A DNA stretch of 64,000 nt from Nocardioides acrostichi (GTDB taxonomy: Bacteria > Actinomycetota > Actinomycetes > Propionibacteriales > Nocardioidaceae). Below, piece after piece: positions 1 through 64,000 of this stretch. The first letter of the stretch is position 1; each line of letters starts with the position of its first letter. The notes below the pieces were generated by a model that was not told the DNA's origin, did no database searches, and saw only the letters and a list, made by a program, of their open reading frames with translations. The position numbers were made by a program, and so were the translations under genes. Location: the NCBI RefSeq assembly GCF_015319165.1, contig NZ_JADIVZ010000005.1:62001-126000 (forward strand). The letters run 5' to 3'.

Positions 1-313
1 CCACGAGCGTGCGCGCCGCCAGATCAGCTGCCTCGGGGAAACCGCCGGCGCAGAGCACCTGGTCGGCACCCCAGGGCTGCACGTCGGCGCGGATCACGGT
101 GACGCCGACCGCCTCCGCGCGGCGAGCCGCTTCCGTCAGCAAAGCGCTCACGCCGCTGCCGGCGGCCCCCCACACGAGCGCCGAGCTGTTCTGCCGGACG
201 GCGACCTCGACGCGCGCGAGCACCCGGTTCCGCCCCCGCAGAGGGGTCGCCCCCGTGAGGTGGCCCCGCCGATGTTCTGGACGCGGCTGGTGGACGTCGG
301 ACGATGCGCTCAT
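1..313 (-). CDS. AAA/LuxR-type ATPase regulator, N-terminal fragment
   Basis: The gene starts at an ATG at 313 and runs off the left edge, so only about 104 N-terminal residues are visible. After a polar leader comes a segment that reads like the start of the AAA/NB-ARC ATPase module of large LuxR-family regulators: a RNRVLARVEVAV lead-in, then VWGAAGSGVSALLTEAARRA where the Walker A loop belongs. The loop has glycines and a serine, but the position normally held by the ATP-binding lysine reads Val. Family is inferred from this segment alone; the output domain is outside the window. It is divergent from dapD. Confidence 0.5.
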   Translation of the reverse strand, partial: MSASSDVHQPRPEHRRGHLTGATPLRGRNRVLARVEVAVRQNSSALVWGAAGSGVSALLTEAARRAEAVGVTVIRADVQPWGADQVLCAGGFPEAADLAARTLV

Positions 314-470
314 GTTTCCCCCCGAGCTCTCGGTCTCGTGGAACCGAGCACGCCGGCCCAGCCCCCCGGACCCTTCTACCCATGGTAAGGCGACCCTGAA
401 ACCGCTCCATCCCCTCGGAGACGGGACTGACCCCGCACCGACCGCTCCGCCGGCGGGCGGAACCCCCGCC

Positions 471-476
471 TACACT
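471..476 (+). promoter_or_regulatory. Possible leaderless -10 element of dapD
   Basis: The hexamer TACACT lies 8 nt before the GTG start of dapD, with no Shine-Dalgarno between. This spacing would put the transcription start at or next to the start codon. No convincing -35 is seen. Confidence 0.35.
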
Positions 477-484
477 CCCTCTAC

Positions 485-1459
485 GTGACCGACAGCGCCC
501 CTCTCGACAGCGGTGCGGCCTGGGCTTGGGGCCTGGCGACCGTGACCACCGGCCACGAGCCGACCACCCTCGACGTCTGGTTCCCCGAGCCGCGCCTCGG
601 CCGGCGTCCTGACGGCGGTGGCGTGCCCGCGGTGCTGGCCGACCTGGTCGGCAGCGACCACGCGCGCGGGGTGCGCCGCGACGTGGTGCTGGTCGAGATC
701 GACGACCTCTCCGCCCCGCCGGCGAGCACCGCCGACGTCTGGCTGCGGCTGCACCTGCTCTCACACCGGCTCGTCGCCCCGCACGGGCTCAGCCTGGAGG
801 GCCAGTTCGGCCTGCTCACCAATGTCGTGTGGACCAGCCACGGCCCCTGCGCGGTCACCGGTTTCGAGCTCGCCCGGGCCCGCATGAGGGCGCACGGCCA
901 GCACGTGTCGGTGTACGGGATCGACAAGTTCCCCCGCATGGTCGACTACGTCGTGCCGTCCGGCGTACGCATCGCCGACGCCGACCGGGTGCGGCTCGGT
1001 GCCCATCTCGCCGAGGGCACGACCGTCATGCACGAGGGGTTCGTGAACTTCAACGCCGGCACGCTGGGCGCCTCGATGGTCGAGGGGCGGATCTCCGCCG
1101 GCGTCGTGGTCGGCGACGGCTCCGACGTGGGCGGGGGCGCCTCCATCATGGGCACCCTCTCGGGCGGCGGCACCCAGGTCATCTCGATCGGCGAGCGGTG
1201 CCTGCTCGGGGCCAACGCCGGCGTCGGCATCTCGCTCGGTGACGAGTGCGTTGTCGAGGCGGGGTGCTACGTCACCGCCGGCACCAAGGTCACGGTCACG
1301 GGCATGACCGGCGCGGACGACGGCTCCGTGGTCAAGGCGGCCGAGCTCTCCGGCGCCTCGAACGTGCTCTTCCGACGCAACAGCGTCAGCGGCGCCATCG
1401 AGGCGGTGCCGTGGAAGAGCGGCGGCATCGCTCTCAACGAGGCGTTGCACAAGAACTGA
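485..1459 (+). CDS. dapD: 2,3,4,5-tetrahydropyridine-2,6-dicarboxylate N-succinyltransferase
   Basis: DapD transfers succinyl from succinyl-CoA to tetrahydrodipicolinate in the succinylase branch of DAP/lysine synthesis, which feeds peptidoglycan. The 324-residue length fits the long actinobacterial type. The N-terminal half is alpha/beta, and the C-terminal half (about residues 160-300) shows the left-handed beta-helix hexapeptide pattern, for example [19 protein letters not shown] and [14 protein letters not shown]. The protein ends with the conserved [10 protein letters not shown]-type tail. The GTG start at 485 is used because the preceding sequence carries a -10-like box rather than coding signal. 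dapC and fdxA lie 4 kb away on the other strand. Confidence 0.93.
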
Positions 1460-1480
1460 CACCGCTCCCGGTCTCCGCCC

Positions 1481-2449
1481 GTGCGCAAGGTCGCCATCAC
1501 GCTCTCCCTCGCCCTCGTGGCGGTGGGGCTCGTGAGTGTGGTCGGCTGGCAGGTGGTGCACCGGTTGGGGCCGGTGCTCGGTCTCGCCTCCGAAGGCTGC
1601 ACGGCCACCGTCGACGGGCGCGAGGTCGACCTCGACCTCGAGCAGGCCGAGAACGCCGCACTGATCACGGCGGTCTCCGTGCGTCGCGGCCTGCCGGCGC
1701 GGGCGGCGTCCATCGCACTGGCCACCGCGTACCAGGAGTCGAAGCTGCGCAACCTCACCTCCGGCGACCGCGACTCCGTCGGCCTCTTCCAGCAGCGGCC
1801 GTCGCAGGGGTGGGGTACCCGGGCGCAGGTGCAGGATCCCGTCTACGCCACCAACGCCTTCTACGACGCCCTGGTGAAGATCGCCGACTACCGTGACCTG
1901 CCGATCACCGAGGCGGCCCAGGAGGTACAGCGATCGGGCTTCCCGGACGCCTACGCCGATCACGAGGACGACGCGCGCGTCCTGGCCTCCGCCCTCACCG
2001 GCAACTCCCCCGCGGCCTTCAGCTGCGAGGTCGACGCCCGGGTCGAACAGACCAACGCCGCGCTGGACCAGAACGGTCTGACGAAGCGGGCCGAGAAGGT
2101 GCGCACCGAACTCCTCGCCGTCTTCGGCGACGTCCCGCTCGGCGGTTTCGCTCCCGGTGGCGTGACGAGCGGCCACATGCCCGGCTCGGCGCACTACGAG
2201 GGCCGGGCGGTCGACGCGTTCGTGCGGCCGATCAGCCCGGCCAACAAGACCCGCGGATGGGCCATCGCGTCGTACTTCGTGGCACAGGCCGACCGGCTGC
2301 GCATCGCCACCGTGATCTTCGACGGCAAGATCTGGACGGCGACCCGCTCGGCCGAGGGGTGGCGCGACTACACGGTGCCGGCCGGTTCCTCGGGTGACCG
2401 GGCCGTGCTCGAGCATCGCGACCACGTGCACATCGACGTCTTCGCCTGA
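1481..2449 (+). CDS. Membrane-anchored or secreted protein with M15/VanY-like C-terminus
   Basis: A 322-residue protein with one N-terminal hydrophobic segment (about residues 4-24), suggesting membrane anchoring or export. Residues about 55-150 contain a lysozyme/transglycosylase-like stretch (AYQESKLRNL...GLFQQRPSQGWG), a pattern common in actinobacterial wall proteins. The C-terminal third carries an HYEGRAVDAF motif and ends in DHVHIDVF, the His/Asp...His arrangement of D,D-carboxypeptidase-like (M15-type) folds. A wall-processing role is likely, but no activity can be assigned. It starts 21 bp after dapD, probably co-transcribed. The secreted protein at 46706-47290 has the same C-terminal motif pair. 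Confidence 0.7.
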   Translation: MRKVAITLSLALVAVGLVSVVGWQVVHRLGPVLGLASEGCTATVDGREVDLDLEQAENAALITAVSVRRGLPARAASIALATAYQESKLRNLTSGDRDSVGLFQQRPSQGWGTRAQVQDPVYATNAFYDALVKIADYRDLPITEAAQEVQRSGFPDAYADHEDDARVLASALTGNSPAAFSCEVDARVEQTNAALDQNGLTKRAEKVRTELLAVFGDVPLGGFAPGGVTSGHMPGSAHYEGRAVDAFVRPISPANKTRGWAIASYFVAQADRLRIATVIFDGKIWTATRSAEGWRDYTVPAGSSGDRAVLEHRDHVHIDVFA

Positions 2450-2464
2450 GCGACCCCCGCCGGG

Positions 2465-2529
2465 GGGACGATTTCCGACCCCTCGGGGAACGATTTACGA
2501 CCCCTCGAGGGACGATTTCCGACCCCTCG
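2465..2529 (+). repeat. Three-unit 22-bp tandem repeat between convergent genes
   Basis: Three copies of a GGGACGATTTCCGACCCCTC-type unit sit between the ends of the 1481-2449 gene and tyrA. The last two are spaced exactly 22 bp, and each unit has short GAGGG/CCCTC arms. The final unit leads straight into the tyrA stop codon. Function unknown; it may fold in RNA and help terminate the convergent transcripts. Confidence 0.7.
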
Positions 2530-2532
2530 CGG

Positions 2533-3537
2533 TCAGCGGGTGTAGGCGCGGTTGGGTTCGCCGGAGGTGAGGGTCCACTCGACCTCGGTGCGTCCGGTGA
2601 CCAGCCATCCCTGGGCGCCGAGGGCGGTGAGGGTGTGCAGCGGGGCGTCGAGGGGCAGCGTGCGGGTGCCCGGTGGCGAGGAGTCGAGGAGGTCGCGCCC
2701 CGTGACCGCCTCGGCGAGCCAGTCGCCGAGCGCCGCCCGGTCGTCGAGCACGGTGACCAGCACCTCGAGCTGCGCCTGGAGGTCGCGGACGCGGGCGCGG
2801 AGAGCCTCGACGTTGTGGGCCAGCATGTTGCCCGAGCGGGCCTGGTCGCGGCCCCCCACGCGGGTGCCGTCGCGGAAGGATCCCGCCGCGAGGCTGCGCG
2901 CCAGGTACGGGGCCCGGGTGCCGCCGAGTCCGGCCAGCAGGGCGTTGGCCAAGACGTGCGGCAGGTGGCTGACCTGGGCCACGGCCTCGTCGTGCAACGC
3001 GGGGTCGACCACGGCCACGCGGGCGTCGAGGCGCTCGACCAGGAGGTCGAGCACGCCACGCAGCGCGAGGGGGTCGGTGTCCTCGGTGGGGGTCAGCGCC
3101 CACGTGACACCGCGCAGCAGATCGGCCGACGCCGCGGTGAATCCGGACTCCTCGGTGCCCGCCATCGGGTGCGCGCCCACGAAGCCGGCGAGACCGGCCG
3201 CCGTGGCCGCTGCCACCGGTGCGGCCTTCACGCTGGCGACGTCGAAGACCGGCGTGTGCGGCGGAACCCGGCGAGCGACCTCGGCGAGCACCGCGGGCAG
3301 CGCGTCGACCGGGGCGGCCAGCGCGACGATGTCGGGTGGGTCCACCCCGGCCATGGCGCCGGTGAGGCAGCCGACCAGGTCGTCGGGCACCGGCAGCACC
3401 TCGCGGGCGGCGACGCGGGTGTCGGCGTCGGGATCCCAGCCATGCACCTGGGCCCCGCCCGCACGCAGACCCAGCGCCAGCGAGCCACCGATGAGGCCCA
3501 GCCCGACGACGGCCACGCGCGGGGCCGACTCGCTCAC
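2533..3537 (-). CDS. tyrA: Prephenate dehydrogenase
   Basis: Catalyses NAD(P)+-dependent oxidative decarboxylation of prephenate to 4-hydroxyphenylpyruvate for tyrosine. The 334-residue protein opens with a Rossmann fingerprint, VAVVGLGLIGGSLALGLRAGG. It has the family HPMAGTEESGF motif near residue 140 and a helical dimerisation half with SHLPHVLANALLAG. The GTG start at 3537 overlaps the pheA stop by 4 bp (GTGA), so translation is probably coupled. No separate C-terminal ACT domain is evident. Confidence 0.92.
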   Translation of the reverse strand: MSESAPRVAVVGLGLIGGSLALGLRAGGAQVHGWDPDADTRVAAREVLPVPDDLVGCLTGAMAGVDPPDIVALAAPVDALPAVLAEVARRVPPHTPVFDVASVKAAPVAAATAAGLAGFVGAHPMAGTEESGFTAASADLLRGVTWALTPTEDTDPLALRGVLDLLVERLDARVAVVDPALHDEAVAQVSHLPHVLANALLAGLGGTRAPYLARSLAAGSFRDGTRVGGRDQARSGNMLAHNVEALRARVRDLQAQLEVLVTVLDDRAALGDWLAEAVTGRDLLDSSPPGTRTLPLDAPLHTLTALGAQGWLVTGRTEVEWTLTSGEPNRAYTR

Positions 3538-4388
3538 GAGCCGGCCCCGAGGCGCCGCGGGACGACGCCGCTGCCGGCGTCCCCTCCGTGCCGGACATGG
3601 CCGGAGATGCCCCCGAGGTGCGAGCAGCGCACCCCGCTCTCTGCGAGCCGCGCCCGGTAGTCGACGAACTGTTCGGGCGCCAGACCGTCGGCCCAGAGCA
3701 GGAACAGGTAGCGCCCGCCGCTGGCCGGCACCGGCCGGGTCACGAGGTTGACCAGGTTGACCCCCAGGTCGTGCAGCGGCTCGAGCACGCGGATCAGCCC
3801 GCCGGGCTCGTTGCGCTCGGGCAGCACGGCCAGCAGCGTCACCTCACCGGCCCCGGCTGCGGAGTCCTCCGAGGTGACGTGCACGAACTGGGTGCCCGCG
3901 CCGCTGTGGTCCTCGACGGCGGTGGCGAGCACCTCGAGGTCGTAGAGGTCGGCGCAGATCGGTGCCGCCAGAGCGATCTCGTGCGGGGCGAGATCGCGGC
4001 AGGCCTCGGCGGTGGACGACGACGTGCGCACCGGCAGACCCAGGTCGCGCACGTAGTCGGCGCACTGGGCCAGCGCATGCGGATGGCTCACCACGACCTC
4101 GGCCGGCACACCGCCCGGTCGACGCAGCGCCACGAAGGTCACGGCCACCGTGACGTCACCGACGATGGTGGCTCCGGGCGTGGCCAGGAGGGCGTCGAGT
4201 GTCGGCAGCACGACGCCGTTGACCGAGTTGTCGATCGGCAGCACGACGCCGTCGACCTCGCCGGCGGCCAGCGCGGCCAGCGCGGCGGACTGCTGCGGCA
4301 TCGGGACCAGCTCGGCGGCAGCCGCCAGCTCCAGCGCGGCGGCGTGCGTGAAGGTGCCGGCCGGGCCGAGGTAGCCGACGCAGGACAT
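3534..4388 (-). CDS. pheA: Prephenate dehydratase with C-terminal ACT domain
   Basis: Converts prephenate to phenylpyruvate for phenylalanine. The ATG at 4388 gives 284 residues beginning MSCVGYLGPAGTFTHAAALE, the family N-terminal signature; the reading frame upstream of this Met does not resemble the family. The usual catalytic TRF motif reads TQF here (GAGTQFVHV), a change from Arg to Gln. The C-terminal approximately 80 residues form an ACT-type regulatory domain (EPGGLIRVLEPLHDLGVNL). It is followed by tyrA with a GTGA overlap and preceded by a second ACT protein 13 bp upstream, forming a three-gene aromatic operon. Confidence 0.85.
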   Translation of the reverse strand: MSCVGYLGPAGTFTHAAALELAAAAELVPMPQQSAALAALAAGEVDGVVLPIDNSVNGVVLPTLDALLATPGATIVGDVTVAVTFVALRRPGGVPAEVVVSHPHALAQCADYVRDLGLPVRTSSSTAEACRDLAPHEIALAAPICADLYDLEVLATAVEDHSGAGTQFVHVTSEDSAAGAGEVTLLAVLPERNEPGGLIRVLEPLHDLGVNLVNLVTRPVPASGGRYLFLLWADGLAPEQFVDYRARLAESGVRCSHLGGISGHVRHGGDAGSGVVPRRLGAGS

Positions 4389-4401
4389 GGGGCCGCTCCC
4401 C

Positions 4402-5235
4402 TCAGACCGGCTCGTCGTCGGGCAGGGTGAAGGATCCCAGCACACGCACCTCGGAGCCCTCGGCGCGCAGGTCGGCGACGACCGCCGCGGCGGTGTCGGC
4501 GTCGGCGCGGAACCCCAGGAAGAACCGGTGCGCGCGGTCGGCCACGGAGTCGGAGAAGAGGAAGTCGAGGTCGACCTCGCGTGCGGCCAACCGGGCCAGC
4601 GAGGCGTTGAGCGAGCCCGGCCGGTCGGCGTCCGGCTGGAGGCCGAGCCAGCAGTAGTCCGGCTCGGCGGCCGGCAGCCGGCTGATGAGTCCGTAGGACA
4701 ACGGGTGTGCCTGGTCGCCGACGCCGCGGGTGCGGGTGAGGCCGGCGGGCACCTCGTCGGCGTCCAGGACCACCGAGCGCTCCCCCAGGCCGGCCAGCAT
4801 CTCGGTGGCGGTGAGGTAGTCGGAGACCAGCTCGCAGTCGATGCCCTCGGCGGTGAAGTAGCCGGCGAGGTCGCCGTAGGCGGTCTTGCGCACCCGCACC
4901 GGGCCGGCGTCGAAGCCCTCCGGCGTGCACCAGACCCACGGCCACGGCACGGTGACCGCCGCCACCACGCTCAGCGCGGAGGGCGCGTCCATGAGGGCCC
5001 GGAGCAGTCGGCGGCGCGGCTGATGCACGTCGCCGACACGGACCAGCCCGTCGACGTCGTGCGCGGTGCCCGCGGTGAGTAGCACCTCACGGGCCGAGGA
5101 GAGACCCACGACGGTGCCGACCCGGTCGGCGTACCCCAGCTCACGCGCGACGCGGGCCACCAGCGGGTGAGGATCCTGCGCGTCGTAGGCCAGCGTGCGG
5201 GCCAGGGCCGGCGCCGGGGCGGTGACGGTGGTCAT
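4402..5235 (-). CDS. Diverged prephenate-dehydratase/ACT-like protein
   Basis: A 277-residue protein directly upstream of pheA. Its C-terminal region (GSLNASLARLAAREVDLDF, then HRFFLGFRADADTAAAVVAD and RVLGSFTLPDDE) matches the layout of the ACT domain of prephenate dehydratases. Residues 1-180 lack the recognisable dehydratase signatures of a catalytic domain. A regulatory partner of PheA, a phenylalanine sensor, or a diverged dehydratase are all possible; none is proven. Placement in the pheA-tyrA operon supports a role in aromatic amino acid synthesis. Confidence 0.6.
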   Translation of the reverse strand: MTTVTAPAPALARTLAYDAQDPHPLVARVARELGYADRVGTVVGLSSAREVLLTAGTAHDVDGLVRVGDVHQPRRRLLRALMDAPSALSVVAAVTVPWPWVWCTPEGFDAGPVRVRKTAYGDLAGYFTAEGIDCELVSDYLTATEMLAGLGERSVVLDADEVPAGLTRTRGVGDQAHPLSYGLISRLPAAEPDYCWLGLQPDADRPGSLNASLARLAAREVDLDFLFSDSVADRAHRFFLGFRADADTAAAVVADLRAEGSEVRVLGSFTLPDDEPV

Positions 5236-5245
5236 GCGGGCAAGG

Positions 5246-6343
5246 TTACGGGTGCAGGCGGGTCGCGACCTCGGCCACCCGCGCGTCCGGGACGGTCAGG
5301 GCGGCGCGCACGTGGCGGCGGCCGGCCTCGCCGTAGATCTCGCCCGGAGCGACCAGCACCCCGCGCTCGGCGAGCCAGCCGGCGGAGTCCCAGCAGCCCT
5401 CTCCACGGGTGAGCCAGAGGTAGAGCCCCGCCTCGGAGTGCTCGACCGTGAACCCGGCTGCCTCGAACGCGGTCAGCAGCCGAGTGCGGCGAGCCGCGTA
5501 GACCTCGCGCTGGAGGGCGACGTGCTCGTCGTCGTCGAGGGCGGCGCGGGCCGCGGCCTGCACCGGTGCGGGCACGATGAGCCCGACGTCGCGGCGCACC
5601 GAGAGCAGCTCGCGCACGAGCGTGGCGTCACCGGCGAGGAAACCGGCCCGGTACCCGGCGAGGTTGGAGCGCTTGGAGAGCGAGTGCAGCACCAACAGGC
5701 CGTCGGCGCTCCCATCGCACACGACGGGGTCGAGCACGGACGTCGGGGGCGTCGTCCAGCCCAGCTCGAGGTAGCACTCGTCGGAGACGAGCAGCACATC
5801 GTGCGCCCGCGCCCATCCGACCAGCTCCCGCAGCCGCTGTGGCTCGAGCACGCGGCCGGTGGGGTTGGACGGCGAGTTGACCCACACCAGCCGCGGCGGG
5901 GAGGGCAGCTGCTCGGGGTGGTCGGTGGTGACGAGGTCGGCGCCGACGTAGCGGGCGCTCACCTCGTAGGTCGGATAGTGCAGCTCGGGCTGCACCACGA
6001 CGTCGCCCGGGCCGAGGCCGAGCAGGCTGCCCAGCAGCCCGACGGCCTCCTTGGAGCCGATCGTCGGCAACACCTGGTCGTCGTCCAGGTCGATGAGTCC
6101 GCGCCGCCGCGCCCATGCCCGGTAGGCCGCACGGAGCTCCGGCGTGCCGGCGGTCGCGGGGTAACCGGTGAGCTGGTCGGCACTGGCCAGGGCGTCGGCC
6201 ACGCTCGGCGACACCGGATCGACCGGCGAGCCGATGGTGAGATCGACCAGGCCGCCGGGGTGGGCCGAGGCCCGCTCACGCAGCGGCGCGAGCGGGGCCC
6301 AGTAGTGGCCCGGGAGGCGGGCGAAGGGGCGCTGGGCTCTCAC
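5246..6343 (-). CDS. dapC: Succinyldiaminopimelate transaminase (PLP, class I/II)
   Basis: Fold-type I aminotransferase making N-succinyl-L,L-DAP from the keto acid produced after DapD. The GTG at 6343 gives about 365 residues starting VRAQRPFARLPGHYWAPL; longer readings would run into fdxA. Visible signatures are LVDLTIGSPVDPV, WVNSPSNPTGRV (substrate/PLP Asn region), LVSDECYLELGW (PLP Asp/Tyr) and SLSKRSNLAGYRAGF containing the Schiff-base lysine. It begins 22 bp after fdxA, the usual actinobacterial fdxA-dapC order, which supports dapC over other aminotransferases. Confidence 0.88.
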   Translation of the reverse strand: MRAQRPFARLPGHYWAPLAPLRERASAHPGGLVDLTIGSPVDPVSPSVADALASADQLTGYPATAGTPELRAAYRAWARRRGLIDLDDDQVLPTIGSKEAVGLLGSLLGLGPGDVVVQPELHYPTYEVSARYVGADLVTTDHPEQLPSPPRLVWVNSPSNPTGRVLEPQRLRELVGWARAHDVLLVSDECYLELGWTTPPTSVLDPVVCDGSADGLLVLHSLSKRSNLAGYRAGFLAGDATLVRELLSVRRDVGLIVPAPVQAAARAALDDDEHVALQREVYAARRTRLLTAFEAAGFTVEHSEAGLYLWLTRGEGCWDSAGWLAERGVLVAPGEIYGEAGRRHVRAALTVPDARVAEVATRLHP

Positions 6344-6365
6344 CGGCGCACCCGCCCGGCGGGGG

Positions 6366-6692
6366 TCACTCGTCGTGCTCCTGCGGCGGCAGCGCCGCGA
6401 CCATCTCGTGGTCCTTGTCGATCTCGCCCATCTTGGCGGCACCGCCGGGCGAGCCGAGGTCGTCGAAGAACTTCACGTTGGCGTCGTAGTAGCCCTTCCA
6501 CTCCTCGGGCACGTCGTCCTCGTAGTAGATGGCCTCGACCGGGCACACGGGCTCGCAGGCTCCGCAGTCGACGCACTCGTCGGGGTGGATGTAGAGCATC
6601 CGCTTGCCCTCGTAGATGCAGTCGACGGGGCACTCGTCGACACAGGCGCGGTCCTTGAGGTCCACGCAGGGCTGGGAGATGACGTAGGTCAC
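6366..6692 (-). CDS. fdxA: 7Fe-type ferredoxin
   Basis: A 108-residue soluble electron carrier. The first cluster region reads CVDLKDRACVDECPVDC and the second reads CVDCGACEPVCP, the ligand pattern of FdxA ferredoxins that carry a [3Fe-4S] and a [4Fe-4S] cluster. The acidic tail is typical. The GTG start at 6692 is set by a clear AAGGAG 8 nt upstream. It precedes dapC in one transcription unit. Confidence 0.95.
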   Translation of the reverse strand: MTYVISQPCVDLKDRACVDECPVDCIYEGKRMLYIHPDECVDCGACEPVCPVEAIYYEDDVPEEWKGYYDANVKFFDDLGSPGGAAKMGEIDKDHEMVAALPPQEHDE

Positions 6693-6735
6693 CGGGGTCT
6701 CCTTCGAGCGAGTGGGCGCGTTGCGGTCCTCAGCC

Positions 6736-6741
6736 TAGTAT
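6736..6741 (+). promoter_or_regulatory. Possible leaderless -10 element (TAGTAT)
   Basis: TAGTAT ends 6 nt before the GTG at 6748, with no Shine-Dalgarno between, consistent with a leaderless transcript for the GNAT gene divergent from fdxA. Confidence 0.4.
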
Positions 6742-6747
6742 CCCGGG

Positions 6748-7767
6748 GTGCCTGGCGATGCGGGATCCCCCCTACGTTCTGGACAGGTGTCTGATCGTTC
6801 GGGGGCACCGCGCCCCGGGGCGCAGGCCCGCAGCCTCGGCCCGCACGTCGTCGGTAGCCGGATCGTGGTGCGCAGGGTGCTGCGTTCGGACGACGGCTCG
6901 GTGCTCACCGGACCGTCCGGCGGACCCGCGATGACCGACCTGCTCGGCACCTGCCTGGCCTGGGCCGACGGCATCTGCGTGGTGCAGCCCGACGCACCGG
7001 ACGCCGAGGGCGCCGACGGCCCGGTCCGGATCCCACTCGACGACATCGTGTCGGGCAAGCCGGTGCCGCCACGCCCCTCGGTGCGGCAGCGGACCTCGGT
7101 GCGCGAGGCCGAGGCGCACTCGTTCGTCATGTTCCCCGATGTCGACCGGGTCGATCTGGGTGACTGGGTGCTGCGCTGCGACCCCGCACCCGTCGGACGG
7201 CTCTTCAAGCGCGCCAACTCCTGCCTGGCGCTCGGCGACCCGGGGTGCTCGTTCTCCGACGCCGAGCGAGCGGTGCGCGACTTCTACACGGGCCGGGGGC
7301 GCGACGTCCTCGTGCAGGTTGAGGCGGACGGCGACCTCGAGGCCGCCTTCACGGCCTCCGGCTGGGTGCCGCTCGACCACGGCGAGGTGGAGTTCCGGCT
7401 CGGTTCGCTCTCGATGGTGCGCCGAGCGCGGCGTGCTCTCGGTGGTGGAGATGCCGCAGACGTGCGAGTGGAGGTGACCGGCGACCGCGCTCACGCCGTC
7501 CTGCCCGGACAGCCCTCGCCACGGGCCGAGGGGCGTGCCGCCGTACACGAGGACTGGCTCGGCCTGCACGCACTCCACACCCACCTCGAGCATCGCCGCC
7601 GGGGCCTGGCCGGGCAGGTGGTCGATGCGTTGCTGGAGTGGGGCGCCGAGCGTGGCGCCCTCACCTGCTGGCTGCACGTCGAGACCGACAACGCCCCCGC
7701 TCGCGCCCTCTACGACTCCCTCGGGCTGCTGACCCACCACCGGGCCCGCTACCTCCGCCCCGGGTGA
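6748..7767 (+). CDS. GNAT-family acetyltransferase with N-terminal actinobacterial domain
   Basis: A 339-residue protein. The N-terminal 110 residues hold a small barrel-like module (VVRRVLRS...LLGTCLAWADGICVV...IPLDDIVSGKPVPPR) often found fused to actinobacterial GNAT domains. The C-terminal half has GNAT features: HTHLEHRRRGLAGQVVDALL as the acetyl-CoA loop and HVETDNAPARALYDSLGL as the terminal motif. The substrate is unknown. An in-frame GTG at 6787 is an alternative start. It is convergent with the DUF389 gene. Confidence 0.78.
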   Translation: MPGDAGSPLRSGQVSDRSGAPRPGAQARSLGPHVVGSRIVVRRVLRSDDGSVLTGPSGGPAMTDLLGTCLAWADGICVVQPDAPDAEGADGPVRIPLDDIVSGKPVPPRPSVRQRTSVREAEAHSFVMFPDVDRVDLGDWVLRCDPAPVGRLFKRANSCLALGDPGCSFSDAERAVRDFYTGRGRDVLVQVEADGDLEAAFTASGWVPLDHGEVEFRLGSLSMVRRARRALGGGDAADVRVEVTGDRAHAVLPGQPSPRAEGRAAVHEDWLGLHALHTHLEHRRRGLAGQVVDALLEWGAERGALTCWLHVETDNAPARALYDSLGLLTHHRARYLRPG

Positions 7768-7780
7768 GCTGCCACGAGTT

Positions 7781-7876
7781 TTCCGCTGAGCCGTCGCCAG
7801 TTTTCCATCGACCTGCCGCGACTTTTCACGGCTGCCAAAACTCGCGGCAGGTCACACGAAAACTCGCGGCAGGTCA
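7781..7876. repeat. Interspersed AGTTTTC/CGTCGC repeat cluster
   Basis: Four degenerate copies of the motif seen at 16857-16942 (core GAAAACTCGCGGCAGGTCA and its complement) lie in both orientations between two convergent genes. The last copy ends on the TCA that is the DUF389 stop codon. Two copies in opposite orientation form the hairpin listed separately. Confidence 0.65.
7810..7853. terminator. Hairpin between convergent genes, likely bidirectional terminator
   Basis: GACCTGCCGCGA at 7810-7821 pairs perfectly with TCGCGGCAGGTC at 7842-7853. After one C/C mismatch, TTTT pairs with AAAA around a 10-nt loop. The A and T runs at the inner ends and the convergent setting fit a two-way terminator built from inverted copies of the local repeat. 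Confidence 0.6.
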
Positions 7877-8839
7877 GCGGGTGAGGGTGGTTCGCTGGAA
7901 GACGCGTTCGGCGGCCACGCACAGCGGCTTCCACCACCGTCGCTGGAAGGCGAGCACGGCCGTGCCGGCGAGGAGGAGTCCGACCAGATTGAGCCCGAGT
8001 TGCATGGCGGATCCAGCCATCTCGTGGGTGTCGAGGAAGGCCAGGGCGAGGGCGAGGTTGCCGGCGGCGGGCACGGTCGTGACGCTGATGAAGACGCCGA
8101 CCATCGTCGAGGTCTTCTCGATGGCCAGGGCCAACGCGCCCGCCCCGCCGGCGGCCAGCGCCACGATGAACGACCACGCGTCGGGGTGCCAGATGAACCC
8201 GGTGTTGGGTCGCGATCTGCTCAGATCTTCGGCCGCGATGAGGCCCGTGCCCCGGGCCACGAGCCCCAGCACGGCCACCACCGCGATGGCGAACACGAAC
8301 GACAGCACCAGCAACTGGAGGGCTCGGACGACCAGCCGCGGGCGCCGCAGCACCACACCGGCACCCGCGGCAGCCACGGGGGCGAAGTCCGGACCCACCA
8401 CCATGGCCCCGACCACGAGCACGGAGGAGTCGGTCACCACCGCGATCGCCGCCAGGATCACCGCGATGACCAAGAAGACGTGGTAGCTCACGGTCGGCAC
8501 GGAGTCGGCTGCGGCCGCGCTCTCCACCGACTCCCACACGATGGCGTCGTCGGGGTGCCCGGGCGCAGCGCGCTCCATGCGCTCGGCCCGCGCGAAGGGC
8601 GAGGACCGCGGCTCGGTCACCAGGATCGAGCCGGCCTCGTGGACCCCGAGCTCGCGCAGGTCGCCGATGAGCGGTCCGGCCTTCTCGCGGGCGACATCGC
8701 ACTCCACCAGGTCGCCACGGGGGTGCAGCACGACGTCGCGTTGCACGGTGACGTCGGCTGTCCACTCGTGCTCGCAGAGCAGTGAGACGACCGGGTCGGT
8801 CAGGTCGCTCGGCAGGGTCATGCGCAGGTGGACGAGCAC
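7874..8839 (-). CDS. DUF389 family multipass membrane protein
   Basis: A 321-residue protein. Residues 1-100 form a small soluble alpha/beta domain; from about residue 115 there are repeated hydrophobic segments (VFLVIAVILAAIAVVTDSS, VVGAMVVGPDFAPVAAAGAG) typical of DUF389 (TIGR00341-like) proteins of unknown transport function. The GTG at 8839 lies just past the vanW stop; an ATG at 8821 is an alternative. It probably belongs to the vanW operon. Confidence 0.8.
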   Translation of the reverse strand: MLVHLRMTLPSDLTDPVVSLLCEHEWTADVTVQRDVVLHPRGDLVECDVAREKAGPLIGDLRELGVHEAGSILVTEPRSSPFARAERMERAAPGHPDDAIVWESVESAAAADSVPTVSYHVFLVIAVILAAIAVVTDSSVLVVGAMVVGPDFAPVAAAGAGVVLRRPRLVVRALQLLVLSFVFAIAVVAVLGLVARGTGLIAAEDLSRSRPNTGFIWHPDAWSFIVALAAGGAGALALAIEKTSTMVGVFISVTTVPAAGNLALALAFLDTHEMAGSAMQLGLNLVGLLLAGTAVLAFQRRWWKPLCVAAERVFQRTTLTR

Positions 8840-8843
8840 GGCC

Positions 8844-10583
8844 TCACCGCTTCTTCGGCGCTTGGCACCGCACGCCGTCCGAGGGCGTGTAGACGGTGTG
8901 GAACGTCTGCTTCTTGACCACCTTCTGCTCGCCCGGACGCCGGAAGTAGCGGTAGACGTCGATGCTGAAGCCGGGGCTGCCGGAGTAGGCGTAGCAGTCG
9001 GGAGTGCGCAGGGTGCGCGTGGTGGGCTGGGTGTAGTCGTAGCGATCGCTGGTGTCGGTCGTGATGTCCCAGCGCTTGGTGGAGTACAGCGTGACGGTCA
9101 CGACGCCCTGGGACGACGCCGTGCTGGGCGTGACCTTCGCGCTCACGTAGACGCCGTAGGGCGTGTCGTCGGCGAACTTCAGATCGAGCGAACCCCACAC
9201 CACCGTGGCCTCGCGACCGACCGGGTAGCGGTCGATGTAGAACGAGTGCGGCTTGTGTTCGACGTCCTTGAGCCCGGCGAAGAAGGCGGCGTTGAACAGT
9301 GTGGTCGCCAACTGCGAGACGCCGCCGCCGAGATCCTTCTTCAAGATGCCGTTGGAGATGACGTAACCCTCGGTGAAGCCGTTGGCTCGAGTGCGCTCGC
9401 CGACGATGTCGTTCATGGAGAACACCTGGCCGGGTTTCAGGATCGTGCCGTCGACGAGCTCGGCCGCCCGACCGATGTTGACGTTGCGGTACTCGGCGTC
9501 GGGGTAGTACGTGGTGAAGCTGGAGACCTTCTGCTTGATCTTCAGCTTCTTGAGATCCTTCGCGGTGACGTCGGGCTTCACGACGTCGGCGGTGACCTGG
9601 CCCGAGCGCCGTTCCTCGGGCTTGGTGAGCAGCCTCAGGAACGTCTTCGCGACCTCGTCGGGGTCGTAGTCGACGCCCGGCTTGCCCCGGACGATGCGGG
9701 GCTTGCCGTCGCGGATCTCGATGGAGGCGTCGACCGGGTCGCCGGACGTCGTGGCGTCACCGACGAGTCCGAGCACGACGTCGGTGTCGACATCGGGCCT
9801 CAGGGTGTCGCCGTCAGGGGTCAGCGACAGCGCCGTGGCGTAGTCATGGGGGCGCAGCGTCACTCGCGCCCGGCCGAACTCCAGCACCACGGGGCCCGAC
9901 ATCGCCGGGTTGGCGAAGTCGTCCATCGCCTCGTCGACGTCGTCGTCGGTGATCGCGGGAGCCACCGGGGTCAGTTCGAGGTCGACGCTCGGGCCCTGGG
10001 CGCCGGAGCCGGTGAGGTAGGCCGCGAGCAGGGCGGACCGTACGTCGCCGACGCTCAGCGCGAGGCCGTCCCGGGCTTTCACGGTGTGCACGCCGCCGGG
10101 GCGGAACTGCACGGCACCGTCGACCGGGTCGCGGCCCACGAGCGCATCGAGCCGCTGCACCAGCAGGCCCATCTGGTCATCGTCGATCGTGACGACCGGT
10201 TGCACCTCGTCGCCGCCGGTCCAGTAGTTCCAGAGCCGCTGCGGCGACCAGCCGGTACCGGCGCCGGTCTCGGCCACGGTGGCGGCGTAGTCGACGGCGA
10301 GACCCGCCTGGCCCGGGGTGACCTGCTCGGTGCGACCGCCCACCTCGACCTCGAAGGAGGCGTCGGCCCGCGGGCCGAGCTGCTCGCGCAGCACCTGCTC
10401 GGCGGCGGACGGCATACGTCCGCCGATGTCGACGCCCGCCACGGTCGTGCCACGCGGCACGCGCTCGCCGGCCAGTCCACCCGCGGCGGCGTACCCGCCA
10501 CCGAGGAGGAGCGCCAGCACCAGCACCACCAGCCAGAACGCCTTCCAACCCGGCCCCTCGCTGCGACTCCGCCCCGTGCTCAC
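8844..10583 (-). CDS. VanW family protein with PG-binding-4-like repeats
   Basis: A 579-residue protein with one N-terminal membrane segment (about residues 14-34). Two tandem modules of about 110 residues follow (RGTTVAGVDIGGRMPSAAEQ onwards; second around residues 200-310), resembling the putative peptidoglycan-binding-4 domain. The VanW domain (about residues 350-500) shows YRNVNIGRAAELVDGTILKP and GYVISNGILKKDLGGGVSQL. It is presumably exported and acts at the cell wall; VanW biochemistry is not established. The GTG start overlaps the upstream gene stop by 4 bp. Confidence 0.85.
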   Translation of the reverse strand: MSTGRSRSEGPGWKAFWLVVLVLALLLGGGYAAAGGLAGERVPRGTTVAGVDIGGRMPSAAEQVLREQLGPRADASFEVEVGGRTEQVTPGQAGLAVDYAATVAETGAGTGWSPQRLWNYWTGGDEVQPVVTIDDDQMGLLVQRLDALVGRDPVDGAVQFRPGGVHTVKARDGLALSVGDVRSALLAAYLTGSGAQGPSVDLELTPVAPAITDDDVDEAMDDFANPAMSGPVVLEFGRARVTLRPHDYATALSLTPDGDTLRPDVDTDVVLGLVGDATTSGDPVDASIEIRDGKPRIVRGKPGVDYDPDEVAKTFLRLLTKPEERRSGQVTADVVKPDVTAKDLKKLKIKQKVSSFTTYYPDAEYRNVNIGRAAELVDGTILKPGQVFSMNDIVGERTRANGFTEGYVISNGILKKDLGGGVSQLATTLFNAAFFAGLKDVEHKPHSFYIDRYPVGREATVVWGSLDLKFADDTPYGVYVSAKVTPSTASSQGVVTVTLYSTKRWDITTDTSDRYDYTQPTTRTLRTPDCYAYSGSPGFSIDVYRYFRRPGEQKVVKKQTFHTVYTPSDGVRCQAPKKR

Positions 10584-10924
10584 CGGCTCATCCTAGAAAC
10601 CAGCCCCCCGGGCGCCGGGAGGGTCGCGATCGCCACGCCGAGCCAGATCGCGGTTGTCAGGGCGAGCAGCCACCCCTGGGCGCCGCCGAGCAGGGTGCCG
10701 CCCTCGTGGCGCGGCAGCACCGAGACGGCGACGGCGGCGCCGACTCCCGCCGTCCAGGCCAGGCGGTAGCCCGGGCCGAGACCGAAGGTCCAGCAGCCGC
10801 CGGCGACCAGCGCGACGGCCAACCAGCCCCACGACTGCGCGAGCACCACCGCGGCCACGCCGTGCGCGGCACCGAGCGCAAGCAGCCCCAGACCCGCGGT
10901 CACGCGCCGGACCACGCCGCGCAC
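10580..10924 (-). CDS. Small four-helix membrane protein in the mshB operon
   Basis: About 114 residues from the GTG at 10924, 4 bp after the mshB stop, ending with a GTGA overlap onto vanW. Four hydrophobic stretches alternate with short loops (TAGLGLLALGAAHGVAAVV, GWLAVALVAGGCWTFGLG, AGVGAAVAVSVL, GWLLALTTAIWLGVAIATL). I do not recognise a named family. Its constant overlap with both neighbours suggests it is genuinely translated. The upstream reading of this frame overlaps mshB and is rejected. Confidence 0.65.
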   Translation of the reverse strand: MRGVVRRVTAGLGLLALGAAHGVAAVVLAQSWGWLAVALVAGGCWTFGLGPGYRLAWTAGVGAAVAVSVLPRHEGGTLLGGAQGWLLALTTAIWLGVAIATLPAPGGLVSRMSR

Positions 10925-10928
10925 CGTG

Positions 10929-11861
10929 CTACCCCAGACCCGCGAACAGGTCGGTCTCGAGGCCGTCGTCGCCCACCGGACCGAGCGTGCCGGCCGCGAG
11001 GCGGTAGTGCTCGACCCCGAACGCCGAGGCGCCGACGTTGTTGGAGAGGGCGAAGAAGGGTCCATCGACGCTCACCTGGGTCGGGTAGGCGCGCAGGGCG
11101 TCGAGCTTGGCGTCGACGAAGGCGCTCGCGTCGACGGCGCACGCGAGATCGGCGTCGGGGGTGACGAAGTGCGGCATCGGGCCGTCGGGGTCGAGGCCTG
11201 AGAAACCTTCGCCGTCACCCGCACCGGCCTCGCGCATCGCGCGCAGGCCCGCCCGCATCGCGGACTCCGCGATGGCGCCCCAGTAGATCTTGGCGATCGC
11301 CCACGCCTCGCCGAGATCGTGCCGGTAGGAGGTGACCGCGGCGAGCTGCGCGGCGTACATCGCGACCCGGTGGGCCTGGATGTGGTCGGGGTGGCCGTAG
11401 CCGCCGAACTGGTCGTAGGTGACCAGCACCTGCGGCCGCACCTCGCGGATGATCGCGACGAGATGGTCGGCCGCCTCGGTGAGGTCGGCCAGCGCGAACG
11501 CGTTCTCGGCGGTCTGGTCGGCGGCGATCGCGTGGCCGTCGGGGTGCCACTGCATGCCGGAGTCGCGGTAGCGACCGAAGCCGCCCAACCAGCGGTGGTC
11601 GGTGACGCCGAGCGCGGCCATCGCGGCGGCGATCTCGGTGCGGCGGTGCTCTCCGAGCCGGTCGTCGCGGTCGGCGGCGAGGTGCTCGAGCTCGGGCACC
11701 AGGATCTCGCCCAGCTCACCGGCCGTGCAGGTGACCATCGTGACGCCGCGCCCGTCGGCGACGTACCGGGCCATGGTGGCGCCCTGGCCGATCGTCTCGT
11801 CGTCGGGGTGCGCGTGCACCAGCAGCAGGCGCCGACTCGGCCTGTGCTCGGGCTGGTTCAT
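10929..11861 (-). CDS. mshB: Mycothiol biosynthesis deacetylase
   Basis: Zinc-dependent deacetylase removing acetyl from GlcNAc-Ins to give GlcN-Ins, second step of mycothiol synthesis. The 310-residue protein starts at the ATG at 11861. It contains [20 protein letters not shown], whose HPDDE supplies zinc ligands and the catalytic Asp, and [10 protein letters not shown], the third zinc-binding His region. The length and motifs separate it from the related Mca amidase less firmly, but context and size favour MshB. Its start overlaps the Nudix stop (ATGA). Confidence 0.88.
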
Positions 11862-12583
11862 GAGGGGTCTCCGTCGGGTCGCTTGATGCGCTTCGGTGCA
11901 CTGGGCAGGGGTTGCGGGGCAGCGGGCGTGCCGGGCGCGCCGCGCTCGGACCGGCCGTCGTCGAGCCGCTCGTCGAGCCACCCGTCGAATTCGTCGGCGA
12001 GCATCTCGGCCAGGAACGACGGCGCATCGGTGAGCACCGCCCACGGATGGTCCTCGTCGTCGTCCTCCCCGGCCAGCCGCTCGCGGGCGATCGCGGCGTC
12101 GTACCCGTCGACTCGCAGCCGGCGCACCACCTCGCGGGCGTCGTCGGCCTCGAAGAGCACGAGCCGCCGGAAGGCGCCCCCGAGGCCGCGCAGCAGGTGG
12201 TCGAGCTCGGGCAGGAACACGCGGTCGGAGTCGAGCCAGTCGACCGAGTCCAGCTCGTCGGACCCCAGCCACACGAGGGCGTCGTGCTCGGCCGGCTGCG
12301 GCTCGGCGTCGCCGACCAGGCGGACCGTGGCGATGCGCAGCACCCACGCGCCGTCGTCGGCGCGCTCGATGCTGCCGCGGGTGGCCAGCCAGCCGGTCAC
12401 CTCGACCTCCACGCCCAGCTCCTCGGCGAGCTCGCGCACGATCGCCCCGGACGCCGTCTCACCGGGCTCGACCTTGCCACCCGGGAGCTCCCAGCGTCCG
12501 GCCGTGTTCGGCGGGTCGGTGCGCCGCGCGGCGAGCACCCGGCCGCCGCGCACGATCGCCGCGCCCACCACCGTCGTCCCCAT
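11858..12583 (-). CDS. Nudix hydrolase fused to RraB-like domain
   Basis: A 241-residue protein. Residues 1-125 are a MutT-like Nudix domain with the full box [20 protein letters not shown] followed by ELG; such enzymes hydrolyse nucleoside diphosphate derivatives, often oxidised dNTPs. Residues about 140-205 ([20 protein letters not shown], then [23 protein letters not shown]) resemble the RNase E inhibitor RraB fold in pattern; this is my reading by eye. A charged, proline-rich tail follows. It is first in the operon with mshB, the small membrane protein and vanW. Confidence 0.75.
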
Positions 12584-12622
12584 GGCCCCATCTTCGCGCG
12601 CCGAGCGTGCGGGGTGACACCG

Positions 12623-12628
12623 TAGGGT
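12623..12628 (+). promoter_or_regulatory. Probable leaderless -10 element (TAGGGT)
   Basis: TAGGGT followed by 7 nt and then the GTG at 12636. The same TAGGGTCG string at the same 7-nt distance precedes the AtzH-amidase gene at 15350. No Shine-Dalgarno is present. Confidence 0.5.
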
Positions 12629-12635
12629 CGCGGTT

Positions 12636-13556
12636 GTGACAGCGACGTCTCGGGAAACGGAGCTGCGGGTTCCGCTGCTGCCGGCTGCGGCCTTCGTGGT
12701 GGTGTGGTCGTCGGGCTACATCGCCGGGCCGGCCGGCGTCGACGCGATCGACCCGTTCACCGTGCTGACGCTGCGGTTCGTGGTGGCGGCACTGATGCTC
12801 TGGCCCGTGGCGCGGGTGCTGCGTGGCCCGCTGCGCATCACGCGTGAGGATCTGGTGCGCGTCACGGTGTCGGGGCTGCTCTTCAACGCGCTGCTCTTCG
12901 GACTGATGTACCTGGCCTTCGAGCGTGGCCTGACCGCCACGCTCGGCTCGCTGCTGCACTCACTCTCACCGGTGCTCACCGCCGTGCTGGCCGGGGTGTT
13001 CCTGCACGAGCGGCTGGCTCGGTGGCAGGTGATCGGCTTCGCTGCCGGCGTGGGCGGGGTCGTGCTCGTGCTCGGGCCGGACGTGTCGGAGGCCGGCGGG
13101 GTGCTGGCGATGCTGCTCGGCGTCGCGTCGCTGCTCTGTCTCTCGCTGGGCACGCTCGGGCAGCGCTGGATCAGCCCGCACACCGACCCCATCTGGTCGG
13201 CGACCCTCCAGTGCGCGGTGTCCGTGCCGCCGCTGGCGGTGCTGGCCCTGACCATCGAGGGGGTGCACGGCGTGCACCACCCGGTGCAGGGCACCATCGC
13301 CGTGCTGTGGCTGGCCGGCGTGAACTCGGTGCTCGGACTGCTGTTGATCGGCACGCTCGTGCGCCGCGGCGGGGCCGGCGCGAGCGCGAGCGTCTTCTTC
13401 TTGATGCCGCCCGTCACCGCTGTCATGGCCTTCGTGTGCCTCGGCGACACCCTGGGCGTGCGGGAGCTGGTGGGGCTGGCCGTGTCGGTGGCCGGCGTGG
13501 CGGTCGCCACCCGGGCGCGGCCGGGTCCGCTCACCGAAGGCGAGGCCGTGGCATGA
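12636..13556 (+). CDS. EamA/DMT-type inner membrane transporter
   Basis: A 306-residue polytopic protein with two EamA-like halves of about five helices each. The first half begins AAFVVVWSSGYIAGPAGVDA and includes the conserved LGSLLHSLSPVLTAVLAGVF segment; the second begins near residue 150 and includes GASASVFFLMPPVTAVMAFV. Members export metabolites or take up small solutes; the substrate here is unknown. The gene overlaps the next one by 4 bp (ATGA). Confidence 0.85.
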   Translation: MTATSRETELRVPLLPAAAFVVVWSSGYIAGPAGVDAIDPFTVLTLRFVVAALMLWPVARVLRGPLRITREDLVRVTVSGLLFNALLFGLMYLAFERGLTATLGSLLHSLSPVLTAVLAGVFLHERLARWQVIGFAAGVGGVVLVLGPDVSEAGGVLAMLLGVASLLCLSLGTLGQRWISPHTDPIWSATLQCAVSVPPLAVLALTIEGVHGVHHPVQGTIAVLWLAGVNSVLGLLLIGTLVRRGGAGASASVFFLMPPVTAVMAFVCLGDTLGVRELVGLAVSVAGVAVATRARPGPLTEGEAVA

Positions 13557-14422
13557 GCGACCAGAGCGCACTGCACGCCGTCGTCGGCACCCGCCGGCTC
13601 CGCCGTGGCCGTCCGGCAGGCACCGCCGTGCAACGGGCGTGGCGCTTCGACGCCCCCGACACCCGCGACCGGGAGTGGTGGCCGCAGGGCATCGCGTGGG
13701 CGGGCGACCGGCTGCTCGTGAGCTGGTACGCCAAGTCGGGCGGGGCGCGCATCAGCGTGCTCGACCTCGCGGCCGCGACCTACGAGCACGTGCGGCTGAT
13801 GCAGAGGGCGAAGGACGGCAGGGTGTCGCCGCTGCATGCGCACGCCGGCGGCCTGGGGGTCCACGGCCCGTGGGTGCACGTGGCCAACACCTCGAAGGGC
13901 GCGTGGAGCCTGCACTTCGACGACCTCGCGCAGGGCGAGGACGGCTGGACCTGGACTGCGACCGCCCGGCACCGCCCGGACCTGCCGGACGGGCCGGGCG
14001 GAGCGGCGTCCGGGAGACTGCGCTACTCCTTCATCGACGCCTGCGACGACGACCTCGTGGTGGGCGAGTACGGATGGCGGGAGCGCTCGAAGCGGCTGGC
14101 CACCGTGCAGCTCGTCGAGGGCCTGCCCACCGGACGTGTGCAGATGCTCGGCGAAGGCCCGTCGGGCATGCAGGGCACGACCCGCGACGCGGATGGCCGG
14201 TGGTGGGCGACGACGTCGTTCGGGCCGGTCCTGCCCGGCACGCTCTGGCACACCCGACGCGGGTCGACGCCGCCGCTCTCACGGGGCGACTTCCGCGGCC
14301 GCCGGCTCGCTCTGCCCCCGGGACCGGAGGATCTCACCCACGGACCCGACGGCCGGCTCTGGACCGTCACCGAGTTCCCGCACCTGCGGTGGATCGTGTG
14401 CCTCGTGGCACCCGAGTCCTGA
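13553..14422 (+). CDS. Predicted beta-propeller-like protein of unknown function
   Basis: A 289-residue protein with no signal peptide. Repeated blade-like strands with Trp/Asp/Gly turns are visible (WWPQGIAWAGDRLLVSWYAK, VHGPWVHVANTSKGAW, MQGTTRDADGRWWATTSFGP, EDLTHGPDGRLWTVTEFPHL). The pattern suggests a six-bladed propeller-type fold. I do not recognise a characterised family. The ATGA overlap with the EamA gene implies coupled expression. Confidence 0.6.
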   Translation: MSDQSALHAVVGTRRLRRGRPAGTAVQRAWRFDAPDTRDREWWPQGIAWAGDRLLVSWYAKSGGARISVLDLAAATYEHVRLMQRAKDGRVSPLHAHAGGLGVHGPWVHVANTSKGAWSLHFDDLAQGEDGWTWTATARHRPDLPDGPGGAASGRLRYSFIDACDDDLVVGEYGWRERSKRLATVQLVEGLPTGRVQMLGEGPSGMQGTTRDADGRWWATTSFGPVLPGTLWHTRRGSTPPLSRGDFRGRRLALPPGPEDLTHGPDGRLWTVTEFPHLRWIVCLVAPES

Positions 14423-14452
14423 GAGCCCGGCGGAGCCCGGCGCTGCCCCCGG

Positions 14453-15277
14453 TCAGCGATCCGCGGCCTGCTCCTGGGAGCACCACCAGGTGGTGCGACT
14501 CCCGACGGTGCCGCGCTGCATCGGCGCGCCGCAGCGAGGGCAGGCGTCGCCCGCCTGCCGGTGCTCGATGACCTCGCCGGTGTGCACGCCGCCGCGTCGG
14601 ATCGCCGAGCGGATGCAGCGGCGCAGCACCCGCCGCAGCTCGTCGGCGGCGTCCTCGTCGAGCGAGTCGGCCGGGCGCAACGGCGAGAGCGAGGCCTGCC
14701 ACAGAGTCTCGTCGGCTAGCAGGTTGCCGACGCCGGCGATCGCGTGCTGGTCGAGCAGCCGCGCCTTGAGCGGCGCCGAGCTCGCGGCGAGGCAGGCGCG
14801 AAACTGCGCGCGGGTGATCTCGCCGGCGTCGGGGCCGAGGGCGTCGATGTCGGGGTCGAGCCGCACACGCCCCAGCCGCCGCTTGTCGAAGAGCCGCAGC
14901 TCGCCGCCGTCGTCGAAGCAGAGGGTGAAGCGGGTCCACTCGGGCTTGTCGCCCTCGCGCCGGCCGAGCCGGGCCGGGCCGCCGTAGGTGGAGGCGGACT
15001 CGCCCTCGGGGCCGGTCACGATGATGCGCCCGCTCATCCCGAGGTGCAGGCCCAGCGGCGGTCCCGGCTCGCCGTCCGCGCCCTCGACCTCGCACCACAT
15101 CGCCTTGCCACGCCGGTGAGCGGCGACGAGCCGTCCGCCCGTCAGGGCCGAGGCGATCTCGCCCGGCGCGTGCGGGCGGCAGACGAACGCGTCGCGGTCG
15201 TCGACCTCCGCGATGACGCGCCCCAGCGCCCTCTCGACGACCTGGCGGGCGTTCTCGACCTCGGGCAACTCCGGCAC
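14453..15277 (-). CDS. Fpg/Nei family DNA glycosylase/AP lyase
   Basis: Base-excision repair enzyme family acting on oxidised bases. The 274-residue protein starts MPELPEVENARQVVERALGR, giving the catalytic Pro-1 and Glu after Met removal. HRRGKAMW carries the conserved lysine, and LLDQHAIAGVGNLLADETLW is the H2TH element. The C-terminal zinc finger begins normally with CPRC, but its second pair reads WWCSQEQ, so only one of the two expected distal cysteines is present. Fpg versus Nei specificity cannot be settled from sequence alone. Confidence 0.85.
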   Translation of the reverse strand: MPELPEVENARQVVERALGRVIAEVDDRDAFVCRPHAPGEIASALTGGRLVAAHRRGKAMWCEVEGADGEPGPPLGLHLGMSGRIIVTGPEGESASTYGGPARLGRREGDKPEWTRFTLCFDDGGELRLFDKRRLGRVRLDPDIDALGPDAGEITRAQFRACLAASSAPLKARLLDQHAIAGVGNLLADETLWQASLSPLRPADSLDEDAADELRRVLRRCIRSAIRRGGVHTGEVIEHRQAGDACPRCGAPMQRGTVGSRTTWWCSQEQAADR

Positions 15278-15336
15278 GCTTCTTGTCTACCCGCTCGACG
15301 CGCCCGGGCGGGCACCCGTTCGGGCGCGGCCGCCCG

Positions 15337-15342
15337 TAGGGT
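15337..15342 (+). promoter_or_regulatory. Probable leaderless -10 element (TAGGGT)
   Basis: TAGGGTCG ending 7 nt before the ATG at 15350, identical in sequence and spacing to the element before the EamA gene at 12636. No ribosome-binding site is visible. Confidence 0.5.
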
Positions 15343-15349
15343 CGAGGCC

Positions 15350-16858
15350 ATGACCGAGCGCCCCCCGCTGCCGGTGCCGCCCGAGCTCGTCGAGGCCTTC
15401 CGCCGCTACGAGCGGGCGCTCGTGGACGCCGACCTCGACACCCTCGACGCCCTGACCGCCGGCGGTGCGTCGGCGCTGGCGGCCGGAGCGGACGGCCTGC
15501 TCGTCGGGCGCGAGCACGTGGTGGAGGCCCGGCGCGCGACCACCCGGCCACAGGCCCGGCGCCTGGTGCAGACGCACGTGCAGGTCACCGACGCCGAGCA
15601 CGCGCTCGTGGTGGCGGTCGCCGAGCACGCCCGGGGTGGCCGGACCCAGCAGACCCAGCTCTGGGCGCTGGTCGACGATCGCTGGCAGGTCACCGCCGCG
15701 CACACGACGCCTCCGGCGCCGGCGCTCGACACGCGCGTGTGGCGGGTCGTGGGCGATCCCCTCGTGCACGGCAACGCGAGCGGACCGCTGCTCGGCGAGA
15801 GCGTCGCGGTCAAGGACGTGTACGCCGTGGCCGGGCACGCCATCAGCGCCGGCAACCCGGCCTGGGAGGCCGCCTCACCGGTAGAACGCTCCGATGCCCG
15901 GGTCGTGGAGTCGCTCATCGAGGCCGGAGCCGACCTGCGGGGCATCGCGCGCACCGACGAGTTCGCCTGGTCGATCCTGGGCATGAACGCCCACCACGGC
16001 ACGCCACCCAACCCTCGCGCACCCGGCCGCGTGCCGGGCGGCTCGTCGTCCGGTCCGGCGAGCGCGGTCGCGCTGGGTCAGGCCTCGATCGGGCTGGGCA
16101 CCGACACGGCGGGATCCTGCCGTGCCCCCGCCGCGTTCTGCGGCCTCTTCGGCGTCCGCACCAGCCATGGGTCTGTCAGCACGCGCGGCATGCTGCCGCT
16201 GGCACCGTCCTTCGACACGGTCGGTTGGCTCACGCGGGACGCCGCCACCCTGCAGCGCGTGGGCGACGTGCTGCTGCCACCCGACTCGACGTCCGGCTCC
16301 GCCGACCTCGTGGTCGTTCCCGAACTGCTGGGCCTCGCGACGCCCGACGTGCGCAGCGCCGTCGAGTCCTGGGTCGGCGAGCAGGGGCTCGTGGTCCGCG
16401 AGGGGTGGCCGCTCGGCACACGCGAGCAGTGGCTCGCCGCCTTCGTCACCTGGCAGTCGTGGCAGGCGTGGCAGTCCCACGGCGCCTGGCTCGCCGACCG
16501 GCTCGACACGATCGGCTGGCCCGTGCGCGAGCGCTTCGAGTTCGCCGCCGGCCTCACGCAGGCCCGGGCGGACGACGCCCGCGCGGTCGTCGACGACGCG
16601 GCAGGCATCGTTCTCGAAGCGCTGGGCGACCGCGTGGCCGTGCTCCCCACGACCGCCGCCGTCGCCCCGCTGGCCGGCCCGCGGGCCGAGGCGGCCAGGG
16701 GTCCGACCCTGCAGCTCACCGCGGTGGCCAGCATCGCGGGCGCGCCCGTCGTGAGCCTGCCGCTGCGCACCCGGGCGGGACTACCGTGCGGGGTCAGCCT
16801 GATGGCCGCGCCGGGGCGAGACCGGGCCCTACTGGACCTCGCCACCGCCCTCTCTTGA
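15350..16858 (+). CDS. AtzH-like domain fused to amidase-signature hydrolase
   Basis: A 502-residue fusion. Residues 1-125 form an NTF2-like (DUF3225/AtzH-type) domain. The remainder is an amidase-signature enzyme with the Ser-cisSer-Lys triad visible in order: VAVKDVYAVAG (Lys), GGSSSGPASAVALG (cis-Ser) and GTDTAGSCRAPAAFCGLFG (nucleophile Ser). AtzH helps AtzE hydrolyse 1-carboxybiuret in cyanurate degradation, but the actual amide substrate here is unknown and no atz neighbours are present. The ATG is chosen from the promoter position and the domain start. Confidence 0.82.
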   Translation: MTERPPLPVPPELVEAFRRYERALVDADLDTLDALTAGGASALAAGADGLLVGREHVVEARRATTRPQARRLVQTHVQVTDAEHALVVAVAEHARGGRTQQTQLWALVDDRWQVTAAHTTPPAPALDTRVWRVVGDPLVHGNASGPLLGESVAVKDVYAVAGHAISAGNPAWEAASPVERSDARVVESLIEAGADLRGIARTDEFAWSILGMNAHHGTPPNPRAPGRVPGGSSSGPASAVALGQASIGLGTDTAGSCRAPAAFCGLFGVRTSHGSVSTRGMLPLAPSFDTVGWLTRDAATLQRVGDVLLPPDSTSGSADLVVVPELLGLATPDVRSAVESWVGEQGLVVREGWPLGTREQWLAAFVTWQSWQAWQSHGAWLADRLDTIGWPVRERFEFAAGLTQARADDARAVVDDAAGIVLEALGDRVAVLPTTAAVAPLAGPRAEAARGPTLQLTAVASIAGAPVVSLPLRTRAGLPCGVSLMAAPGRDRALLDLATALS

Positions 16859-16942
16859 AAACTCGCGACGGGTCAGGTGAAAACTGGCGACGGGTCAGGT
16901 GAAAACTGGCGACGGGTCACGTGAAAACTGGCGACGGGTCGG
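16857..16942 (+). repeat. Four-unit 22-bp tandem repeat
   Basis: Four near-identical copies of GAAAACTGGCGACGGGTCA plus three bases, at an exact 22-bp period, fill the gap between the convergent amidase and CsoR-like genes. The first copy overlaps the amidase TGA. Related single copies end at 7876 and 53038. There are no spacers, so this is not a CRISPR array. Confidence 0.85.
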
Positions 16943-16944
16943 CG

Positions 16945-17217
16945 CTAGGCGAGGGAGAGGAACAGCTTCTCGATCCTCTTCAGCTCGTCGGTGTCGACGA
17001 CGGGATCGCCCGATCTGACGTGCAGGGCGTGGAACACCAGCGCGTAGCCGCTGCGCGAGATGGCCTTGTTGACGGCTGCCAGCTGCGTGAGCGCCGACTC
17101 GTCGTCGACTCCGGTCTCCAGCATCGAGATGACGCTGGCGAGGTGGCCGTGGGCCCTTTTCATCCTCAAGATGACCGCGGAGATGTCCTCGGACTGTAGT
17201 TCCATCGTGAACTCCAA
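16945..17217 (-). CDS. CsoR/FrmR family regulator lacking cysteines
   Basis: A 90-residue all-helical protein of the DUF156 metal/aldehyde-responsive repressor family: ILRMKRAHGHLASVISMLE aligns with the first helix and ALTQLAAVNKAI with the second. The position of the conserved Cys (six residues before QLAAV) is Asp, and the protein has no Cys at all; histidines occur in VFHALHVRSG near the usual His site. The sensed signal is therefore unclear. Neighbours are an amidase and the eutBC end, with no metal exporter. The ATG at 17205 is an alternative start. Confidence 0.75.
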   Translation of the reverse strand: MEFTMELQSEDISAVILRMKRAHGHLASVISMLETGVDDESALTQLAAVNKAISRSGYALVFHALHVRSGDPVVDTDELKRIEKLFLSLA

Positions 17218-17332
17218 CGCCGGCCTTCTCGCGCGGGGCTCGAGCCAGCTCCGCGTGCGCCCAGAACCGGTCGAGGGCGGGGATCTTGGTCACAGTACGG
17301 CCGGCGCCCGGGATGCGGTCCCCCCTTGGGGT

Positions 17333-18109
17333 TCAGGGTCCGATCTCGCCTCCGGCCGGGGACCGATCCTTCAAGGCGACGCCGGAGGCTCCGAGTTCGC
17401 GAGCACCGCGCACCAGCCCGAGCAGCACGTCGGCGGCCCGGTCGTAGCCCAGACCGTCGGGCGGGTGGATGTTCGAGACGCAGTTGCGCTCGGAGTCACG
17501 TCGTCCGGCTCGCGGCTCGTGGGTGAGGTAGGCGCCGAGGGAGTCGGCGACCGAGAGACCGGGGCGCTCCCCCACCAGCACGATCAGGGTGCGCACGCCG
17601 AGCCGTTCGCCGATGTGGTCGCCGATGCCGACCCGCGCCTGCTCGGCCAGCACGACGGGCGCGACCCGGAGCTCGGCTCGACGGAAGCGGTCGAGCAGCG
17701 CGGCCACCATCGGCACCGCGTGGTCGTCGTGCGCCTTGGCGGAGAGTCCGTCGGCGAGCACGATGCCGACGTCCGGGCCGGCACCACCGGCCTCCGGCAC
17801 GGCCGAGAGGTCGGCGGGACGGCGGCCGAGGTCGGGACGACGCAGGTAGGTGGCGCGGTCGGGTGCCTGGCTCGCGACCCGCAGCACCTCGAGCCCGAGG
17901 TCGCGGAGACCGCGCTCGATCGCGTCGGCACCCCAGGGCAGGTGCACCGCGTCGCGCGCCACGGCGTGCGCTGAACGCAGTGCCAGCACCTGCGCGGTGG
18001 GCAGGGCGTCGCCGGCGCGCCCCAGGCCGATGCGGGAGCGGGTGGCGGTGCGCAGCGGCGTCCAGAAGTCGGGTGCCTCGCCCTCGGGTCGCATCGGTGC
18101 CGGGCTCAT
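17333..18109 (-). CDS. eutC: Ethanolamine ammonia-lyase small subunit
   Basis: Small subunit of the adenosylcobalamin-dependent lyase that converts ethanolamine to acetaldehyde and ammonia. The 258-residue length fits the family. Typical segments include RSRIGLGRAGDALPTAQVLA near the start, VGIVLADGLSAKAHDDHAVP in the middle and RDSERNCVSNIHPPDGLGYD near the end, including the conserved Cys close to the cobalamin. The ATG at 18109 overlaps the eutB stop by 4 bp (ATGA). No microcompartment or eutA reactivase genes are in the window. Confidence 0.93.
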   Translation of the reverse strand: MSPAPMRPEGEAPDFWTPLRTATRSRIGLGRAGDALPTAQVLALRSAHAVARDAVHLPWGADAIERGLRDLGLEVLRVASQAPDRATYLRRPDLGRRPADLSAVPEAGGAGPDVGIVLADGLSAKAHDDHAVPMVAALLDRFRRAELRVAPVVLAEQARVGIGDHIGERLGVRTLIVLVGERPGLSVADSLGAYLTHEPRAGRRDSERNCVSNIHPPDGLGYDRAADVLLGLVRGARELGASGVALKDRSPAGGEIGP

Positions 18110-19515
18110 CGGGCCGCCAGCTGCCGCAGGGCGCTGCTGCCGGCGTCGACCGAGGCGATGCGGCCGTCGCCGGCGAGCAGACCGACCCGCTCCAGCCACG
18201 CCTCGAACTCGGGTGCGGGGCGCAGCCCGAGCGTGTGCCGCACCGCGAGCACGTCGTGGAAGGAGAGGCTCTGGTAGCCCAGCATCACGTCGTCGGCGCC
18301 GGGCACCGTGATGACGAAGCCGACCCCACCGGCGGCGAGCAGAGTGAGCAGGGTGTCCATGTCGTCGGCGTCGGCCTCGGCGTGGTTGGTGTAGCAGACA
18401 TCGACTCCCATCGGCAGGCCGAGCAGGGTGCCGCAGGCGTGGTCCTCCAGCCCGGCGCGGATGATCTGCTTGCCGTCGTAGAGGTACTCGGGGCCGATGA
18501 AGCCGACCACGGTGTTGACCAGCAGCGGGTCGAAGGCGCGGGCCACCGCGTAGGCGCGGCACTCCAGGGTCTGCTGGTCGACGGGGCGACCGTCGACGCC
18601 GAGGTGGGCGTCGGCGGAGAGGCAGGAGCCCTGGCCGGTCTCGAAGTACATCGCGTTGGTGCCCACCGTGCCGCGGTCGAGCTCGCCAACGGCGGCGTGC
18701 GCCTCGGCGAGCACGGCCAGGTCGACGCCGAAGCCGCGGTTGGCGGCCTCGGTGCCGGCGATGGACTGGAAGACCAGGTCGACCGGGGCACCTGCCTCCA
18801 TCAGCTCGATGGTGGTGGTCACGTGGGCGAGGACGCACGACTGGGTCGGGATGTCGTAGCGCGTGCGCACCTCGTCGAGCAGGTGCAGCAGGTCGCCGGC
18901 AGCGCGGGCGGAGTCGGTGGCGGGGTTGATGCCGATCACCGCGTCGCCGCAGCCGAGCAGCAGTCCGTCGAGGGTGGCGGCCGCGACGCCGCGGGGGTCG
19001 TCCGTGGGGTGGTTGGGCTGGAGCCGGGTGGCCAGCCGCCCCGGCTCGCCGATGGTGCTGCGGAACGCGCTGCGCACGGTGCGCGCCCTGGCCACCGAGA
19101 TGAGGTCGGCGTTGCGCATCACCTTGCTCACCGCAGCGACCATCTCGGGCGTCAGACCGGGTGAGAGCGCCGCGAGCGCGGCGGAGGAGCCGGAGGTCGC
19201 GGCGGTCTCGAGCAGGTGGTCGCGCAGCCCTCCGACGGTGAGGTGGGCGACCGGAGCGAAGGCGGCCGCGTCGTGGGAGTCGACGATGAGCCGCGTGACC
19301 TCGTCGCTCTCGTAGGCCACCACCGGGTTCTCGAGCAGGTCGACGAGCGGCACGTCGGCCAGCACCCACTGCGCGGCGGCGCGTTCGGCGTCGGTCTCGG
19401 CGGCGCAGCCGGCCAGCTCGTCGCCACTGCGCCGCGGGCTGGCCTTGGCGAGGACGTCGACGAGGTGGTCGAAGGCGTAGGTGCGTCCGGCGATCTGCTG
19501 GCGGTAGCGGCTCAT
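18106..19515 (-). CDS. eutB: Ethanolamine ammonia-lyase large subunit
   Basis: Catalytic large subunit (469 residues, TIM barrel). Characteristic stretches are LQPNHPTDDPRGVAAATLDG, CGDAVIGINPATDSARAAGD, SIAGTEAANRGFGVDLAVLA and NTVVGFIGPEYLYDGKQIIR, which contribute to ethanolamine and cobalamin sites. The ATG at 19515 gives the family N-terminus MSRYRQQIAGRTYAFDHLVD; a longer reading overlaps the regulator gene. It sits 4 bp after the XRE-cupin gene and is coupled to eutC. Confidence 0.95.
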   Translation of the reverse strand: MSRYRQQIAGRTYAFDHLVDVLAKASPRRSGDELAGCAAETDAERAAAQWVLADVPLVDLLENPVVAYESDEVTRLIVDSHDAAAFAPVAHLTVGGLRDHLLETAATSGSSAALAALSPGLTPEMVAAVSKVMRNADLISVARARTVRSAFRSTIGEPGRLATRLQPNHPTDDPRGVAAATLDGLLLGCGDAVIGINPATDSARAAGDLLHLLDEVRTRYDIPTQSCVLAHVTTTIELMEAGAPVDLVFQSIAGTEAANRGFGVDLAVLAEAHAAVGELDRGTVGTNAMYFETGQGSCLSADAHLGVDGRPVDQQTLECRAYAVARAFDPLLVNTVVGFIGPEYLYDGKQIIRAGLEDHACGTLLGLPMGVDVCYTNHAEADADDMDTLLTLLAAGGVGFVITVPGADDVMLGYQSLSFHDVLAVRHTLGLRPAPEFEAWLERVGLLAGDGRIASVDAGSSALRQLAAR

Positions 19516-19519
19516 GGGC

Positions 19520-20200
19520 TCAGAGGCTCGCCTCGGGGAAGGCGATGATCGAGAGAAAGCGGATCGGCAGGTCGAGCAGTGCGGTGGGCCCGTGCAGGCC
19601 CTCGCCGTCGAGCTGGAGGGAGTCGCCGGGGCTGAGCGTGTAGACCGTGCGCCCGTGGCTGTACTCCATCGTCCCCTCGAGCATGTAGAGGAACTCGGTA
19701 CCGGGGTGCTGGAACAGCGGGTAGGTCTCGGACTTCTCCGACAGCGTGACCATGAGGCACTCCAGCCGCTTGTGCTCACCGCGCAGCGATCCGAGCAGCT
19801 CGTACTCGTGGCCCTCCTTGGTGCCCGCACGAGCGATGCGGGCACCGGTGCCGGCGGCGACGTAGGACGCCGGCCGCTCCGACTCCGCCCCGCGCAGCAG
19901 GGTCGTCACGGGCACGTCGAGCCCCACCGCGAGCCGCGAGAGCGTCGAGAGGCTGCACGAGGTCTGGGCGTTCTCGATCTTCGAGAGCATCGCCTTGGAG
20001 ATGCCCACGCGCTCGGCCATGTCGCCCACGCTCACCGCCTGCTGGTGGCGCAGCAGCCGCACGTTGCGGGCGATGGCCTCTTCGAGCTCGAGCTCCTCGA
20101 CCGGTGCGGCCGGGTCACGCTCACGGGCGGTGCCGGCGCGGTTGCGGAGGAGGGCCGGGTCGGCACCCTCACGCACGGTGCGGTTCTCACCAGTGGCCAT
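19520..20200 (-). CDS. XRE-family regulator with C-terminal cupin
   Basis: A 226-residue transcription factor. Residues about 40-95 form an XRE helix-turn-helix (NVRLLRHQQAVSVGDMAERV then GISKAMLSKIENAQTSCSLS). Residues about 145-220 form a small cupin (LFQHPGTEFLYMLEGTMEYS, LSPGDSLQLDGEGLHGPTAL), a ligand-sensing arrangement common in amine and amino acid catabolic loci. It lies between the FAD oxidase and eutB, so it probably controls this locus. Inverted TAGTTCACT arms before the glutamine synthetase gene and an AGTGAA half-site at its own start are candidate operators (inference). Confidence 0.88.
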   Translation of the reverse strand: MATGENRTVREGADPALLRNRAGTARERDPAAPVEELELEEAIARNVRLLRHQQAVSVGDMAERVGISKAMLSKIENAQTSCSLSTLSRLAVGLDVPVTTLLRGAESERPASYVAAGTGARIARAGTKEGHEYELLGSLRGEHKRLECLMVTLSEKSETYPLFQHPGTEFLYMLEGTMEYSHGRTVYTLSPGDSLQLDGEGLHGPTALLDLPIRFLSIIAFPEASL

Positions 20201-20206
20201 GAGTGA

Positions 20207-20212
20207 ATCGTA
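20207..20212 (-). promoter_or_regulatory. Possible leaderless -10 (TACGAT) of the XRE-cupin gene
   Basis: On the minus strand TACGAT lies 6 nt before the ATG at 20200. The intervening TTCACT resembles the half-site of the inverted repeat at 25880-25920, suggesting possible autoregulation and an internal promoter for the regulator and eutBC. Confidence 0.3.
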
Positions 20213-20244
20213 GGAGACACCCGGGGAGCCGGTCGTCGTGGCCG

Positions 20245-21456
20245 TCACCGCATCTCGCCCGCCCCGACGTAGGGGTGCGGGCTGCGCAGCAGGTCGCCCT
20301 CGGCGAAGCGCGCCAAGCGCAGGTCGTGCTCGGGCACGCGGGGATCCGAGCTGGTGCCGTCGACCACGAGATCGGCCACCAGCCTCCCCACCGCCGGCGA
20401 GATCTTGAACCCGTGCCCGCTGAATCCCGCGGCCACGACGAGACCCGGCATCGCGGGCACCGTCGAGATCACCGGGTTGTAGTCGGGCGTGACGTCGTAG
20501 CAACCGGCGTAGCTGCTGGCCAGCACCGCGTCGTCCAGCCCGGGGAAGCGATGCCCGATCTTGGCGGCCGCCATGTCGACGAAGGCGTCGTCGGCACGGT
20601 CGAGGTAGTGGTCGGGGTCGGCCGGCTTGAGGGTGGCGAGGTCGGAGTTGCCGAAGAGGATCTCCCCACCCACGTCGGGTCGTACGTACTGGAGCGAGAC
20701 CAGGTCGGAGAACACGGGGAGACCCTCGGTGGGCACGCCCGGCTTGAGCAGGATGATCTCCTCGCGGTGCACCCGGATCGGCAGGTCGACGCCGAGCGGA
20801 GCCGCCAGCGCCACCGACCACGGCCCGGCGGCGAGCACCACCTGCCGGCTCGCGACCCGCGAGCCGTCGCCCAGCCGGACGCCGCACACACCTTCGGCGT
20901 CCGTCTCGATCGCCGCGACACCCGCGCCCTGCGCGACCCGCGCACCGCCGCGCCGCGCCGCCGCGGCGAAGGCCTGTGCGGTGAGGTAGGCGTCGCCGTA
21001 CCCGCCGCGAGGCTCGTGGGCGAAGGCCGCGAAGTCGTCGAGCCGCGCGGTCGGCCACAGCTCGGCGACGGTGGCGTGGTCGATGGTCTCGGTCTGCACG
21101 CCCGCGGCGCGCTGGGCAGCGAGGTTGGCGTGCAGCGCCTCGACGTTCTCCGGCCCCACGCCCACGACGTAGCCGCACGACCGGAACCCGATGTCGAGTC
21201 CGTCCGAGAAGAGGTCGCTCGCGTGCTCGAACACCTCGGTGCCGTACACCGCCATGGCCGCCAGGGTCGGCACGCCGTAGTGACAGCGCACGATGCCCGA
21301 GGACTTGCCGGTCATGCCCGAGCCGACGGTGCTGCGCTCCAGCACCAGCACATCGGTCACCCCCCGGGTGGTGAGCTGCCACGCGGCCGCGCAGCCTTCG
21401 AGCCCACCCCCCACGACCACCACCTCGGCGGCGGAGGGCAGGGCGCGCGCACTCAT
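20245..21456 (-). CDS. FAD-dependent amine/amino acid oxidoreductase (DAO family)
   Basis: A 403-residue flavoprotein beginning with a dinucleotide fold, VVVVGGGLEGCAAAWQLTTR. The layout matches sarcosine oxidase beta/D-amino acid oxidase relatives: a SSGIVRCHYG segment near residue 55, VLAAGPWSVALAAPLGVDLP, and the C-terminal GFSGHGFKISPAVGRLVADL flavin motif. The family oxidises secondary or N-methylated amines. Following glxBCD in one operon, N-methylglutamate or a related N-alkyl glutamate is a reasonable substrate guess; this is inference. The ATG at 21456 is 4 bp after the glxD stop. Confidence 0.82.
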   Translation of the reverse strand: MSARALPSAAEVVVVGGGLEGCAAAWQLTTRGVTDVLVLERSTVGSGMTGKSSGIVRCHYGVPTLAAMAVYGTEVFEHASDLFSDGLDIGFRSCGYVVGVGPENVEALHANLAAQRAAGVQTETIDHATVAELWPTARLDDFAAFAHEPRGGYGDAYLTAQAFAAAARRGGARVAQGAGVAAIETDAEGVCGVRLGDGSRVASRQVVLAAGPWSVALAAPLGVDLPIRVHREEIILLKPGVPTEGLPVFSDLVSLQYVRPDVGGEILFGNSDLATLKPADPDHYLDRADDAFVDMAAAKIGHRFPGLDDAVLASSYAGCYDVTPDYNPVISTVPAMPGLVVAAGFSGHGFKISPAVGRLVADLVVDGTSSDPRVPEHDLRLARFAEGDLLRSPHPYVGAGEMR

Positions 21457-21460
21457 CGGG

Positions 21461-22852
21461 TCACCAGCCCTCGACCGCACCGACGCCGGGGATCCACGAG
21501 GTGCCGGCCAGCGGCACCCCGGCCATCGCGGCGGACTCGACGGTGAGCGCCACCAGATCCTCGGGCTCGAGATGGGTGACGTGCGCCTTGCCGCAGGCCC
21601 GGGCGATGGTCTGGGCCTCCATGGTGAGCACCCGCAGGTAGTTCGCCAGCCGGCGACCACCCTCGACGGGGTCGAGCCGGGCCGCGAGGGCGTCGTCCTG
21701 GGTGCAGATGCCGGCGGGGTCACGACCGTCCTGGTAGTCGTCGTAGCAGCCGGCCGCGGAGCCGATGGCCTCGTAGTCGGACTCCCACCGCGGGTCGTTG
21801 TCGCCGAGGGCGATGAGCGCCGCGGTGCCGATCGAGACCGCGTCGGCTCCCAGCGCCAGCGCCTTGGCGACGTCGGCCCCGGTGCGCACGCCGCCGGAGA
21901 CGATCAGCTGCACGCCGTCCGGCTGGCGGTGCACGCCCAACTCGCGCAACGCCCGCACCGCCTGCGGGATGGCCGCCAGCGTCGGGATGCCGACGTTCTC
22001 GATGAACACGTCCTGCGTGGCCGCGGTGCCGCCCTGCATGCCGTCGACGACCACCACGTCGGCGCCGGCGTGCACCGCCAGCTTCACGTCGTAGTAGGTG
22101 CGCGAGGCGCCGACCTTGACGTAGATCGGCTTCTCGCCGTCGGTGATCTCGCGCAGCTCGGTGATCTTGATGGTGAGGTCGTCCGGGCCGGTCCAGTCGG
22201 GGTGGCGGCAGGCGCTGCGCTGGTCGATGCCCTGCGGCAGGGTGCGCATACTCGCGACCCGCTCGCTGATCTTCTGGCCCAGCAGCATGCCGCCGCCGCC
22301 CGGCTTGGCGCCCTGGCCGAGCACGATCTCGATGGCGTCGGCCTGGCGCAGGTGGTCGGGGTTCATGCCGTAGCGGCTGGGCAGGTACTGGTAGACGAGC
22401 TGCTTGGACTGGCCGCGCTCCTCGGGCGTCATGCCTCCGTCGCCGGTGGTCGTCGACGTCCCGACCTCCGACGCCGCCCGGCCGATGGCCTCCTTGGCTC
22501 GCCCCGAGAGCGCGCCGAAGCTCATGCCCGCGATGGTCACCGGGGTGTCGAGGCGCAACGGGTAGGCGCCGTGCCGGGCCCCGAGCACGACGTCGGTGCC
22601 GCAGGCCTCGCGGTAGCCCTCGAGCGGATAGCGGCTCATCGAGGCACCCAGGAACAGCAGGTCGTCGAAGTGCGGCAGCGCACGCTTCGCCCCGAACCCC
22701 CGGATGTCGTAGAGCCCGGTCTGCGCGGCCCGCTGGATGTCGTGGATCGTCGCCGCGTCGAAGGTCGACGACGGCCGCAGACCACGGCGCGCGCGCTCGG
22801 TGGCCGGGTCGCTCATCGGACCACTCATCGGACCGTTCATCGGATCTGACAC
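21461..22852 (-). CDS. glxD: FMN-binding glutamate-synthase-like protein (GlxD/MgsC-like)
   Basis: A 463-residue homologue of the FMN/Fe-S synthase domain of glutamate synthase. Visible are SFGALSGRAKEAIGRAASEV, GGMLLGQKISERVASMRTLP, VVVVDGMQGGTAATQDVF and IVSGGVRTGADVAKALALGA, followed by a Cys-containing segment (CYDDYQDGRDPAGICTQDD) that could bind Fe-S. With GlxB and GlxC it would make a three-piece enzyme like N-methylglutamate synthase MgsABC. The GTG at 22852 is preferred because AGGAGG lies 4 nt upstream and overlaps the glxC stop. Confidence 0.88.
   Translation of the reverse strand: MSDPMNGPMSGPMSDPATERARRGLRPSSTFDAATIHDIQRAAQTGLYDIRGFGAKRALPHFDDLLFLGASMSRYPLEGYREACGTDVVLGARHGAYPLRLDTPVTIAGMSFGALSGRAKEAIGRAASEVGTSTTTGDGGMTPEERGQSKQLVYQYLPSRYGMNPDHLRQADAIEIVLGQGAKPGGGGMLLGQKISERVASMRTLPQGIDQRSACRHPDWTGPDDLTIKITELREITDGEKPIYVKVGASRTYYDVKLAVHAGADVVVVDGMQGGTAATQDVFIENVGIPTLAAIPQAVRALRELGVHRQPDGVQLIVSGGVRTGADVAKALALGADAVSIGTAALIALGDNDPRWESDYEAIGSAAGCYDDYQDGRDPAGICTQDDALAARLDPVEGGRRLANYLRVLTMEAQTIARACGKAHVTHLEPEDLVALTVESAAMAGVPLAGTSWIPGVGAVEGW
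22811..22846 (-). repeat. Three 12-bp tandem repeats in the glxD 5' end
   Basis: Three copies of (G/A)(C/T)TCATCGGA(C/T)C in tandem encode the repetitive N-terminus MSDPMNGPMSGPMSDP of GlxD. Repeat number may vary between strains. Confidence 0.7.
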
Positions 22853-22856
22853 CGGA

Positions 22857-22862
22857 CCTCCT
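22857..22862 (-). promoter_or_regulatory. Shine-Dalgarno AGGAGG deciding the glxD start
   Basis: A perfect AGGAGG overlaps the TGA of glxC and sits 4 nt before the GTG at 22852. Its distance to the next in-frame ATG would be 16 nt, so GTG is the better start. Confidence 0.65.
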
Positions 22863-23578
22863 CAGTACGTGTTGTCGGCGTGGAAGTGGTAGAGCGTGCG
22901 AGCCGAGCCGTACCGCGTGTACTCGGCCGGGTCGTCGTCCTCGTAGCCGGCCGCCTTGAGCAGGCCGGCCAGTTCCTCGAGGTGCTCGTCTCGCATCGGC
23001 TTGGCGACGCAGTCGGCGCCCAGCGAGGCGACGCTGCCGCGCACGTAGAGCCGCGCCTCGTAGAGCGAGTCGCCCAGCGCCTCGCCCGCGTCGCCGCGTA
23101 CCACCAGCCGACCGGCCTGGGCCATGAACGCGCTCATGTGACCGATCGAGCCGCCCACCACGATGTCGACGCCCTTCATCGAGATGCCGCACCGCGCGGC
23201 GGCGTCCCCTTCGACGACGAGCAGCCCGCCGTGGGCGGTGGCGCCGGCCGACTGGGAGGCGTTCCCGCGCACGGTGACCGATCCGCTCATCATGTTCTCG
23301 GCGACACCCACGCCCGCGTTGCCCTCGATCACCACGTCGGCGCGCTGGTTCATGCCTGCGGCGTAGTAGCCGACGTGCCCGGCGACGCGCACCGAGCGGG
23401 GCGCGTCGAGCCCGACGGCGACCGCGTGGGCGCCGCGGGGGTTGACCAGCTCGACGGCCTCGTCGATCGCGAGTGGCGCGTGCCCGTCGACGGGTCTGCC
23501 GTGCAGCAGGGCGTTGACGCTGCGCAGCGGCACCGCGGCGAGGTCGAAGGTACGGAGTCCGATGGTCACCGGGTCCAT
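22862..23578 (-). CDS. glxC: GXGXG-motif glutamate-synthase-like subunit (GlxC/MgsB-like)
   Basis: A 238-residue right-handed beta-helix protein corresponding to the C-terminal structural domain of glutamate synthase. Repeated turns such as VRVAGHVGYYAAGMNQRADV, VVEGDAAARCGISMKGVDIV and VVGGSIGHMSAFMAQAGRLV show the G-x-G-x-G ladder. It presumably scaffolds the GlxB and GlxD pieces. The ATG at 23578 overlaps the glxB end by 13 bp. Confidence 0.88.
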   Translation of the reverse strand: MDPVTIGLRTFDLAAVPLRSVNALLHGRPVDGHAPLAIDEAVELVNPRGAHAVAVGLDAPRSVRVAGHVGYYAAGMNQRADVVIEGNAGVGVAENMMSGSVTVRGNASQSAGATAHGGLLVVEGDAAARCGISMKGVDIVVGGSIGHMSAFMAQAGRLVVRGDAGEALGDSLYEARLYVRGSVASLGADCVAKPMRDEHLEELAGLLKAAGYEDDDPAEYTRYGSARTLYHFHADNTY

Positions 23579-24507
23579 GCGTAGATCCTCTCCGGCTCGG
23601 GCTCGTAGAGCCGGGCCTCCTCGATGCCGGGCAGTCCGACCAGGGCGCGGTACTCCGAGGCCATCGCGACCCAGCGCGGGTGCTCGGCGATGACGGCGGG
23701 CTTGCAGGCGATGGCGTCGCGTACCACCGCGAAGGAGTCGGCGTTGCTGACCAGCAGCGTGTAGAAGCCGTCGAAGGTGGTGGTGAGCTCCTTGAGCGCG
23801 GTCTCGACGTCGTAGCCGGCGGCCAGCCGGTCGGCGACGAAGCGGGCGCCCACCTCGGTGTCGTTGGCGGAGTCGAAGGCGTGTCCCGTCGCGCGCAGGT
23901 CGCGACGGATGGTCGCGTGGTTGCTGAAGGAGCCGTTGTGCACCAGGCACTGGTCGGGGCCGACGGCGTAGGGGTGACAGCCGCCCGGCGTCACGGCCGA
24001 CTCGGTCGCCATGCGCGTGTGCCCCACGCCCTGCCACCCTTGCGCACCCGGCAGCCCGTAGGCCTGCGCCAGCTGCTGCGGGTGGCCGACGCCCTTGAGC
24101 ACGGCCACGTGCTCGCCGAACCCGGCGATCAGCGCCCCCGGCCAGCAGGTGCGGACGGCGTCTCGCAGCGCCTGGGTGCCCGTCGCGGCCGGCACGTGCG
24201 CCACCAGGGTCGGGCCCGCCGCGTTCACCGCGACCGGCTCCCCCAGCTCCGTGCCGAGGATCGTCGCCGCGTCCGGTGCTGCCACCACCGACGCGAGCCC
24301 ACCGGTGGCCGGATCCTGGTGGTCGGGGTGGGTGAGGAACGAGACCGCGACCCGGCCGGGCGGCGTCCACGTCGGGTCGCCGTAGACGGCGACGCCGGCG
24401 GAGTCGGCACCCCGCTCGGACATCTCGCAGAGCATGCCGGTGAGCAGCTCACCCAGCCGCGGGTACAGGCCGGGGTCACGCAGGTGCAGTCCGACGATTC
24501 CGCACAT
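23566..24507 (-). CDS. glxB: Class II glutamine amidotransferase (GlxB/MgsA-like)
   Basis: A 313-residue Ntn-type glutaminase. After Met removal the nucleophile Cys leads CGIVGLHLRDPG. GWQGVGHTRMATESAVTPGG and CHPYAVGPDQCLVHNGSFSN give the conserved Arg and the Asn-Gly pair of the oxyanion hole. It would hydrolyse glutamine, or a gamma-glutamylamide, and channel the amine to GlxC/GlxD. The ATG at 24507 is fixed by a strong GAGGAGGAA ribosome-binding site and by the need for Cys at position 2. Confidence 0.9.
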   Translation of the reverse strand: MCGIVGLHLRDPGLYPRLGELLTGMLCEMSERGADSAGVAVYGDPTWTPPGRVAVSFLTHPDHQDPATGGLASVVAAPDAATILGTELGEPVAVNAAGPTLVAHVPAATGTQALRDAVRTCWPGALIAGFGEHVAVLKGVGHPQQLAQAYGLPGAQGWQGVGHTRMATESAVTPGGCHPYAVGPDQCLVHNGSFSNHATIRRDLRATGHAFDSANDTEVGARFVADRLAAGYDVETALKELTTTFDGFYTLLVSNADSFAVVRDAIACKPAVIAEHPRWVAMASEYRALVGLPGIEEARLYEPEPERIYAWTR

Positions 24508-24533
24508 GGGTTCCTCCTCTGGTGATCGACGGG

Positions 24534-25859
24534 TCAGTAGGCGGTGAGGTAGCGCTCGACCTCCCAGGCGCTGACCTGGGAGTGGTAGGCGAGGAACTCC
24601 TCGCTCTTGAGTCCGGCGAAGTAGCTGGCCACCTCGAGCCCCGAGTCCCCCACGGCGGCGTCCAGCGCACCGCACACGACCGGGTCGGCGGTGAGCGCAT
24701 CGACGGCGTGCAGCAGGGTTCGCGGCAGCGATGCGCGGGTGACGCCGTTGTCGCCGCCGACGGTGCCGGGGTCGAGGTCACGCTCGATACCGTCGAGTCC
24801 GGCACCGAGCGCGGCCGCGATGGCGAGGTAGGGGTTGGCGGAGCCGTCGCCGCCGCGCAGCTCGATCCGATGCGCGTCGGGCACCCGGATGAAGTGGGTG
24901 CGGTCGTTGCCGCCGTACGTCGGGAAGCGTGGCGCCCAGCTGGCACCCGAGGTGGTGCTCACCGCACCGGTGCGCTTGTAGGAGTTCACGCTCGGGCCGA
25001 GCACCGCCTGGAGTGCCGAGGCGTGCTCGAGCACTCCGGCCGCGAAGGCGTACGCGGTGCCCGAGAGACCCAGGCCGCGCGCGTCGTCCTCGCTCGGGAA
25101 GACGGGCGCCTCGCCGCGCCACAGCGAGAGGTGCAGGTGAAGCCCGGAGCCGGTGCGGTCGCCGAACGGCTTGGGCATGAAGGTCGCGATCATGTCGCGC
25201 TCCTCGGCGAGCATGCTCACGAGGTAGCGCAGGGTGATGACGCGATCGGCGGTGGTGAGCGGGTCGGCGTGCTCGAAGTTCTGCTCGAACTGACCGTTGC
25301 CGTCTTCGTGGTCGTTGGCGTAGTTGCCCCAGCCGAGCTCGTTCATGGCGCGCGAGACCGCAGCGAGGTGGTCGTACATGCGCGTGACGCCGCGGGCGTC
25401 GTAGCAGGGCTGCGCGGCGTTGTCACCCGGGTCGGCGGTCACGAGCGTGCCGTCGGCGGCGCGGCGCAGCAAGAAGTACTCGACCTCGGCGCCCACGCTC
25501 GCGCTCAGCCCCTGGGAGTCGTGCAGGCGCTGCAGCACCGAGCGCAGGATCACCCGCGGTGCGAACGGCCACGGCTTGCCCTCGACGTGCGGGTCGCAGT
25601 GCACGATCGCCAGCCCCTCCTTGATGAAGGGCACGGGCGTGAACGAGGTGGGGTCGGGGATCGCCATCAGGTCGGGATCCTTCGGCTCCTGACCGATCGA
25701 ACCCACCGCGTAGCCCGCGAAGCCCACGCCCTCGGTCTGCAGGGCGTGCACCGCCTCCACCGGCACCAGCTTCGCGCAGGGCTTGCCGTTGAGGTCGACG
25801 AACAACGCGAGGATGAACGTCGTCTCGCTCTTCTCGGCCAGGGTGGCCAGATCGGTCAT
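24534..25859 (-). CDS. glnT: Type III glutamine synthetase-like ligase (GlnT/GmaS-like)
   Basis: A 441-residue ligase of the glutamine synthetase superfamily, matching the group that sits beside glxBCD in many bacteria and includes gamma-glutamylmethylamide synthetase. Family signatures: SVGAEVEYFLLRR (metal-binding Glu), GNGQFEQNF, DRTGSGLHLHLSLW (His loop) and HRIELRGGDGSANPYLAIAA. It condenses glutamate with ammonia or an amine using ATP; methylamine or ethanolamine are the candidates suggested by neighbours, not proven. First gene of the run glnT-glxBCD-oxidase-regulator-eutBC, with a palindromic promoter upstream. Confidence 0.85.
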   Translation of the reverse strand: MTDLATLAEKSETTFILALFVDLNGKPCAKLVPVEAVHALQTEGVGFAGYAVGSIGQEPKDPDLMAIPDPTSFTPVPFIKEGLAIVHCDPHVEGKPWPFAPRVILRSVLQRLHDSQGLSASVGAEVEYFLLRRAADGTLVTADPGDNAAQPCYDARGVTRMYDHLAAVSRAMNELGWGNYANDHEDGNGQFEQNFEHADPLTTADRVITLRYLVSMLAEERDMIATFMPKPFGDRTGSGLHLHLSLWRGEAPVFPSEDDARGLGLSGTAYAFAAGVLEHASALQAVLGPSVNSYKRTGAVSTTSGASWAPRFPTYGGNDRTHFIRVPDAHRIELRGGDGSANPYLAIAAALGAGLDGIERDLDPGTVGGDNGVTRASLPRTLLHAVDALTADPVVCGALDAAVGDSGLEVASYFAGLKSEEFLAYHSQVSAWEVERYLTAY

Positions 25860-25879
25860 GGGAGCCCCACTCGCATCGT

Positions 25880-25920
25880 TAGTTCACTGATAGTAGTCGT
25901 TGTCTACGACGAGTGAACTA
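25880..25920 (-). promoter_or_regulatory. Promoter inside a perfect 9-bp inverted repeat upstream of glnT
   Basis: TAGTTCACT at 25880-25888 is the exact inverse of AGTGAACTA at 25912-25920, with a smaller GTCGT/ACGAC repeat inside. Read on the minus strand, TTCACT could serve as -35 and TACTAT, 16 nt later, as -10, so the arms would cover the promoter. The segment is AT-rich against the surroundings. The XRE-cupin protein encoded downstream is the obvious candidate binder (inference). Confidence 0.6.
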
Positions 25921-26008
25921 GGCGCAGGTGTCGGCGATGTTTCCGCGACGTCAATCTCAGACGACGAGTGGCGGATCGGACCCGCCGTGGCGCTACGGCA
26001 CCGAAGGC

Positions 26009-26803
26009 TCAGCGACCGGGGCGGTTCTCGGCGCGTGCCTCCTGCACCCGGCGCGAGACGCGCAGCAGCCGCAGCCCGGTCACGAGGCCGACACCGCCGA
26101 CCATGTTGCCGAAGGCCGCCCAGAGCACCAGCCCGACGACCCGCCAGAGGTCCATGTCGGCCCCGGAGATCATGGCCGCCGCCATCAGCAATGCGTCGAG
26201 CACGCAGTGGAACATCTCGGCGCCCACGAGCACGGCTCCGAAGAGCACAGCGGGCACGAGTTGCACCCCGAGGTTCTCGGTGGCGTGCTGCATGCGAGTC
26301 ATCAGCGTGATGGTGAGTCCGGCGAGGACGGCCAGCAGGAAGCTCTCGTGCCCGAACCCGAGTTCGTAGTAGTGCAGGCCCGCCTCGCGCATCACCGGTC
26401 CCAGATCCGGCCGGGCGCCGGCGAGCATCGCCATCATGGCCACCCCGGCCACGAGGTTCATCACGAAGGTGACCCCCCAGAGCCGCAGCAGCCCGCGCGG
26501 ACTGCCCGCACGACCGACCACGCCGACGACGGGCACCAGGAAGTTCTCGGTGAACAGCTCACTGCGTGCCAAGAGCAAGGCCACGAAGCCGACGGAGAAG
26601 GCGAGGGCCGCGAGCAGGGTGTCGCCGGTGTGCTCGCGCACCACGAGGTAGGCCAGGATGCCGACGCTGACGTCGACGCCGCCGAGCAGTCCGGTCGCGG
26701 TCAGCGCGAGAGTCGGGCGCTCCAGGCGTTGGCGGCCTTCGTCGATGAGCCGGTCGAAGGCCTCCTCGACCTCGGGCTCGGGGCGGGTCTGATCGGTGGG
26801 CAC
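26009..26803 (-). CDS. Formate/nitrite transporter (FNT) family membrane protein
   Basis: A 264-residue protein with six predicted helices and FNT-type re-entrant segments: ARSELFTENFLVPVVGVVGR contains the family L-F-T-E-N element and AAFGNMVGGVGLVTGLRLLR the C-terminal N-x-x-G-G element. Relatives carry formate, nitrite or other small anions; YfdC-like members are uncharacterised. The GTG at 26803 starts after an acidic N-terminal tail. Formate would fit as the product of formaldehyde oxidation in this locus, but that is speculation. Confidence 0.82.
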   Translation of the reverse strand: MPTDQTRPEPEVEEAFDRLIDEGRQRLERPTLALTATGLLGGVDVSVGILAYLVVREHTGDTLLAALAFSVGFVALLLARSELFTENFLVPVVGVVGRAGSPRGLLRLWGVTFVMNLVAGVAMMAMLAGARPDLGPVMREAGLHYYELGFGHESFLLAVLAGLTITLMTRMQHATENLGVQLVPAVLFGAVLVGAEMFHCVLDALLMAAAMISGADMDLWRVVGLVLWAAFGNMVGGVGLVTGLRLLRVSRRVQEARAENRPGR

Positions 26804-26874
26804 CCAGAGAAACTAGCGGCGCGCGCGATCGATCCGTGCCGCCCGGGCGGATGAGTAGGGGCGTGACACGCGGC

Positions 26875-26910
26875 ACGACGCCGCTCCCCGGGCTCCGGGA
26901 GCGGCGTCGT
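26875..26910 (-). terminator. Rho-independent-type hairpin after the amt unit
   Basis: ACGACGCCGCTCCC at 26875-26888 pairs perfectly over 14 bp with GGGAGCGGCGTCGT at 26897-26910 around an 8-nt loop. It lies 16 nt beyond the stop of the small gene after amt and before the FNT gene. No long U tract follows, as usual in high-GC genomes. Confidence 0.75.
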
Positions 26911-26925
26911 GACCGAGGCGTGGGC

Positions 26926-27141
26926 TCAGTAGGCGGAGGGCTCGCCCTCGACGGCCGGGCCCTTCTCGACGGCCGTGTGAGCGATCATCTGCTCGTAGGC
27001 GTGGTTCTCGTGACGGACCATCGTGACCAGAAAGCCGATGAACATCGCGAAGGCGACGACCACGAACAGCACGTCGAGAGGCACGTCGCCGGCTCCGGTG
27101 AAGACGGCCGTGGCGCCGTCCCAGCTGTCGATGGGACTCAT
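26926..27141 (-). CDS. Small single-pass membrane protein coupled to amt
   Basis: A 71-residue protein with one central transmembrane segment (LDVLFVVVAFAMFIGFLVTM) and a short charged C-terminus. Its ATG overlaps the amt stop by 4 bp, and a strong hairpin terminates the pair. I do not recognise the family; a regulatory or accessory subunit for Amt is inferred from coupling only. Confidence 0.7.
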   Translation of the reverse strand: MSPIDSWDGATAVFTGAGDVPLDVLFVVVAFAMFIGFLVTMVRHENHAYEQMIAHTAVEKGPAVEGEPSAY

Positions 27142-28496
27142 ACGGTGACCTCCTGGTCAGTCGGGTCGAAGGAGTCGTCGGAGGCGAGGACGGCGTCCTG
27201 CTCCTTGAGGGTCGTGATCGGGATGCCCTCGGGGTACGGCGTGGCCGGCACCTCGCTGAGGTCCAGACCGGCGAGCTCCACCTCGGCCGGGATGCGCAGC
27301 ATGTTCATCTTCTTCAGACCCAGCGAGAGCAGGTAGCCCGGCACGAAGCCGAGGACGGCGATGACGATCGCGCCACCGATCTGCCCCAGCGGGTTGACTT
27401 CCGGCGGGGTGCCGAACCCGTCGATCGGCACGTTGGGGTAGCCCCACAGCACGAAGCCGGAGACGACCAGGCCGTAGAAGGCGCACCCGCCGTGCACGGC
27501 GACGGCGCCCACGACGTCGTCGATCTCGAACTTCTCCAGCATCCGGCCGAAGTGCGGGATGAGCATGCCGCCGACCGCGGCGATGATGAACGCGAGCGCC
27601 GGGTGGTAGAGGTCCATGCCCGGAGCCACGGAGATGACGCCGGCCAGACCGCCGGAGATGGTCCAGAACGGCTCGCCCTTGGAGCTGACGTAGGCGCCGA
27701 TGATGCCGCCCGCCAGGCCCATGAGCGTGCTGAACGCGATGGCCGAGAGGGTCGTCGGGTTGCCGAAGATCGAGAGGTAGCCCGTGTTCGTGTAGACCAC
27801 ACAGCCCATGAGGAAGCCGAAGAACCCGATGAAGATCAGCATCAGGCCGAGCATCGTCAGCGGCAGGTTGTGCGGGCGGATGGTGATCGCCTGACCCCCG
27901 ACGAACCGACCGATGCGGGGGCCGAGGTTCATCAGCACACCGAGCGTGAAGGCGCCGGCGACCAGGTGCACGCACGCGGCGGCGCCGAAGTCGTGCCAGC
28001 CCCACTCGGTGAGCAGCCAGCCGTTGGGGTGCCAGGCCCAGGCGGCGGCGATGATCCACACCACCGACCCCAAGACGGTGGTGAGGACGAGGAAGGCGCT
28101 GGTGCGGATGCGCTCGAGCACGGCGCCCGAGAGGATCGAGCCGGTCGTGGCTGCGAAGAGCGCGAAGGCGCCCCAGAAGATGCCGGTCACCGACGTGAGG
28201 TTCGGGCCCATGTCGTCGCTCCACGGCAAGGCGGCCGTGGCGGCGTCGATGGCGCCGACGGGGAACTGGAAGAACGCGTTGTAGAACCACCAGCCGAAGA
28301 AGAAGAAGGTGGCGGTCACCACGGCGAAGGTGAGCAGGTTCTTCATGGCGGCGGCGAGCACGTTCTTCGACCGGCTGGCGCCCATCTCGTAGGCGAGGAA
28401 GCCGGCGTGGATGCTGATCATCAGCGCGATCGACACCCAGTAGAAGAGGTCGGTGATGACCCCTTCCATGGAGGCGAGGGTTTCATCGGGGGACAC
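27138..28496 (-). CDS. amt: Ammonium/methylammonium transporter
   Basis: A roughly 452-residue Amt channel with about 11 helices. The twin pore histidines are visible in AACVHLVAGAFTLGVLMN and VGAVAVHGGCAFYGLVVSGF, and the aromatic gate region in FFFFGWWFYNAFFQFPVG. The GTG at 28496 is preferred to the in-frame ATG at 28511, because AAGGAG lies 6 nt before the GTG and would be inside the longer protein. A motif shared with the demethylase operon lies just upstream, arguing that uptake of ammonium or methylammonium is tied to amine breakdown. Confidence 0.9.
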   Translation of the reverse strand: MSPDETLASMEGVITDLFYWVSIALMISIHAGFLAYEMGASRSKNVLAAAMKNLLTFAVVTATFFFFGWWFYNAFFQFPVGAIDAATAALPWSDDMGPNLTSVTGIFWGAFALFAATTGSILSGAVLERIRTSAFLVLTTVLGSVVWIIAAAWAWHPNGWLLTEWGWHDFGAAACVHLVAGAFTLGVLMNLGPRIGRFVGGQAITIRPHNLPLTMLGLMLIFIGFFGFLMGCVVYTNTGYLSIFGNPTTLSAIAFSTLMGLAGGIIGAYVSSKGEPFWTISGGLAGVISVAPGMDLYHPALAFIIAAVGGMLIPHFGRMLEKFEIDDVVGAVAVHGGCAFYGLVVSGFVLWGYPNVPIDGFGTPPEVNPLGQIGGAIVIAVLGFVPGYLLSLGLKKMNMLRIPAEVELAGLDLSEVPATPYPEGIPITTLKEQDAVLASDDSFDPTDQEVTV

Positions 28497-28512
28497 GGGC
28501 GTCTCCTTCATG

Positions 28513-28560
28513 GGTCATGGAAGTAAACACAGTCTGCTGCGGTGAAACGCTTCGTGGGTT
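28513..28560 (-). promoter_or_regulatory. Upstream motif of amt shared with the N-demethylase operon
   Basis: On the minus strand this segment reads AACCC...GTTTCA...AGCAGAC...GTTT.CT..C.TGA.C. The same ordered blocks occur at 34137-34185 before the cupin-demethylase operon. AGCAGAC and GTTTCA are identical with a 4-nt spacer in both, and 18 of 26 positions match across the start-proximal block. A common activator or repressor site, or a shared promoter, is likely. Confidence 0.6.
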
Positions 28561-28625
28561 GCGCTCAGGGACCGACGGTGTAAATCCCTGGTTGCGCCAC
28601 CCCCGTCCGGGCGGTCGGCGGGCGG

Positions 28626-29675
28626 TCAGTGGGCGAGCAGCCAGTCGGCCGTGCGGTGGCGGTACTTGGCGATGCCCTTGTACTCGGCCATGTCGTCGGG
28701 CAGCTCGCGGAGTACCTCGGCGGTGCGCAGCCGCCAGTGCTCGACGCCCGCGAGGTCGGCCAGAGGCAGCAGGTAGGTGCGGATGAGGAACATGACCGCG
28801 CCGGACTCCGGCAGCCGGATCAGGTGCTGCACCTCGACCCGCAGGTGCACGAGCCGGCCGAAGTCCTCGTCGTCCAACGTCTGCACCCACTCCCGGTCCG
28901 GCCCCCATTCGGGATAGAGCTCGGTCGAGACGTCGAGGCGGCGGCCGACGGTCAGCGTCCAGTTGGTACGCCGGTAGACCTCGCCGGGCTCGAGCCGCTT
29001 GAGGAACTCGTGCGCGCGCGTGATCACACCCTCGGCGTGCAGCCGTGGCACCGGGCCGTGGATCTCCAGGAACGTCATGCCGACGTCGAACCCGAACGAC
29101 CAGTCGGCCGCGAAGGTCACCACGCCGGCATCGCCGTACAGCACGCCGTCGCGCTGGTCGAGCAGCACGATGTCCTCCTGCACCTGTGCGGCGATCCAGC
29201 CCAGCGGCTCGGGATGCTCGGGCGGCAACGTGTCGGTGTCGCCCAGGACGAAGGTGTGGTCGATGCCGAGCAGGTCGTTGCGCCAGCGATACGTCGGCCG
29301 CGCACCCCGCTCGAGCAGCGTCAGATCGCACTGGTCGGGGTGGGTGAGGGCGAGCTCGCGCATCAGGTCGAGGGCGGCGTCCCAGGCGGCCACGTGCATG
29401 TGCGGCAGCACCGCGTACCGGCTCGGGTCGACGGCCAGGATGCGGGCGCGCTCGGCGAGCTCGTGGTGGTACTCCGAGTCGATGTCGACCACCGCTTCGC
29501 CCCACTGGCCCGCCGGCGTCGACACCGCGGCTCGGCCCGGTTCGACGTTGGTGCTGTAGCGGTAGGTGGTCTGCGGGAACGGGAACGGGAAGGTCGCGAT
29601 CAGGTCGGGGGACGTGCGCGCGTGACCCCTCGAGCGATCGTGGGTGACCCCTCGCGCTTCATGGACGGTGCTCAC
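28626..29675 (-). CDS. Heme-dependent oxidative N-demethylase alpha-like subunit, copy 2 (DUF3445)
   Basis: A 349-residue protein of the HODM alpha-subunit family, the PAS-fold heme component of dimethylamine monooxygenase that removes an N-methyl group using O2. Family landmarks are YRYSTNVEPGRAAVSTPAGQ near the start, DLTLLERGARPTYRWRNDLL, FEIHGPVPRL-type EIHGPVPRLHAEGVITRAHE and EVQHLIRLPESGAVMFLIRT. It is the last gene of the operon; its GTG overlaps the reductase stop (GTGA). Its first 25 residues are encoded by two copies of a CGAGGGGTCAC repeat and may not be conserved. It is paralogous to 31176-32189. Confidence 0.82.
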   Translation of the reverse strand: MSTVHEARGVTHDRSRGHARTSPDLIATFPFPFPQTTYRYSTNVEPGRAAVSTPAGQWGEAVVDIDSEYHHELAERARILAVDPSRYAVLPHMHVAAWDAALDLMRELALTHPDQCDLTLLERGARPTYRWRNDLLGIDHTFVLGDTDTLPPEHPEPLGWIAAQVQEDIVLLDQRDGVLYGDAGVVTFAADWSFGFDVGMTFLEIHGPVPRLHAEGVITRAHEFLKRLEPGEVYRRTNWTLTVGRRLDVSTELYPEWGPDREWVQTLDDEDFGRLVHLRVEVQHLIRLPESGAVMFLIRTYLLPLADLAGVEHWRLRTAEVLRELPDDMAEYKGIAKYRHRTADWLLAH

Positions 29676-30652
29676 AGCAGAACCTCCAGGTGGGAGCGGC
29701 CGTCGGCGCCGGGCTGGGCCCGCGAGACACAGGCCATGACACAGTCGCCGGCCGCCTTGTCGTCATCGGTCAGGTACAGGTCGCGGTGCAGCAGCCCGGT
29801 GGCGGAGCCGACCTTGAGCCGGCACTCACCGCACACGCCTTGGCGACACAGGCTCGGGATCTCGCGACCCGCCTCCTCGAGTGCCTCGAGCAGGCTCACC
29901 CCGCTCGGCACGTCGAGCACGTCGCCGTCGACGCCGACCGTGAACGGCTCGCCGGGGGCGAGGGCATCGATGCCGAAGTGCTCCAGGTGCACACGGCCGG
30001 CGGGCCAGCCCGCCACGGTCGCCTCGGCCACGACGGTGTCCATGAAGCCGGCCGGCCCACAGGTGTAGAGGTGGGTGCCCATCGGTTGGGCACGCAGCCG
30101 ACCGCGCAGGATCGTGAGCCAGGTGGCTCGGTCGTGCACGAGCGTGACGGCATCGCCGCCGAGTTCGACCAGGTCGTCGAGGTGTGCGCCCTGGCCGGGC
30201 CGCGCGAGGTGCAGCACCTCGACCGGTGCACCCCACCGCGCATGCGAGCGCAGGTGCGAGACCAGGGGGGTCACGCCGATGCCGGCCCCCAGCAGCAGGT
30301 GCCGGCTCGCCGGTCGCACCGGCGCGAAGGCACTGCGAGGCGGCAGCACCTGCACCTGCGAGCCCACGCCGAGCGTGTGCATCCAGGCCGAACCGCCATG
30401 ACCGCCGTCGCTGTGGGGTACGTGCAGCACGGAGATCGAGTACCGGTCGGGGTGCAGGCTCTCACCGGTGAGCGAGTAGGCGTTGGCCAGCGGACGCTCA
30501 CGACCCTCTCCCGCGGGGATCTCGACCACGACGTGGGATCCGGGGGTGTAGGACGGCAGGGTCGCACCGCTCGGATCGGCCAGGCTCAGCGAGCGGACGC
30601 CGGGAGCGGCATCCACGGCGTCGAGCACCACGAGGGACAGCGAGGCGCTCAT
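29672..30652 (-). CDS. FMN/[2Fe-2S] oxygenase reductase, copy 2
   Basis: A 326-residue phthalate-dioxygenase-reductase-type protein that passes electrons from NAD(P)H to the heme subunit. It has a flavin-binding barrel with NAYSLTGE, a nucleotide domain opening LLLGAGIGVTPLVSHLRSHA with YTCGPAGFMDTVVAEA, and a C-terminal plant-type ferredoxin with CRQGVCGECRLKVG plus a distal Cys (CVMACVSRAQ). The ATG at 30652 overlaps the upstream small-subunit stop. It corresponds to the reductase subunit of the dimethylamine monooxygenase system. Confidence 0.87.
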   Translation of the reverse strand: MSASLSLVVLDAVDAAPGVRSLSLADPSGATLPSYTPGSHVVVEIPAGEGRERPLANAYSLTGESLHPDRYSISVLHVPHSDGGHGGSAWMHTLGVGSQVQVLPPRSAFAPVRPASRHLLLGAGIGVTPLVSHLRSHARWGAPVEVLHLARPGQGAHLDDLVELGGDAVTLVHDRATWLTILRGRLRAQPMGTHLYTCGPAGFMDTVVAEATVAGWPAGRVHLEHFGIDALAPGEPFTVGVDGDVLDVPSGVSLLEALEEAGREIPSLCRQGVCGECRLKVGSATGLLHRDLYLTDDDKAAGDCVMACVSRAQPGADGRSHLEVLL

Positions 30653-31179
30653 GCCGGCCCCTCGGCGTCGACCATGAAGCCCAGGTGGGCACCCGTGCGG
30701 CGCGAGACGTGCGGGTAGACCAGCAACGTCCGTCCACAGCCCGCGCAGGCCAGCACGTCCTCCAGTTCGGCTGCGGCGCTGTTCGTGGCGTGGCAGTGCA
30801 CGCACCACACCGATCGTTCGTCGACCGTGGTGACGGCCACCCGCAGTTCGGCGTCCGACAGCCCGGCGCGCACGGCTGCCGCCCGCACGGCGAGACATGC
30901 CTGCGCGGAGCCGGCGACCAGCACCCGGTGACCCACGAGCGCGTCGGCGAGGTCGGTCTCGAGTGCGTCCACCGCCTGCGCGGCGTCGGCGCAGTCGTGG
31001 TGCCGCACCCTCGCTCCGGCACAGCCGAGAGCGTCGAGCCAGTGCGCGGCCGCGGCGGCGCCGTCCGGACCGACCGAGAGGACGCTGTGGCTGGTGCCGG
31101 CATGGTCGACCGGCTCCACCACGGGTTCGCGCGCCCAGGCAGGAACGCTGGTGTAGTGCGGCGGGGCGGGCGCGCTCAC
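30649..31179 (-). CDS. DmmA-like small subunit with Cys motifs, copy 2
   Basis: A 176-residue protein opening with a hydrophilic leader and a flavodoxin-like alpha/beta region (GHRVLVAGSAQACLAVRAAA). It ends with two Cys pairs, VWCVHCHAT and CAGCGRTLLVYPHVSRRTGA, a probable zinc or rubredoxin-like knuckle. The domain layout matches the DmmA-like component seen next to HODM reductase genes. It may dock or regulate electron transfer; the exact role is unknown. Both ends overlap neighbours by 4 bp. Confidence 0.72.
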   Translation of the reverse strand: MSAPAPPHYTSVPAWAREPVVEPVDHAGTSHSVLSVGPDGAAAAAHWLDALGCAGARVRHHDCADAAQAVDALETDLADALVGHRVLVAGSAQACLAVRAAAVRAGLSDAELRVAVTTVDERSVWCVHCHATNSAAAELEDVLACAGCGRTLLVYPHVSRRTGAHLGFMVDAEGPA

Positions 31180-32189
31180 ACCGGCTCCCCCGTCGCGTCG
31201 GTCAGCCAGGCCATGGCTTCCTCCCGGTAGTCGGCGAACCCCTTGTAGGTCGCGAGGTCGTCTGGCAGCTCGAGCACGATCCGGGCCAGCTGGTCGCGCC
31301 AGGCAGGGATCTGCTTGATCTCCTCGAGCGAGGTCATGTGGGTACGGATGTTGAAGGTGAGGGCGCCGGTCATGGGCAGGCGGATGAAGTGCTCGACCTC
31401 GATGCGCAGCTGGAGCCGCCCCCAGTCGGCCTCGCGCACCAGCAGCGGGATGTCGGTGCCCCACTGCGGTAGTTCCTCCAGCGACACGTCGAGCTTGCGC
31501 GAGCCGGACGCCGAGAGCGTCCAGTTGACGCGTCGGTAGACCTGGTCGGCGGGCAGCCGCCGCAGGAACTGCTCCGCACGGGACGTGATGCCCTCCCGGG
31601 TCAGGCGGGGCACGGGATTGTGGATCTCGCGCATGGTCATGCCGACGTCGAAGGACACCGACCAGGCGGCGGCGAAGGTGACCAGGCCGGCGTCGAAGCA
31701 GAGGTCGCCGTCGCGGTCTTTGACCAGCAGCAGGTCGTCGGGGATCTCGCGGCCCAGGAACGTCATCGGGTCGGACGGCAGGGACGAGGCGTCGCCGAGC
31801 ACGAAGCGCTGGTCGGTGCCCAGGGCGTGGTTGCGCCAGTGGAAGGCGTCGCCTTGTTCGTCGAGCTCCATCACGTGGGGGTAGCTCAGGGCGAGGTCGC
31901 GCAGGTAGTAGAGCAGCAGATCCCAGCAGGCCGGGATCATGCCCGGCATGATCCGGGTGCGGTGCGGGTCGGCGTCGAGGATGCGACGCCGGTCGGCCAT
32001 GATCGCGCCGTACTCCTCACCGCCGAGGTCGACGATGTGGGCGCCCCACTCCCCCGCCGCCGTGCGGCGTGGCACCCTCGCGGGCTCGACGTTGACCGAG
32101 TAGCGGAAGGCGTCGAGGTCGTCGGGGAACGGCCAGGGCAGGCGCGTGGTGTGGCCGCTCAGGGGCGGCCCGGTCTGGAGCTGGGTCAT
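31176..32189 (-). CDS. Heme-dependent oxidative N-demethylase alpha-like subunit, copy 1 (DUF3445)
   Basis: A 337-residue HODM-type heme subunit: FRYSVNVEPARVPRRTAAGE, FHWRNHALGTDQRFVLGD, EIHNPVPRLTREGITSRAEQ and EVEHFIRLPMTGALTFNIRT line up block for block with copy 2 at 28626-29675. Overall divergence between the two copies is clearly large, so this is an old duplication with probably different substrates rather than a recent repeat. The ATG at 32189 overlaps the reductase stop; the gene runs into the second small subunit with a GTGA overlap. Confidence 0.84.
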   Translation of the reverse strand: MTQLQTGPPLSGHTTRLPWPFPDDLDAFRYSVNVEPARVPRRTAAGEWGAHIVDLGGEEYGAIMADRRRILDADPHRTRIMPGMIPACWDLLLYYLRDLALSYPHVMELDEQGDAFHWRNHALGTDQRFVLGDASSLPSDPMTFLGREIPDDLLLVKDRDGDLCFDAGLVTFAAAWSVSFDVGMTMREIHNPVPRLTREGITSRAEQFLRRLPADQVYRRVNWTLSASGSRKLDVSLEELPQWGTDIPLLVREADWGRLQLRIEVEHFIRLPMTGALTFNIRTHMTSLEEIKQIPAWRDQLARIVLELPDDLATYKGFADYREEAMAWLTDATGEPV

Positions 32190-33187
32190 GGGAGGTCCAC
32201 CTCGATCACGGCGCCGGGGTGAGCGCCTCGGGAGACGCAGGAGGCCAGTCGGTCACCGGCCGCCCGCTCGTCGTCGCTGAGCACGAGGTCGCGGTGCTCG
32301 ACCTCGCCGCCGCGCAGCGGCACGACGCACTCGCCGCACACCCCCTGGCGGCACAGGTTGGGTACGTCGACTCCGGCGTCGAGCAGAGCAGCCAGCAGGC
32401 TGGTGCCGGCCGGGACGTCGAGAGCGCGGTCGTCGGCGAGCCGCACGGTGAACGGCGAGCCGGGGTCGAGCTCGGGAGCCGCGAAGCGCTCGAGGTGCAG
32501 CCGCTCCTCGGGCCAGCCCGCGGCACGGCCGGCCTCGAGGTAGGCGTCGAGCATGGCTGGCGGACCGCACGCGTAGGCATGGGATCCGAGCGGCTGGTCG
32601 GCGAAGCGGTCGGCCAGCAGCCTCGTGGTGCCCTCGACCGTGGTCGCCTCGTGCAGGGTGATGCCGGGCGTGGTCGCCAGCTCACGCAGGTCGTCGAGGT
32701 GCGCGGCGTGGCCGGGACGGTAGGAGTACAGCACCTCGGCCGTGCCACCCCAGCGCACGATGGCGCGCAGGTGGCTGAGCACCGGGGTGACGCCGATGCC
32801 GCCGGCGACGAGCAGCGCGTGCCGCTGGTCGTGCCGCGGCGCGAAGGCCGAGCGTGGACCGCTCACCTCCACCAGGTCGCCCGGGCCCAGGGCGTGCATC
32901 CACGACGAGCCGCCCGTGCCGCCCTGCTCGGGACGCTTGTGGAGCACCGAGATCGCGTAGCTGCCGGGGAGCACCCCGTCGCCGGTGAGCGAGTAGGCGT
33001 TGTGCTTGACCTCGCCGTCGTGCCCGCGGGTGGTGAGGACGAGGTGCGAACCGGGCTCGTGCCCGGCCAGCGGCAGACCGTCGTCGGCGACCAGCCGCAG
33101 GTGCCGCACGGAGTCGGTGAGGTCGCGCACGTCGGCGACCCGCACGATCCGGGTGCCGGTCCGGTAGCCGGGGTGCCGGTGCGTCAT
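32186..33187 (-). CDS. FMN/[2Fe-2S] oxygenase reductase, copy 1
   Basis: A 333-residue reductase with the same order as copy 2: barrel with HNAYSLTGDG, nucleotide fold LLVAGGIGVTPVLSHLRAIV and YACGPPAMLDAYLEAGRAAG, then ferredoxin with CRQGVCGECVVPLRGG and a distal Cys (LASCVSRGAH). Start ATG at 33187, overlapping the small-subunit stop. Feeds electrons to the partner heme subunit, presumably copy 1. Confidence 0.88.
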   Translation of the reverse strand: MTHRHPGYRTGTRIVRVADVRDLTDSVRHLRLVADDGLPLAGHEPGSHLVLTTRGHDGEVKHNAYSLTGDGVLPGSYAISVLHKRPEQGGTGGSSWMHALGPGDLVEVSGPRSAFAPRHDQRHALLVAGGIGVTPVLSHLRAIVRWGGTAEVLYSYRPGHAAHLDDLRELATTPGITLHEATTVEGTTRLLADRFADQPLGSHAYACGPPAMLDAYLEAGRAAGWPEERLHLERFAAPELDPGSPFTVRLADDRALDVPAGTSLLAALLDAGVDVPNLCRQGVCGECVVPLRGGEVEHRDLVLSDDERAAGDRLASCVSRGAHPGAVIEVDLP

Positions 33188-33705
33188 GCGACGTCTCGCG
33201 CCCGGGCGTCGGAGGCCAAGAAGCTGCCCCGCACAGCGGAGTGGTGCGGGTGCACCTCGAGTCGCCGCCCGCAGCCGGGGCAGTCGACCTCCTCGCCGGG
33301 AGCCGTGTGCAGCCGGTGCGTCGCCCGGCAGTGCGCGCAGTAGACGGGCAGGTCGACCAGCGGTTCGTCCACGTCGACGACGAAGCTGCGCAACTCGGTC
33401 GGCCCCAGGCCGTGGGCCCGCGCGGTGGCGAGGACGGTGAGGACGTCGTAGGTGCCGCCCACGACGAGCACCCGCACGCCCGTGCGGGAGGCTGCCAGCG
33501 CCGGGCCCACGTCGTCCGGGTGGGAGACGACACGGCTCGGCGCGAGCGCCTCGGCCTCGGCGACCCACGCCCCGGCCACCGAGGCCGTGCGCGGATGGTC
33601 CCCCAGGGCGATCACGAGGTGGCTGGTGCCGCTGGGGTCGACGGACTCGGGCTGGGCCGGCCAGACCGGCAGCCCGAGTACCGACCCTCCGATGGGCTCG
33701 GACAC
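33184..33705 (-). CDS. DmmA-like small subunit with Cys motifs, copy 1
   Basis: A 173-residue paralogue of 30649-31179, with VRVLVVGGTYDVLTVLATAR in the alpha/beta half and VYCAHCRATHRLHTAPG plus DCPGCGRRLEVHPHHSAVRG at the C-terminus, again two CxxC pairs. GTG start at 33705, 13 bp after the cupin stop. First subunit gene of the first demethylase module. Confidence 0.72.
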   Translation of the reverse strand: MSEPIGGSVLGLPVWPAQPESVDPSGTSHLVIALGDHPRTASVAGAWVAEAEALAPSRVVSHPDDVGPALAASRTGVRVLVVGGTYDVLTVLATARAHGLGPTELRSFVVDVDEPLVDLPVYCAHCRATHRLHTAPGEEVDCPGCGRRLEVHPHHSAVRGSFLASDARARDVA

Positions 33706-33718
33706 GACTCGGCCCCGA

Positions 33719-34111
33719 TCAGAGCAGGGTGGCGTCGCGGTCGCCGGCGTAGAACGCCAACGCGTACGACGGCGTCGAGAACGCGATGCGCGAGCCCTTC
33801 GGGAAGAAGATGGCGTCCTTGGCCTTGGCCACCATCGCCTGACCGGTGTCGATGTTCGTGAGCAGGAACTCGCCCTCGAGCACGACCTTCATCTCGTCGT
33901 ACTCGTAGTCGTAGACCAGGGGCTCGTCGGTGTGCTTGAGCTCGAAGAACCCGCTGCACATGCGCGAGCCCTCGGGGTTCTCGTAGACATCGGCGATGTA
34001 GCCGTCGGAGGCCGGGTACTCCTCCATGCGCGGCAACCTCTTCCAGGCCTCGGGTGTGACCCGGAACGCGGCGGGGGCGGTGGTGGTGGCGGGTGCGGCG
34101 TCGGCAGACAT
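33719..34111 (-). CDS. EutQ-like cupin, first gene of the N-demethylase operon
   Basis: A 130-residue single-domain cupin. After a flexible leader it has YDYEYDEMKVVLEGEFLLTN and AKAKDAIFFPKGSRIAFSTP, with acidic residues where many cupins have His ligands, as in EutQ-like ethanolamine-utilisation cupins. The role may be substrate sensing or a small enzymatic step. The shared regulatory motif lies 25 nt upstream of its ATG, so this gene marks the operon start. Confidence 0.75.
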   Translation of the reverse strand: MSADAAPATTTAPAAFRVTPEAWKRLPRMEEYPASDGYIADVYENPEGSRMCSGFFELKHTDEPLVYDYEYDEMKVVLEGEFLLTNIDTGQAMVAKAKDAIFFPKGSRIAFSTPSYALAFYAGDRDATLL

Positions 34112-34136
34112 CAGGGGCGCTCCAGTCCAGAAGGTC

Positions 34137-34185
34137 GATCACGAGAGGAAACTTCGTCTGCTCTCATGAAACATCTTCTCGGGTT
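34137..34185 (-). promoter_or_regulatory. Upstream motif of the N-demethylase operon shared with amt
   Basis: Counterpart of 28513-28560. In plus-strand view GTCTGCT at 34156-34162 and TGAAAC at 34167-34172 are separated by 4 nt, as before amt, with GGGTT following at 34181-34185. Two GAAAC pentamers 15 bp apart suggest a dimeric binding site. Confidence 0.6.
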
Positions 34186-34248
34186 TCACCCGTCTTGATG
34201 CCGCGTAACGATCGTGTGACCCGACCGCTGCAGCCGGCCCCGAGCGCG

Positions 34249-34430
34249 CTCAGGCCACGGCGGCCGCGAACTGCGAGCGGTACAGCCGGGCGTAGGCGCC
34301 GTCGGCGGCGACCAGGTCGTCGTGGGTGCCCTGCTCGACGATCGCGCCGTCCTCCATCACCAGGATCGTGTCGGCATCACGGATGGTGGAGAGCCGGTGG
34401 GCGATGACGAACCAGCAGCTCGGTGCGGGT
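34249..34430 (-). pseudogene. Truncated 3' end of the ABC exporter gene (duplicate fragment)
   Basis: Positions 34249-34412 read identically by eye to 38163-38326, the stop codon and last codons of the intact ABC exporter. Positions 34413-34430 match 38368-38385, so the copy carries a 41-bp internal deletion that breaks the frame. Homology stops abruptly at 34430, where the foreign cassette begins. It is the left direct repeat bounding that cassette. Confidence 0.9.
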
Positions 34431-34446
34431 CATCAGTTCCGATCTG

Positions 34447-36735
34447 TCATGAGTCCACCGCACCAGCGCGCTCGGTGCTTCGCAGCACCGTTGGCCATGA
34501 CCAGAGCGCCACACCAAGGGTGCTCAGGACCACCGCCGCGGCCAGGGCTCCGTAGAGCGAGCCGCTCACTCCAGCCCGATCGTCGATGTGGTGCATGGCG
34601 AGCACCACCAGCCAGCCTGTTGCGATGGCCATGAAGCCCGCCAGGGTCGCCGGAGCCCAGACAGCCCACAGATGGACGGCAAACAGCTGGCGCCGCGAAG
34701 CGCCGAGCACGCGCAGAACCCGCACACGCGGACCCCTCTCTTGAGCATCCGCCATGGCCACCACCAGCATCGCCAGCAAGCCGATGAGCAGACTGAGTGC
34801 CGCAGCCAGCCGCAGCCACTCGACCTGCGTCGGATACTGCTGAGTGTCGGGGTTATGACGATCCAAGGCTCCAAGGTCGAACTGGATGGTGGGCTCCAAA
34901 GACGAGAACGTGGCCAATGTGACGCGTGCCGACGAAGCGGGCGAGAGTGTCAAGAACGTGGCGCCATCGCCTTGCGGGGTCGAAGGCGCACGGCTGGGCG
35001 GCAACACCAGCGCGCCTCTCAGTTGGCGCGGCAACCCCTCGATCCAGGCGATACCGACCCTGCCAGGCAGTCGGACACGGCCGGCGCCGGCAATATCGAT
35101 CGTCGAGCCGAGCGATCGCAGCCTGGCCTGAGTTGGCAGGCGGCCCAGCCAACGCGGACCAGGGTCGGACTCACAGTTTCCCGGGCTCGCTGCACCCACG
35201 AGGCCGGCGAGTTCATCGCACGTCGCGAAGACAACTCCCAGGGGCACGCTGCCGGTCGTGACCGACCGGACTTCGATCGCTTTGTCGAGTGCTGGCACCG
35301 ACCGCACCCGGCTGAGCGTGAGAGCTCCCGAGAGATCCGTCGCGACGATCGGAACCTGCTGCTGGGCTCGCGCTCTCGCCTCCCAGGCTTGGGCGGTACC
35401 GCCGTCGAGCAGCGCCGTGAACGCGACGCTCCCTATCAGCAACACGATGATCACGCTCATCACACCGGCGAGTCGCAGCGTGAGCGCGACGCGGTCGGAC
35501 GCGAGCCGCCGTCCGACCAGCTGGGTGGGGCCTGCGGACCCGAGCCGCCGTCCCAGCACTCGAGTCACCAGCTGCGGACCGGCTACGGCTAATCCCGCTG
35601 CCGCGGCGACGAGGCCACCCCAGAGGGCCAAGGGCGTCAGTCCGTTGCGCAGGTCTGTGAGCGACGGTAGGGCCAGCAGAAGCAGGCCCAGCACCAGCGC
35701 ACCCACACCAGTGCGGGAGATGCTGGCGTCTGCAGTGGCGGCTCGTCGCGCGGGCCTTCGCTCCCGTGCGTCAGCCGCCACGCACCCGCAGGTGGTCCCG
35801 ATGAGACCCAGACAGATGACCAGGCGGGTCGCGAACGAGAGTTGCACGTCGGAGGCGAAGAACCCCACGTCGGTACCTGGAAGTCGCGTCGCCCATGAGG
35901 TTGTCCAGGTGTACAGCCCTGCCGCGACGATGCCGGCGGGAATGCACACCGCCGAGGCCTCCAGGAACTGCAGTGCCCAGACGCGACGAGCATCCACCCC
36001 GATGAGGCGAAGCGCTGCAACGCGCTGACGACGACGCGCAGAGGCCAACCGCGACACGACGACAAGGAAGAAGCCGAGCGGCAGCCACACGAGCACGACC
36101 ACGTAGCCTGCGACGCTCAAATCGAGTACTCGTTGGCTGGCAACCGCCTCGGCTGGCTCACTGGCGGGGCCGGCCTGACCGCTGTCGCCGCCGAAGCCCT
36201 CCACCGGAACCAGGAGACCGCGCCGGGCAGACACCCCGATCACGGCGCGCAACTCATGCGGCTGTCGGAGACCGACATCGTCGATGGTGCCCACCAGATG
36301 CTCAGCGCCGAACAAGGCGGCGACGACCGGGTCACGTTCGACGAGGCGGACAAGATCGGGCGAGGCGTAGAAATCACCGGCCTGGGGTACCCGTGGCACC
36401 CCGGGGATCGCGACCTCATCCGCACTCGCGTCATCGCCCGCCGCGAAGAACTCACGATCGATCGTCCGGCCGTTCCATCGCCGTTGGGTCAGGGCCGCCG
36501 GGTCGATCATCCGCAGTCCGATCGACTCTGCCGAACCGCCGTCAGGCACCAGTACGGCCGAGAGATCAGTGGACCGTTGATGCTGCCGGCCAATGGCTTG
36601 GATCGCCGAGGCCGAGCCCAGCCCCACCAACACGATCACCGCCATGCCGACGGCCAGCAGCAGCGAGAGCCAGGCACCTGCACCTCGCTGGACGAACCGG
36701 CGTGCCAGCCAGGCGAGGCTTCTCGCGTCATCCAA
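34447..36735 (-). CDS. FtsX-like ABC permease (cassette)
   Basis: A 762-residue permease. One N-terminal helix (AWLSLLLAVGMAVIVLVGLG) is followed by a long extracytoplasmic region, then helix clusters at about residues 205-330 and 340-430, and a final trio near residues 640-750 (AALSLLIGLLAMLVVAMADA, AVWAPATLAGFMAIATGWLV, LYGALAAAVVLSTLGVALWS). This is the MacB/FtsX-type duplicated architecture, used for export or mechanotransmission rather than import. The only fitting start is a TTG at 36735, overlapping the ATPase end by 8 bp. Confidence 0.8.
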   Translation of the reverse strand: MDDARSLAWLARRFVQRGAGAWLSLLLAVGMAVIVLVGLGSASAIQAIGRQHQRSTDLSAVLVPDGGSAESIGLRMIDPAALTQRRWNGRTIDREFFAAGDDASADEVAIPGVPRVPQAGDFYASPDLVRLVERDPVVAALFGAEHLVGTIDDVGLRQPHELRAVIGVSARRGLLVPVEGFGGDSGQAGPASEPAEAVASQRVLDLSVAGYVVVLVWLPLGFFLVVVSRLASARRRQRVAALRLIGVDARRVWALQFLEASAVCIPAGIVAAGLYTWTTSWATRLPGTDVGFFASDVQLSFATRLVICLGLIGTTCGCVAADARERRPARRAATADASISRTGVGALVLGLLLLALPSLTDLRNGLTPLALWGGLVAAAAGLAVAGPQLVTRVLGRRLGSAGPTQLVGRRLASDRVALTLRLAGVMSVIIVLLIGSVAFTALLDGGTAQAWEARARAQQQVPIVATDLSGALTLSRVRSVPALDKAIEVRSVTTGSVPLGVVFATCDELAGLVGAASPGNCESDPGPRWLGRLPTQARLRSLGSTIDIAGAGRVRLPGRVGIAWIEGLPRQLRGALVLPPSRAPSTPQGDGATFLTLSPASSARVTLATFSSLEPTIQFDLGALDRHNPDTQQYPTQVEWLRLAAALSLLIGLLAMLVVAMADAQERGPRVRVLRVLGASRRQLFAVHLWAVWAPATLAGFMAIATGWLVVLAMHHIDDRAGVSGSLYGALAAAVVLSTLGVALWSWPTVLRSTERAGAVDS

Positions 36736-37462
36736 GGCGGTGCCCGGCTGCTGCAGAGGGGTGCCCAGCCACGCTTCCCGCGCTGAGGTCGACGCGGCGA
36801 TCGCACAGCATTGCGATCGCCGGGTCGTGGGTCACGATGCACAGCGCCGACCCCGCGTCGCCGGCAACCCCCACCAGCAGGCGCAGCGCCTCTCGTGCCG
36901 AATGCTCATCGAGGGCCGAGGTCGGCTCGTCGGCCAGGATGAGCGGAGGGCTGCCCAGCACGGCCCGCACGATGGCCGCGCGCTGCAACTGGCCCATCGA
37001 GACCTCGAAGACTCGCCTGTCCAGGAGTTCCGCGATGCCCAGCCTCTCAGCCAGGATCTCGGCGGCATCGGCGTGCTCGGCTATCCGGCGCCGACCGGAC
37101 CTGAGCATGGACGGAAGACAGATGTTCTCCAACAGTGTGAGCTCCGGCAGGAACTCGTCAGCCTGGAAGACGATTCCGATCCTATGCAGGCGAGTGCGCG
37201 TCCATCGACGACGTGCGTGCGTTTGTCGTTCACCAGCGATCCAGACTTCGCCACGCTCGGGCTTCACCAGGCCGGCGATGGCTGCAAGCAAGGTCGATTT
37301 TCCGGATCCGCTGGCCCCGCCGATGGCGACGGACTCGGCAGTAGCGACGGAGAGCTCGATGTCGTCGAGCACGCCGACGCCGCCGCGAGATACCGAGAGG
37401 TGGCGGACATCGAGCACGCACGAATCGTCAGCCACGTCACGATGGACCATCGGTTCGACCAT
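36728..37462 (-). CDS. ABC transporter ATPase, MacB/LolD type (cassette)
   Basis: A 244-residue ATPase. Walker A is GGASGSGKSTLLAAIAG, the Q-loop region VFQADEFLPELTLLENICLP, the signature a diverged VSMGQLQRAAIVRA (usually LSGGQ), Walker B LILADEPTSALDE and the switch His in CIVTHDPAIA. The ATG at 37462 has AGGAG 6 nt upstream that overlaps the previous stop codon; the longer reading is less likely. It would energise the FtsX-like permease encoded next. Confidence 0.86.
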   Translation of the reverse strand: MVEPMVHRDVADDSCVLDVRHLSVSRGGVGVLDDIELSVATAESVAIGGASGSGKSTLLAAIAGLVKPERGEVWIAGERQTHARRRWTRTRLHRIGIVFQADEFLPELTLLENICLPSMLRSGRRRIAEHADAAEILAERLGIAELLDRRVFEVSMGQLQRAAIVRAVLGSPPLILADEPTSALDEHSAREALRLLVGVAGDAGSALCIVTHDPAIAMLCDRRVDLSAGSVAGHPSAAAGHRLG

Positions 37463-37469
37463 GTCGCTC

Positions 37470-37823
37470 CTAAGAGACACCCGTCTTCTTGGCACTGCAG
37501 TCATCTGGGAAGGCGTTATGTTGCTGACAGACCTTGAGTGTGACGGTCTTGCCCTCTGGCCAGTCGAAGTTCAAGGATTGCGTCTTGCCAGACTGCCCCA
37601 GATTCCAACGCCCGGATGCTCCCGGGCCGCTCCAGTCCACGTAGACGTCCGGCTGAAACCCGACGCCGTGGTACACCTCGCCGTAGGCCACGAAGTTCGC
37701 TTTCGCGTCATGATCGCCCGAATTCCAGGTCCAGGCGATGTTCTGCGACGCGAACGCTGCGCCTGAAAGTGAGATGACCGGTCCGGCAATTGCCGCCACA
37801 ACGATCGCATGCGTCTTCTTCAC
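37470..37823 (-). CDS. Small secreted protein of unknown family (cassette)
   Basis: A 117-residue precursor. The GTG at 37823 has AAGGGA 6 nt upstream and yields a clear Sec signal peptide (KKTHAIVVAAIAGPVISLSG, cleavage after AFA). The mature part, about 90 residues, is rich in Trp, Tyr and Gly (IAWTWNSGDH, YGEVYHGVGFQPDVYVDWSG) and has two cysteines near the end (LKVCQQHNAFPDDC) that could form a disulfide. Gene order with an ATPase and FtsX permease recalls bacteriocin loci such as lactococcin 972, but the sequence does not match that family convincingly. Confidence 0.7.
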   Translation of the reverse strand: MKKTHAIVVAAIAGPVISLSGAAFASQNIAWTWNSGDHDAKANFVAYGEVYHGVGFQPDVYVDWSGPGASGRWNLGQSGKTQSLNFDWPEGKTVTLKVCQQHNAFPDDCSAKKTGVS

Positions 37824-38162
37824 GAAGATTCCCTTCTGCCACACGACAGCCCCAGACGCGGGATATCGATGCGATAGAACCCGAGAGAATGCGCCGATCG
37901 TGTCACACAGATGATTGATGCCTGCATCGCGAAATAGCTGACATCACTGACTTTACTTTCTCCAGAGTCCCCCCTACGCCGAATGTCAACACCACGCCCT
38001 CGCCAGTCTTGGCGGGATCCATCGCTGCCTGAGCATGAACTGCATGGAGCCACCCCGGCGACACAAGAGTGAGTAGAAGCGGGAGCTCGACCCTCGCCCG
38101 ACGTCTCTCGACGAGCAGGCATCTGCCCATCGCCGAGCAGACACGTGCCGTGCGGCCAGAAC
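37824..38162. other. Gene-poor, AT-richer upstream region of the cassette
   Basis: 339 bp without a convincing gene. It should hold the promoter for the minus-strand secreted-protein operon; TTGACA occurs on the minus strand near 37982-37987, but no good -10 follows at standard spacing. A 75-codon minus-strand frame (37903-38130) lacks family features and was not called. Confidence 0.5.
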
Positions 38163-38385
38163 CTCAGGCCACGGCGGCCGCGAACTGCGAGCGGTACAGC
38201 CGGGCGTAGGCGCCGTCGGCGGCGACCAGGTCGTCGTGGGTGCCCTGCTCGACGATCGCGCCGTCCTCCATCACCAGGATCGTGTCGGCATCACGGATGG
38301 TGGAGAGCCGGTGGGCGATGACGAACGACGTGCGGTCGCTGCGCAGGGCGGCCATCGCCTGCTGCACCAGCAGCTCGGTGCGGGT
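38163..38385 (-). repeat. Right direct repeat bounding the cassette (intact exporter 3' end)
   Basis: Source copy of the left fragment at 34249-34430. It begins one base before the stop codon of the exporter gene and includes the 41 bp (38327-38367) missing from the left copy; the deletion junction has a 2-bp AC microhomology. Confidence 0.85.
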
Positions 38386-40101
38386 GTCGACGCTCGAGGT
38401 GGCCTCGTCGAGGATCAGCAGCGCTGGGTCCATCAAGAACGCGCGAGCGATGGTCACCAGCTGCCGCTCGCCCGCCGAGAGGTTGGCGCCGTTCTCCTCC
38501 AGCAGCGTGTCGTAGCCGTCGGGCAGCGAGTGCACGAACCGGTCGACGAACGTGGCCTCGGCGGCGGCCAGCACCTCGGCGTCCGTCGCGTCGGGACGGC
38601 CGTAGGCGATGTTCTCGCGGATGGTGCCCGCGAACAGCCAGGTGTCCTGGAGCACCATGCCCACCTGGGCACGCAGCGCCTGGCGGGTGCGGGTGCGGGT
38701 GTCCACGCCGTCGAGGGAGATGGTGCCGGCGTCGACGTCGTAGAAGCGCATGACGAGGTTGACCAGCGTGGTCTTGCCGGCGCCGGTCGGGCCGACGATG
38801 GCGACCGTGTGGCCGGGGCGGGCCACCAGCGACAGGTCGGTGATGAGCGGGGTCGCCGGGTCGTAGCTGAACGCCACGTGCTCCATCGACACCTCGCCGC
38901 TGGCCCGACCGGGCTCGGGCTCGCCAGTGTGGTCGAGCGACTCCTCGGGGGCGTCGAGCAGCTCGAAGACCCGCTCGGCCGACGCGACGCCCGACTGCAG
39001 CAGGTTGGCCATCGAGGCGATCGTGGTGATCGGCTGGTTGAACTGCCGCGTGTACTGCACGAACGCCTGCACCTCGCCGAGCGTGATGGCGCCGCTGCTG
39101 ACGCGCAGCGCGCCGACGACGGCGACCAGCACATAGGTGAGGTTGGAGACGAACATCATCGTCGGCATGACCAGGCCGCTGACGAACTGCGCCTTGAACG
39201 ACGCCTCGAACAGCGCCTCGTTCTGCTCGGCGAAGGTGCGCTCGACCTCGTCGCTGCGCCCCAGCGTCTTGACCAGCGCATGGCCCGAGAACGCCTCCTC
39301 GATGTGCGCGTTGAGCTTGCCGGTCGTGCGCCACTGCGCGACGAACTGGCTCTGCGAGCGCTGCATGATCGCCCGGCTGGCGACCAGCGAGACCGGCACG
39401 CTGACCAGCGCCACGAGCGCCAGCAGCGGGCTGATCAGGAGCATCATGGCGAGCACGCCCAGCACCATCAAGATCGCCTGCACCAACTGGCTCATCGTCT
39501 GCTGGAGAGTCTGGCTGACGTTGTCGATGTCGTTGGTCACGCGGCTCAGCAGCTCTCCGCGGGGCGAGCGGTCGACGTAGCTGAGCGGCAGCCGGTGGAT
39601 CTTGTCCTCGACCTCGCCACGCATCCGGCCGATGGTGCGCTGCACGACGCCGTTGAGGACGAAGCCACCGAGCCACGAGAGCACGGAGGCCGCCACGTAG
39701 ATGGCCAGCACCAGCAGCAGGGTGCGCGCGACGGCACCGAAGTCGACCCCCTCGCCGGGCACCACGCCCTGCCCGCGCACGGAGTCCGGCAGCGCGGACT
39801 GCGGCGTGCCGGCCGGGATCCGAGAGCCGATGAGCCCGCGGAAGACCAGGTCGGTCGCGTGGCCGAGCATCCGCGGCCCCAGCACCATCAGCCCGACCGA
39901 GCCGAGGATCAACAACAGCACCAGCGCAGTCCACGCCCGTTCCGGGCGCAGCATGCCCAGCAGCCGCCTGGCCGACGGACCGAAGTCCAGTGCCTTCTGG
40001 CCGACCTGGCCACCACCCATGGGACCGCGCCCGGGGCCGCCTTGGGGCGCCTCGATGCGCTCGGTCTTCTTCATCGACACACCCCGGGACGTGTCGCTCA
40101 T
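38164..40101 (-). CDS. ABC exporter half-transporter, subunit B
   Basis: A 645-residue half-transporter: a Gly/Pro-rich leader (QGGPGRGPMGGGQVG), six helices to about residue 370, then a nucleotide-binding domain. Walker A is IVGPTGAGKTTLVNLVMRFY, the signature NLSAGERQLVTIARAFL, Walker B LLILDEATSSVDTRTE, the switch His [15 protein letters not shown] and the catalytic Glu look canonical. The ATG at 40101 overlaps the partner gene stop, indicating a heterodimeric drug or lipid exporter with 40098-41837. Confidence 0.9.
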   Translation of the reverse strand: MSDTSRGVSMKKTERIEAPQGGPGRGPMGGGQVGQKALDFGPSARRLLGMLRPERAWTALVLLLILGSVGLMVLGPRMLGHATDLVFRGLIGSRIPAGTPQSALPDSVRGQGVVPGEGVDFGAVARTLLLVLAIYVAASVLSWLGGFVLNGVVQRTIGRMRGEVEDKIHRLPLSYVDRSPRGELLSRVTNDIDNVSQTLQQTMSQLVQAILMVLGVLAMMLLISPLLALVALVSVPVSLVASRAIMQRSQSQFVAQWRTTGKLNAHIEEAFSGHALVKTLGRSDEVERTFAEQNEALFEASFKAQFVSGLVMPTMMFVSNLTYVLVAVVGALRVSSGAITLGEVQAFVQYTRQFNQPITTIASMANLLQSGVASAERVFELLDAPEESLDHTGEPEPGRASGEVSMEHVAFSYDPATPLITDLSLVARPGHTVAIVGPTGAGKTTLVNLVMRFYDVDAGTISLDGVDTRTRTRQALRAQVGMVLQDTWLFAGTIRENIAYGRPDATDAEVLAAAEATFVDRFVHSLPDGYDTLLEENGANLSAGERQLVTIARAFLMDPALLILDEATSSVDTRTELLVQQAMAALRSDRTSFVIAHRLSTIRDADTILVMEDGAIVEQGTHDDLVAADGAYARLYRSQFAAAVA

Positions 40102-41837
40102 ACCGCGGCCTCCTCGGAGGTGAGCTGCGAGGAGACGATCTCCTGGTAGGTCTCGCACGACGCGACGAGCTCGGCGTGCGTGCCCCTCCCCACGACGACG
40201 CCGTCGTCGAGCACCACGATCTGGTCGGCGGCCTTGATCGAGGCGACTCGCTGGGCGACGACGATCACCGAGGCGTCGACGGTGACCGGGGCGAGGGCGG
40301 CGCGCAGCCGGGCATCGGTGGCGAGGTCGAGCGCCGAGAACGCGTCGTCGAAGAGGTAGACGGCCGGACGCCGCACCACGGCGCGCGCGATCGCCAGGCG
40401 TTGCCGCTGGCCGCCGGACACGTTCGTGCCGCCCTGGGAGATCGGGGCGTCCAGGCCGTCGGGCATGGCCGCGACGAAGTCGCGAGCCTGCGCCACCTCG
40501 AGGGCCGACCACAACTCGTCGTCGGTCGCGCCGGGCCGTCCGTGCAGCAGGTTGGAGCGCACGGTGCCGGAGAAGAGGTAGGCCTGCTGCGGCACGAGTC
40601 CGAGCTGCGACCAGAGATCCTCGGGGTCGAGGTCGCGGACGTCGACCCCGGCGACCCGCACCGAGCCGGAGGTCGCGTCGAAGAGGCGGGATACCAGGTT
40701 GAGCAGGGTCGTCTTGCCCGAGCCCGTCGACCCGATGATCGCGACGGTCTGGCCCGGGCGGGCCGAGAGCGAGACCTCGCGCAGCACCGGCTCGTCGGCG
40801 CCGGGGTAGGCGAAGCTGACCGTCTCGAGGTCGACGTGGCCGCGGCGCTCGGCGTCCAACGGCTGCGGTTGCGGCGGCGGCAGCACGCTCGTGGTGGTGC
40901 CGAGCACCTCGCCGATGCGGTCGGCGCACACGGCGGCCCGCGGCACCTGCATGAGCATGAAGGTGCCCATCATGATCGACATCAGGATCTGCATCAGGTA
41001 CGCGAGGAACGCCGTGAGCGCGCCGATCTGCATCTCACCGGCATCGACGCGGTGGCCACCGAACCAGATGACTCCGACGCTGCCGACGTTCACGATGAGC
41101 ATCGCCAGCGGGAACATCGTCGCCATCCAGCGGCCTGCGCGGGTGGCGACGTCGGTGAGTCCGGCATTGGCCACCGCGAACCGCTGCGTCTCGTGCCGCT
41201 CGCGCACGAAGGCGCGCACCACGCGGATGCCCGTGATCTGCTCGCGCAGCACCCGGTTGACCTCGTCGATGCGCACCTGCATGAGCCGGAAGCTCGGCAC
41301 CATGCGCGAGATCACGAAGCCGACGCAGACGATCAGCGTCGGCACCACGACGGCGAGGATCCAGCCCAGGCCGAGGTTCTCGCGCAGTGCCATCACGACA
41401 CCGCCGACCATCATGATCGGGCTCATGATGGCGATGACACACGCCATCACGACCATCATCTGTACCTGCTGCACGTCGTTGGTGGTGCGCGTGATGAGGC
41501 TGGGCGCGCCGAAGGTCTGCACCTCGCGCATCGAGAACGAGCTGACCCGGTGCACCAGGTCACGGCGCAGGTCGCGACCGAACGCCATCGCCGTGCGGGA
41601 GCCGTACCAGGCGCCGCCGTAGCTGGCGCAGACCTGCACGACGGAGACGAGCAACATCAGCCCACCCAGCCGCCACACCGCTGCGGTGTCTCCGGCGACG
41701 ATGCCCTCGTCGATGATCCGTGCGTTGAGGCTGGGTAGGTAGAGCATGGCGAGCACGCCGAGCACTTGGAGCACCAGCACGCGGGCCAGCCACGACCGGT
41801 AGGGCACCAGGCGGGTGCGGAGCAGGGTCACGAGCAT
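40098..41837 (-). CDS. ABC exporter half-transporter, subunit A
   Basis: A 579-residue half-transporter with the ABC-exporter fold. Walker A is IIGSTGSGKTTLLNLVSRLF, the signature NVSGGQRQRLAIARAVV, and Walker B VYLFDDAFSALDLATD, where the catalytic Glu is replaced by Asp; the switch position reads VVAQRVASI with Gln in place of His. Such asymmetric sites mark one half of a heterodimer. It lies between the TetR gene and its partner, overlapping both. Confidence 0.9.
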   Translation of the reverse strand: MLVTLLRTRLVPYRSWLARVLVLQVLGVLAMLYLPSLNARIIDEGIVAGDTAAVWRLGGLMLLVSVVQVCASYGGAWYGSRTAMAFGRDLRRDLVHRVSSFSMREVQTFGAPSLITRTTNDVQQVQMMVVMACVIAIMSPIMMVGGVVMALRENLGLGWILAVVVPTLIVCVGFVISRMVPSFRLMQVRIDEVNRVLREQITGIRVVRAFVRERHETQRFAVANAGLTDVATRAGRWMATMFPLAMLIVNVGSVGVIWFGGHRVDAGEMQIGALTAFLAYLMQILMSIMMGTFMLMQVPRAAVCADRIGEVLGTTTSVLPPPQPQPLDAERRGHVDLETVSFAYPGADEPVLREVSLSARPGQTVAIIGSTGSGKTTLLNLVSRLFDATSGSVRVAGVDVRDLDPEDLWSQLGLVPQQAYLFSGTVRSNLLHGRPGATDDELWSALEVAQARDFVAAMPDGLDAPISQGGTNVSGGQRQRLAIARAVVRRPAVYLFDDAFSALDLATDARLRAALAPVTVDASVIVVAQRVASIKAADQIVVLDDGVVVGRGTHAELVASCETYQEIVSSQLTSEEAAV

Positions 41838-42448
41838 GCGGCGTCCTGGGTGATCGCAACGGTCTCGGAGCGGGCGAACGGCGCGAGCAGGCCGCCCAGG
41901 ACGGTGTCGACCACGGCTTCGGCCTCGAGGTAGTGGCCGTCGGAGATGTGCGGGTGCGCGCCCGCGAACGCGAGCAGGCGCAGCCGGTGGCAGAACTCCT
42001 GCGGTGGGACCGTCAGTCGTTCGGCGTCGCGGCCGACCACCCGCACCATCAGCTCGGCCAGCCGCGCCCGCCACAGCTCGGCCTCCGGACTGTCGTGCAC
42101 CGGCGGCTTGACCAGCCCGACCTTGCGCATCAGGTCGAAGGTCGCGCGGTAGCGCTGCTGGAGGATGCTGGTCATCAGCACCAGCCGCTGGCGCAGCGGC
42201 TTCGTGGGATCGATCTCCTCGAGCCGCTCGACCACCGCCCCCGGGGTGAAGGCCCGCGAGATGGCTCGGTCGACCAGCTCCTCCTTGGTGTCGACGACCC
42301 GGAAGATCGTCCCCTCCGCCACCCCCGCCGCCTCGGCGATCTGCTTCGTGGTCACGGCGCGGCCGTGCTCGCGCAGCAGCAGCAGGGTCACGTCGACGAG
42401 CTGGTCGAGGCGATCGTCGGGCGAGAGGGGTCGGGCGCGGGGAGGCAT
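41828..42448 (-). CDS. TetR-family repressor of the ABC exporter
   Basis: A 206-residue regulator. DQLVDVTLLLLREHGRAVTT then KQIAEAAGVAEGTIFRVVDT is the TetR DNA-binding module; the remainder is a ligand-binding helical domain. The ATG at 42448 is chosen because an earlier in-frame start would place the perfect palindromic operator inside the coding region. Its 3' end overlaps the first exporter gene by 10 bp, so it is likely autoregulated together with the exporter. Confidence 0.9.
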   Translation of the reverse strand: MPPRARPLSPDDRLDQLVDVTLLLLREHGRAVTTKQIAEAAGVAEGTIFRVVDTKEELVDRAISRAFTPGAVVERLEEIDPTKPLRQRLVLMTSILQQRYRATFDLMRKVGLVKPPVHDSPEAELWRARLAELMVRVVGRDAERLTVPPQEFCHRLRLLAFAGAHPHISDGHYLEAEAVVDTVLGGLLAPFARSETVAITQDAACS

Positions 42449-42462
42449 CCGAGCCAGGCTAA

Positions 42463-42482
42463 GTGAGTGAGCGCTCACTCAC
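42463..42482. promoter_or_regulatory. Perfect 20-bp palindrome, TetR operator
   Basis: GTGAGTGAGCGCTCACTCAC is fully palindromic and begins 15 bp upstream of the TetR start codon, a classic form and place for TetR autoregulation. Confidence 0.88.
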
Positions 42483-42565
42483 AAGGTGGGCCGCGAATTC
42501 ACCGGCCGGCCGGTGAATTCGCCCCTGGGACGGCGGAATCTCACCGTCCCAGCGGAAGGATCGCC

Positions 42566-42790
42566 GTCCCACCCCCGGCTCCGCGACGTCGCCCGGACGA
42601 TCCGGCCGCGCTGTCCTCACGGCGCCAGCCGGTCGCGCCGTCCCACCCCCGGCTCCGCGACGTCGCCCGGACGATCCGGCCGCGCTGTCCTCACGGCGCC
42701 AGCCGGTCGCCGTCCCGCCCGGAGCCCCGACGTCGCCCGGACGATCCGGCCGCGCTGTCCTCACGGCGCCAGCCGGACGACGTCCCACCC
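42566..42790. repeat. Three 70-74-bp tandem repeats duplicating the pdxH 3' end
   Basis: Units start at 42566, 42640 and 42712 (periods 74, 72, 70), followed by the pdxH-borne copy from 42782. Each contains ACGTCGCCCGGACGATCCGG and a copy of the last pdxH codons with its stop (CTCACGGCGCCAGCCGG). The array was evidently built by repeated duplication across the gene end and fills the gap to the TetR operator. Confidence 0.88.
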
Positions 42791-43405
42791 CTCGGCGGTG
42801 CCGCGGTACACGAGCCGGTCGTGCATGCGCCCGCGGCGGCCCTGCCAGAACTCCACAACCTCGGGCTCGACGCGGTAGCCGCCCCACTCCTCGGGCGCCG
42901 GAACGTCGTCGACACCCTCGAAGCGCTCCTCGGCAGCCTCGTAGGCCGCCTCGAGCTCGCCGCGGCCGTCGACCACCGCCGACTGGTGCGAGGCGTGCGC
43001 CCCCAGCCGCGACTCCCGGGGCCGGACGGCGAAGTAGGCGTCGACCTCCTCGCGCGACAGCGGCTGCGCGACGCCCTCGACGCGCACCTGCCGTTCGAGG
43101 TCATGCCACGGGAACAGCAGCGCGCACCGCCCCTCGCCCCCCAGATCGCGACCCTTGCGCGAGGAGGTGTTGGTGTAGAAGACGAACCCGCGCTCGTCGT
43201 AGCCCTTGAGCAGCACCATCCGCGAGGACGGCGCGCCGTCGGCGCCGACCGTCGAGACCACCATCGCGTTGGGCTCGCCCAGGGCCTCGGCGGCCTCGTC
43301 GAACCAGCGGCCGAACATGGTGACGGGGTCGCCCGCGAGGTCACTCTCCGCCAACCCGCGGGCGGCGTACTCATGACGGAGGGAGCGCAGCTGGTCGGAG
43401 TCCAT
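42761..43405 (-). CDS. pdxH: Pyridoxamine 5'-phosphate oxidase
   Basis: FMN-dependent oxidase making pyridoxal 5'-phosphate from PNP or PMP. The 214-residue protein has the family blocks SSRMVLLKGYDERGFVFYTN (FMN site), LFPWHDLERQVRVEGVAQPL and the C-terminal WQGRRGRMHDRLVYRG substrate loop. The ATG at 43405 is preferred to upstream in-frame codons, which give a non-conserved extension. Its last codons are included in the downstream tandem repeat. Confidence 0.92.
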   Translation of the reverse strand: MDSDQLRSLRHEYAARGLAESDLAGDPVTMFGRWFDEAAEALGEPNAMVVSTVGADGAPSSRMVLLKGYDERGFVFYTNTSSRKGRDLGGEGRCALLFPWHDLERQVRVEGVAQPLSREEVDAYFAVRPRESRLGAHASHQSAVVDGRGELEAAYEAAEERFEGVDDVPAPEEWGGYRVEPEVVEFWQGRRGRMHDRLVYRGTAEGWDVVRLAP

Positions 43406-43503
43406 GTCTCGCACGGTAGCGACGGTGGCACAATGCCGCAGGTTGCCCACCCGACCGGGCGCGGCGACCACCGCACCGTCGCCGACGTGATCAAGGAGTC
43501 CGC

Positions 43504-44607
43504 ATGCCCGAGGTACACCACGGACTCGAGGGAGTCATCGCCTTCGAGACCCAGATCGCCGAGCCCGACAAGGACGGCGGCTCGCTGCGCTACCGCGGTG
43601 TCGACATCGAGGATCTCGTCGGCCGGGTGCCGTTCGAGAACGTCTGGGGCCTGCTCATCGACGGCCGGTACACCCCGGGCCTCGAGCCCGCCGAGCCCTA
43701 CAACCTGCCCGTGCACACCGGCGACGTCCGCGTCGACGTCCAGGCCGCGGTCGCGATGCTCGCCCCGGCCTTCGGGTTCGGGCAGACCTACGACATCTCC
43801 GATGAGCAGGCCCGCGAGGACATCGGGCGCCTGGCCGTCATGGTGCTCTCCTACGCCGCCCAGTCCGCGCGCGGCCTCAACCAGCCCGTCGTCCCGCAGA
43901 AGACGGTCGACGAGGGCACCACGCTGGCCGAGAAGTTCCTCATCCGCTGGAAGGGCGAGGCCGACCCCAAGCACGCCCACGCCATCGACGCCTACTGGTC
44001 CAGCGCCGCCGAGCACGGCATGAACGCCTCCACCTTCACCGCGCGCGTCATCACCTCCACCGGCGCCGACGTGGCCGCTGCCTTCTCCGGCGCCATCGGC
44101 GCGATGAGCGGCCCGCTGCACGGCGGCGCCCCCTCGCGCGTGCTCGGCATGATCGCCGACGTCGAGGAGTCCGGCGACGCCGAGGCCTACGTCCAGGGCA
44201 TCCTCGACCGCGGCGAGCGACTCATGGGCTTCGGTCACCGCGTCTACCGCGCCGAGGATCCCCGCGCCCGCGTGCTGCGCCGCACCGCCAAGGAGCTCGA
44301 CGCCCCTCGCTACGAGGTCGCCGCGGCCCTGGAGCAGGCGGCCCTGAAGGAGCTGCGCGAGCGGCGCCCCGACCGGGTACTCGAGACCAACGTGGAGTTC
44401 TGGGCCGCCATCGTCCTCGACTTCGCCGAGGTGCCGGCGAACATGTTCACCTCGATGTTCACCTGTGCGCGCACCGGCGGCTGGTCGGCGCACATCCTGG
44501 AGCAGAAGACCACCGGTCGCCTGATCCGCCCCTCCGCGGTCTACGCCGGCCCGTCGACGCGCCCGGCCGACTCCGTCGACGGCTGGGACGCCGCCTGGGG
44601 CGAGTGA
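43504..44607 (+). CDS. Citrate synthase
   Basis: Condenses oxaloacetate and acetyl-CoA; a methylcitrate synthase role is also possible in this family. The 367-residue length fits the shorter actinobacterial citrate synthase 2 group. Catalytic elements are SGPLHGGAPSRV, MGFGHRVYRAEDPR and VEFWAAIVLDFAEVPANMFT with the catalytic Asp. AAGGAG precedes the ATG by 6 nt. The stop overlaps the next gene's GTG. Confidence 0.9.
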   Translation: MPEVHHGLEGVIAFETQIAEPDKDGGSLRYRGVDIEDLVGRVPFENVWGLLIDGRYTPGLEPAEPYNLPVHTGDVRVDVQAAVAMLAPAFGFGQTYDISDEQAREDIGRLAVMVLSYAAQSARGLNQPVVPQKTVDEGTTLAEKFLIRWKGEADPKHAHAIDAYWSSAAEHGMNASTFTARVITSTGADVAAAFSGAIGAMSGPLHGGAPSRVLGMIADVEESGDAEAYVQGILDRGERLMGFGHRVYRAEDPRARVLRRTAKELDAPRYEVAAALEQAALKELRERRPDRVLETNVEFWAAIVLDFAEVPANMFTSMFTCARTGGWSAHILEQKTTGRLIRPSAVYAGPSTRPADSVDGWDAAWGE

Positions 44608-45182
44608 CCCCACCCGCGGGCAGGCCGCACCTGGCCACGCAGCGGCTCCGGCTGGAGCCGCTGACCCGAGAGCACCTCGAGGACCTCGTCGCACTCGACG
44701 CGGATCCCGAGGTGCTCCGGCACATCTGGGGTCGGGCGCTCACCCGCGACGAGGTCGTCGAGCGCTGGCTGCCGGTGCGCACGCGGCCGGACGCCGACGC
44801 ACGCGGCCTGGGCTACTGGGCCGGTCGCGACCTCGCCGGCGAGTTCCTCGGCTGGTGGTGCCTGGCGTTGGACGACGACCCGACGACCGCCGAGCTCGGC
44901 TACCGCCTGCACCGGGCGGCGTGGGGCCGCGGCTACGCCACCGAGGGCTCCCGCGCCCTGCTCGAGCACGCCTTCGCCACCCTCGGCCTGGCCTCGGTCT
45001 GGGCCGAGACGATGGCGGTCAACGCACGCTCGCGCGCGGTCATGGAGAAGCTCGGCCTGACCCACGAGGCGACCAGGGTGCACCGCTGGGAGGATCCGCT
45101 CCCCGGCGCCGAGCTCGGCGAGGTGACCTACCGGATCACGCGCGAAGGGTGGGTCACCGGAACACGTGGTCGACGGCGGTGA
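44604..45182 (+). CDS. RimJ/RimL-type GNAT acetyltransferase
   Basis: A 192-residue GNAT of the ribosomal-protein N-acetyltransferase-like group: LATQRLRLEPLTREHLEDLV at the start, GYRLHRAAWGRGYATEGSRA as the acetyl-CoA loop and WAETMAVNARSRAVMEKLGL near the end. Substrate unknown. Its GTG overlaps the citrate synthase stop (GTGA). The 3' end overlaps the convergent DUF2252 gene by 29 bp. Confidence 0.85.
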   Translation: MTPPAGRPHLATQRLRLEPLTREHLEDLVALDADPEVLRHIWGRALTRDEVVERWLPVRTRPDADARGLGYWAGRDLAGEFLGWWCLALDDDPTTAELGYRLHRAAWGRGYATEGSRALLEHAFATLGLASVWAETMAVNARSRAVMEKLGLTHEATRVHRWEDPLPGAELGEVTYRITREGWVTGTRGRRR

Positions 45183-46650
45183 ACGCGCCCAGCTCGTGAT
45201 CGGCCCGGAAGTGTCGATGATCGGACCGGACCCGCTCGGCCGCCTCCATCGCCCACGCGACGATGTCGGTGACGAAGAGCTCGATCGGCCCCATGGCCTG
45301 GAGGATCTCGGGCTCGATGTCGTGGTCGACCAGGCCGGCCTCGTCGGAGAGCGCGTGGCTCTGGGCGAGGGATTCGCCGCAGAGGTGGGCGTAGCGGCGC
45401 CAGTGCTTGCCGGAGAGGTCGCCGAGGTCCATGCTCTCGCGGTAGTGCGAGCGCTCGCGCACCATGAAGCTCTGCCCGTCCATCTCGACCGCGCCGTAGA
45501 AGCGGTCACCGCGCACCAGGTGCACGCCCTGCGCGTGCGAGATGCGCTCGCCGGCGCCGTCGACGACGTACTCCGACGGCGGGGCCAGCCCGGCCAGCGC
45601 GGAGCGTCGTGCGCCCTTGAACTCGATGAGCAGGTCGTCGGAGCCGTCGCCGGCCGGCCCCGCGACCATCAGGTAGTAGCGCGGCAGGCCGAGGGACGCC
45701 GTCCCCTGGCCCAGCCGCATGCAGACGTCCTTGACCCTCATGCCTGCGGCCCGCGCCGGCACGTCGATGCCGTTGGTCTCCACGAACCGGTCGAGCGCCT
45801 CTTGGAACTCCGCGCGACGGCTGGTGACGGGCACGTGCTCGTCGTCGGCGCGAAAGCCGCTGCGCTGCTCGTTGTGGTACTTGCGCAGCAGGTAGGCGTC
45901 GCGGCTCTCCTTCGTCGCCTTCTCGATGAGGCGCCGTACGAGCTTCGGTGCATTGTCCTGGCGCCACTGCCGTTGCGACTCGCCCGACGCACCGGCGAAG
46001 TGCCCCATCGCCTGGGCATAGCCGCGCACGAAGGACTCGGCGATGCGCCGCTGCTTGCCCGGCCCCTTGTCGCCGACCGCGCCGGCGGCGACGACGAAGG
46101 CGGTCGCGCCACGCTTGAGATCCCAGGTGAACGGGGCGTAGAAGGCCTCGTCGAAGTCGTTGGCCCCGAAGATCGGCACGTCGTCGGCGCTGGGCATCAC
46201 CCCGAAGTTCTCCGGGTGCACGTCGCCGAGGGTGAGCACCGTCGGCATCCACGCGTCCTCGCCGGCCATGTCGCGGTAGAAGAGCAGGCATGTGCCGCGC
46301 AGGAACGAGAAGACCGAGCCGTGCAGCTTGTCGAACTTGGCCCGGGCATCGGCGTTGCCGTCGTCGCTGATGCGGGTGTCGTGGTCCTCCCTGATGGTCT
46401 GCCGCACGTGCAGACGCCGCTGATGACCCGCCAGTTGCCGGGGCAGGAACACCATCTCCCCCGCGGCCCGACGCCTGGCCAGGTCGGCGAAGGCGGCGAC
46501 CCGCGACCCGACGTCCGGCTTCTGCTGCTCCAGCGCCTCGACCAGGTCGGCCTTGGTCATGGTGGAGCGACCTGGGATGTCGTGCCGACGGGCGCGCTCG
46601 CGCAGTTCCTCGACGGTCAGTCGTCCCAGCGCGTCCTCGGCCACGGCCAC
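45154..46650 (-). CDS. DUF2252 protein with N-terminal Rho-N/SAP-like motif
   Basis: A roughly 498-residue protein. Residues about 8-45 (LTVEELRERARRHDIPGRST, MTKADLVEALEQQ) resemble the small Rho-N/SAP helix-extended-loop-helix. The rest is DUF2252, a kinase/phosphotransferase-like fold, with LTLGDVHPENFGVMPS and FGANDFDEAFYAPFTWDLKR holding the acidic and Asn residues that look catalytic. Function unknown. GTG at 46650 or 46644 could start it. Confidence 0.8.
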   Translation of the reverse strand: MAVAEDALGRLTVEELRERARRHDIPGRSTMTKADLVEALEQQKPDVGSRVAAFADLARRRAAGEMVFLPRQLAGHQRRLHVRQTIREDHDTRISDDGNADARAKFDKLHGSVFSFLRGTCLLFYRDMAGEDAWMPTVLTLGDVHPENFGVMPSADDVPIFGANDFDEAFYAPFTWDLKRGATAFVVAAGAVGDKGPGKQRRIAESFVRGYAQAMGHFAGASGESQRQWRQDNAPKLVRRLIEKATKESRDAYLLRKYHNEQRSGFRADDEHVPVTSRRAEFQEALDRFVETNGIDVPARAAGMRVKDVCMRLGQGTASLGLPRYYLMVAGPAGDGSDDLLIEFKGARRSALAGLAPPSEYVVDGAGERISHAQGVHLVRGDRFYGAVEMDGQSFMVRERSHYRESMDLGDLSGKHWRRYAHLCGESLAQSHALSDEAGLVDHDIEPEILQAMGPIELFVTDIVAWAMEAAERVRSDHRHFRADHELGAFTAVDHVFR

Positions 46651-46705
46651 AGCCCTATCGGTGCGACCCGGCGTGCGGGCACACCCTCCCGGCGGGGCGA
46701 GACGA

Positions 46706-47290
46706 TCAGCCCTTGTCGAGCTTGCCGTCGTACCAGCTGGTGTTGCCGAACCCGCCCTTGCGCGTGAGTGAGATGTGCACGTGGTCGCGGTGCCGCAACG
46801 TCTTGGAGCACTTCTTCTTGCTGGTGCACGACGAGGAGAGGTAGGGCTTGGACTCGAACTGGTCCCAGGCGGGGTACATCCGGTCGTTCCAGATGATGTA
46901 CATGATGCCCATCCGGCGCGCCTTGGCCGCGAGGTTGCCTTGGTTGTCCTTCCCGAAGGCCCAGGCCAGGAACTTCTTGACCGTCTGCCGGTCCTTCTTC
47001 TTGGCAGCGTCCATGCCCCAGTCGACCGCGCGACCCTCCTGGTGCTCGGAGACCGAGGAGGTGCACTTCGCGGAGATGCGGCCCGGGCTGCCGCCGTACC
47101 GCTTGACCAGCCAGCCACGCAGGAACACGGCGCCCGGCTTGGCCTTCGGGCTGCACTTCGTCTCGGGCCGGTAGGAGGCGAAGGGCTCGATCTTGCTCGC
47201 GCTCGCGGGCGAGGCGAGCGCCGCCGCGCCGAGGCCCAGCGCGAGCACGAGCAGGGGCAGCAGGGCCAGACGACCGAGACAACGCATCAT
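46706..47290 (-). CDS. Secreted M15/VanY-like protein
   Basis: About 194 residues with a long Sec signal peptide (LALLPLLVLALGLGAAALAS, cleavage near ASA). The mature domain has SSVSEHQEGRAVDWGMDAAK and ends the core with LRHRDHVHISLTRKGG, a His/Asp...His arrangement as in zinc D,D-carboxypeptidase folds, plus four cysteines. It may bind or trim peptidoglycan. Related in motif to the protein at 1481-2449. Confidence 0.75.
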   Translation of the reverse strand: MMRCLGRLALLPLLVLALGLGAAALASPASASKIEPFASYRPETKCSPKAKPGAVFLRGWLVKRYGGSPGRISAKCTSSVSEHQEGRAVDWGMDAAKKKDRQTVKKFLAWAFGKDNQGNLAAKARRMGIMYIIWNDRMYPAWDQFESKPYLSSSCTSKKKCSKTLRHRDHVHISLTRKGGFGNTSWYDGKLDKG

Positions 47291-47333
47291 GTGGCACAGG
47301 ATCGGCAGGTGGCGCAACACCTGAGGGGTTGTC

Positions 47334-47339
47334 TAGTGT
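47334..47339 (+). promoter_or_regulatory. Possible leaderless -10 element (TAGTGT)
   Basis: TAGTGT lies 8 nt before the ATG at 47348 with no Shine-Dalgarno between, matching the other TANNNT-start pairs in the window. Confidence 0.4.
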
Positions 47340-47347
47340 CACCTTCG

Positions 47348-47935
47348 ATGAGTCTGACCGAGATGATCCGCCTCTGGGACGCCGAAGCGGCCACGTTCGA
47401 CGACGCCGCCGACCACGGACTGCACGATCCTCGGGTTCGTCATGCCTGGCGCGATCTGCTCGCGCGGCTGCTGCCGCCCACCCCGGCGCGGGTCGCCGAC
47501 CTCGGCTGCGGCACCGGAACGCTCACCCACCTGCTCGGCGAGGAGGGCTACGCGGTCGACGGCATCGACTTCTCCCCCGAGATGGTGGCGCTGGCGTTGG
47601 CCAAGACGTCGGGGCAGCTACTGGTCACCGTCCAGGAGGGCGATGCCTACGACCCGCCGCTGGCTCCCGCGCACTACGACGTCGTGATGTCGCGCCACGT
47701 GCTCTGGGCGCTGCCCGACCCGGTCGAGGCGATCCGCCGCTGGCGCGGCCTGGTGCGCGGCGACGGCCGCCTGGTGCTCGTCGAGGGCAACTGGACGACG
47801 GGGGCCGGGCTCACCGCAGAGCAGACGGCCGCCGCGGCACGTGAGGTCGGGCTGACGCCCACCGTGTTCCGGCTCGACGACCCCGCGCTGTGGGGCGGGC
47901 CGATCAGCGACGAGCGCTACGCCGTGGTCTGCTGA
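47348..47935 (+). CDS. Class I SAM-dependent methyltransferase
   Basis: A 195-residue methyltransferase. Motif I is VADLGCGTGTLTHLLGEEGY, the acidic post-I residue lies in VDGIDFSPEM, and VVMSRHVLWALPDPVEAI is the Motif IV region. The substrate is unknown. The C-terminus is short, so it resembles a minimal Methyltransf_11-type enzyme. Convergent overlap of 19 bp with the next gene. Confidence 0.85.
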   Translation: MSLTEMIRLWDAEAATFDDAADHGLHDPRVRHAWRDLLARLLPPTPARVADLGCGTGTLTHLLGEEGYAVDGIDFSPEMVALALAKTSGQLLVTVQEGDAYDPPLAPAHYDVVMSRHVLWALPDPVEAIRRWRGLVRGDGRLVLVEGNWTTGAGLTAEQTAAAAREVGLTPTVFRLDDPALWGGPISDERYAVVC

Positions 47936-48357
47936 CCCGCACCGACCGAGATCCACAGCTCCTCGCGGGCCGAGGAGGGACGGCTCACCTCGAGCAGGTC
48001 GAAGAGCCAGCGTCGGCTGTGCTTGACGAGCACCCCCGAGACCCGCAACTGGGTGCGCTCGCTCAGCCCGTCGGGGTAGCGCACGACGGCGTCGCACGCG
48101 GCCACGAACCAGATCAGACCGTGTCGCCGGCGCGCTCGCACCCGCACGGGCTCCCAGGTGGGCACGGGGCCCTCCGCGAGTTCCTCGAGGTAGCACCCGA
48201 GGTCCGCGGCGCCATGCACCTCCTCGTCGAGGTCGTCGCCGTAGAAGGACGCCTCGCTCGTGAAGCACGCCAGCGCCGGTCGCGCGGCGCCCAGCTGGAG
48301 GGCGAGCGAGAGCCGTTGGAGCTGGAGCGCCACGCACTCCTCGGTCGACTCGTTCAT
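47917..48357 (-). CDS. NTF2/SnoaL-like protein
   Basis: A 146-residue protein with the cone-shaped NTF2-like pattern: an N-terminal helix (VALQLQRLSLALQLGAA), the short ALACFTSEASFYGDD segment and beta strands ending RRWLFDLLEV. Similar domains serve as isomerases, dehydratases or ligand binders, so function cannot be assigned. Confidence 0.6.
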   Translation of the reverse strand: MNESTEECVALQLQRLSLALQLGAARPALACFTSEASFYGDDLDEEVHGAADLGCYLEELAEGPVPTWEPVRVRARRRHGLIWFVAACDAVVRYPDGLSERTQLRVSGVLVKHSRRWLFDLLEVSRPSSAREELWISVGAGQQTTA

Positions 48358-48391
48358 ACCTCGTTCAACGACACCGCCCGCGCGGCGCTAC

Positions 48392-48919
48392 TCACCCTGG
48401 CGCTGTTTCCAGGAGATGTCGTCCAAAGCACACCGACAACGGGTCGTCGCGATAGTGACCGAAGGGACGCACTCGCGTGTATCCCGCCGACGCATACAGT
48501 GCGATCGCTTCGGGCTGGAGGGTGCCGGTCTCCAGCACCAGTCCGTCGTAGCCGGCCAGGCGCGCCGTGCGCTCCAGGTGCGCGAGCATCGCCCGGCCCA
48601 GACCGCGTCGTTGTGCCGCGGGCACGACGTACATGCGCTTGACCTCGGCCACGGCGCTCGCACCCGGCAGCGGCGTCGCGGTGCGCCGCCAGGCACCACT
48701 GGCGACGGCCACCGGCCCGGCGTCCGGGCTGCCATCCGGGTCGAGGGTGAGGTAGCCGACGAAGAAGCTGCCGACGGGTGGTGCGAAGTCGAGCGGGTCG
48801 ATGAGCGTCTCGTCGCGCCCGCCGTAGCGCGCCACGTAGACCTGCTGCACCTCCTCGATGAGGCGCAGCGCGTCGGGGTGGGTGTGGTCCACCCGCTCGA
48901 TCCGCAGCACGGGCAGCAT
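48392..48919 (-). CDS. GNAT acetyltransferase
   Basis: A 175-residue GNAT beginning at the ATG at 48919. AEVKRMYVVPAAQRRGLGRA is the diagnostic strand-4/acetyl-CoA loop, and LETGTLQPEAIALYASAGYT the C-terminal motif. Substrate unknown. The longer reading of this frame overlaps the divergent serC promoter and is rejected. Confidence 0.85.
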   Translation of the reverse strand: MLPVLRIERVDHTHPDALRLIEEVQQVYVARYGGRDETLIDPLDFAPPVGSFFVGYLTLDPDGSPDAGPVAVASGAWRRTATPLPGASAVAEVKRMYVVPAAQRRGLGRAMLAHLERTARLAGYDGLVLETGTLQPEAIALYASAGYTRVRPFGHYRDDPLSVCFGRHLLETAPG

Positions 48920-48954
48920 TCTGGACTCTCCCGCACTGCTGCGAGAATCGCGGC

Positions 48955-50076
48955 GTGAGCCCCGACCTGCGCATCCCGGCCGAGCTGCTGCCACGCGACG
49001 GGCGGTTCGGCTCCGGCCCCTCGAAGCTGCCGGTCTCGCACCTCGACGCCCTCGCCGCGACCGGCACCGCACTCATGGGCACCTCACACCGCCAGCAGCC
49101 GGTGCGCTCCCTGGTCGGGCAGGTCAAGGCACAGCTCACCGAGCTGTTCTCCCCGCCCGACGGCTACGAGGTGGTCTTCGGCGTGGGCGGCTCCACGGCG
49201 TTCTGGGACGTCGCCACGTACGGACTGGTGGCCGAGCGCAGCCAGCACTTGGTCTATGGCGAGTTCACCGGCAAGTTCGCCACCGCCGCGACCGCCGCGC
49301 CCTGGCTGGCCGACCCGTCGCTCGTGCGGGGCCAGCCCGGAACCCTGGCGCAGCCGCGGGCCGAGTCCGGCGTCGACGCCTACGCCTGGGCGCACAACGA
49401 GACCTCCACCGGCGTCATGGCACCGGTGCGCCGCGTCGACGGAGCCGACCACGGCGCCCTGGTGTTGGTCGACGCCACCTCGGGCGCCGGCGGTCTGCCG
49501 GTCGACCTCGCGCAGGCCGACTGCTACTACTTCGCGCCACAGAAGGGGTTCGCCTCCGACGGCGGGCTCTGGGTGGCCCTGATGTCCCCCGCCGCGATCG
49601 AGCGTGCGCAGCGCATCGGCGCCTCCGGCCGGTACGTCCCGGCCTTCTTCGACCTGCCCACGGCGATCGAGAACTCCCGCAAGGACCAGACCTACAACAC
49701 CCCCGCCGTCGCCACCTTGTTCCTCATGGGTGAGCAGCTGCGCTGGATGCTCGAGCTGGGCGGCCTCGAGGCCACCGTGGCGCGCACGCGGGCGTCGTCC
49801 GACACCCTCTACGGCTGGGCCGAGCGATGCGCGTGGGCGCGGCCGTTCGTGAGCGACCCGGCCGCGCGCTCGCTCGTGGTGGGCACCCTCGACCTCGACG
49901 AGACGATCGACTACGAGGAGATACTGGCGGTGCTGCGTGCCAACGGGATCCTCGACTGCGATCCCTACCGCAAGCTGGGCCGCAACCAGCTGCGCATCGC
50001 GATGTTCCCCGCCGTCGATCCCGACGACATCGCCGCGCTGACCCGCTGCCTGGACTGGGTGGTCGACCGGCTCTGA
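48955..50076 (+). CDS. serC: Phosphoserine aminotransferase
   Basis: PLP enzyme of serine synthesis, converting 3-phosphohydroxypyruvate to phosphoserine. The 373-residue protein has DGRFGSGPSKLPVSHLDALA, GTSHRQQPVRSLVGQVKAQL, LVLVDATSGAGGLPVDLAQA and CYYFAPQKGFASDGGLWVAL with the PLP lysine, matching the actinobacterial SerC group. GTG start; GAGAAT 6 nt upstream may be a leaderless -10. Confidence 0.93.
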   Translation: MSPDLRIPAELLPRDGRFGSGPSKLPVSHLDALAATGTALMGTSHRQQPVRSLVGQVKAQLTELFSPPDGYEVVFGVGGSTAFWDVATYGLVAERSQHLVYGEFTGKFATAATAAPWLADPSLVRGQPGTLAQPRAESGVDAYAWAHNETSTGVMAPVRRVDGADHGALVLVDATSGAGGLPVDLAQADCYYFAPQKGFASDGGLWVALMSPAAIERAQRIGASGRYVPAFFDLPTAIENSRKDQTYNTPAVATLFLMGEQLRWMLELGGLEATVARTRASSDTLYGWAERCAWARPFVSDPAARSLVVGTLDLDETIDYEEILAVLRANGILDCDPYRKLGRNQLRIAMFPAVDPDDIAALTRCLDWVVDRL

Positions 50077-50176
50077 CCGCCCTCCTCCAGACCACTTCGG
50101 TCGATGCGCCTCACGGAAACGCCGAACTTGCCTCGAAACGGGCGCACACGGGCGGGGGTACTGGGATCATGACTGC

Positions 50177-51664
50177 GTGACCGGCGCCGTCGACGACCGC
50201 GTTCCCATGCGGTGGCAGCAGCTGCGGTCCGAGGTGGAGTTGCTCAGGCGGACCCCCGGACGCATGCGCGCGCACCTGCTCCTCACCATGGTCGCCGCCC
50301 TGACCCTGCCCATCGTCTTCACCTACGTCGCACCGCTGCCCTGCCGCCAGGAGCATCGGGCCCAGACCACCGCCATGGTGCTCATCGCCTTCTCGGTGCT
50401 CAACGTCGAGATCGGCCGGATACTGATGGGTGGCGTCTCCCGCAACCAACAGGCACACAAGGCGCTGTCGGGATGGGCCTTCGCCAGCGCCCTGCTGCTG
50501 CCGCCGGTGTTCTTGCTGCTCGTCGTCCCGCTGACCTACGCGCACGCCTACCTGCGCGGTCTGCGCGTGGCGTGGTGGAAGTGGATCGGCTCGGCCGCCT
50601 ACCTGGTGCTCGCCGGCATCGTCGCCGCACTGGTGCGCAGCGGCGTACTGGGCGGGCGCGAACTCATGCACGGCACCGGCGCCCTGGGGCTGCTCGCCCT
50701 GGTCCTGTGCGCGGCCTCCTTCCTCGTGGTCGAGACCGGACTGCTGTGGTGCAGCGCCCTGCTCAACCACGCCGACGACGAGGTGTGGCTGCGCCAGACC
50801 CTCACCGCAGGCGCCTTCTACGGCACCGAGCTCTCCGTGCTCTTGGTGTGCGGCCTGCTCTCCGCGGTCTGGACCCGCGCCCCGTGGTTCGTGCTGCTCA
50901 CCGTGCCGGTCTACCTGATGATCCAGCGCGCGGCTCTCTACCAGCCGATGCGCGAGCGCGCGGAGGCCGCCGCGGCCCTCGCCGCGACCAACGAGGAGCT
51001 CGAGCACGCCAACGCGTTCAAGGTCGACCTGCTGGGCATGCTCGGCCACGAGATCGGCAACCCTCTCACCTCCGTGGTCGGTTACGCCGAGATCGGCGCG
51101 GAGGCGGCGGAGGTCGGCGACACCGCGACCGTGACCCGCTCCCTGGCCGTGATCGGGCGGGCCGGGCTCCAGGTGCAGGACATGGTGGCCGAGGTGCTCA
51201 CCATGGTGGCCAGTGAGTCCGGGGCCCTGACCGCCTTCCCGGAGTCCTGCCTGCTGCTGCCCCGGCTGCGCGAGCTCGCGAGTTCCGGCGAACCGAACCA
51301 TCAGCCCGCGGTCGACTGTCCTCCCGACGCATGCGCCTGGGTGCAGCCCCTGCATCTGGAGCAGATGCTGCGCAACCTGCTGAGCAACGCCGAGAAGTAC
51401 GCCGACGGGGCATCGCGCATCACGGTGGTCGAGGTCGGTGAGACCGTCGAGATCCACGTCGTGGACGCCGGTCCGGGAGTCCCGCCCGAGTTCCGTGACG
51501 CGCTGTTCAGCCGCTTCGGGCGCGCGGAGAGCCACCGCCGCGTGCGCGGCACCGGCTTGGGCCTCTTCATCACCCGGGAACTCGCGCGGGCCAACGCGGG
51601 CGACGTCCGCTACGAGCCGGGCTCGCCCGGCTCCGACTTCGTGCTCACCCTGCCTCGCGCCTGA
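50177..51664 (+). CDS. Orphan membrane sensor histidine kinase
   Basis: A 495-residue kinase. Residues about 30-265 form roughly eight hydrophobic segments (a membrane sensor without an obvious soluble domain). The phospho-acceptor is His-291 in LGMLGHEIGNPLTSVVGYAE. The ATPase lobe has NLLSNAEKYADG (N box), VDAGPGVPPE (G1) and RVRGTGLGLFITRELA (G2). No response regulator is adjacent, so the partner must lie elsewhere. The 3' end overlaps the convergent topoisomerase gene by 20 bp. Confidence 0.88.
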   Translation: MTGAVDDRVPMRWQQLRSEVELLRRTPGRMRAHLLLTMVAALTLPIVFTYVAPLPCRQEHRAQTTAMVLIAFSVLNVEIGRILMGGVSRNQQAHKALSGWAFASALLLPPVFLLLVVPLTYAHAYLRGLRVAWWKWIGSAAYLVLAGIVAALVRSGVLGGRELMHGTGALGLLALVLCAASFLVVETGLLWCSALLNHADDEVWLRQTLTAGAFYGTELSVLLVCGLLSAVWTRAPWFVLLTVPVYLMIQRAALYQPMRERAEAAAALAATNEELEHANAFKVDLLGMLGHEIGNPLTSVVGYAEIGAEAAEVGDTATVTRSLAVIGRAGLQVQDMVAEVLTMVASESGALTAFPESCLLLPRLRELASSGEPNHQPAVDCPPDACAWVQPLHLEQMLRNLLSNAEKYADGASRITVVEVGETVEIHVVDAGPGVPPEFRDALFSRFGRAESHRRVRGTGLGLFITRELARANAGDVRYEPGSPGSDFVLTLPRA

Positions 51665-52658
51665 GCATTCTCAAGGTGGCCCGCTCCAGCGCCGCCTGAC
51701 GCTGGTCGGGGGTGTCGTAGTCGCGTCGCGTGGTGGCGCCGATGGTGCGTCCCGCCTCGTAGGCCCGCACCACGCGCGGGTCGACGTAGCTGGTCCGCGC
51801 GAGCGTGGGGGTGTTGCCCAGGAACGACGAGACCTCCTTCATCGCCGCCGACACCGCGCGTTTGCGCGAGGCCTGCGACTCACCCGGCTCGTCGGAGGTC
51901 GCCAGCGCGGCCGCCGCGAGCACGGTGGCGTGCCAGGTGCGGAAGTCCTTGGCCGTGGCCTCGAGCCCGGTCGCCTCGCGCACGTAGTCGTTGACCAGGT
52001 CGGGCAGCACGGAGCGCCAGGAGCGGGCCTGCTTGTAGGACAGCAGTCGCGGGTCGTCTGCGCCGCGCCGCCGGCGCATCACCTCGATCGCCTCGATCAC
52101 GACCTCGTCGTCGATCTCGATGCGGTGGTCGACCCCCGACTTGCCGCGGAAGGTGAACACCAGGTGGTCCTGACGGCGCCGCACGTGCCGTCGTTCGAGG
52201 GTGGTGAGGCCGAAGGATCCGTGCTCGTCGGCGTACACGTCGTTGCCGATGCGGAAGTAGCCGAGATCGATGAGCCGGACGGCGGCACCGCAGGCCCGCT
52301 CCAACGGCATGCCCTCGCGCCCGAGGTCGGCGACGACGCGTTCGCGCGCCTTGGTCAGCGCCCGCCCGAAATCCAGCATCCGGTCGAACTTCTCGGCGTC
52401 CCGGCGCTCGCGCCAGGCGGGGTGGTAGAGGTACTGCCGCCGGCCCGCGTCGTCCGTGCCGACCGCCTGGAGGTGGCCGTTCGCGTGGGGCGTCACCCAC
52501 ACGTCTCGCCAGGCCGGCGGGATCACCAGGTCGCGGACCCGCTGGGCATCGTCGTCCGGCAGTCGGTCGCCGCCCTGGTCGAGGTAGACGAACCCGCGAC
52601 CGGAGCGGCGCCGGGTCCAGCCCGGCTGCTCCGGGGACGTCCTGCGCAGGCGCACCAT
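51645..52658 (-). CDS. Type IB DNA topoisomerase
   Basis: A 337-residue bacterial (poxvirus-like) topoisomerase IB that relaxes supercoils through a 3'-phosphotyrosine. FGLTTLERRHVRRRQDHLVF and FRGKSGVDHRIEIDDEVV lie in the core; TAKDFRTWHATVLAAAALAT contains the catalytic Lys/Arg/His region and ARTSYVDPRVVRAYEAG the active-site Tyr. The ATG at 52658 gives the family N-terminus; a longer reading is unlike the family. A structured leader lies upstream on the same strand. Confidence 0.9.
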   Translation of the reverse strand: MVRLRRTSPEQPGWTRRRSGRGFVYLDQGGDRLPDDDAQRVRDLVIPPAWRDVWVTPHANGHLQAVGTDDAGRRQYLYHPAWRERRDAEKFDRMLDFGRALTKARERVVADLGREGMPLERACGAAVRLIDLGYFRIGNDVYADEHGSFGLTTLERRHVRRRQDHLVFTFRGKSGVDHRIEIDDEVVIEAIEVMRRRRGADDPRLLSYKQARSWRSVLPDLVNDYVREATGLEATAKDFRTWHATVLAAAALATSDEPGESQASRKRAVSAAMKEVSSFLGNTPTLARTSYVDPRVVRAYEAGRTIGATTRRDYDTPDQRQAALERATLRMLRREAG

Positions 52659-52753
52659 GGCCCCGACGGTAGCCAGGTGCGACCGCGCGGCGATCACCCG
52701 TTGTGAGACACCCGGCAGGCGGCCCGGACCGGGGCCGGAGCGCAGAAACACCG

Positions 52754-52785
52754 ACCGCCCGCGTGCCTGGCGGCCTGCGGGCGGT
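52754..52785. terminator. GC-rich 9-bp hairpin in the leader region
   Basis: ACCGCCCGC at 52754-52762 pairs perfectly with GCGGGCGGT at 52777-52785, 14-nt loop. It could terminate leader transcripts on the minus strand. Confidence 0.4.
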
Positions 52786-52899
52786 GAGGTGGTACGTCGG
52801 CGACCGTTCCCCCTTGCTGTGGCTCCTCTCCCAGGAGGGAGCCGTCGATCGTCGGTGTACAGGTGTTCTGCCCCTGCGCCACCGACAGACAAACCCGAC

Positions 52900-52926
52900 T
52901 CACCGAAATAAGTTGAAAAAGATCAT
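52900..52926 (-). CDS. Eight-codon mini-ORF with perfect ribosome-binding site
   Basis: A perfect AGGAGG (52935-52940) lies 8 nt before an ATG, and the frame reads MIFFNLFR then TGA. The codons (ATC TTT TTC AAC TTA TTT) are strikingly A/T-rich for this genome, and TTA is very rare in high-GC actinobacteria. The stop overlaps a GTG as GTGA. It could be a regulatory leader peptide. Confidence 0.4.
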   Translation of the reverse strand: MIFFNLFR

Positions 52927-53035
52927 TTTGTTGACCTCCTGTTACCAAGGAGTGGTCGCTTGGAGGACGGTTCGTCACGGCGTCGCCATTCGGTAACGGG
53001 CTTCGCCGCCCACTCCGCGGAGAACTGACGGCGGG

Positions 53036-54070
53036 TCAGCGACGACGGCTGAGGATCCAGACCCGGCCGAGGACCAGGACGACGAGCACGGCAGCTGCTC
53101 CCCCGACCAGCCACGTCCACCAGGCGTGGTCGACAGCCGAGGTGCGTTCGTCCTCCGGCAGCACCGCAGTGGCGGGCTGACTCGGGGAGGTCGACGGCGA
53201 GCCACCAGACGCCGCAACGAGCGGGGCGAGGGCTCGCCGCAGCGCGCGCGGTACCGGCACCTCCTGCACGTCGGAGAAGGCGCCCTCGGTGGAGACGAAC
53301 ACCCGCCCGTCGGTGTCGACGGCGATGCCCTCGCCCTGCTTCTGGCTGGGCAGCGGCAGGGCGCCGACGACGTCCATCGAGGGCCAGGCGTAGACCCGGG
53401 CACCGGCGTAGCCGCGGACCACCAGGTGTCGGCCGTCGAGCCAGAAGGCACCGTCGGTGGCGATGGGGATGGTGCTGGCGACCGGCTTCAGGCGGTTGAC
53501 CCCGGTGGCGGTGAGCCGCTTCGGCGCGGCGTAGACCGTGCCGCCGAGGAAGCCCTTGGTGACCACGTAGAGACGGCCGTCGGCGGGGTCGCAGAGCAGG
53601 GTCTCGGCGTCGTGGGCTGCGTCGGGGTAGGTGAGCGTGTACCGCGGCGCACCGGTGGCGTCGAGGTCGCCGCGGCCCACCGGCACCTTCACCACCCTGA
53701 TCGAGTCACGCGCCTCGGCGTTGTCGCCGATGTCGCCGACCCACACGCCCGGCTCCCGGTCGGCACAGGCCGGCGCGAGCCCTTCGACATCGACCGCGTC
53801 GTCGTCGGGTGTGCCCCACTGCGTGACGCCGACCGCGTCGCCGTCGGGTGCCACGGAGAAGACCCGGCCGGTGTCGCCGGAGTCGTTCATCGTGACGAAG
53901 AGACCATGGGTGAGGACCAGTCCGCTGGACTCGACGATGTCGGGGTCGCGGAAGGTCAGCACCACGTGGCCGGGCCCGTCGTCGGCCGCCGAGACCGCGA
54001 TGCCGGTGACCATCGGCGCGAGCACGAGGGCGCCCACCAGCACCGTCACGCGCGTCACGACGCGGCTCAC
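53036..54070 (-). CDS. Membrane-anchored beta-propeller-like exported protein
   Basis: A 344-residue protein with an N-terminal signal segment (RVTVLVGALVLAPMVTGIAV) and a C-terminal helix followed by Arg residues (LVGGAAAVLVVLVLGRVWIL), so it is probably exported and tail-anchored. The body has propeller-like repeats with acidic turns (VDVEGLAPACADREPGVWVG, HDAETLLCDPADGRLYVVTK, QGEGIAVDTDGRVFVSTEG). It resembles phytase-like/esterase-like propellers, but no substrate is evident. The GTG at 54070 overlaps the upstream methyltransferase stop. A copy of the 22-bp-type repeat ends on its stop codon. Confidence 0.72.
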   Translation of the reverse strand: MSRVVTRVTVLVGALVLAPMVTGIAVSAADDGPGHVVLTFRDPDIVESSGLVLTHGLFVTMNDSGDTGRVFSVAPDGDAVGVTQWGTPDDDAVDVEGLAPACADREPGVWVGDIGDNAEARDSIRVVKVPVGRGDLDATGAPRYTLTYPDAAHDAETLLCDPADGRLYVVTKGFLGGTVYAAPKRLTATGVNRLKPVASTIPIATDGAFWLDGRHLVVRGYAGARVYAWPSMDVVGALPLPSQKQGEGIAVDTDGRVFVSTEGAFSDVQEVPVPRALRRALAPLVAASGGSPSTSPSQPATAVLPEDERTSAVDHAWWTWLVGGAAAVLVVLVLGRVWILSRRR

Positions 54071-55269
54071 CGGTCGAGCAGCACGCCGAGCCGCGGGGTC
54101 AGGCCCCAGGCTCCGACGAGCGCGTCGTACTCGGCCGCCTCCGCGCCACCGGAGACCCGCGGCCCCTTGCGCACCGCACGCAGCAGCGTGTTGCGCGGCG
54201 TGTGCTCGGACCCGATGAACTCCACCACGTCGACCCGGTAGCCCTCCAGCCGCAGCAGCGAGGCGCGCAGGGTGTCGGTGAGGGTGTCGGCGAACCGCTC
54301 GCGCACGATGCCGTCGCGCAGCAGTGCGGCGTACGGCGCCGGCGCGTCGGCGCGTCGCAACTGCGCGGCGACGTCGTGGTGACAGCACGGCGCGGCCAGC
54401 ACCACCGCGGCTCCCCAGCCGACGGCGCGGGCCAGCGCGTCGTCGGTGGCGGTGTCGCAGGCGTGCAGGGCGAGCACCACCTCGGGTGCGGGGTCGACCT
54501 CTACGTCGGCGATGCTGCCCGCCACGAACGTCAACGAGTCGCTCACGCCGAGCGTGGCCGCCAGCGCGGTGCCGTGGTCGCGCGACTGCTCCTTCACGTC
54601 GGCTCCGATCACCTGCACGGGCAGCCCGCGCACGCCGGCCAGCACCCGGTGCGCGGCCGCGGTGAGGTAGCCGTTGCCGCAGCCGAGGTCGACCACACGC
54701 AGGGGTCTTTGCACCGTCGGACGACGCAGCTTGCCCTGCGCGATCGCCTCGCCGACGCAGTCGTCGAGCAGTCGCACGAACTCCTGGACCTGCCGGAACT
54801 TCGCCCGGCGGCTCGGCTTGATCCGCCCGTCGGCGTCGCTGAGGCCGAGGGCGGCGAACAGCGGGTCGGACTCCTCCAGCAGCCGGGACTTCTCGCGGTC
54901 GTGGCCGCGGTCGGGCTCGACCGGCGCGGTGCGGCGCTTGGTGTGCAGCAGCGGCTCGCCCTTCTTGGTCACCCGCAGCTGGTGGGTGGCGGTGGCGGTC
55001 TCGACGTGCCAGGTGCCGAACGGCAGTGCGATCAGCTCCTCGACCGCCGCACCGGCAGCAGCGCCGGCCGCGTGGTTGGCGGTGTGCGCCTGCTGGTCGT
55101 CGTAGCGCACGACCTGCAGGTGCCGGCCGGCCTTGAGGTCGACGTAGCGCAGCTCGACCCGGCGCCAGGCCGGCGGCTCGAGGCCCTTGCGGCGACCGGA
55201 GGCGACCGCCCGCACCAGCCCCTCGTCGTCTCGGAGGGCGGAGCCGAGCACCGAGAACGGCTCGCTCAC
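54067..55269 (-). CDS. Class I SAM-dependent methyltransferase (METTL25/TRM13-like)
   Basis: A 400-residue protein. A 180-residue N-terminal region of unknown role precedes the methyltransferase core: RVVDLGCGNGYLTAAAHRVL (Motif I), VIGADVKEQSRDHG, and LALHACDTATDDALARAV with AAPCCHHDVAAQLRR. The HACDTATD plus CCHH combination is typical of TRM13/METTL25-related enzymes, some of which modify RNA; the substrate here is unknown. Start GTG at 55269 overlaps the microprotein stop. Confidence 0.82.
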   Translation of the reverse strand: MSEPFSVLGSALRDDEGLVRAVASGRRKGLEPPAWRRVELRYVDLKAGRHLQVVRYDDQQAHTANHAAGAAAGAAVEELIALPFGTWHVETATATHQLRVTKKGEPLLHTKRRTAPVEPDRGHDREKSRLLEESDPLFAALGLSDADGRIKPSRRAKFRQVQEFVRLLDDCVGEAIAQGKLRRPTVQRPLRVVDLGCGNGYLTAAAHRVLAGVRGLPVQVIGADVKEQSRDHGTALAATLGVSDSLTFVAGSIADVEVDPAPEVVLALHACDTATDDALARAVGWGAAVVLAAPCCHHDVAAQLRRADAPAPYAALLRDGIVRERFADTLTDTLRASLLRLEGYRVDVVEFIGSEHTPRNTLLRAVRKGPRVSGGAEAAEYDALVGAWGLTPRLGVLLDR

Positions 55270-55352
55270 TTCGACACCGAGGCGATGACCACGATGAGCA
55301 ACAGCAGCACGAGGGCGGCAGGGATGATCAGCCGGCGGTGCTTGGGGTTCAT
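55266..55352 (-). CDS. 28-residue single-pass membrane microprotein
   Basis: Too short for usual gene calling. The ATG at 55352 overlaps the dehydrogenase stop (ATGA) and its own stop overlaps the methyltransferase GTG (GTGA), so it is wedged in a translationally coupled chain. The product is a basic N-terminus (MNPKHRR) followed by one strongly hydrophobic helix (LIIPAALVLLLLIVVIASV). No family is recognised. Coupling on both sides strongly suggests real translation. Confidence 0.65.
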   Translation of the reverse strand: MNPKHRRLIIPAALVLLLLIVVIASVSK

Positions 55353-58216
55353 CGCGCGCCCCCGGTTCGAGCGCCGGGCAGCTTCGAGGCAGGCAGCTTC
55401 GAGGCGAGCAGTTCGGCGAGGTGCATCGCCCGCACGTCGGCGAGGTCGTCGAGCTGCACCTTGCACGACATGCCGTCGGCGAGCACCACGGCGTCGGGGT
55501 GGGCGCGCACCGTGGGCAGCAGGTGGGTCTCGGCGACCTTGACCGACACCTCGTAGTGGCCCTGCTCCATGCCGAAGTTGCCGGCCAGCCCGCAGCAGCC
55601 GGGCACCCGGACGACGGTGGCGCCGGCCCTCTCGAGCAGCGCCTGGTCGTCTCCCCAGCCGATGACGGCGTGCTGGTGGCAGTGCGGCTGCGCCACCACC
55701 TCGACTCCGCTGAGGTCCGGCAGCGGGAGGTCGAGCTTCGTGAGCAGCTCGGCGAAGGTGAGCACCCCCGTGGCCACCTGCTCGGCGCGCGGGTCGTCGA
55801 CGAGCTCGACCAGGTCGCTGCGCAGGGTGGCCGTGCACGACGGCTCGAGTCCGAGCACCGGCACACCCGAGGCGACGTACGGCGCCAGGGTCGCCGCGGT
55901 CTTGGCGGCGATCCTCCGGGCCTCGTCGAGCTGGCCGGTGGTGATCCACGTCAGGGCACAGCAGGCGCGCTCGTCGATCACCCGCACCCGCAGACCCGCG
56001 GCCTCGAGCACCGCGATCGCCGCGTGGCCGGAGCCGGGGAGGAAGTGGTCGGTGAAGGAGTCGGCCCAGATCCACACGTCGGGGGTCTCCCCCGAGGTGT
56101 GGGTGTGGGCCAGCCGTGCCGTGGGTGCCGAGCGGCGTAGGGTCCGGGGCGCGAAGTCGGGCAGCGAACGGCGTTGGTCGACCCCGGCCATCGACTTCGC
56201 CATCCGGGCCACCGGTCCGAGGCGCAGCGAGCGGTTGGCGACCGGCGCCAACGGTGCGGTGAGGGCGGCGAGCTTGGGCAACCGGCCGAGCAGCCGGTGG
56301 CTGCGCGGGCGCTTCTCCGTGGCGCCGGGGGCGTCGTAGCGCTGGTAGAGCGACTCGGACTTGTAGGTCGCCATGTCGACGCCGGTCGGGCAGTCGGACG
56401 CGCAACCCTTGCAGGCCAGGCAGAGGTCGAGCGCGTCGGCCACGGCCGGGTCGCCGAGGCCCGCGACCAGGGAGCCGTCCAGCGCCTCCTGGAGCACGCG
56501 CGAGCGGCCGCGGGTGGAGTCCTTCTCGTCGCGGGTGGCCTGCCACGAGGGGCACATGACCTGTGCGCCCACGCCCGAGGGCTGCGGGGCCACGCACTTG
56601 CCGACACCCGTGCAGCGGTGCACGGCCTCGGCCAGCGAGCCGCCGTCGTGCAGGAGCCGCAGCGCAGTACGGACGCCGGCCCTCGGCCGCGCGGGGCGAA
56701 GGTGCGCGTCGAGCGGGTCGGGGTCGACGAGCACGCCGGGGTTGAGCACGTTGTCGGGGTCGCACAGCGCCTTGGCGGCGGCGAAGAGGCGCACCGAGTG
56801 CTCGTCGTACATCAGCGGCAGCAGCTCGGAGCGAGCGCGGCCGTCGCCGTGCTCGCCCGAGAGCGAACCGCCGTGCTGCTTCAGCGCGGTGGCGCAGTCG
56901 ACGAGGAATGCGCGGAACCGCTGGGCCCCGGCACCCGGGTCGCTCTGGCGATCGGTGAAGTCGAAGTCGATGCGCACGTGCAGGCAGCCGTCGCCGAAGT
57001 GGCCGTACGGCACGCCGTCGAGGTCGTGCGCGGCCAACAGTGCCTCGAAGTCGCGCAGCCAGGCGCCCAGCCTCTCGGGCGGCACGGCGGCGTCCTCCCA
57101 GCCCGAGAGCGCCTGACGCCGCAGGCTGCGCGCGGCCAGGCCCGCGCCGTCCTCGCGGATGCGCCACAGCGCCGCCTGCTCGCCCGCCTCGGTGACGACC
57201 CGGTGGCCCAGGGCCCCGGCCGCGCCGATGAGTGCGGTGTCGTGGGCGGGGTCGGTGGTCTCGCAGAACAGCCAGCCGCCGCCGTCGGGCAGGTCCGGTA
57301 CCGGGTGCTGGGCGCGCACGAGCGCGACGATGCGGGCGTCCAGCCCCTCGCAGGCGGTCATCGCGCGGGGTGCGGCGGCGAGCAGCGCGGGCACGGCGTC
57401 GGCGGCCTCGGTCATGCTCGGGTAGCCGAAGACGAGCATCCGGCGGGTGACCCGGTCGTCGACGAGGCGCACGGTGGCGCCGAGCACCACGCCGAGGGTG
57501 CCTTCGGAGCCGACGAGGAACTTGGCCAGGTCGCGGCGCTCGGGCAGCAGGTGCTCGAGGCTGTAGCCGCTGACCTGGCGGGTGAAGGTGCCGAAGTGGG
57601 TGCGCACGTGACCGAGGTCGGCGCTGACGAGATCGCTCAGCTCCGTGCCGACGGAGGACGTGCCGCCGCTCCACTCCTCGCCGGTGCCGAACGCGACGTC
57701 GAGGCCGAGCACGTTGTCGGCGGTGCGGCCGTAGCCGAGCGCCCGCGAGCCACAGGCGTTGTTGCCGATCATGCCGCCGATGGTGCAGCGCGGATGCGTC
57801 GAGGGGTCCGGACCGAACCGCAGCCCGTGGGGTGCCGCCGCGCGCTGGAGGTCGGCGTGCACGACGCCGGGCTCCACGACCGCGGTGCCGGCCTCGGGGT
57901 CGACGGCGAGCACCCGGTTGAGGTGCCGGGCGGTGTCGACCACGATGCCGGCGCCCACGGCGTTCCCGGCGATCGAGGTGCCGGCGCCGCGCATGGTCAG
58001 CGGCACCCCGGCCTCGCGGGCCACCGCCAGGGTGGCGAGCAGCTCGTCGCGGTGCCGCGGCCGCACCACCACCTGCGGCGGGATCCGGTACAGCGAGGCA
58101 TCGCTCGAGTACGCCGCCCGCGTCGTCACCGAGTCGTCGACGTCGCCCAGCCCCGCCGCTCGCAGCGCGGCGACGACATCGGCCACGGGGGCGGAGGCGT
58201 CGGCGGCGGTCGTCAC
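55349..58216 (-). CDS. FAD-linked and Fe-S D-2-hydroxyacid dehydrogenase (GlcD-GlpC fusion)
   Basis: A 955-residue fusion. Residues about 30-500 are an FAD-binding PCMH/oxidase-C unit (RGAGTSIAGNAVGAGIVVDT, IGGMIGNNACGSRALGYGRT, FLVGSEGTLGVVLGATVRLV, LSGEHGDGRARSELL). The second half has two 4Fe-4S sites (CTGVGKC...MCP and CLACKGCASDCPTGVDMATY) and CCG-type motifs (EPSCTATLRSD, RVPGCCGLAGNFGMEQGHYE). It oxidises a D-2-hydroxyacid and passes electrons to the respiratory chain; D-2-hydroxyglutarate or D-lactate are likely substrates. The GTG at 58216 starts it. Confidence 0.85.
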   Translation of the reverse strand: MTTAADASAPVADVVAALRAAGLGDVDDSVTTRAAYSSDASLYRIPPQVVVRPRHRDELLATLAVAREAGVPLTMRGAGTSIAGNAVGAGIVVDTARHLNRVLAVDPEAGTAVVEPGVVHADLQRAAAPHGLRFGPDPSTHPRCTIGGMIGNNACGSRALGYGRTADNVLGLDVAFGTGEEWSGGTSSVGTELSDLVSADLGHVRTHFGTFTRQVSGYSLEHLLPERRDLAKFLVGSEGTLGVVLGATVRLVDDRVTRRMLVFGYPSMTEAADAVPALLAAAPRAMTACEGLDARIVALVRAQHPVPDLPDGGGWLFCETTDPAHDTALIGAAGALGHRVVTEAGEQAALWRIREDGAGLAARSLRRQALSGWEDAAVPPERLGAWLRDFEALLAAHDLDGVPYGHFGDGCLHVRIDFDFTDRQSDPGAGAQRFRAFLVDCATALKQHGGSLSGEHGDGRARSELLPLMYDEHSVRLFAAAKALCDPDNVLNPGVLVDPDPLDAHLRPARPRAGVRTALRLLHDGGSLAEAVHRCTGVGKCVAPQPSGVGAQVMCPSWQATRDEKDSTRGRSRVLQEALDGSLVAGLGDPAVADALDLCLACKGCASDCPTGVDMATYKSESLYQRYDAPGATEKRPRSHRLLGRLPKLAALTAPLAPVANRSLRLGPVARMAKSMAGVDQRRSLPDFAPRTLRRSAPTARLAHTHTSGETPDVWIWADSFTDHFLPGSGHAAIAVLEAAGLRVRVIDERACCALTWITTGQLDEARRIAAKTAATLAPYVASGVPVLGLEPSCTATLRSDLVELVDDPRAEQVATGVLTFAELLTKLDLPLPDLSGVEVVAQPHCHQHAVIGWGDDQALLERAGATVVRVPGCCGLAGNFGMEQGHYEVSVKVAETHLLPTVRAHPDAVVLADGMSCKVQLDDLADVRAMHLAELLASKLPASKLPGARTGGAR

Positions 58217-58385
58217 TCCCCCATTGTCGGCGCTGCGCGTGAAAGCGCCGCATCTGGGTCGGGTATCGCTGGCTCGGGGCAGCAACGGGGGAGATGAGCA
58301 CGCATCAGGTGCGTGGGCTTCTCCCCTGATCGCCCGGTGGTGTCGGCCCCCGAGACACCCGACCCATCACCCGGTGCCTCGCTGA

Positions 58386-58586
58386 GACGCTGAAGGTCTC
58401 CCTTTCGTCGTCGCCAGCGACGACCCGAACATCTTCGCCAGCACCCTCGACGACGAACTCGACTGGGTCTGCGCCCAGCTGGGGGTGGGGCCGGAGTCCG
58501 GCACCGAACTGCTCCTCCGTGCGCGCCGCGCACGATCCGAGACGCTCAGCGGTCGCCTCACCAGTGGTGCATCGAGGCGCCGATGA
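58386..58586 (+). pseudogene. Remnant of an adenosine-deaminase-family 3' end
   Basis: After an in-frame TGA at 58383, the plus strand encodes EGLPFVVASDDPNIFASTLD followed by DELDWVCAQLGVG and ends RARRARSETLSGRL..., matching the C-terminal SDDP metal-site region of adenosine deaminases. Just upstream, frames still spell fragments like VVSAPET and HPVPR, but with a stop and shifts. There is no start codon or N-terminal two-thirds. It fills much of the 341-bp gap 58217-58557 and overlaps the end of the convergent alcohol-dehydrogenase-like gene. Confidence 0.6.
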
Positions 58587-59865
58587 TGCCGGCGAGGTCG
58601 TCGGGGGTGACCTCGCGCGGGGCGGTGGCGAGCAGCCGCTGCTGCTTCAGGGCGCCGTCCACCAGATCGGGGACGTCGCCCTCGCCGTAGCCGACCTCGG
58701 CCAGACCGCTGGGCAGGCCGACGTCGCGCATGAGCGTCGCGAGCACGCGCGGCAGCACGTCGGGGCCGGCGTCCGAACCCGAAGTCGGTGCCGAGGGGTC
58801 CAGCAGCGAGGCGGCCCGCAGGTGCCGCTCGGGGCTGGCCTCGAAGGTGAACCGGAACGCCTCCGGCGCGGTGAGCGAGACCGCCATGCCGTGCGGCACC
58901 ATCGGGTCGGTCTGCGGGTAGCCGGCCGGCCGGTACTCCCGCACCCGCCCGGCGATCGGATAGGCGTTGGCGTGCGGGATGTGCACGCCCGCATTGCCGA
59001 ACCCGAGGCCGGCGAAGGTCGCCGCCAGCGCCATCTGCTCGCGCGCGTGCTCGTCACTGCCGTCGGCCACCGCGGTGCGGAACGAGGCGGCCAGCAGCCC
59101 CAGCGCCCGCTCGCTCCACAGGTCGGCGATCGGGTTGGCGCCGCAGTACGGCACCCGCTGCTCGGGTGCCTTCGCGGCCATCGAGCCGTACCACTGCGCG
59201 GTGTAGCTCTCGAGGGCGTGACTGAGGATGTCGAGACCGGCCGAGGCGGTCACCATCGGCGGCTGCCCCATCGTCAGCCGCGGGTCGACCACCGCCATCG
59301 TCGGGCGCAGCGCCGCGTGACTGATGCCGGTCTTCACGTGCAGCGACAGCACGTCGAGCACGCAGATGGTGGTGCTCTCCGAGCCCGTGCCCGTGGTGGT
59401 CGGCACCGCCACGAGCGGCAGCAGCGGCTGGGTGGGCGCCTGCGCCTTGCCCACCGGCGCGTTGACGTAGTCCATCAGCTCGCCGGGGTTCGTGGTGAGC
59501 AGGTTGACCGCCTTCGCGGTGTCGATCGCCGATCCGCCTCCGACGGCCACGATCGCCTCGAACGGCCCGGCATCGCGGGCCGCGTCGATGGCGGCGATCA
59601 TCGACTCGTCCGTGGGCTCCACCCGCGCCGTCTCGTGGACGACGACCTCGAGGCCCGCCGTCCGGGCGAGGTCGGCGAGCCGCGCGGGGTGGCCGGTGGC
59701 GGCCACCCCCGGATCGGTGACGAGCAGCACCCGCCGGGCGCCGAGAGCTGCCAGATCGTGCCCCAGCTCGTCGGCCGCACCCGGGCCGAACTTCAGCTTC
59801 GGAGCGGCGTAGGTGAACACGGTCTCGCGCTCGGTTCGGGTCTCGCCGGGGCTGTGATCGGACAT
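58558..59865 (-). CDS. Iron-containing alcohol dehydrogenase, hydroxyacid-oxoacid transhydrogenase type
   Basis: A 435-residue group III alcohol dehydrogenase-like enzyme. VAVGGGSAIDTAKAVNLL and AVPTTTGTGSESTTICVLDV form the nucleotide-binding part; LDILSHALESYTAQW and NAGVHIPHANAYPIAGRV hold the metal ligands. The AGVHIPHANAYPIAG string favours hydroxyacid-oxoacid transhydrogenase, which couples 4-hydroxybutyrate oxidation to 2-oxoglutarate reduction, yielding D-2-hydroxyglutarate. The neighbouring FAD/Fe-S dehydrogenase could recycle that product (inference). ATG at 59865; upstream codons are not conserved. Confidence 0.82.
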   Translation of the reverse strand: MSDHSPGETRTERETVFTYAAPKLKFGPGAADELGHDLAALGARRVLLVTDPGVAATGHPARLADLARTAGLEVVVHETARVEPTDESMIAAIDAARDAGPFEAIVAVGGGSAIDTAKAVNLLTTNPGELMDYVNAPVGKAQAPTQPLLPLVAVPTTTGTGSESTTICVLDVLSLHVKTGISHAALRPTMAVVDPRLTMGQPPMVTASAGLDILSHALESYTAQWYGSMAAKAPEQRVPYCGANPIADLWSERALGLLAASFRTAVADGSDEHAREQMALAATFAGLGFGNAGVHIPHANAYPIAGRVREYRPAGYPQTDPMVPHGMAVSLTAPEAFRFTFEASPERHLRAASLLDPSAPTSGSDAGPDVLPRVLATLMRDVGLPSGLAEVGYGEGDVPDLVDGALKQQRLLATAPREVTPDDLAGIIGASMHHW

Positions 59866-60092
59866 GGCTCGAGTCTCGCACCCCCGCGAAGCAGCCACCA
59901 CGGCCGAGCACCCGGCCGAGCACCCGGCCCTCCTGCTGACCGCGCCTGACCCGCGCGAAGACGCCGGTACCCCCGCCTGTATCGACCCCTGTTACTCATT
60001 CATGGCCCCGCTGTTCCCCGCCTCCGAAGGGCTCCCACCTACGCTGGTGAACTGGCCCGGCTTTCTGCACGGGCTCTGGGGGACAGCACACG

Positions 60093-60341
60093 ATGGCAAC
60101 ACGAGCGCACGCGTGCGCACCTGGCTCGGAGCAGGGCGACGGGGAGACGGTCGAGCGACCGGACTCCTCGGTTCTCCGCGCCCTCTCCTCCGCGCTGCTC
60201 ACGCTCGCACTCGGCGCGGCCGCTCTGGGCGCGGTACTCCTCGCGCCGCTCGTCCTGGTGCTCGTGGCCGGCCTCGGGCTCGCCGTCCTGCGGGCGCGCC
60301 CAGCCCTCACCGGAGCGCGACCCCTCCCCGGGGGCTGGTGA
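60093..60341 (+). CDS. Small two-helix membrane protein
   Basis: 82 residues with a polar leader and two adjacent hydrophobic segments (LRALSSALLTLALGAAALGA and VLLAPLVLVLVAGLGLAVLR). Its stop overlaps the GTG of the glycosyltransferase gene, suggesting coupling. No family recognised; a downstream GTG start is possible. Confidence 0.5.
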   Translation: MATRAHACAPGSEQGDGETVERPDSSVLRALSSALLTLALGAAALGAVLLAPLVLVLVAGLGLAVLRARPALTGARPLPGGW

Positions 60342-62551
60342 GATCCCGCCCCGTGAGTGCACCGACCGATCCACCCGCGGGCGAGACCGTCTCCCGCTCC
60401 CTCGACGCCGAGAGCCGCCTCCCCGTCCTCGCCGAGGGCATCGACTCCGGAGTAGCGCACCTGCTCCCCGAGGGGCTCTGCCGCACGTTCCGGGTGCAGC
60501 CCTACGCCCTGCTCCACCGTGAGCCCGACACGCTCGGCGACCCGGAGCAGCACGCGCAGGGGGCGTCCGACACCCAACCCGTCGTCCTGGTGGCGACCGG
60601 CGAGCCCGACGACCCCATCGCGCTCCAGGTCGTGCGCGACCGGCTGCGCCGACCGGTGTGGCTCGTGCCGCACGCCCTGCCCGAGCTGATGGCGGCCATC
60701 GAACGCGTGCACCCGGCTCGCGCACGGACGCCGGAGACCGCCGAGGCCAGACTGGAGCGCGCCCAGCTGGGCGACATGCTGCTCGCCAGCGGCCTGCTCG
60801 ACCAGCAGCGGCTCGACGACGCGCTCGCCGTGCAGACCGGGACCGGCGACCCCTTGAGCGAGGTGCTGGTCGCCGAGGGCTTCGTCGAGGAGTCGGTCGT
60901 GGTCGCCGCGCTCTCGGAACTGCACCAGATCCAGCGGGTGAGCCTGATCGACAGTCCGCTCGACCACGAGACGGCCGACCGGCTGCCCGAGCCGCTCGCC
61001 CGCGAGCACGCGGCGCTACCGGTGGCGGTCGCCGACAGCACCGTGCTGCTGGCTGTGGCCCGGCCCCTGGTGGGTGAGCCACTCGCCGAGATCGAGGCGC
61101 ACGTCGGTGCCCCCCTGCGTCAGCTCATCGCCGAACGCCGCGAGGTCGACCACCTGATGCAGCGCGCCCACGGCCCCCACCACGTCGAGGTGGCCGAGAG
61201 CTTCCTGCGTGAGACCGAGCCCGAGCTCGCCGCCCGGCCACTGCTCACGGCCCCCCAGCGACTGGCTGCCCTGGTACTGATCGCGCTCGTGGTGCTCGCC
61301 GGCTGGCAGTGGCCGGCCGACCTGGCGCGGTGGACCGCCGCCACGGTCTCCCTGGTCTACCTGGCCTGTTGCGCACAGCAGCTGGTGCTGGCCCACCGTG
61401 GCCTGGCGGGCCGCACCGAGCTGTGTCCCGACGCCCACCTCCCCGGACTCCCCGACTCCCAGCTCCCGCGGTACACGGTGCTGGTGCCCCTGCACGGTGA
61501 CGACGCGGGCCACGTCGCCACACTTCTGGAGTCGCTCGCCCGGCTCGACTACCCCCGCACCCGGTTGGAGGTGCGCCTGCTGTGTGTCGACGACGACTTC
61601 GAGACCCGACGCGCTCTCGACGACGCCGACCTGCCGCCGTACGCCTTCGTCTCGGTCGTGCCGCGCGCCGGCGCCCGCACCCGTGCGCAGCTGTGCACGG
61701 TGGGGTTGATGCAGGCACGCGGCACCCACTGCGTCGTGTACAACGTCGACGACCTGCCCGACGACGATCAGCTCCGCGTGGCCGCGCGCTGCTTCGCCGA
61801 CGCTCCAGCGCACGTGATCGCCCTCCAGGCCAAGCTCAACGTCGCCCTCGACGACGGCCGGGCCGGTCTCGTGCGCGGTTGGGCGTCCAACGAACTGGCC
61901 GGCCGATTCGAGTTGCTCGTGGCCGCCGACACGGCCCGCGACGGTCTCGCCGAGCTCGCGGGCAGCTCGCTGCACATCGCCACGGCGCCCCTGCGCGTGG
62001 CCGGGGCCTGGGATCCCCATCACGACGCTCCTGCGCTCGACCTCGCCCTCCGGCTCTACCGGCAGGGCTACCGCTCCCGCGTGCTGGACTCCACGACGGT
62101 CTCCACGGGTCACGCGACCCTCGGGAGCTGGTTCCGCTGGCTGTGTCGGCAGACCACCGGGGCGCTCGAGACCGTGCTGGTGCACGCCCGGCATCCACGA
62201 CGGCTGCGGCGCGACGTCGGCACCCGCGGCCTGGCCGCCCTCGGTCTCTGGCTCGCGCCCCACGCCGCACGGCTGGCCAACCCGCTCCTGTGGTGCGTGG
62301 TCAGCCTCGCCTCGGCGCATCGCCTGGGACTCCCGGTGACGGCCCCACCGATGCCCTGGACCCTCGTGGCCGTCTCCCTGCTCCTGGTCGGCAACCTGAC
62401 CGCCACCTGGATCGCCTTGCTCGGCAACCTGCGACGCCGCGAGTTCGGCCTGACCCGTGCCGCGCTCCTCACGCCGCTGTGGTGGGCGCTGTCCAGCCTC
62501 GCGGCCTGGTGCGGCGTCGTCCGTCTCGTGCTGCGCCGGGAGGAGCCGTGA
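60338..62551 (+). CDS. GspE-N/MshEN domain fused to GT2-like membrane glycosyltransferase
   Basis: About 737 residues. Residues 130-260 (QLGDMLLASGLLDQQRLDDA, EVLVAEGFVEESVVVAALSE) form a type II secretion ATPase N-terminal-like domain, which in other proteins binds c-di-GMP or partner proteins. Two helices follow, then a GT2/CesA-like domain (PRYTVLVPLHGDDAGHVATL) and C-terminal helices. The usual DxD reads YNVDDLPDDDQL, but the TED motif is missing (WDPHHDAPALDLALRL) and QxxRW is reduced to FRWLCRQ. It may be a catalytically weak or dead relative of NfrB-like proteins. GTG at 60353 is an alternative start. Confidence 0.68.
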   Translation: MRSRPVSAPTDPPAGETVSRSLDAESRLPVLAEGIDSGVAHLLPEGLCRTFRVQPYALLHREPDTLGDPEQHAQGASDTQPVVLVATGEPDDPIALQVVRDRLRRPVWLVPHALPELMAAIERVHPARARTPETAEARLERAQLGDMLLASGLLDQQRLDDALAVQTGTGDPLSEVLVAEGFVEESVVVAALSELHQIQRVSLIDSPLDHETADRLPEPLAREHAALPVAVADSTVLLAVARPLVGEPLAEIEAHVGAPLRQLIAERREVDHLMQRAHGPHHVEVAESFLRETEPELAARPLLTAPQRLAALVLIALVVLAGWQWPADLARWTAATVSLVYLACCAQQLVLAHRGLAGRTELCPDAHLPGLPDSQLPRYTVLVPLHGDDAGHVATLLESLARLDYPRTRLEVRLLCVDDDFETRRALDDADLPPYAFVSVVPRAGARTRAQLCTVGLMQARGTHCVVYNVDDLPDDDQLRVAARCFADAPAHVIALQAKLNVALDDGRAGLVRGWASNELAGRFELLVAADTARDGLAELAGSSLHIATAPLRVAGAWDPHHDAPALDLALRLYRQGYRSRVLDSTTVSTGHATLGSWFRWLCRQTTGALETVLVHARHPRRLRRDVGTRGLAALGLWLAPHAARLANPLLWCVVSLASAHRLGLPVTAPPMPWTLVAVSLLLVGNLTATWIALLGNLRRREFGLTRAALLTPLWWALSSLAAWCGVVRLVLRREEP

Positions 62552-64000
62552 CGTCCTCGCTCCTCACACCGTCGCCACCCGAGACCCGCCCCGGACGTCG
62601 ATCGCGCCGTCCGCGCGGATCCCTCACGGTCTTCGCGCTGGCGGTGACCGTCTACACCGCGCTCGGCTGGTACCTCGTCGCGCGGCTGCACGTCGTCGGC
62701 TTCGACGTGCTCGACCGCCTCGACCACGCCCTCGACCTGCTCCATGCGGCCTCCGGGGCGACCACCTTCACCCCCGACCTGCCACCGCTGGCGGTGCTCG
62801 CCCTCGGCCCGCTCGTCGTCGTGCCGCCCGGCGAGCACTCGCTCCTCGTGGTGCCGGTCGCCTCCGCGGCCTGCGCAGGCGTTCTGCTCGTCGCGCTGCA
62901 CGCTCTGCTGCGCGGCGCTCGGGTGGGCACCGCCGGCCGGGTCGGCGTGCTGGTCGCCGCCGCGGCCAACCCTCTGCTCGTCCTCGGCGCCTCCACCGGG
63001 GCTCGCTCCGTGGTGTGGCTGGCGATGCTGACCCTGGGCGTGGTCGCCCTCGTGGCCTGGCTCACGACCGACCGAGTGGGCTACGTCCCGCTCGCCGGGG
63101 TCGCGTTCGCAGCCGCGGTGCTCAGCAGCTACGCCAGCCTCGTCTGGGTGCTCGTCGCCGCGGCGCTCCTCGTCACGACCCTGCGACGCCGGGGTGCCCC
63201 GTCCCTCGAGCTCGAGGGCACGCTGGTCGCGTTCGTCGCTCCGACCGTGCTCGGGCTCGCCCTGGTCACGCTGCTCTCGGCGCTCCACGGCTCCGCGCCG
63301 TGGAGCTGGGCCGTCGAGACGTCGGACGCGGGCGCCTCCGTGGCCGTCTCGCTGGTCGACCTGCCCGCCCGGACCCTCGGCCTCCTCATCGGCGGGGCAC
63401 CGTTGGCCCTGGTGGTGCTGCCGGCGCTCCTGGTGGTCGCCGCGGTGCGCCGCGACCTCGTCTCCGGCTGGCTCGCCGCCCTGCTGCTCACCGCCGTCGT
63501 GCTCCCGGCCGGCTCGGCGGGCGTGGGTGCCGAGACGACGCCGTTCGCGCTGAGCCAGGCGCTGCCGAGTCTCGTGCTGGCGCTCGTGGGCGCCGTCTGG
63601 CTGGTGGGCCGCAGCGAGCGTCGCCGCACTCTCACGCTCACCCTGCTCGTCGTGGTACTCATCGCGAGCGTGCCCTGGACGCTGCGCCAGATGGCGATCT
63701 ACCCCCACCAGGGTCTCGAGGCGCGCTTCGCCGACGCCGTCACCACCGGTCGCGACCAGCAGAACACCCTCACATCGTCTGGCCTCGTCGTCGGTGTCGC
63801 CGACGAGCAGGCGATGGCCGGCTACATCCGCAGCCACGTGCACACCGGCAGGAGCATCGTCACCGACGGCCGACGCACCTTTGCGGTGGAGCTCTTCACC
63901 GGGCGTCCGGATCTCTTCGTGCCCGTCGACGCGCGCACCGACGCGATCGACGCCGCGAGCTACGTCCTGCTCAGCCATCGGATGGGCCCGGACGAGGCCT
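62548..64000 (+). CDS. Multipass membrane protein, partial (glycosyltransferase-like)
   Basis: Starts at GTG 62548, overlapping the previous stop, and runs past the window edge (at least 484 residues). A basic leader is followed by about ten hydrophobic segments (LTVFALAVTVYTALGWYLVA, VLVAAAANPLLVLGASTGAR, LAGVAFAAAVLSSYASLVWV and others) and, from about residue 400, a soluble part with QAMAGYIRSHVHTGRSIVTD. The layout resembles GT-C-type integral membrane glycosyltransferases, but no catalytic motif is certain. Likely works with the preceding GT2-like protein. Confidence 0.6.
   Translation, partial: MTSSLLTPSPPETRPGRRSRRPRGSLTVFALAVTVYTALGWYLVARLHVVGFDVLDRLDHALDLLHAASGATTFTPDLPPLAVLALGPLVVVPPGEHSLLVVPVASAACAGVLLVALHALLRGARVGTAGRVGVLVAAAANPLLVLGASTGARSVVWLAMLTLGVVALVAWLTTDRVGYVPLAGVAFAAAVLSSYASLVWVLVAAALLVTTLRRRGAPSLELEGTLVAFVAPTVLGLALVTLLSALHGSAPWSWAVETSDAGASVAVSLVDLPARTLGLLIGGAPLALVVLPALLVVAAVRRDLVSGWLAALLLTAVVLPAGSAGVGAETTPFALSQALPSLVLALVGAVWLVGRSERRRTLTLTLLVVVLIASVPWTLRQMAIYPHQGLEARFADAVTTGRDQQNTLTSSGLVVGVADEQAMAGYIRSHVHTGRSIVTDGRRTFAVELFTGRPDLFVPVDARTDAIDAASYVLLSHRMGPDEA

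Follow-up and report, generated by a model that had tools for sequence, protein, structure and literature searches.

A Nocardioides locus probably devoted to nitrogen assimilation from dimethylamine and methylamine, with an ethanolamine ammonia-lyase attached

What is the function of a gene block that unites two oxidative demethylases, a type III GS, glutamate-synthase-like subunits and an ethanolamine ammonia-lyase? The preliminary description of this block, which lies in the 64,000-nucleotide stretch of Nocardioides acrostichi DNA analysed here (the window), left two readings side by side: the conversion of dimethylamine to methylamine, gamma-glutamylmethylamide, N-methylglutamate and finally glutamate, and the demethylation of methylated ethanolamines followed by the action of EutBC. 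Our analysis supports the former and weakens the latter. Most likely, a known route draws nitrogen from these two methylated amines, dimethylamine and methylamine, and has an ethanolamine-splitting enzyme attached to it, and we give a probability of about 0.7 to an actinobacterial dimethylamine/methylamine nitrogen-assimilation locus in which the ethanolamine ammonia-lyase is an added second source of amine nitrogen.

The block occupies positions 17333-34111 of the minus strand. Its parts, identified by Pfam and NCBIfam profile searches and from the translations, are listed below in the order of transcription, with three operator-like sites.

34156..34172, minus strand: operator-like site before the cupin-dmm operon (GTYTMM-N5-GYAGAC, 0 mismatches)
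33719..34111, minus strand: EutQ-like cupin, 130 aa, heading the dmm operon (PF06249, 58 bits)
33184..33705, minus strand: dmmA1, DmmA-family subunit of module 1 (NF041259, 92.6 bits, cut-off 60)
32186..33187, minus strand: dmmB1, ferredoxin-reductase subunit (PF22290 and PF00111; 37% identity to Rhizobium DmmB)
31176..32189, minus strand: dmmC1 (hodm1), haem-dependent oxidative N-demethylase (HODM) paralogue (PF11927, the HODM alpha-subunit family, 194 bits; PDB 5lte, 256 bits)
30649..31179, minus strand: dmmA2, DmmA-family subunit of module 2 (NF041259, 111 bits, cut-off 60)
29672..30652, minus strand: dmmB2, ferredoxin-reductase subunit (PF22290 and PF00111; 38% identity to Rhizobium DmmB)
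28626..29675, minus strand: dmmC2 (hodm2), haem-dependent oxidative N-demethylase (PF11927, 208 bits; PDB 5lte, 302 bits; 46% identity to Rhizobium DmmC)
28532..28548, minus strand: operator-like site before amt (same motif, 0 mismatches)
27138..28511, minus strand: Amt-family channel, divergent subtype (PF00909, 211 bits; TIGR00836, 218 bits, cut-off 343)
26009..26803, minus strand: formate/nitrite-transporter family (FNT) protein (PF01226, 130 bits)
25902..25918, minus strand: operator-like site before GS-glxBCD-oxidase-XRE-eutBC (same motif, 1 mismatch)
24534..25859, minus strand: type III GS, gamma-glutamylmethylamide synthetase-like (TIGR03105, 577 bits, cut-off 470)
23566..24507, minus strand: GlxB, MgsA-like glutamine amidotransferase (PF13522, GATase, 54 bits; 43% identity to Rhizobium GlxB)
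22862..23578, minus strand: GlxC, MgsB-like GXGXG subunit (PF01493, 31.1 bits, just under the Pfam cut-off of 32.5; 61% identity to Rhizobium GlxC)
21461..22852, minus strand: GlxD, MgsC-like FMN glutamate synthase subunit (PF01645, 295 bits; 75% identity to Rhizobium GlxD)
20245..21456, minus strand: single-subunit, SoxB-like FAD amine oxidase, proposed N-methylglutamate oxidase (PF01266, DAO, 210 bits; sarcosine-oxidase-type PDB matches)
19520..20248, minus strand: XRE-cupin regulator (PF01381, PF07883; 44% identity to its XRE counterpart in the Rhizobium glx cluster)
18106..19515, minus strand: eutB, ethanolamine ammonia-lyase large subunit (PF06751, 678 bits; NF011649, 675 bits)
17333..18109, minus strand: eutC, ethanolamine ammonia-lyase small subunit (PF05985, 278 bits; NF003971, 291 bits)

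Every component named in the preliminary description was recovered in its place on the minus strand; the FNT gene between amt and GS had been overlooked, the demethylases each turn out to belong to a full DmmA-DmmB-DmmC three-gene set, and the Amt assignment holds for the family, of which this protein is a divergent member. Beyond the cupin, neighbouring dmm genes overlap by 4 bases. Because no intergenic gap from GS to eutC exceeds 26 bases, GS-glxBCD-oxidase-XRE-eutBC is an apparent single operon; larger gaps separate dmm from amt (114 bases), amt from FNT (334) and FNT from GS (149). The block is apparently under common regulation. A conserved link to formate through the FNT protein was considered and rejected, since tblastn matched its gene in 0 of the 80 named loci searched.

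The association of DmmA with a ferredoxin-reductase DmmB and a HODM-type haem DmmC is found twice, and the two DmmC proteins are of different standing. The second, hodm2, is nearer to the solved enzyme 5lte, while hodm1 falls in a separate clade of the tree (11 rows, support 100/100, stem 1.03). A hodm2-type copy is also present in each of these 11 loci, the single-copy loci of the tree are hodm2-like, and 17 positions separate the two groups almost without exception. Judged by sequence, hodm1 appears to be an old, separate paralogue. DmmD, which according to PMC5520151 always adjoins dmmABC in the marine genomes of that study, has no counterpart among the locus proteins, none of which matched GCV_T; a stretch elsewhere in the genome, outside the locus, matches the GcvT-like end of soxA.

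The doubled demethylase and the EutQ-like cupin had been taken to favour the methylated ethanolamines. These arguments fail because both features occur without neighbouring eut genes. The cupin is far from a true EutQ acetate kinase (47 bits, cut-off 193), and it adjoins dmm at seven loci of Rhodococcus, Prescottella, Rhodococcoides, Nocardia and Williamsia whose retrieved flanks hold no eut gene, and likewise without eut on a Mycobacterium plasmid; its value as a pointer to ethanolamine was rejected on this ground. The doubled demethylase occurs in two genomes (G014 and G212) whose EutB lies on another contig, and in 15 of the 16 HODM-bearing Gordonia genomes, the remaining one being single-copy; in 0 of these 16 does EutB lie within 30 kb of HODM on the same contig.

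The GS is much nearer to two solved methylamine ligases, 7cql (GmaS, 374 bits) and 9qur (332 bits), its best PDB matches, than to any other GS (178 bits for the next). It keeps the GmaS residues D177, E179, E186, N188, Y147, K30, R312 and W300, mapped from the available text of PMC7948447; closeness to GmaS together with Asp177, Glu186, Arg312 and Trp300 marks it as GmaS-like. The amine pocket departs from that of GmaS at Gln175, replaced by Ala in every one of the 78 aligned actinobacterial sequences (the window GS among them, one distant GS set aside), Gln being kept in 8/8 proteobacterial ones; the amine may therefore not be methylamine. Next to GS, the GATase, GXGXG and FMN glutamate-synthase subunits stand in tandem, which bears out the MgsABC-like layout noticed earlier, and GlxD shares 80% identity with its homologue in Methylophaga aminisulfidivorans, a methylotroph. 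Where a four-subunit, sarcosine-oxidase-like MgdABCD would stand, the locus holds a single DAO gene, and no SoxA-type alpha subunit (TIGR01372) exceeds the cut-off genome-wide; one FAD oxidase seems to stand in for the four-subunit dehydrogenase. This oxidase is 27% identical to Rhizobium SoxB. Across 72 actinobacterial loci its gene does not always immediately follow GlxD, and the protein varies, with at least 45% identity in 49 and only lower identity in 12.

The XRE-cupin protein was rejected as a eut regulator: it accompanies GlxD in 63 of the 72 loci, and eut genes occur in 2 of those 72. The motif GTYTMM-N5-GYAGAC, derived by inspecting the very three promoters in which three of its four window matches fall (dmm, amt and GS), occurs 4 times in the window as a whole, where 2.4 matches would be expected and 4 or more turn up in 24 of 100 shuffles. 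Of 79 other loci, 23 carry it in front of GS; 60 permuted motifs gave a mean of 0.67 and a maximum of 4. None of 34 other eutB promoters and none of the five Rhizobium stretches searched contained it, and a search allowing up to one mismatch did not find it ahead of the cupin or of amt in Nocardioides sp. GY 10127 or in the cluster of Nocardioides sp. GY 10113.

Both EutBC subunits exceed their family cut-offs, and the active-site motifs, which contain the residues we take to be catalytic, are intact in all 36 EutB rows (35 different). An altered active site was rejected, the motifs being intact and no position being private to the four-row subclade of the window against 31 other rows. The best match of the genome to the dedicated ethanolamine permease TIGR00908 reaches 83 bits (cut-off 382); 16 of 30 unlinked EutBC loci, but 0 of 5 linked ones, have a relative of this permease no more than 6 kb away. 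In the EutB tree the linked EutBC fall on three branches: the window with GY 10127, GY 10113, and a genome without HODM.

How often do these parts meet elsewhere? Dmm genes lie within 10 kb of GS-GlxBCD in 15 of the 72 actinobacterial loci and on a Rhizobium plasmid, and this, with the published pathway, gives good support to the dimethylamine reading. At the genome level, a GlxD-like gene is present in 23 of 40 HODM genomes versus 21 of 354 without HODM, the two lying within 30 kb in only 4 of these 23 class-sample genomes. HODM and EutB co-occur above expectation, phylogeny being ignored; both are present in 17 class-sample genomes, within 30 kb only in this one, and EutB over the cut-off is missing from 23 of the 40 HODM class-sample genomes, including 4 of 9 in the family containing Gordonia. 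Within Gordonia, EutB is found in 16/16 HODM genomes versus 4/13 without HODM (p = 7e-5, phylogeny ignored). Demethylase, GS-Glx and eut genes, whose never occurring together would have spoken against a common system, are also joined in GY 10127 and GY 10113. In the literature collection searched, ethanolamine ammonia-lyase was never paired with dimethylamine monooxygenase or dimethylethanolamine, and eutB, gmaS and methylamine never appeared together. One paper in this collection, on paracetamol, mentions ethanolamine ammonia-lyase, methylamine and Nocardioides once each, and a review names both dimethylamine monooxygenase and Gordonia.

In the model we propose, family assignments, gene order and the shared motif are observed, and we infer the enzymatic steps, what the second demethylase acts on and the pairing of the regulator with its operator. 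Amt would take up methylammonium or ammonium. DmmABC would turn dimethylamine into methylamine and formaldehyde, the GmaS-like GS would join methylamine to glutamate, and GlxBCD, as a relative of MgsABC, would rearrange the product to N-methylglutamate, from which the single FAD oxidase, replacing MgdABCD, would release glutamate and a second C1 unit. Through a single operator the XRE-cupin protein would govern the operons of dmm and GS as well as amt; EutBC, encoded at the end of the GS operon, would supply ammonia from ethanolamine in response to the same signal.

EutBC as a mere addition leaves its repeated linkage to such clusters and the missing permease unexplained. It looks wired into the cluster, because it closes the GS operon and copies of the operator-like motif stand before dmm, before amt and before GS, and because three tree lineages are linked, no permease exceeds the cut-off and EutB accompanies HODM in Gordonia; an aerobic route specialised for N-methylated ethanolamines therefore keeps a small share of the probability. 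The old and the canonical demethylase sets would each remove a methyl group inside the cell, from N,N-dimethylethanolamine to methylethanolamine to ethanolamine, which EutBC would split into acetaldehyde and ammonia, the nitrogen being assimilated by GS-Glx; the XRE-cupin protein would unite demethylation, ammonia capture and the lyase in one regulon, and the eutBC link would have arisen repeatedly. Since ethanolamine would be made inside the cell, its permease would be unnecessary, and the old, separate paralogue hodm1 also speaks for this route. Such a route is nevertheless unlikely: the cupin and the doubled dmm do without adjacent eut genes, HODM and EutB are seldom close and often not in the same genome, the EutB motifs are ordinary, and the GS-Glx-oxidase chain would have no evident role.

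The hodm1 clade, with its constant hodm2-type partner, its 17 group differences and the hodm2-like nature of single copies, would also suit a cascade in which module 1 converts trimethylamine to dimethylamine and module 2 produces methylamine for GS-Glx-oxidase, EutBC being incidental. Known DMM takes secondary amines as substrates, however, and structure-based evidence for a tertiary-amine pocket is lacking, so that we consider this cascade rather improbable. Doubtful above all is a route for larger primary amines, ethanolamine included, in which GS would form gamma-glutamyl-ethanolamide or another larger amide, GlxBCD the N-alkylglutamate, and the FAD oxidase would cleave the latter. The Ala at position 175 and the variability of the oxidase point towards it, but this Ala is equally present in loci without eut genes, the remaining pocket residues examined resemble those of GmaS, and EutBC would be redundant.

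If the dimethylamine/methylamine reading is correct, members of Nocardioides, Gordonia, Rhodococcus, Mycolicibacterium and other actinobacterial genera rely, in the N-methylglutamate route, on an oxidase encoded by one gene rather than on MgdABCD, and surveys based on mgd would therefore miss its final step. The locus further points to a second N-demethylase paralogue, a common operator and a recurring link between the use of methylamine and that of ethanolamine.

Among known systems, the dmmDABC-gmaS-mgsABC-mgdABCD pathway of Ruegeria pomeroyi and Methylocella, as described in the available text of PMC5520151, shares with the window DMM, a GmaS-like GS, MgsABC-like GlxBCD, Amt and the proposed reaction order, given there for Ruegeria as dimethylamine to methylamine, gamma-glutamylmethylamide and N-methylglutamate. 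The locus differs from it by having neither DmmD nor MgdABCD-type genes, by one FAD oxidase instead, and by two DMM sets, a EutQ-like cupin and EutBC in the GS operon. The sox-GlxA-XRE-GlxBCD-glnT-purU-dmmDABC cluster of Rhizobium leguminosarum plasmid pSK02 resembles the window in GlxB, GlxC, GlxD and XRE (identities as listed) and in glnT (42%), and its DmmC is closer to hodm2 than to hodm1 (38%); unlike the locus described here, it has sarcosine-oxidase-type genes, purU and dmmD, and the 25 kb shown, whose gene table is incomplete, hold no eut, Amt or second DMM. Stand-alone actinobacterial EutBC share the active-site motifs and 70-80% EutB identity with the window; they often have a permease relative nearby, whereas the window EutBC lacks such a neighbour and belongs to the GS-Glx operon. 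In Nocardioides sp. GY 10127 the gene order from cupin to eutBC is identical to that of the window, except that the FNT gene was not found and about 96 bases precede eutB in our gene calls. The chemistry is a variant of the known one, unusual in the single FAD oxidase and in the separate, apparently old paralogue that forms the first DmmC.

The chemistry of the cluster is for the most part known; its arrangement is new.

34111 down to 17333, minus strand: the cluster, opened by the gene of an EutQ-like cupin and closed by eutB-eutC
26009-26803, between amt and the GS gene: FNT-family transporter gene, with a TIGR00790 score under the cut-off

The cupin gene is followed by dmmA1-dmmB1-dmmC1, dmmA2-dmmB2-dmmC2, amt and the FNT-family gene, and then by the genes of the type III GS, glxB-glxC-glxD, the FAD oxidase, the XRE-cupin regulator and eutB-eutC. 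Every dmm junction 3' of the cupin is a 4-base overlap, and the intergenic gaps from GS to eutC are all of 26 bases or less. The CsoR-like repressor downstream and the ABC permease and ATPase upstream are not counted in this unit. A plus-strand reading frame of the window (14744-16858), in which an AtzH-like part precedes an amidase part, also adjoins it.

Most of these genes are accounted for by the first route put forward in the preliminary description, from dimethylamine through methylamine, γ-glutamylmethylamide and N-methylglutamate to glutamate. Among solved structures, the GS scores best with the methylamine ligases 7cql (374 bits) and 9qur (332 bits), the next GS reaching 178 bits. It keeps the amine-binding and catalytic residues assigned in the available portion of PMC7948447, save Gln175, which is Ala here and in all aligned actinobacterial rows. 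GlxD shares 80% identity with its counterpart in Methylophaga aminisulfidivorans and 75% with the one in Rhizobium; its nearest named relatives, among the best 80 of at least 584, are in Pimelobacter (90%), and also in Nocardioides, Kineosporia, Paractinoplanes and others. In the 72 of these 80 loci that were classed as actinobacterial from their record titles (the other 8 being classed as proteobacterial), GS is found in 69, GlxB in 70, GlxC in 65 and XRE in 63; 49 have an oxidase with 45% identity or more, and in 12 the oxidase found is a more distant one. The FNT gene has no match among the 80 loci.

In the gene-neighbourhood search suggested in the preliminary description, dmm genes lie in at least 15 of the 72 actinobacterial loci, and eut genes in at least 2 of the 72 and at least 1 of the 8 proteobacterial ones, all lower bounds, as flanks extended to 10 kb at most and some were ended by contig ends. 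In the class sample (394 genomes; HODM in 40, EutB in 50, GlxD-like proteins in 44), HODM and GlxD coincide in 23 genomes, EutB and GlxD in 24, and HODM and EutB in 17 (Fisher p of 7e-15, 3e-13 and 4e-7, genomes being treated as independent of phylogeny). Physical linkage is rarer than this co-occurrence: 4 of the 23 HODM-GlxD pairs lie within 30 kb, and 1 of the 17 HODM-EutB pairs, that of the window's genome. In the GlxD-positive class genomes, EutB is present in 17/23 with HODM versus 7/21 without it (p 0.014); in the GlxD-negative ones it is found in 0/17 with HODM. The order sample of 245 genomes, the window's included, holds HODM in 6, EutB in 41 and a close GlxD (at least 80%) in 12; G014 and G212 have dmm and Glx genes without adjacent eut. 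EutB is present in 20 of 22 named genomes, including all 15 with dmm near GlxD, in a set hand-picked mostly because dmm was present. In Gordonia, one genus as drawn (29 genomes), EutB is found in 16/16 genomes with HODM versus 4/13 without, and 6 of the 9 lacking both are smaller than 4 Mb, so that the association may be due in part to lineage and genome size.

The other route proposed in the preliminary description, the demethylation of dimethylethanolamine to ethanolamine followed by EutBC, stands as a minority hypothesis. In its favour, the linkage of eutBC to such clusters recurs. The eut genes lie at the 3' end, after XRE, in the window and in Nocardioides sp. GY 10127, 5' of the cupin in GY 10113, 5' of amt-GS in G157, which has Glx genes and no detected HODM subunit, and on the opposite strand beside the cluster in Marinobacterium rhizophilum. 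In the EutB tree the window groups with GY 10127, G600 and G035 (100/99), and GY 10113 and G157 fall on separate branches; the linkage therefore most likely has more than one origin. On a rough estimate, a guide only since lineages are not independent, chance would give 0.32 linked loci in 80, assuming one EutB per genome, where 3 are seen, and 0.04 in the six order genomes with both, where 2 are seen. The motifs R-L-Q-P-N, N-P-A, E-T-G-Q and C-Y-T-N-H, which we take to be catalytic in EutB, are intact in 36/36 rows. In the Marinobacterium locus (L093), 12926-16540 is an apparent operon eutB-eutC-amt. Its Amt shares about 57% identity with the unusual one of the window, the survey's other low-identity Amts reaching 24-30%. 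In the locus of G157 (L010), an orphan DmmA-like protein (PF22289; 2967-3461) sits between eutC and amt.

The same hypothesis is kept in play by the missing ethanolamine permease and by the unexplained hodm1 paralogue, which belongs to a long-separated clade, set apart from the other group by 17 near-fixed differences. No TIGR00908 permease exceeds the cut-off in the window's genome; among the permeases scanned near eutBC, 6/7 exceed it and the seventh scores 327 bits. A relative of that permease lies within 6 kb in 16 of 30 unlinked EutBC loci (one of 40% identity, the rest of at least 77%), 9 of the 30 being 4.3-kb fragments in which it could be missed, and in 0 of 5 linked loci, in two of which EutB is at most 1.3 kb from a contig end. 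A TauE/SafE-type membrane protein, a possible substrate transporter, is encoded directly 5' of eutB in GY 10113 (L113, 8135-8920). In G212 (L019, 11806-18701), the neighbours of EutBC are an oligopeptide-type ABC transporter, a LysR regulator and a carbon-nitrogen hydrolase; the layout looks alike in G014 (L018, 304-7210), where the binding protein is confirmed.

A 17-base motif, GTYTMM-N5-GYAGAC, precedes the cupin, amt and GS genes of the window, which holds 4 matches, the fourth within eutB, versus 2.4 expected by shuffling. With at most one mismatch it precedes GS in 23/79 other loci, in several as a perfect palindrome (a set of 60 permuted motifs averaged 0.67 loci and never exceeded 4, a control not fully independent since the motif was picked after inspecting these promoters), the cupin in 2/14, amt in 2/5 and eutB in 0/34. 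No match was found upstream of the cupin or amt gene in GY 10127, within the GY 10113 cluster or in five Rhizobium stretches. The position of the XRE-cupin gene in the operon suggests that its product would bind the motif.

The locus has no MgdABCD-type genes, and soxA has no match over the cut-off anywhere in the window's genome, whereas the sarcosine-oxidase alpha subunit is kept within the cluster in both proteobacterial loci examined, Marinobacterium (a 982-residue protein) and Rhizobium pSK02; MgdABCD is thus likely replaced by a predicted one-subunit N-methylglutamate oxidase. An M20-family peptidase gene lies between the FAD oxidase and XRE genes in locus L008 (12422-13729); in several other loci a similar gap between the two could contain such a gene as well. 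On the Rhizobium leguminosarum plasmid pSK02, sarcosine-oxidase-type genes, XRE, GlxBCD, glnT, purU and dmmDABC are adjacent, a set that agrees, in a different phylum, with the dimethylamine and methylamine route published in PMC5520151, as far as its available portion describes it, and this linkage is the strongest argument for the dimethylamine route.
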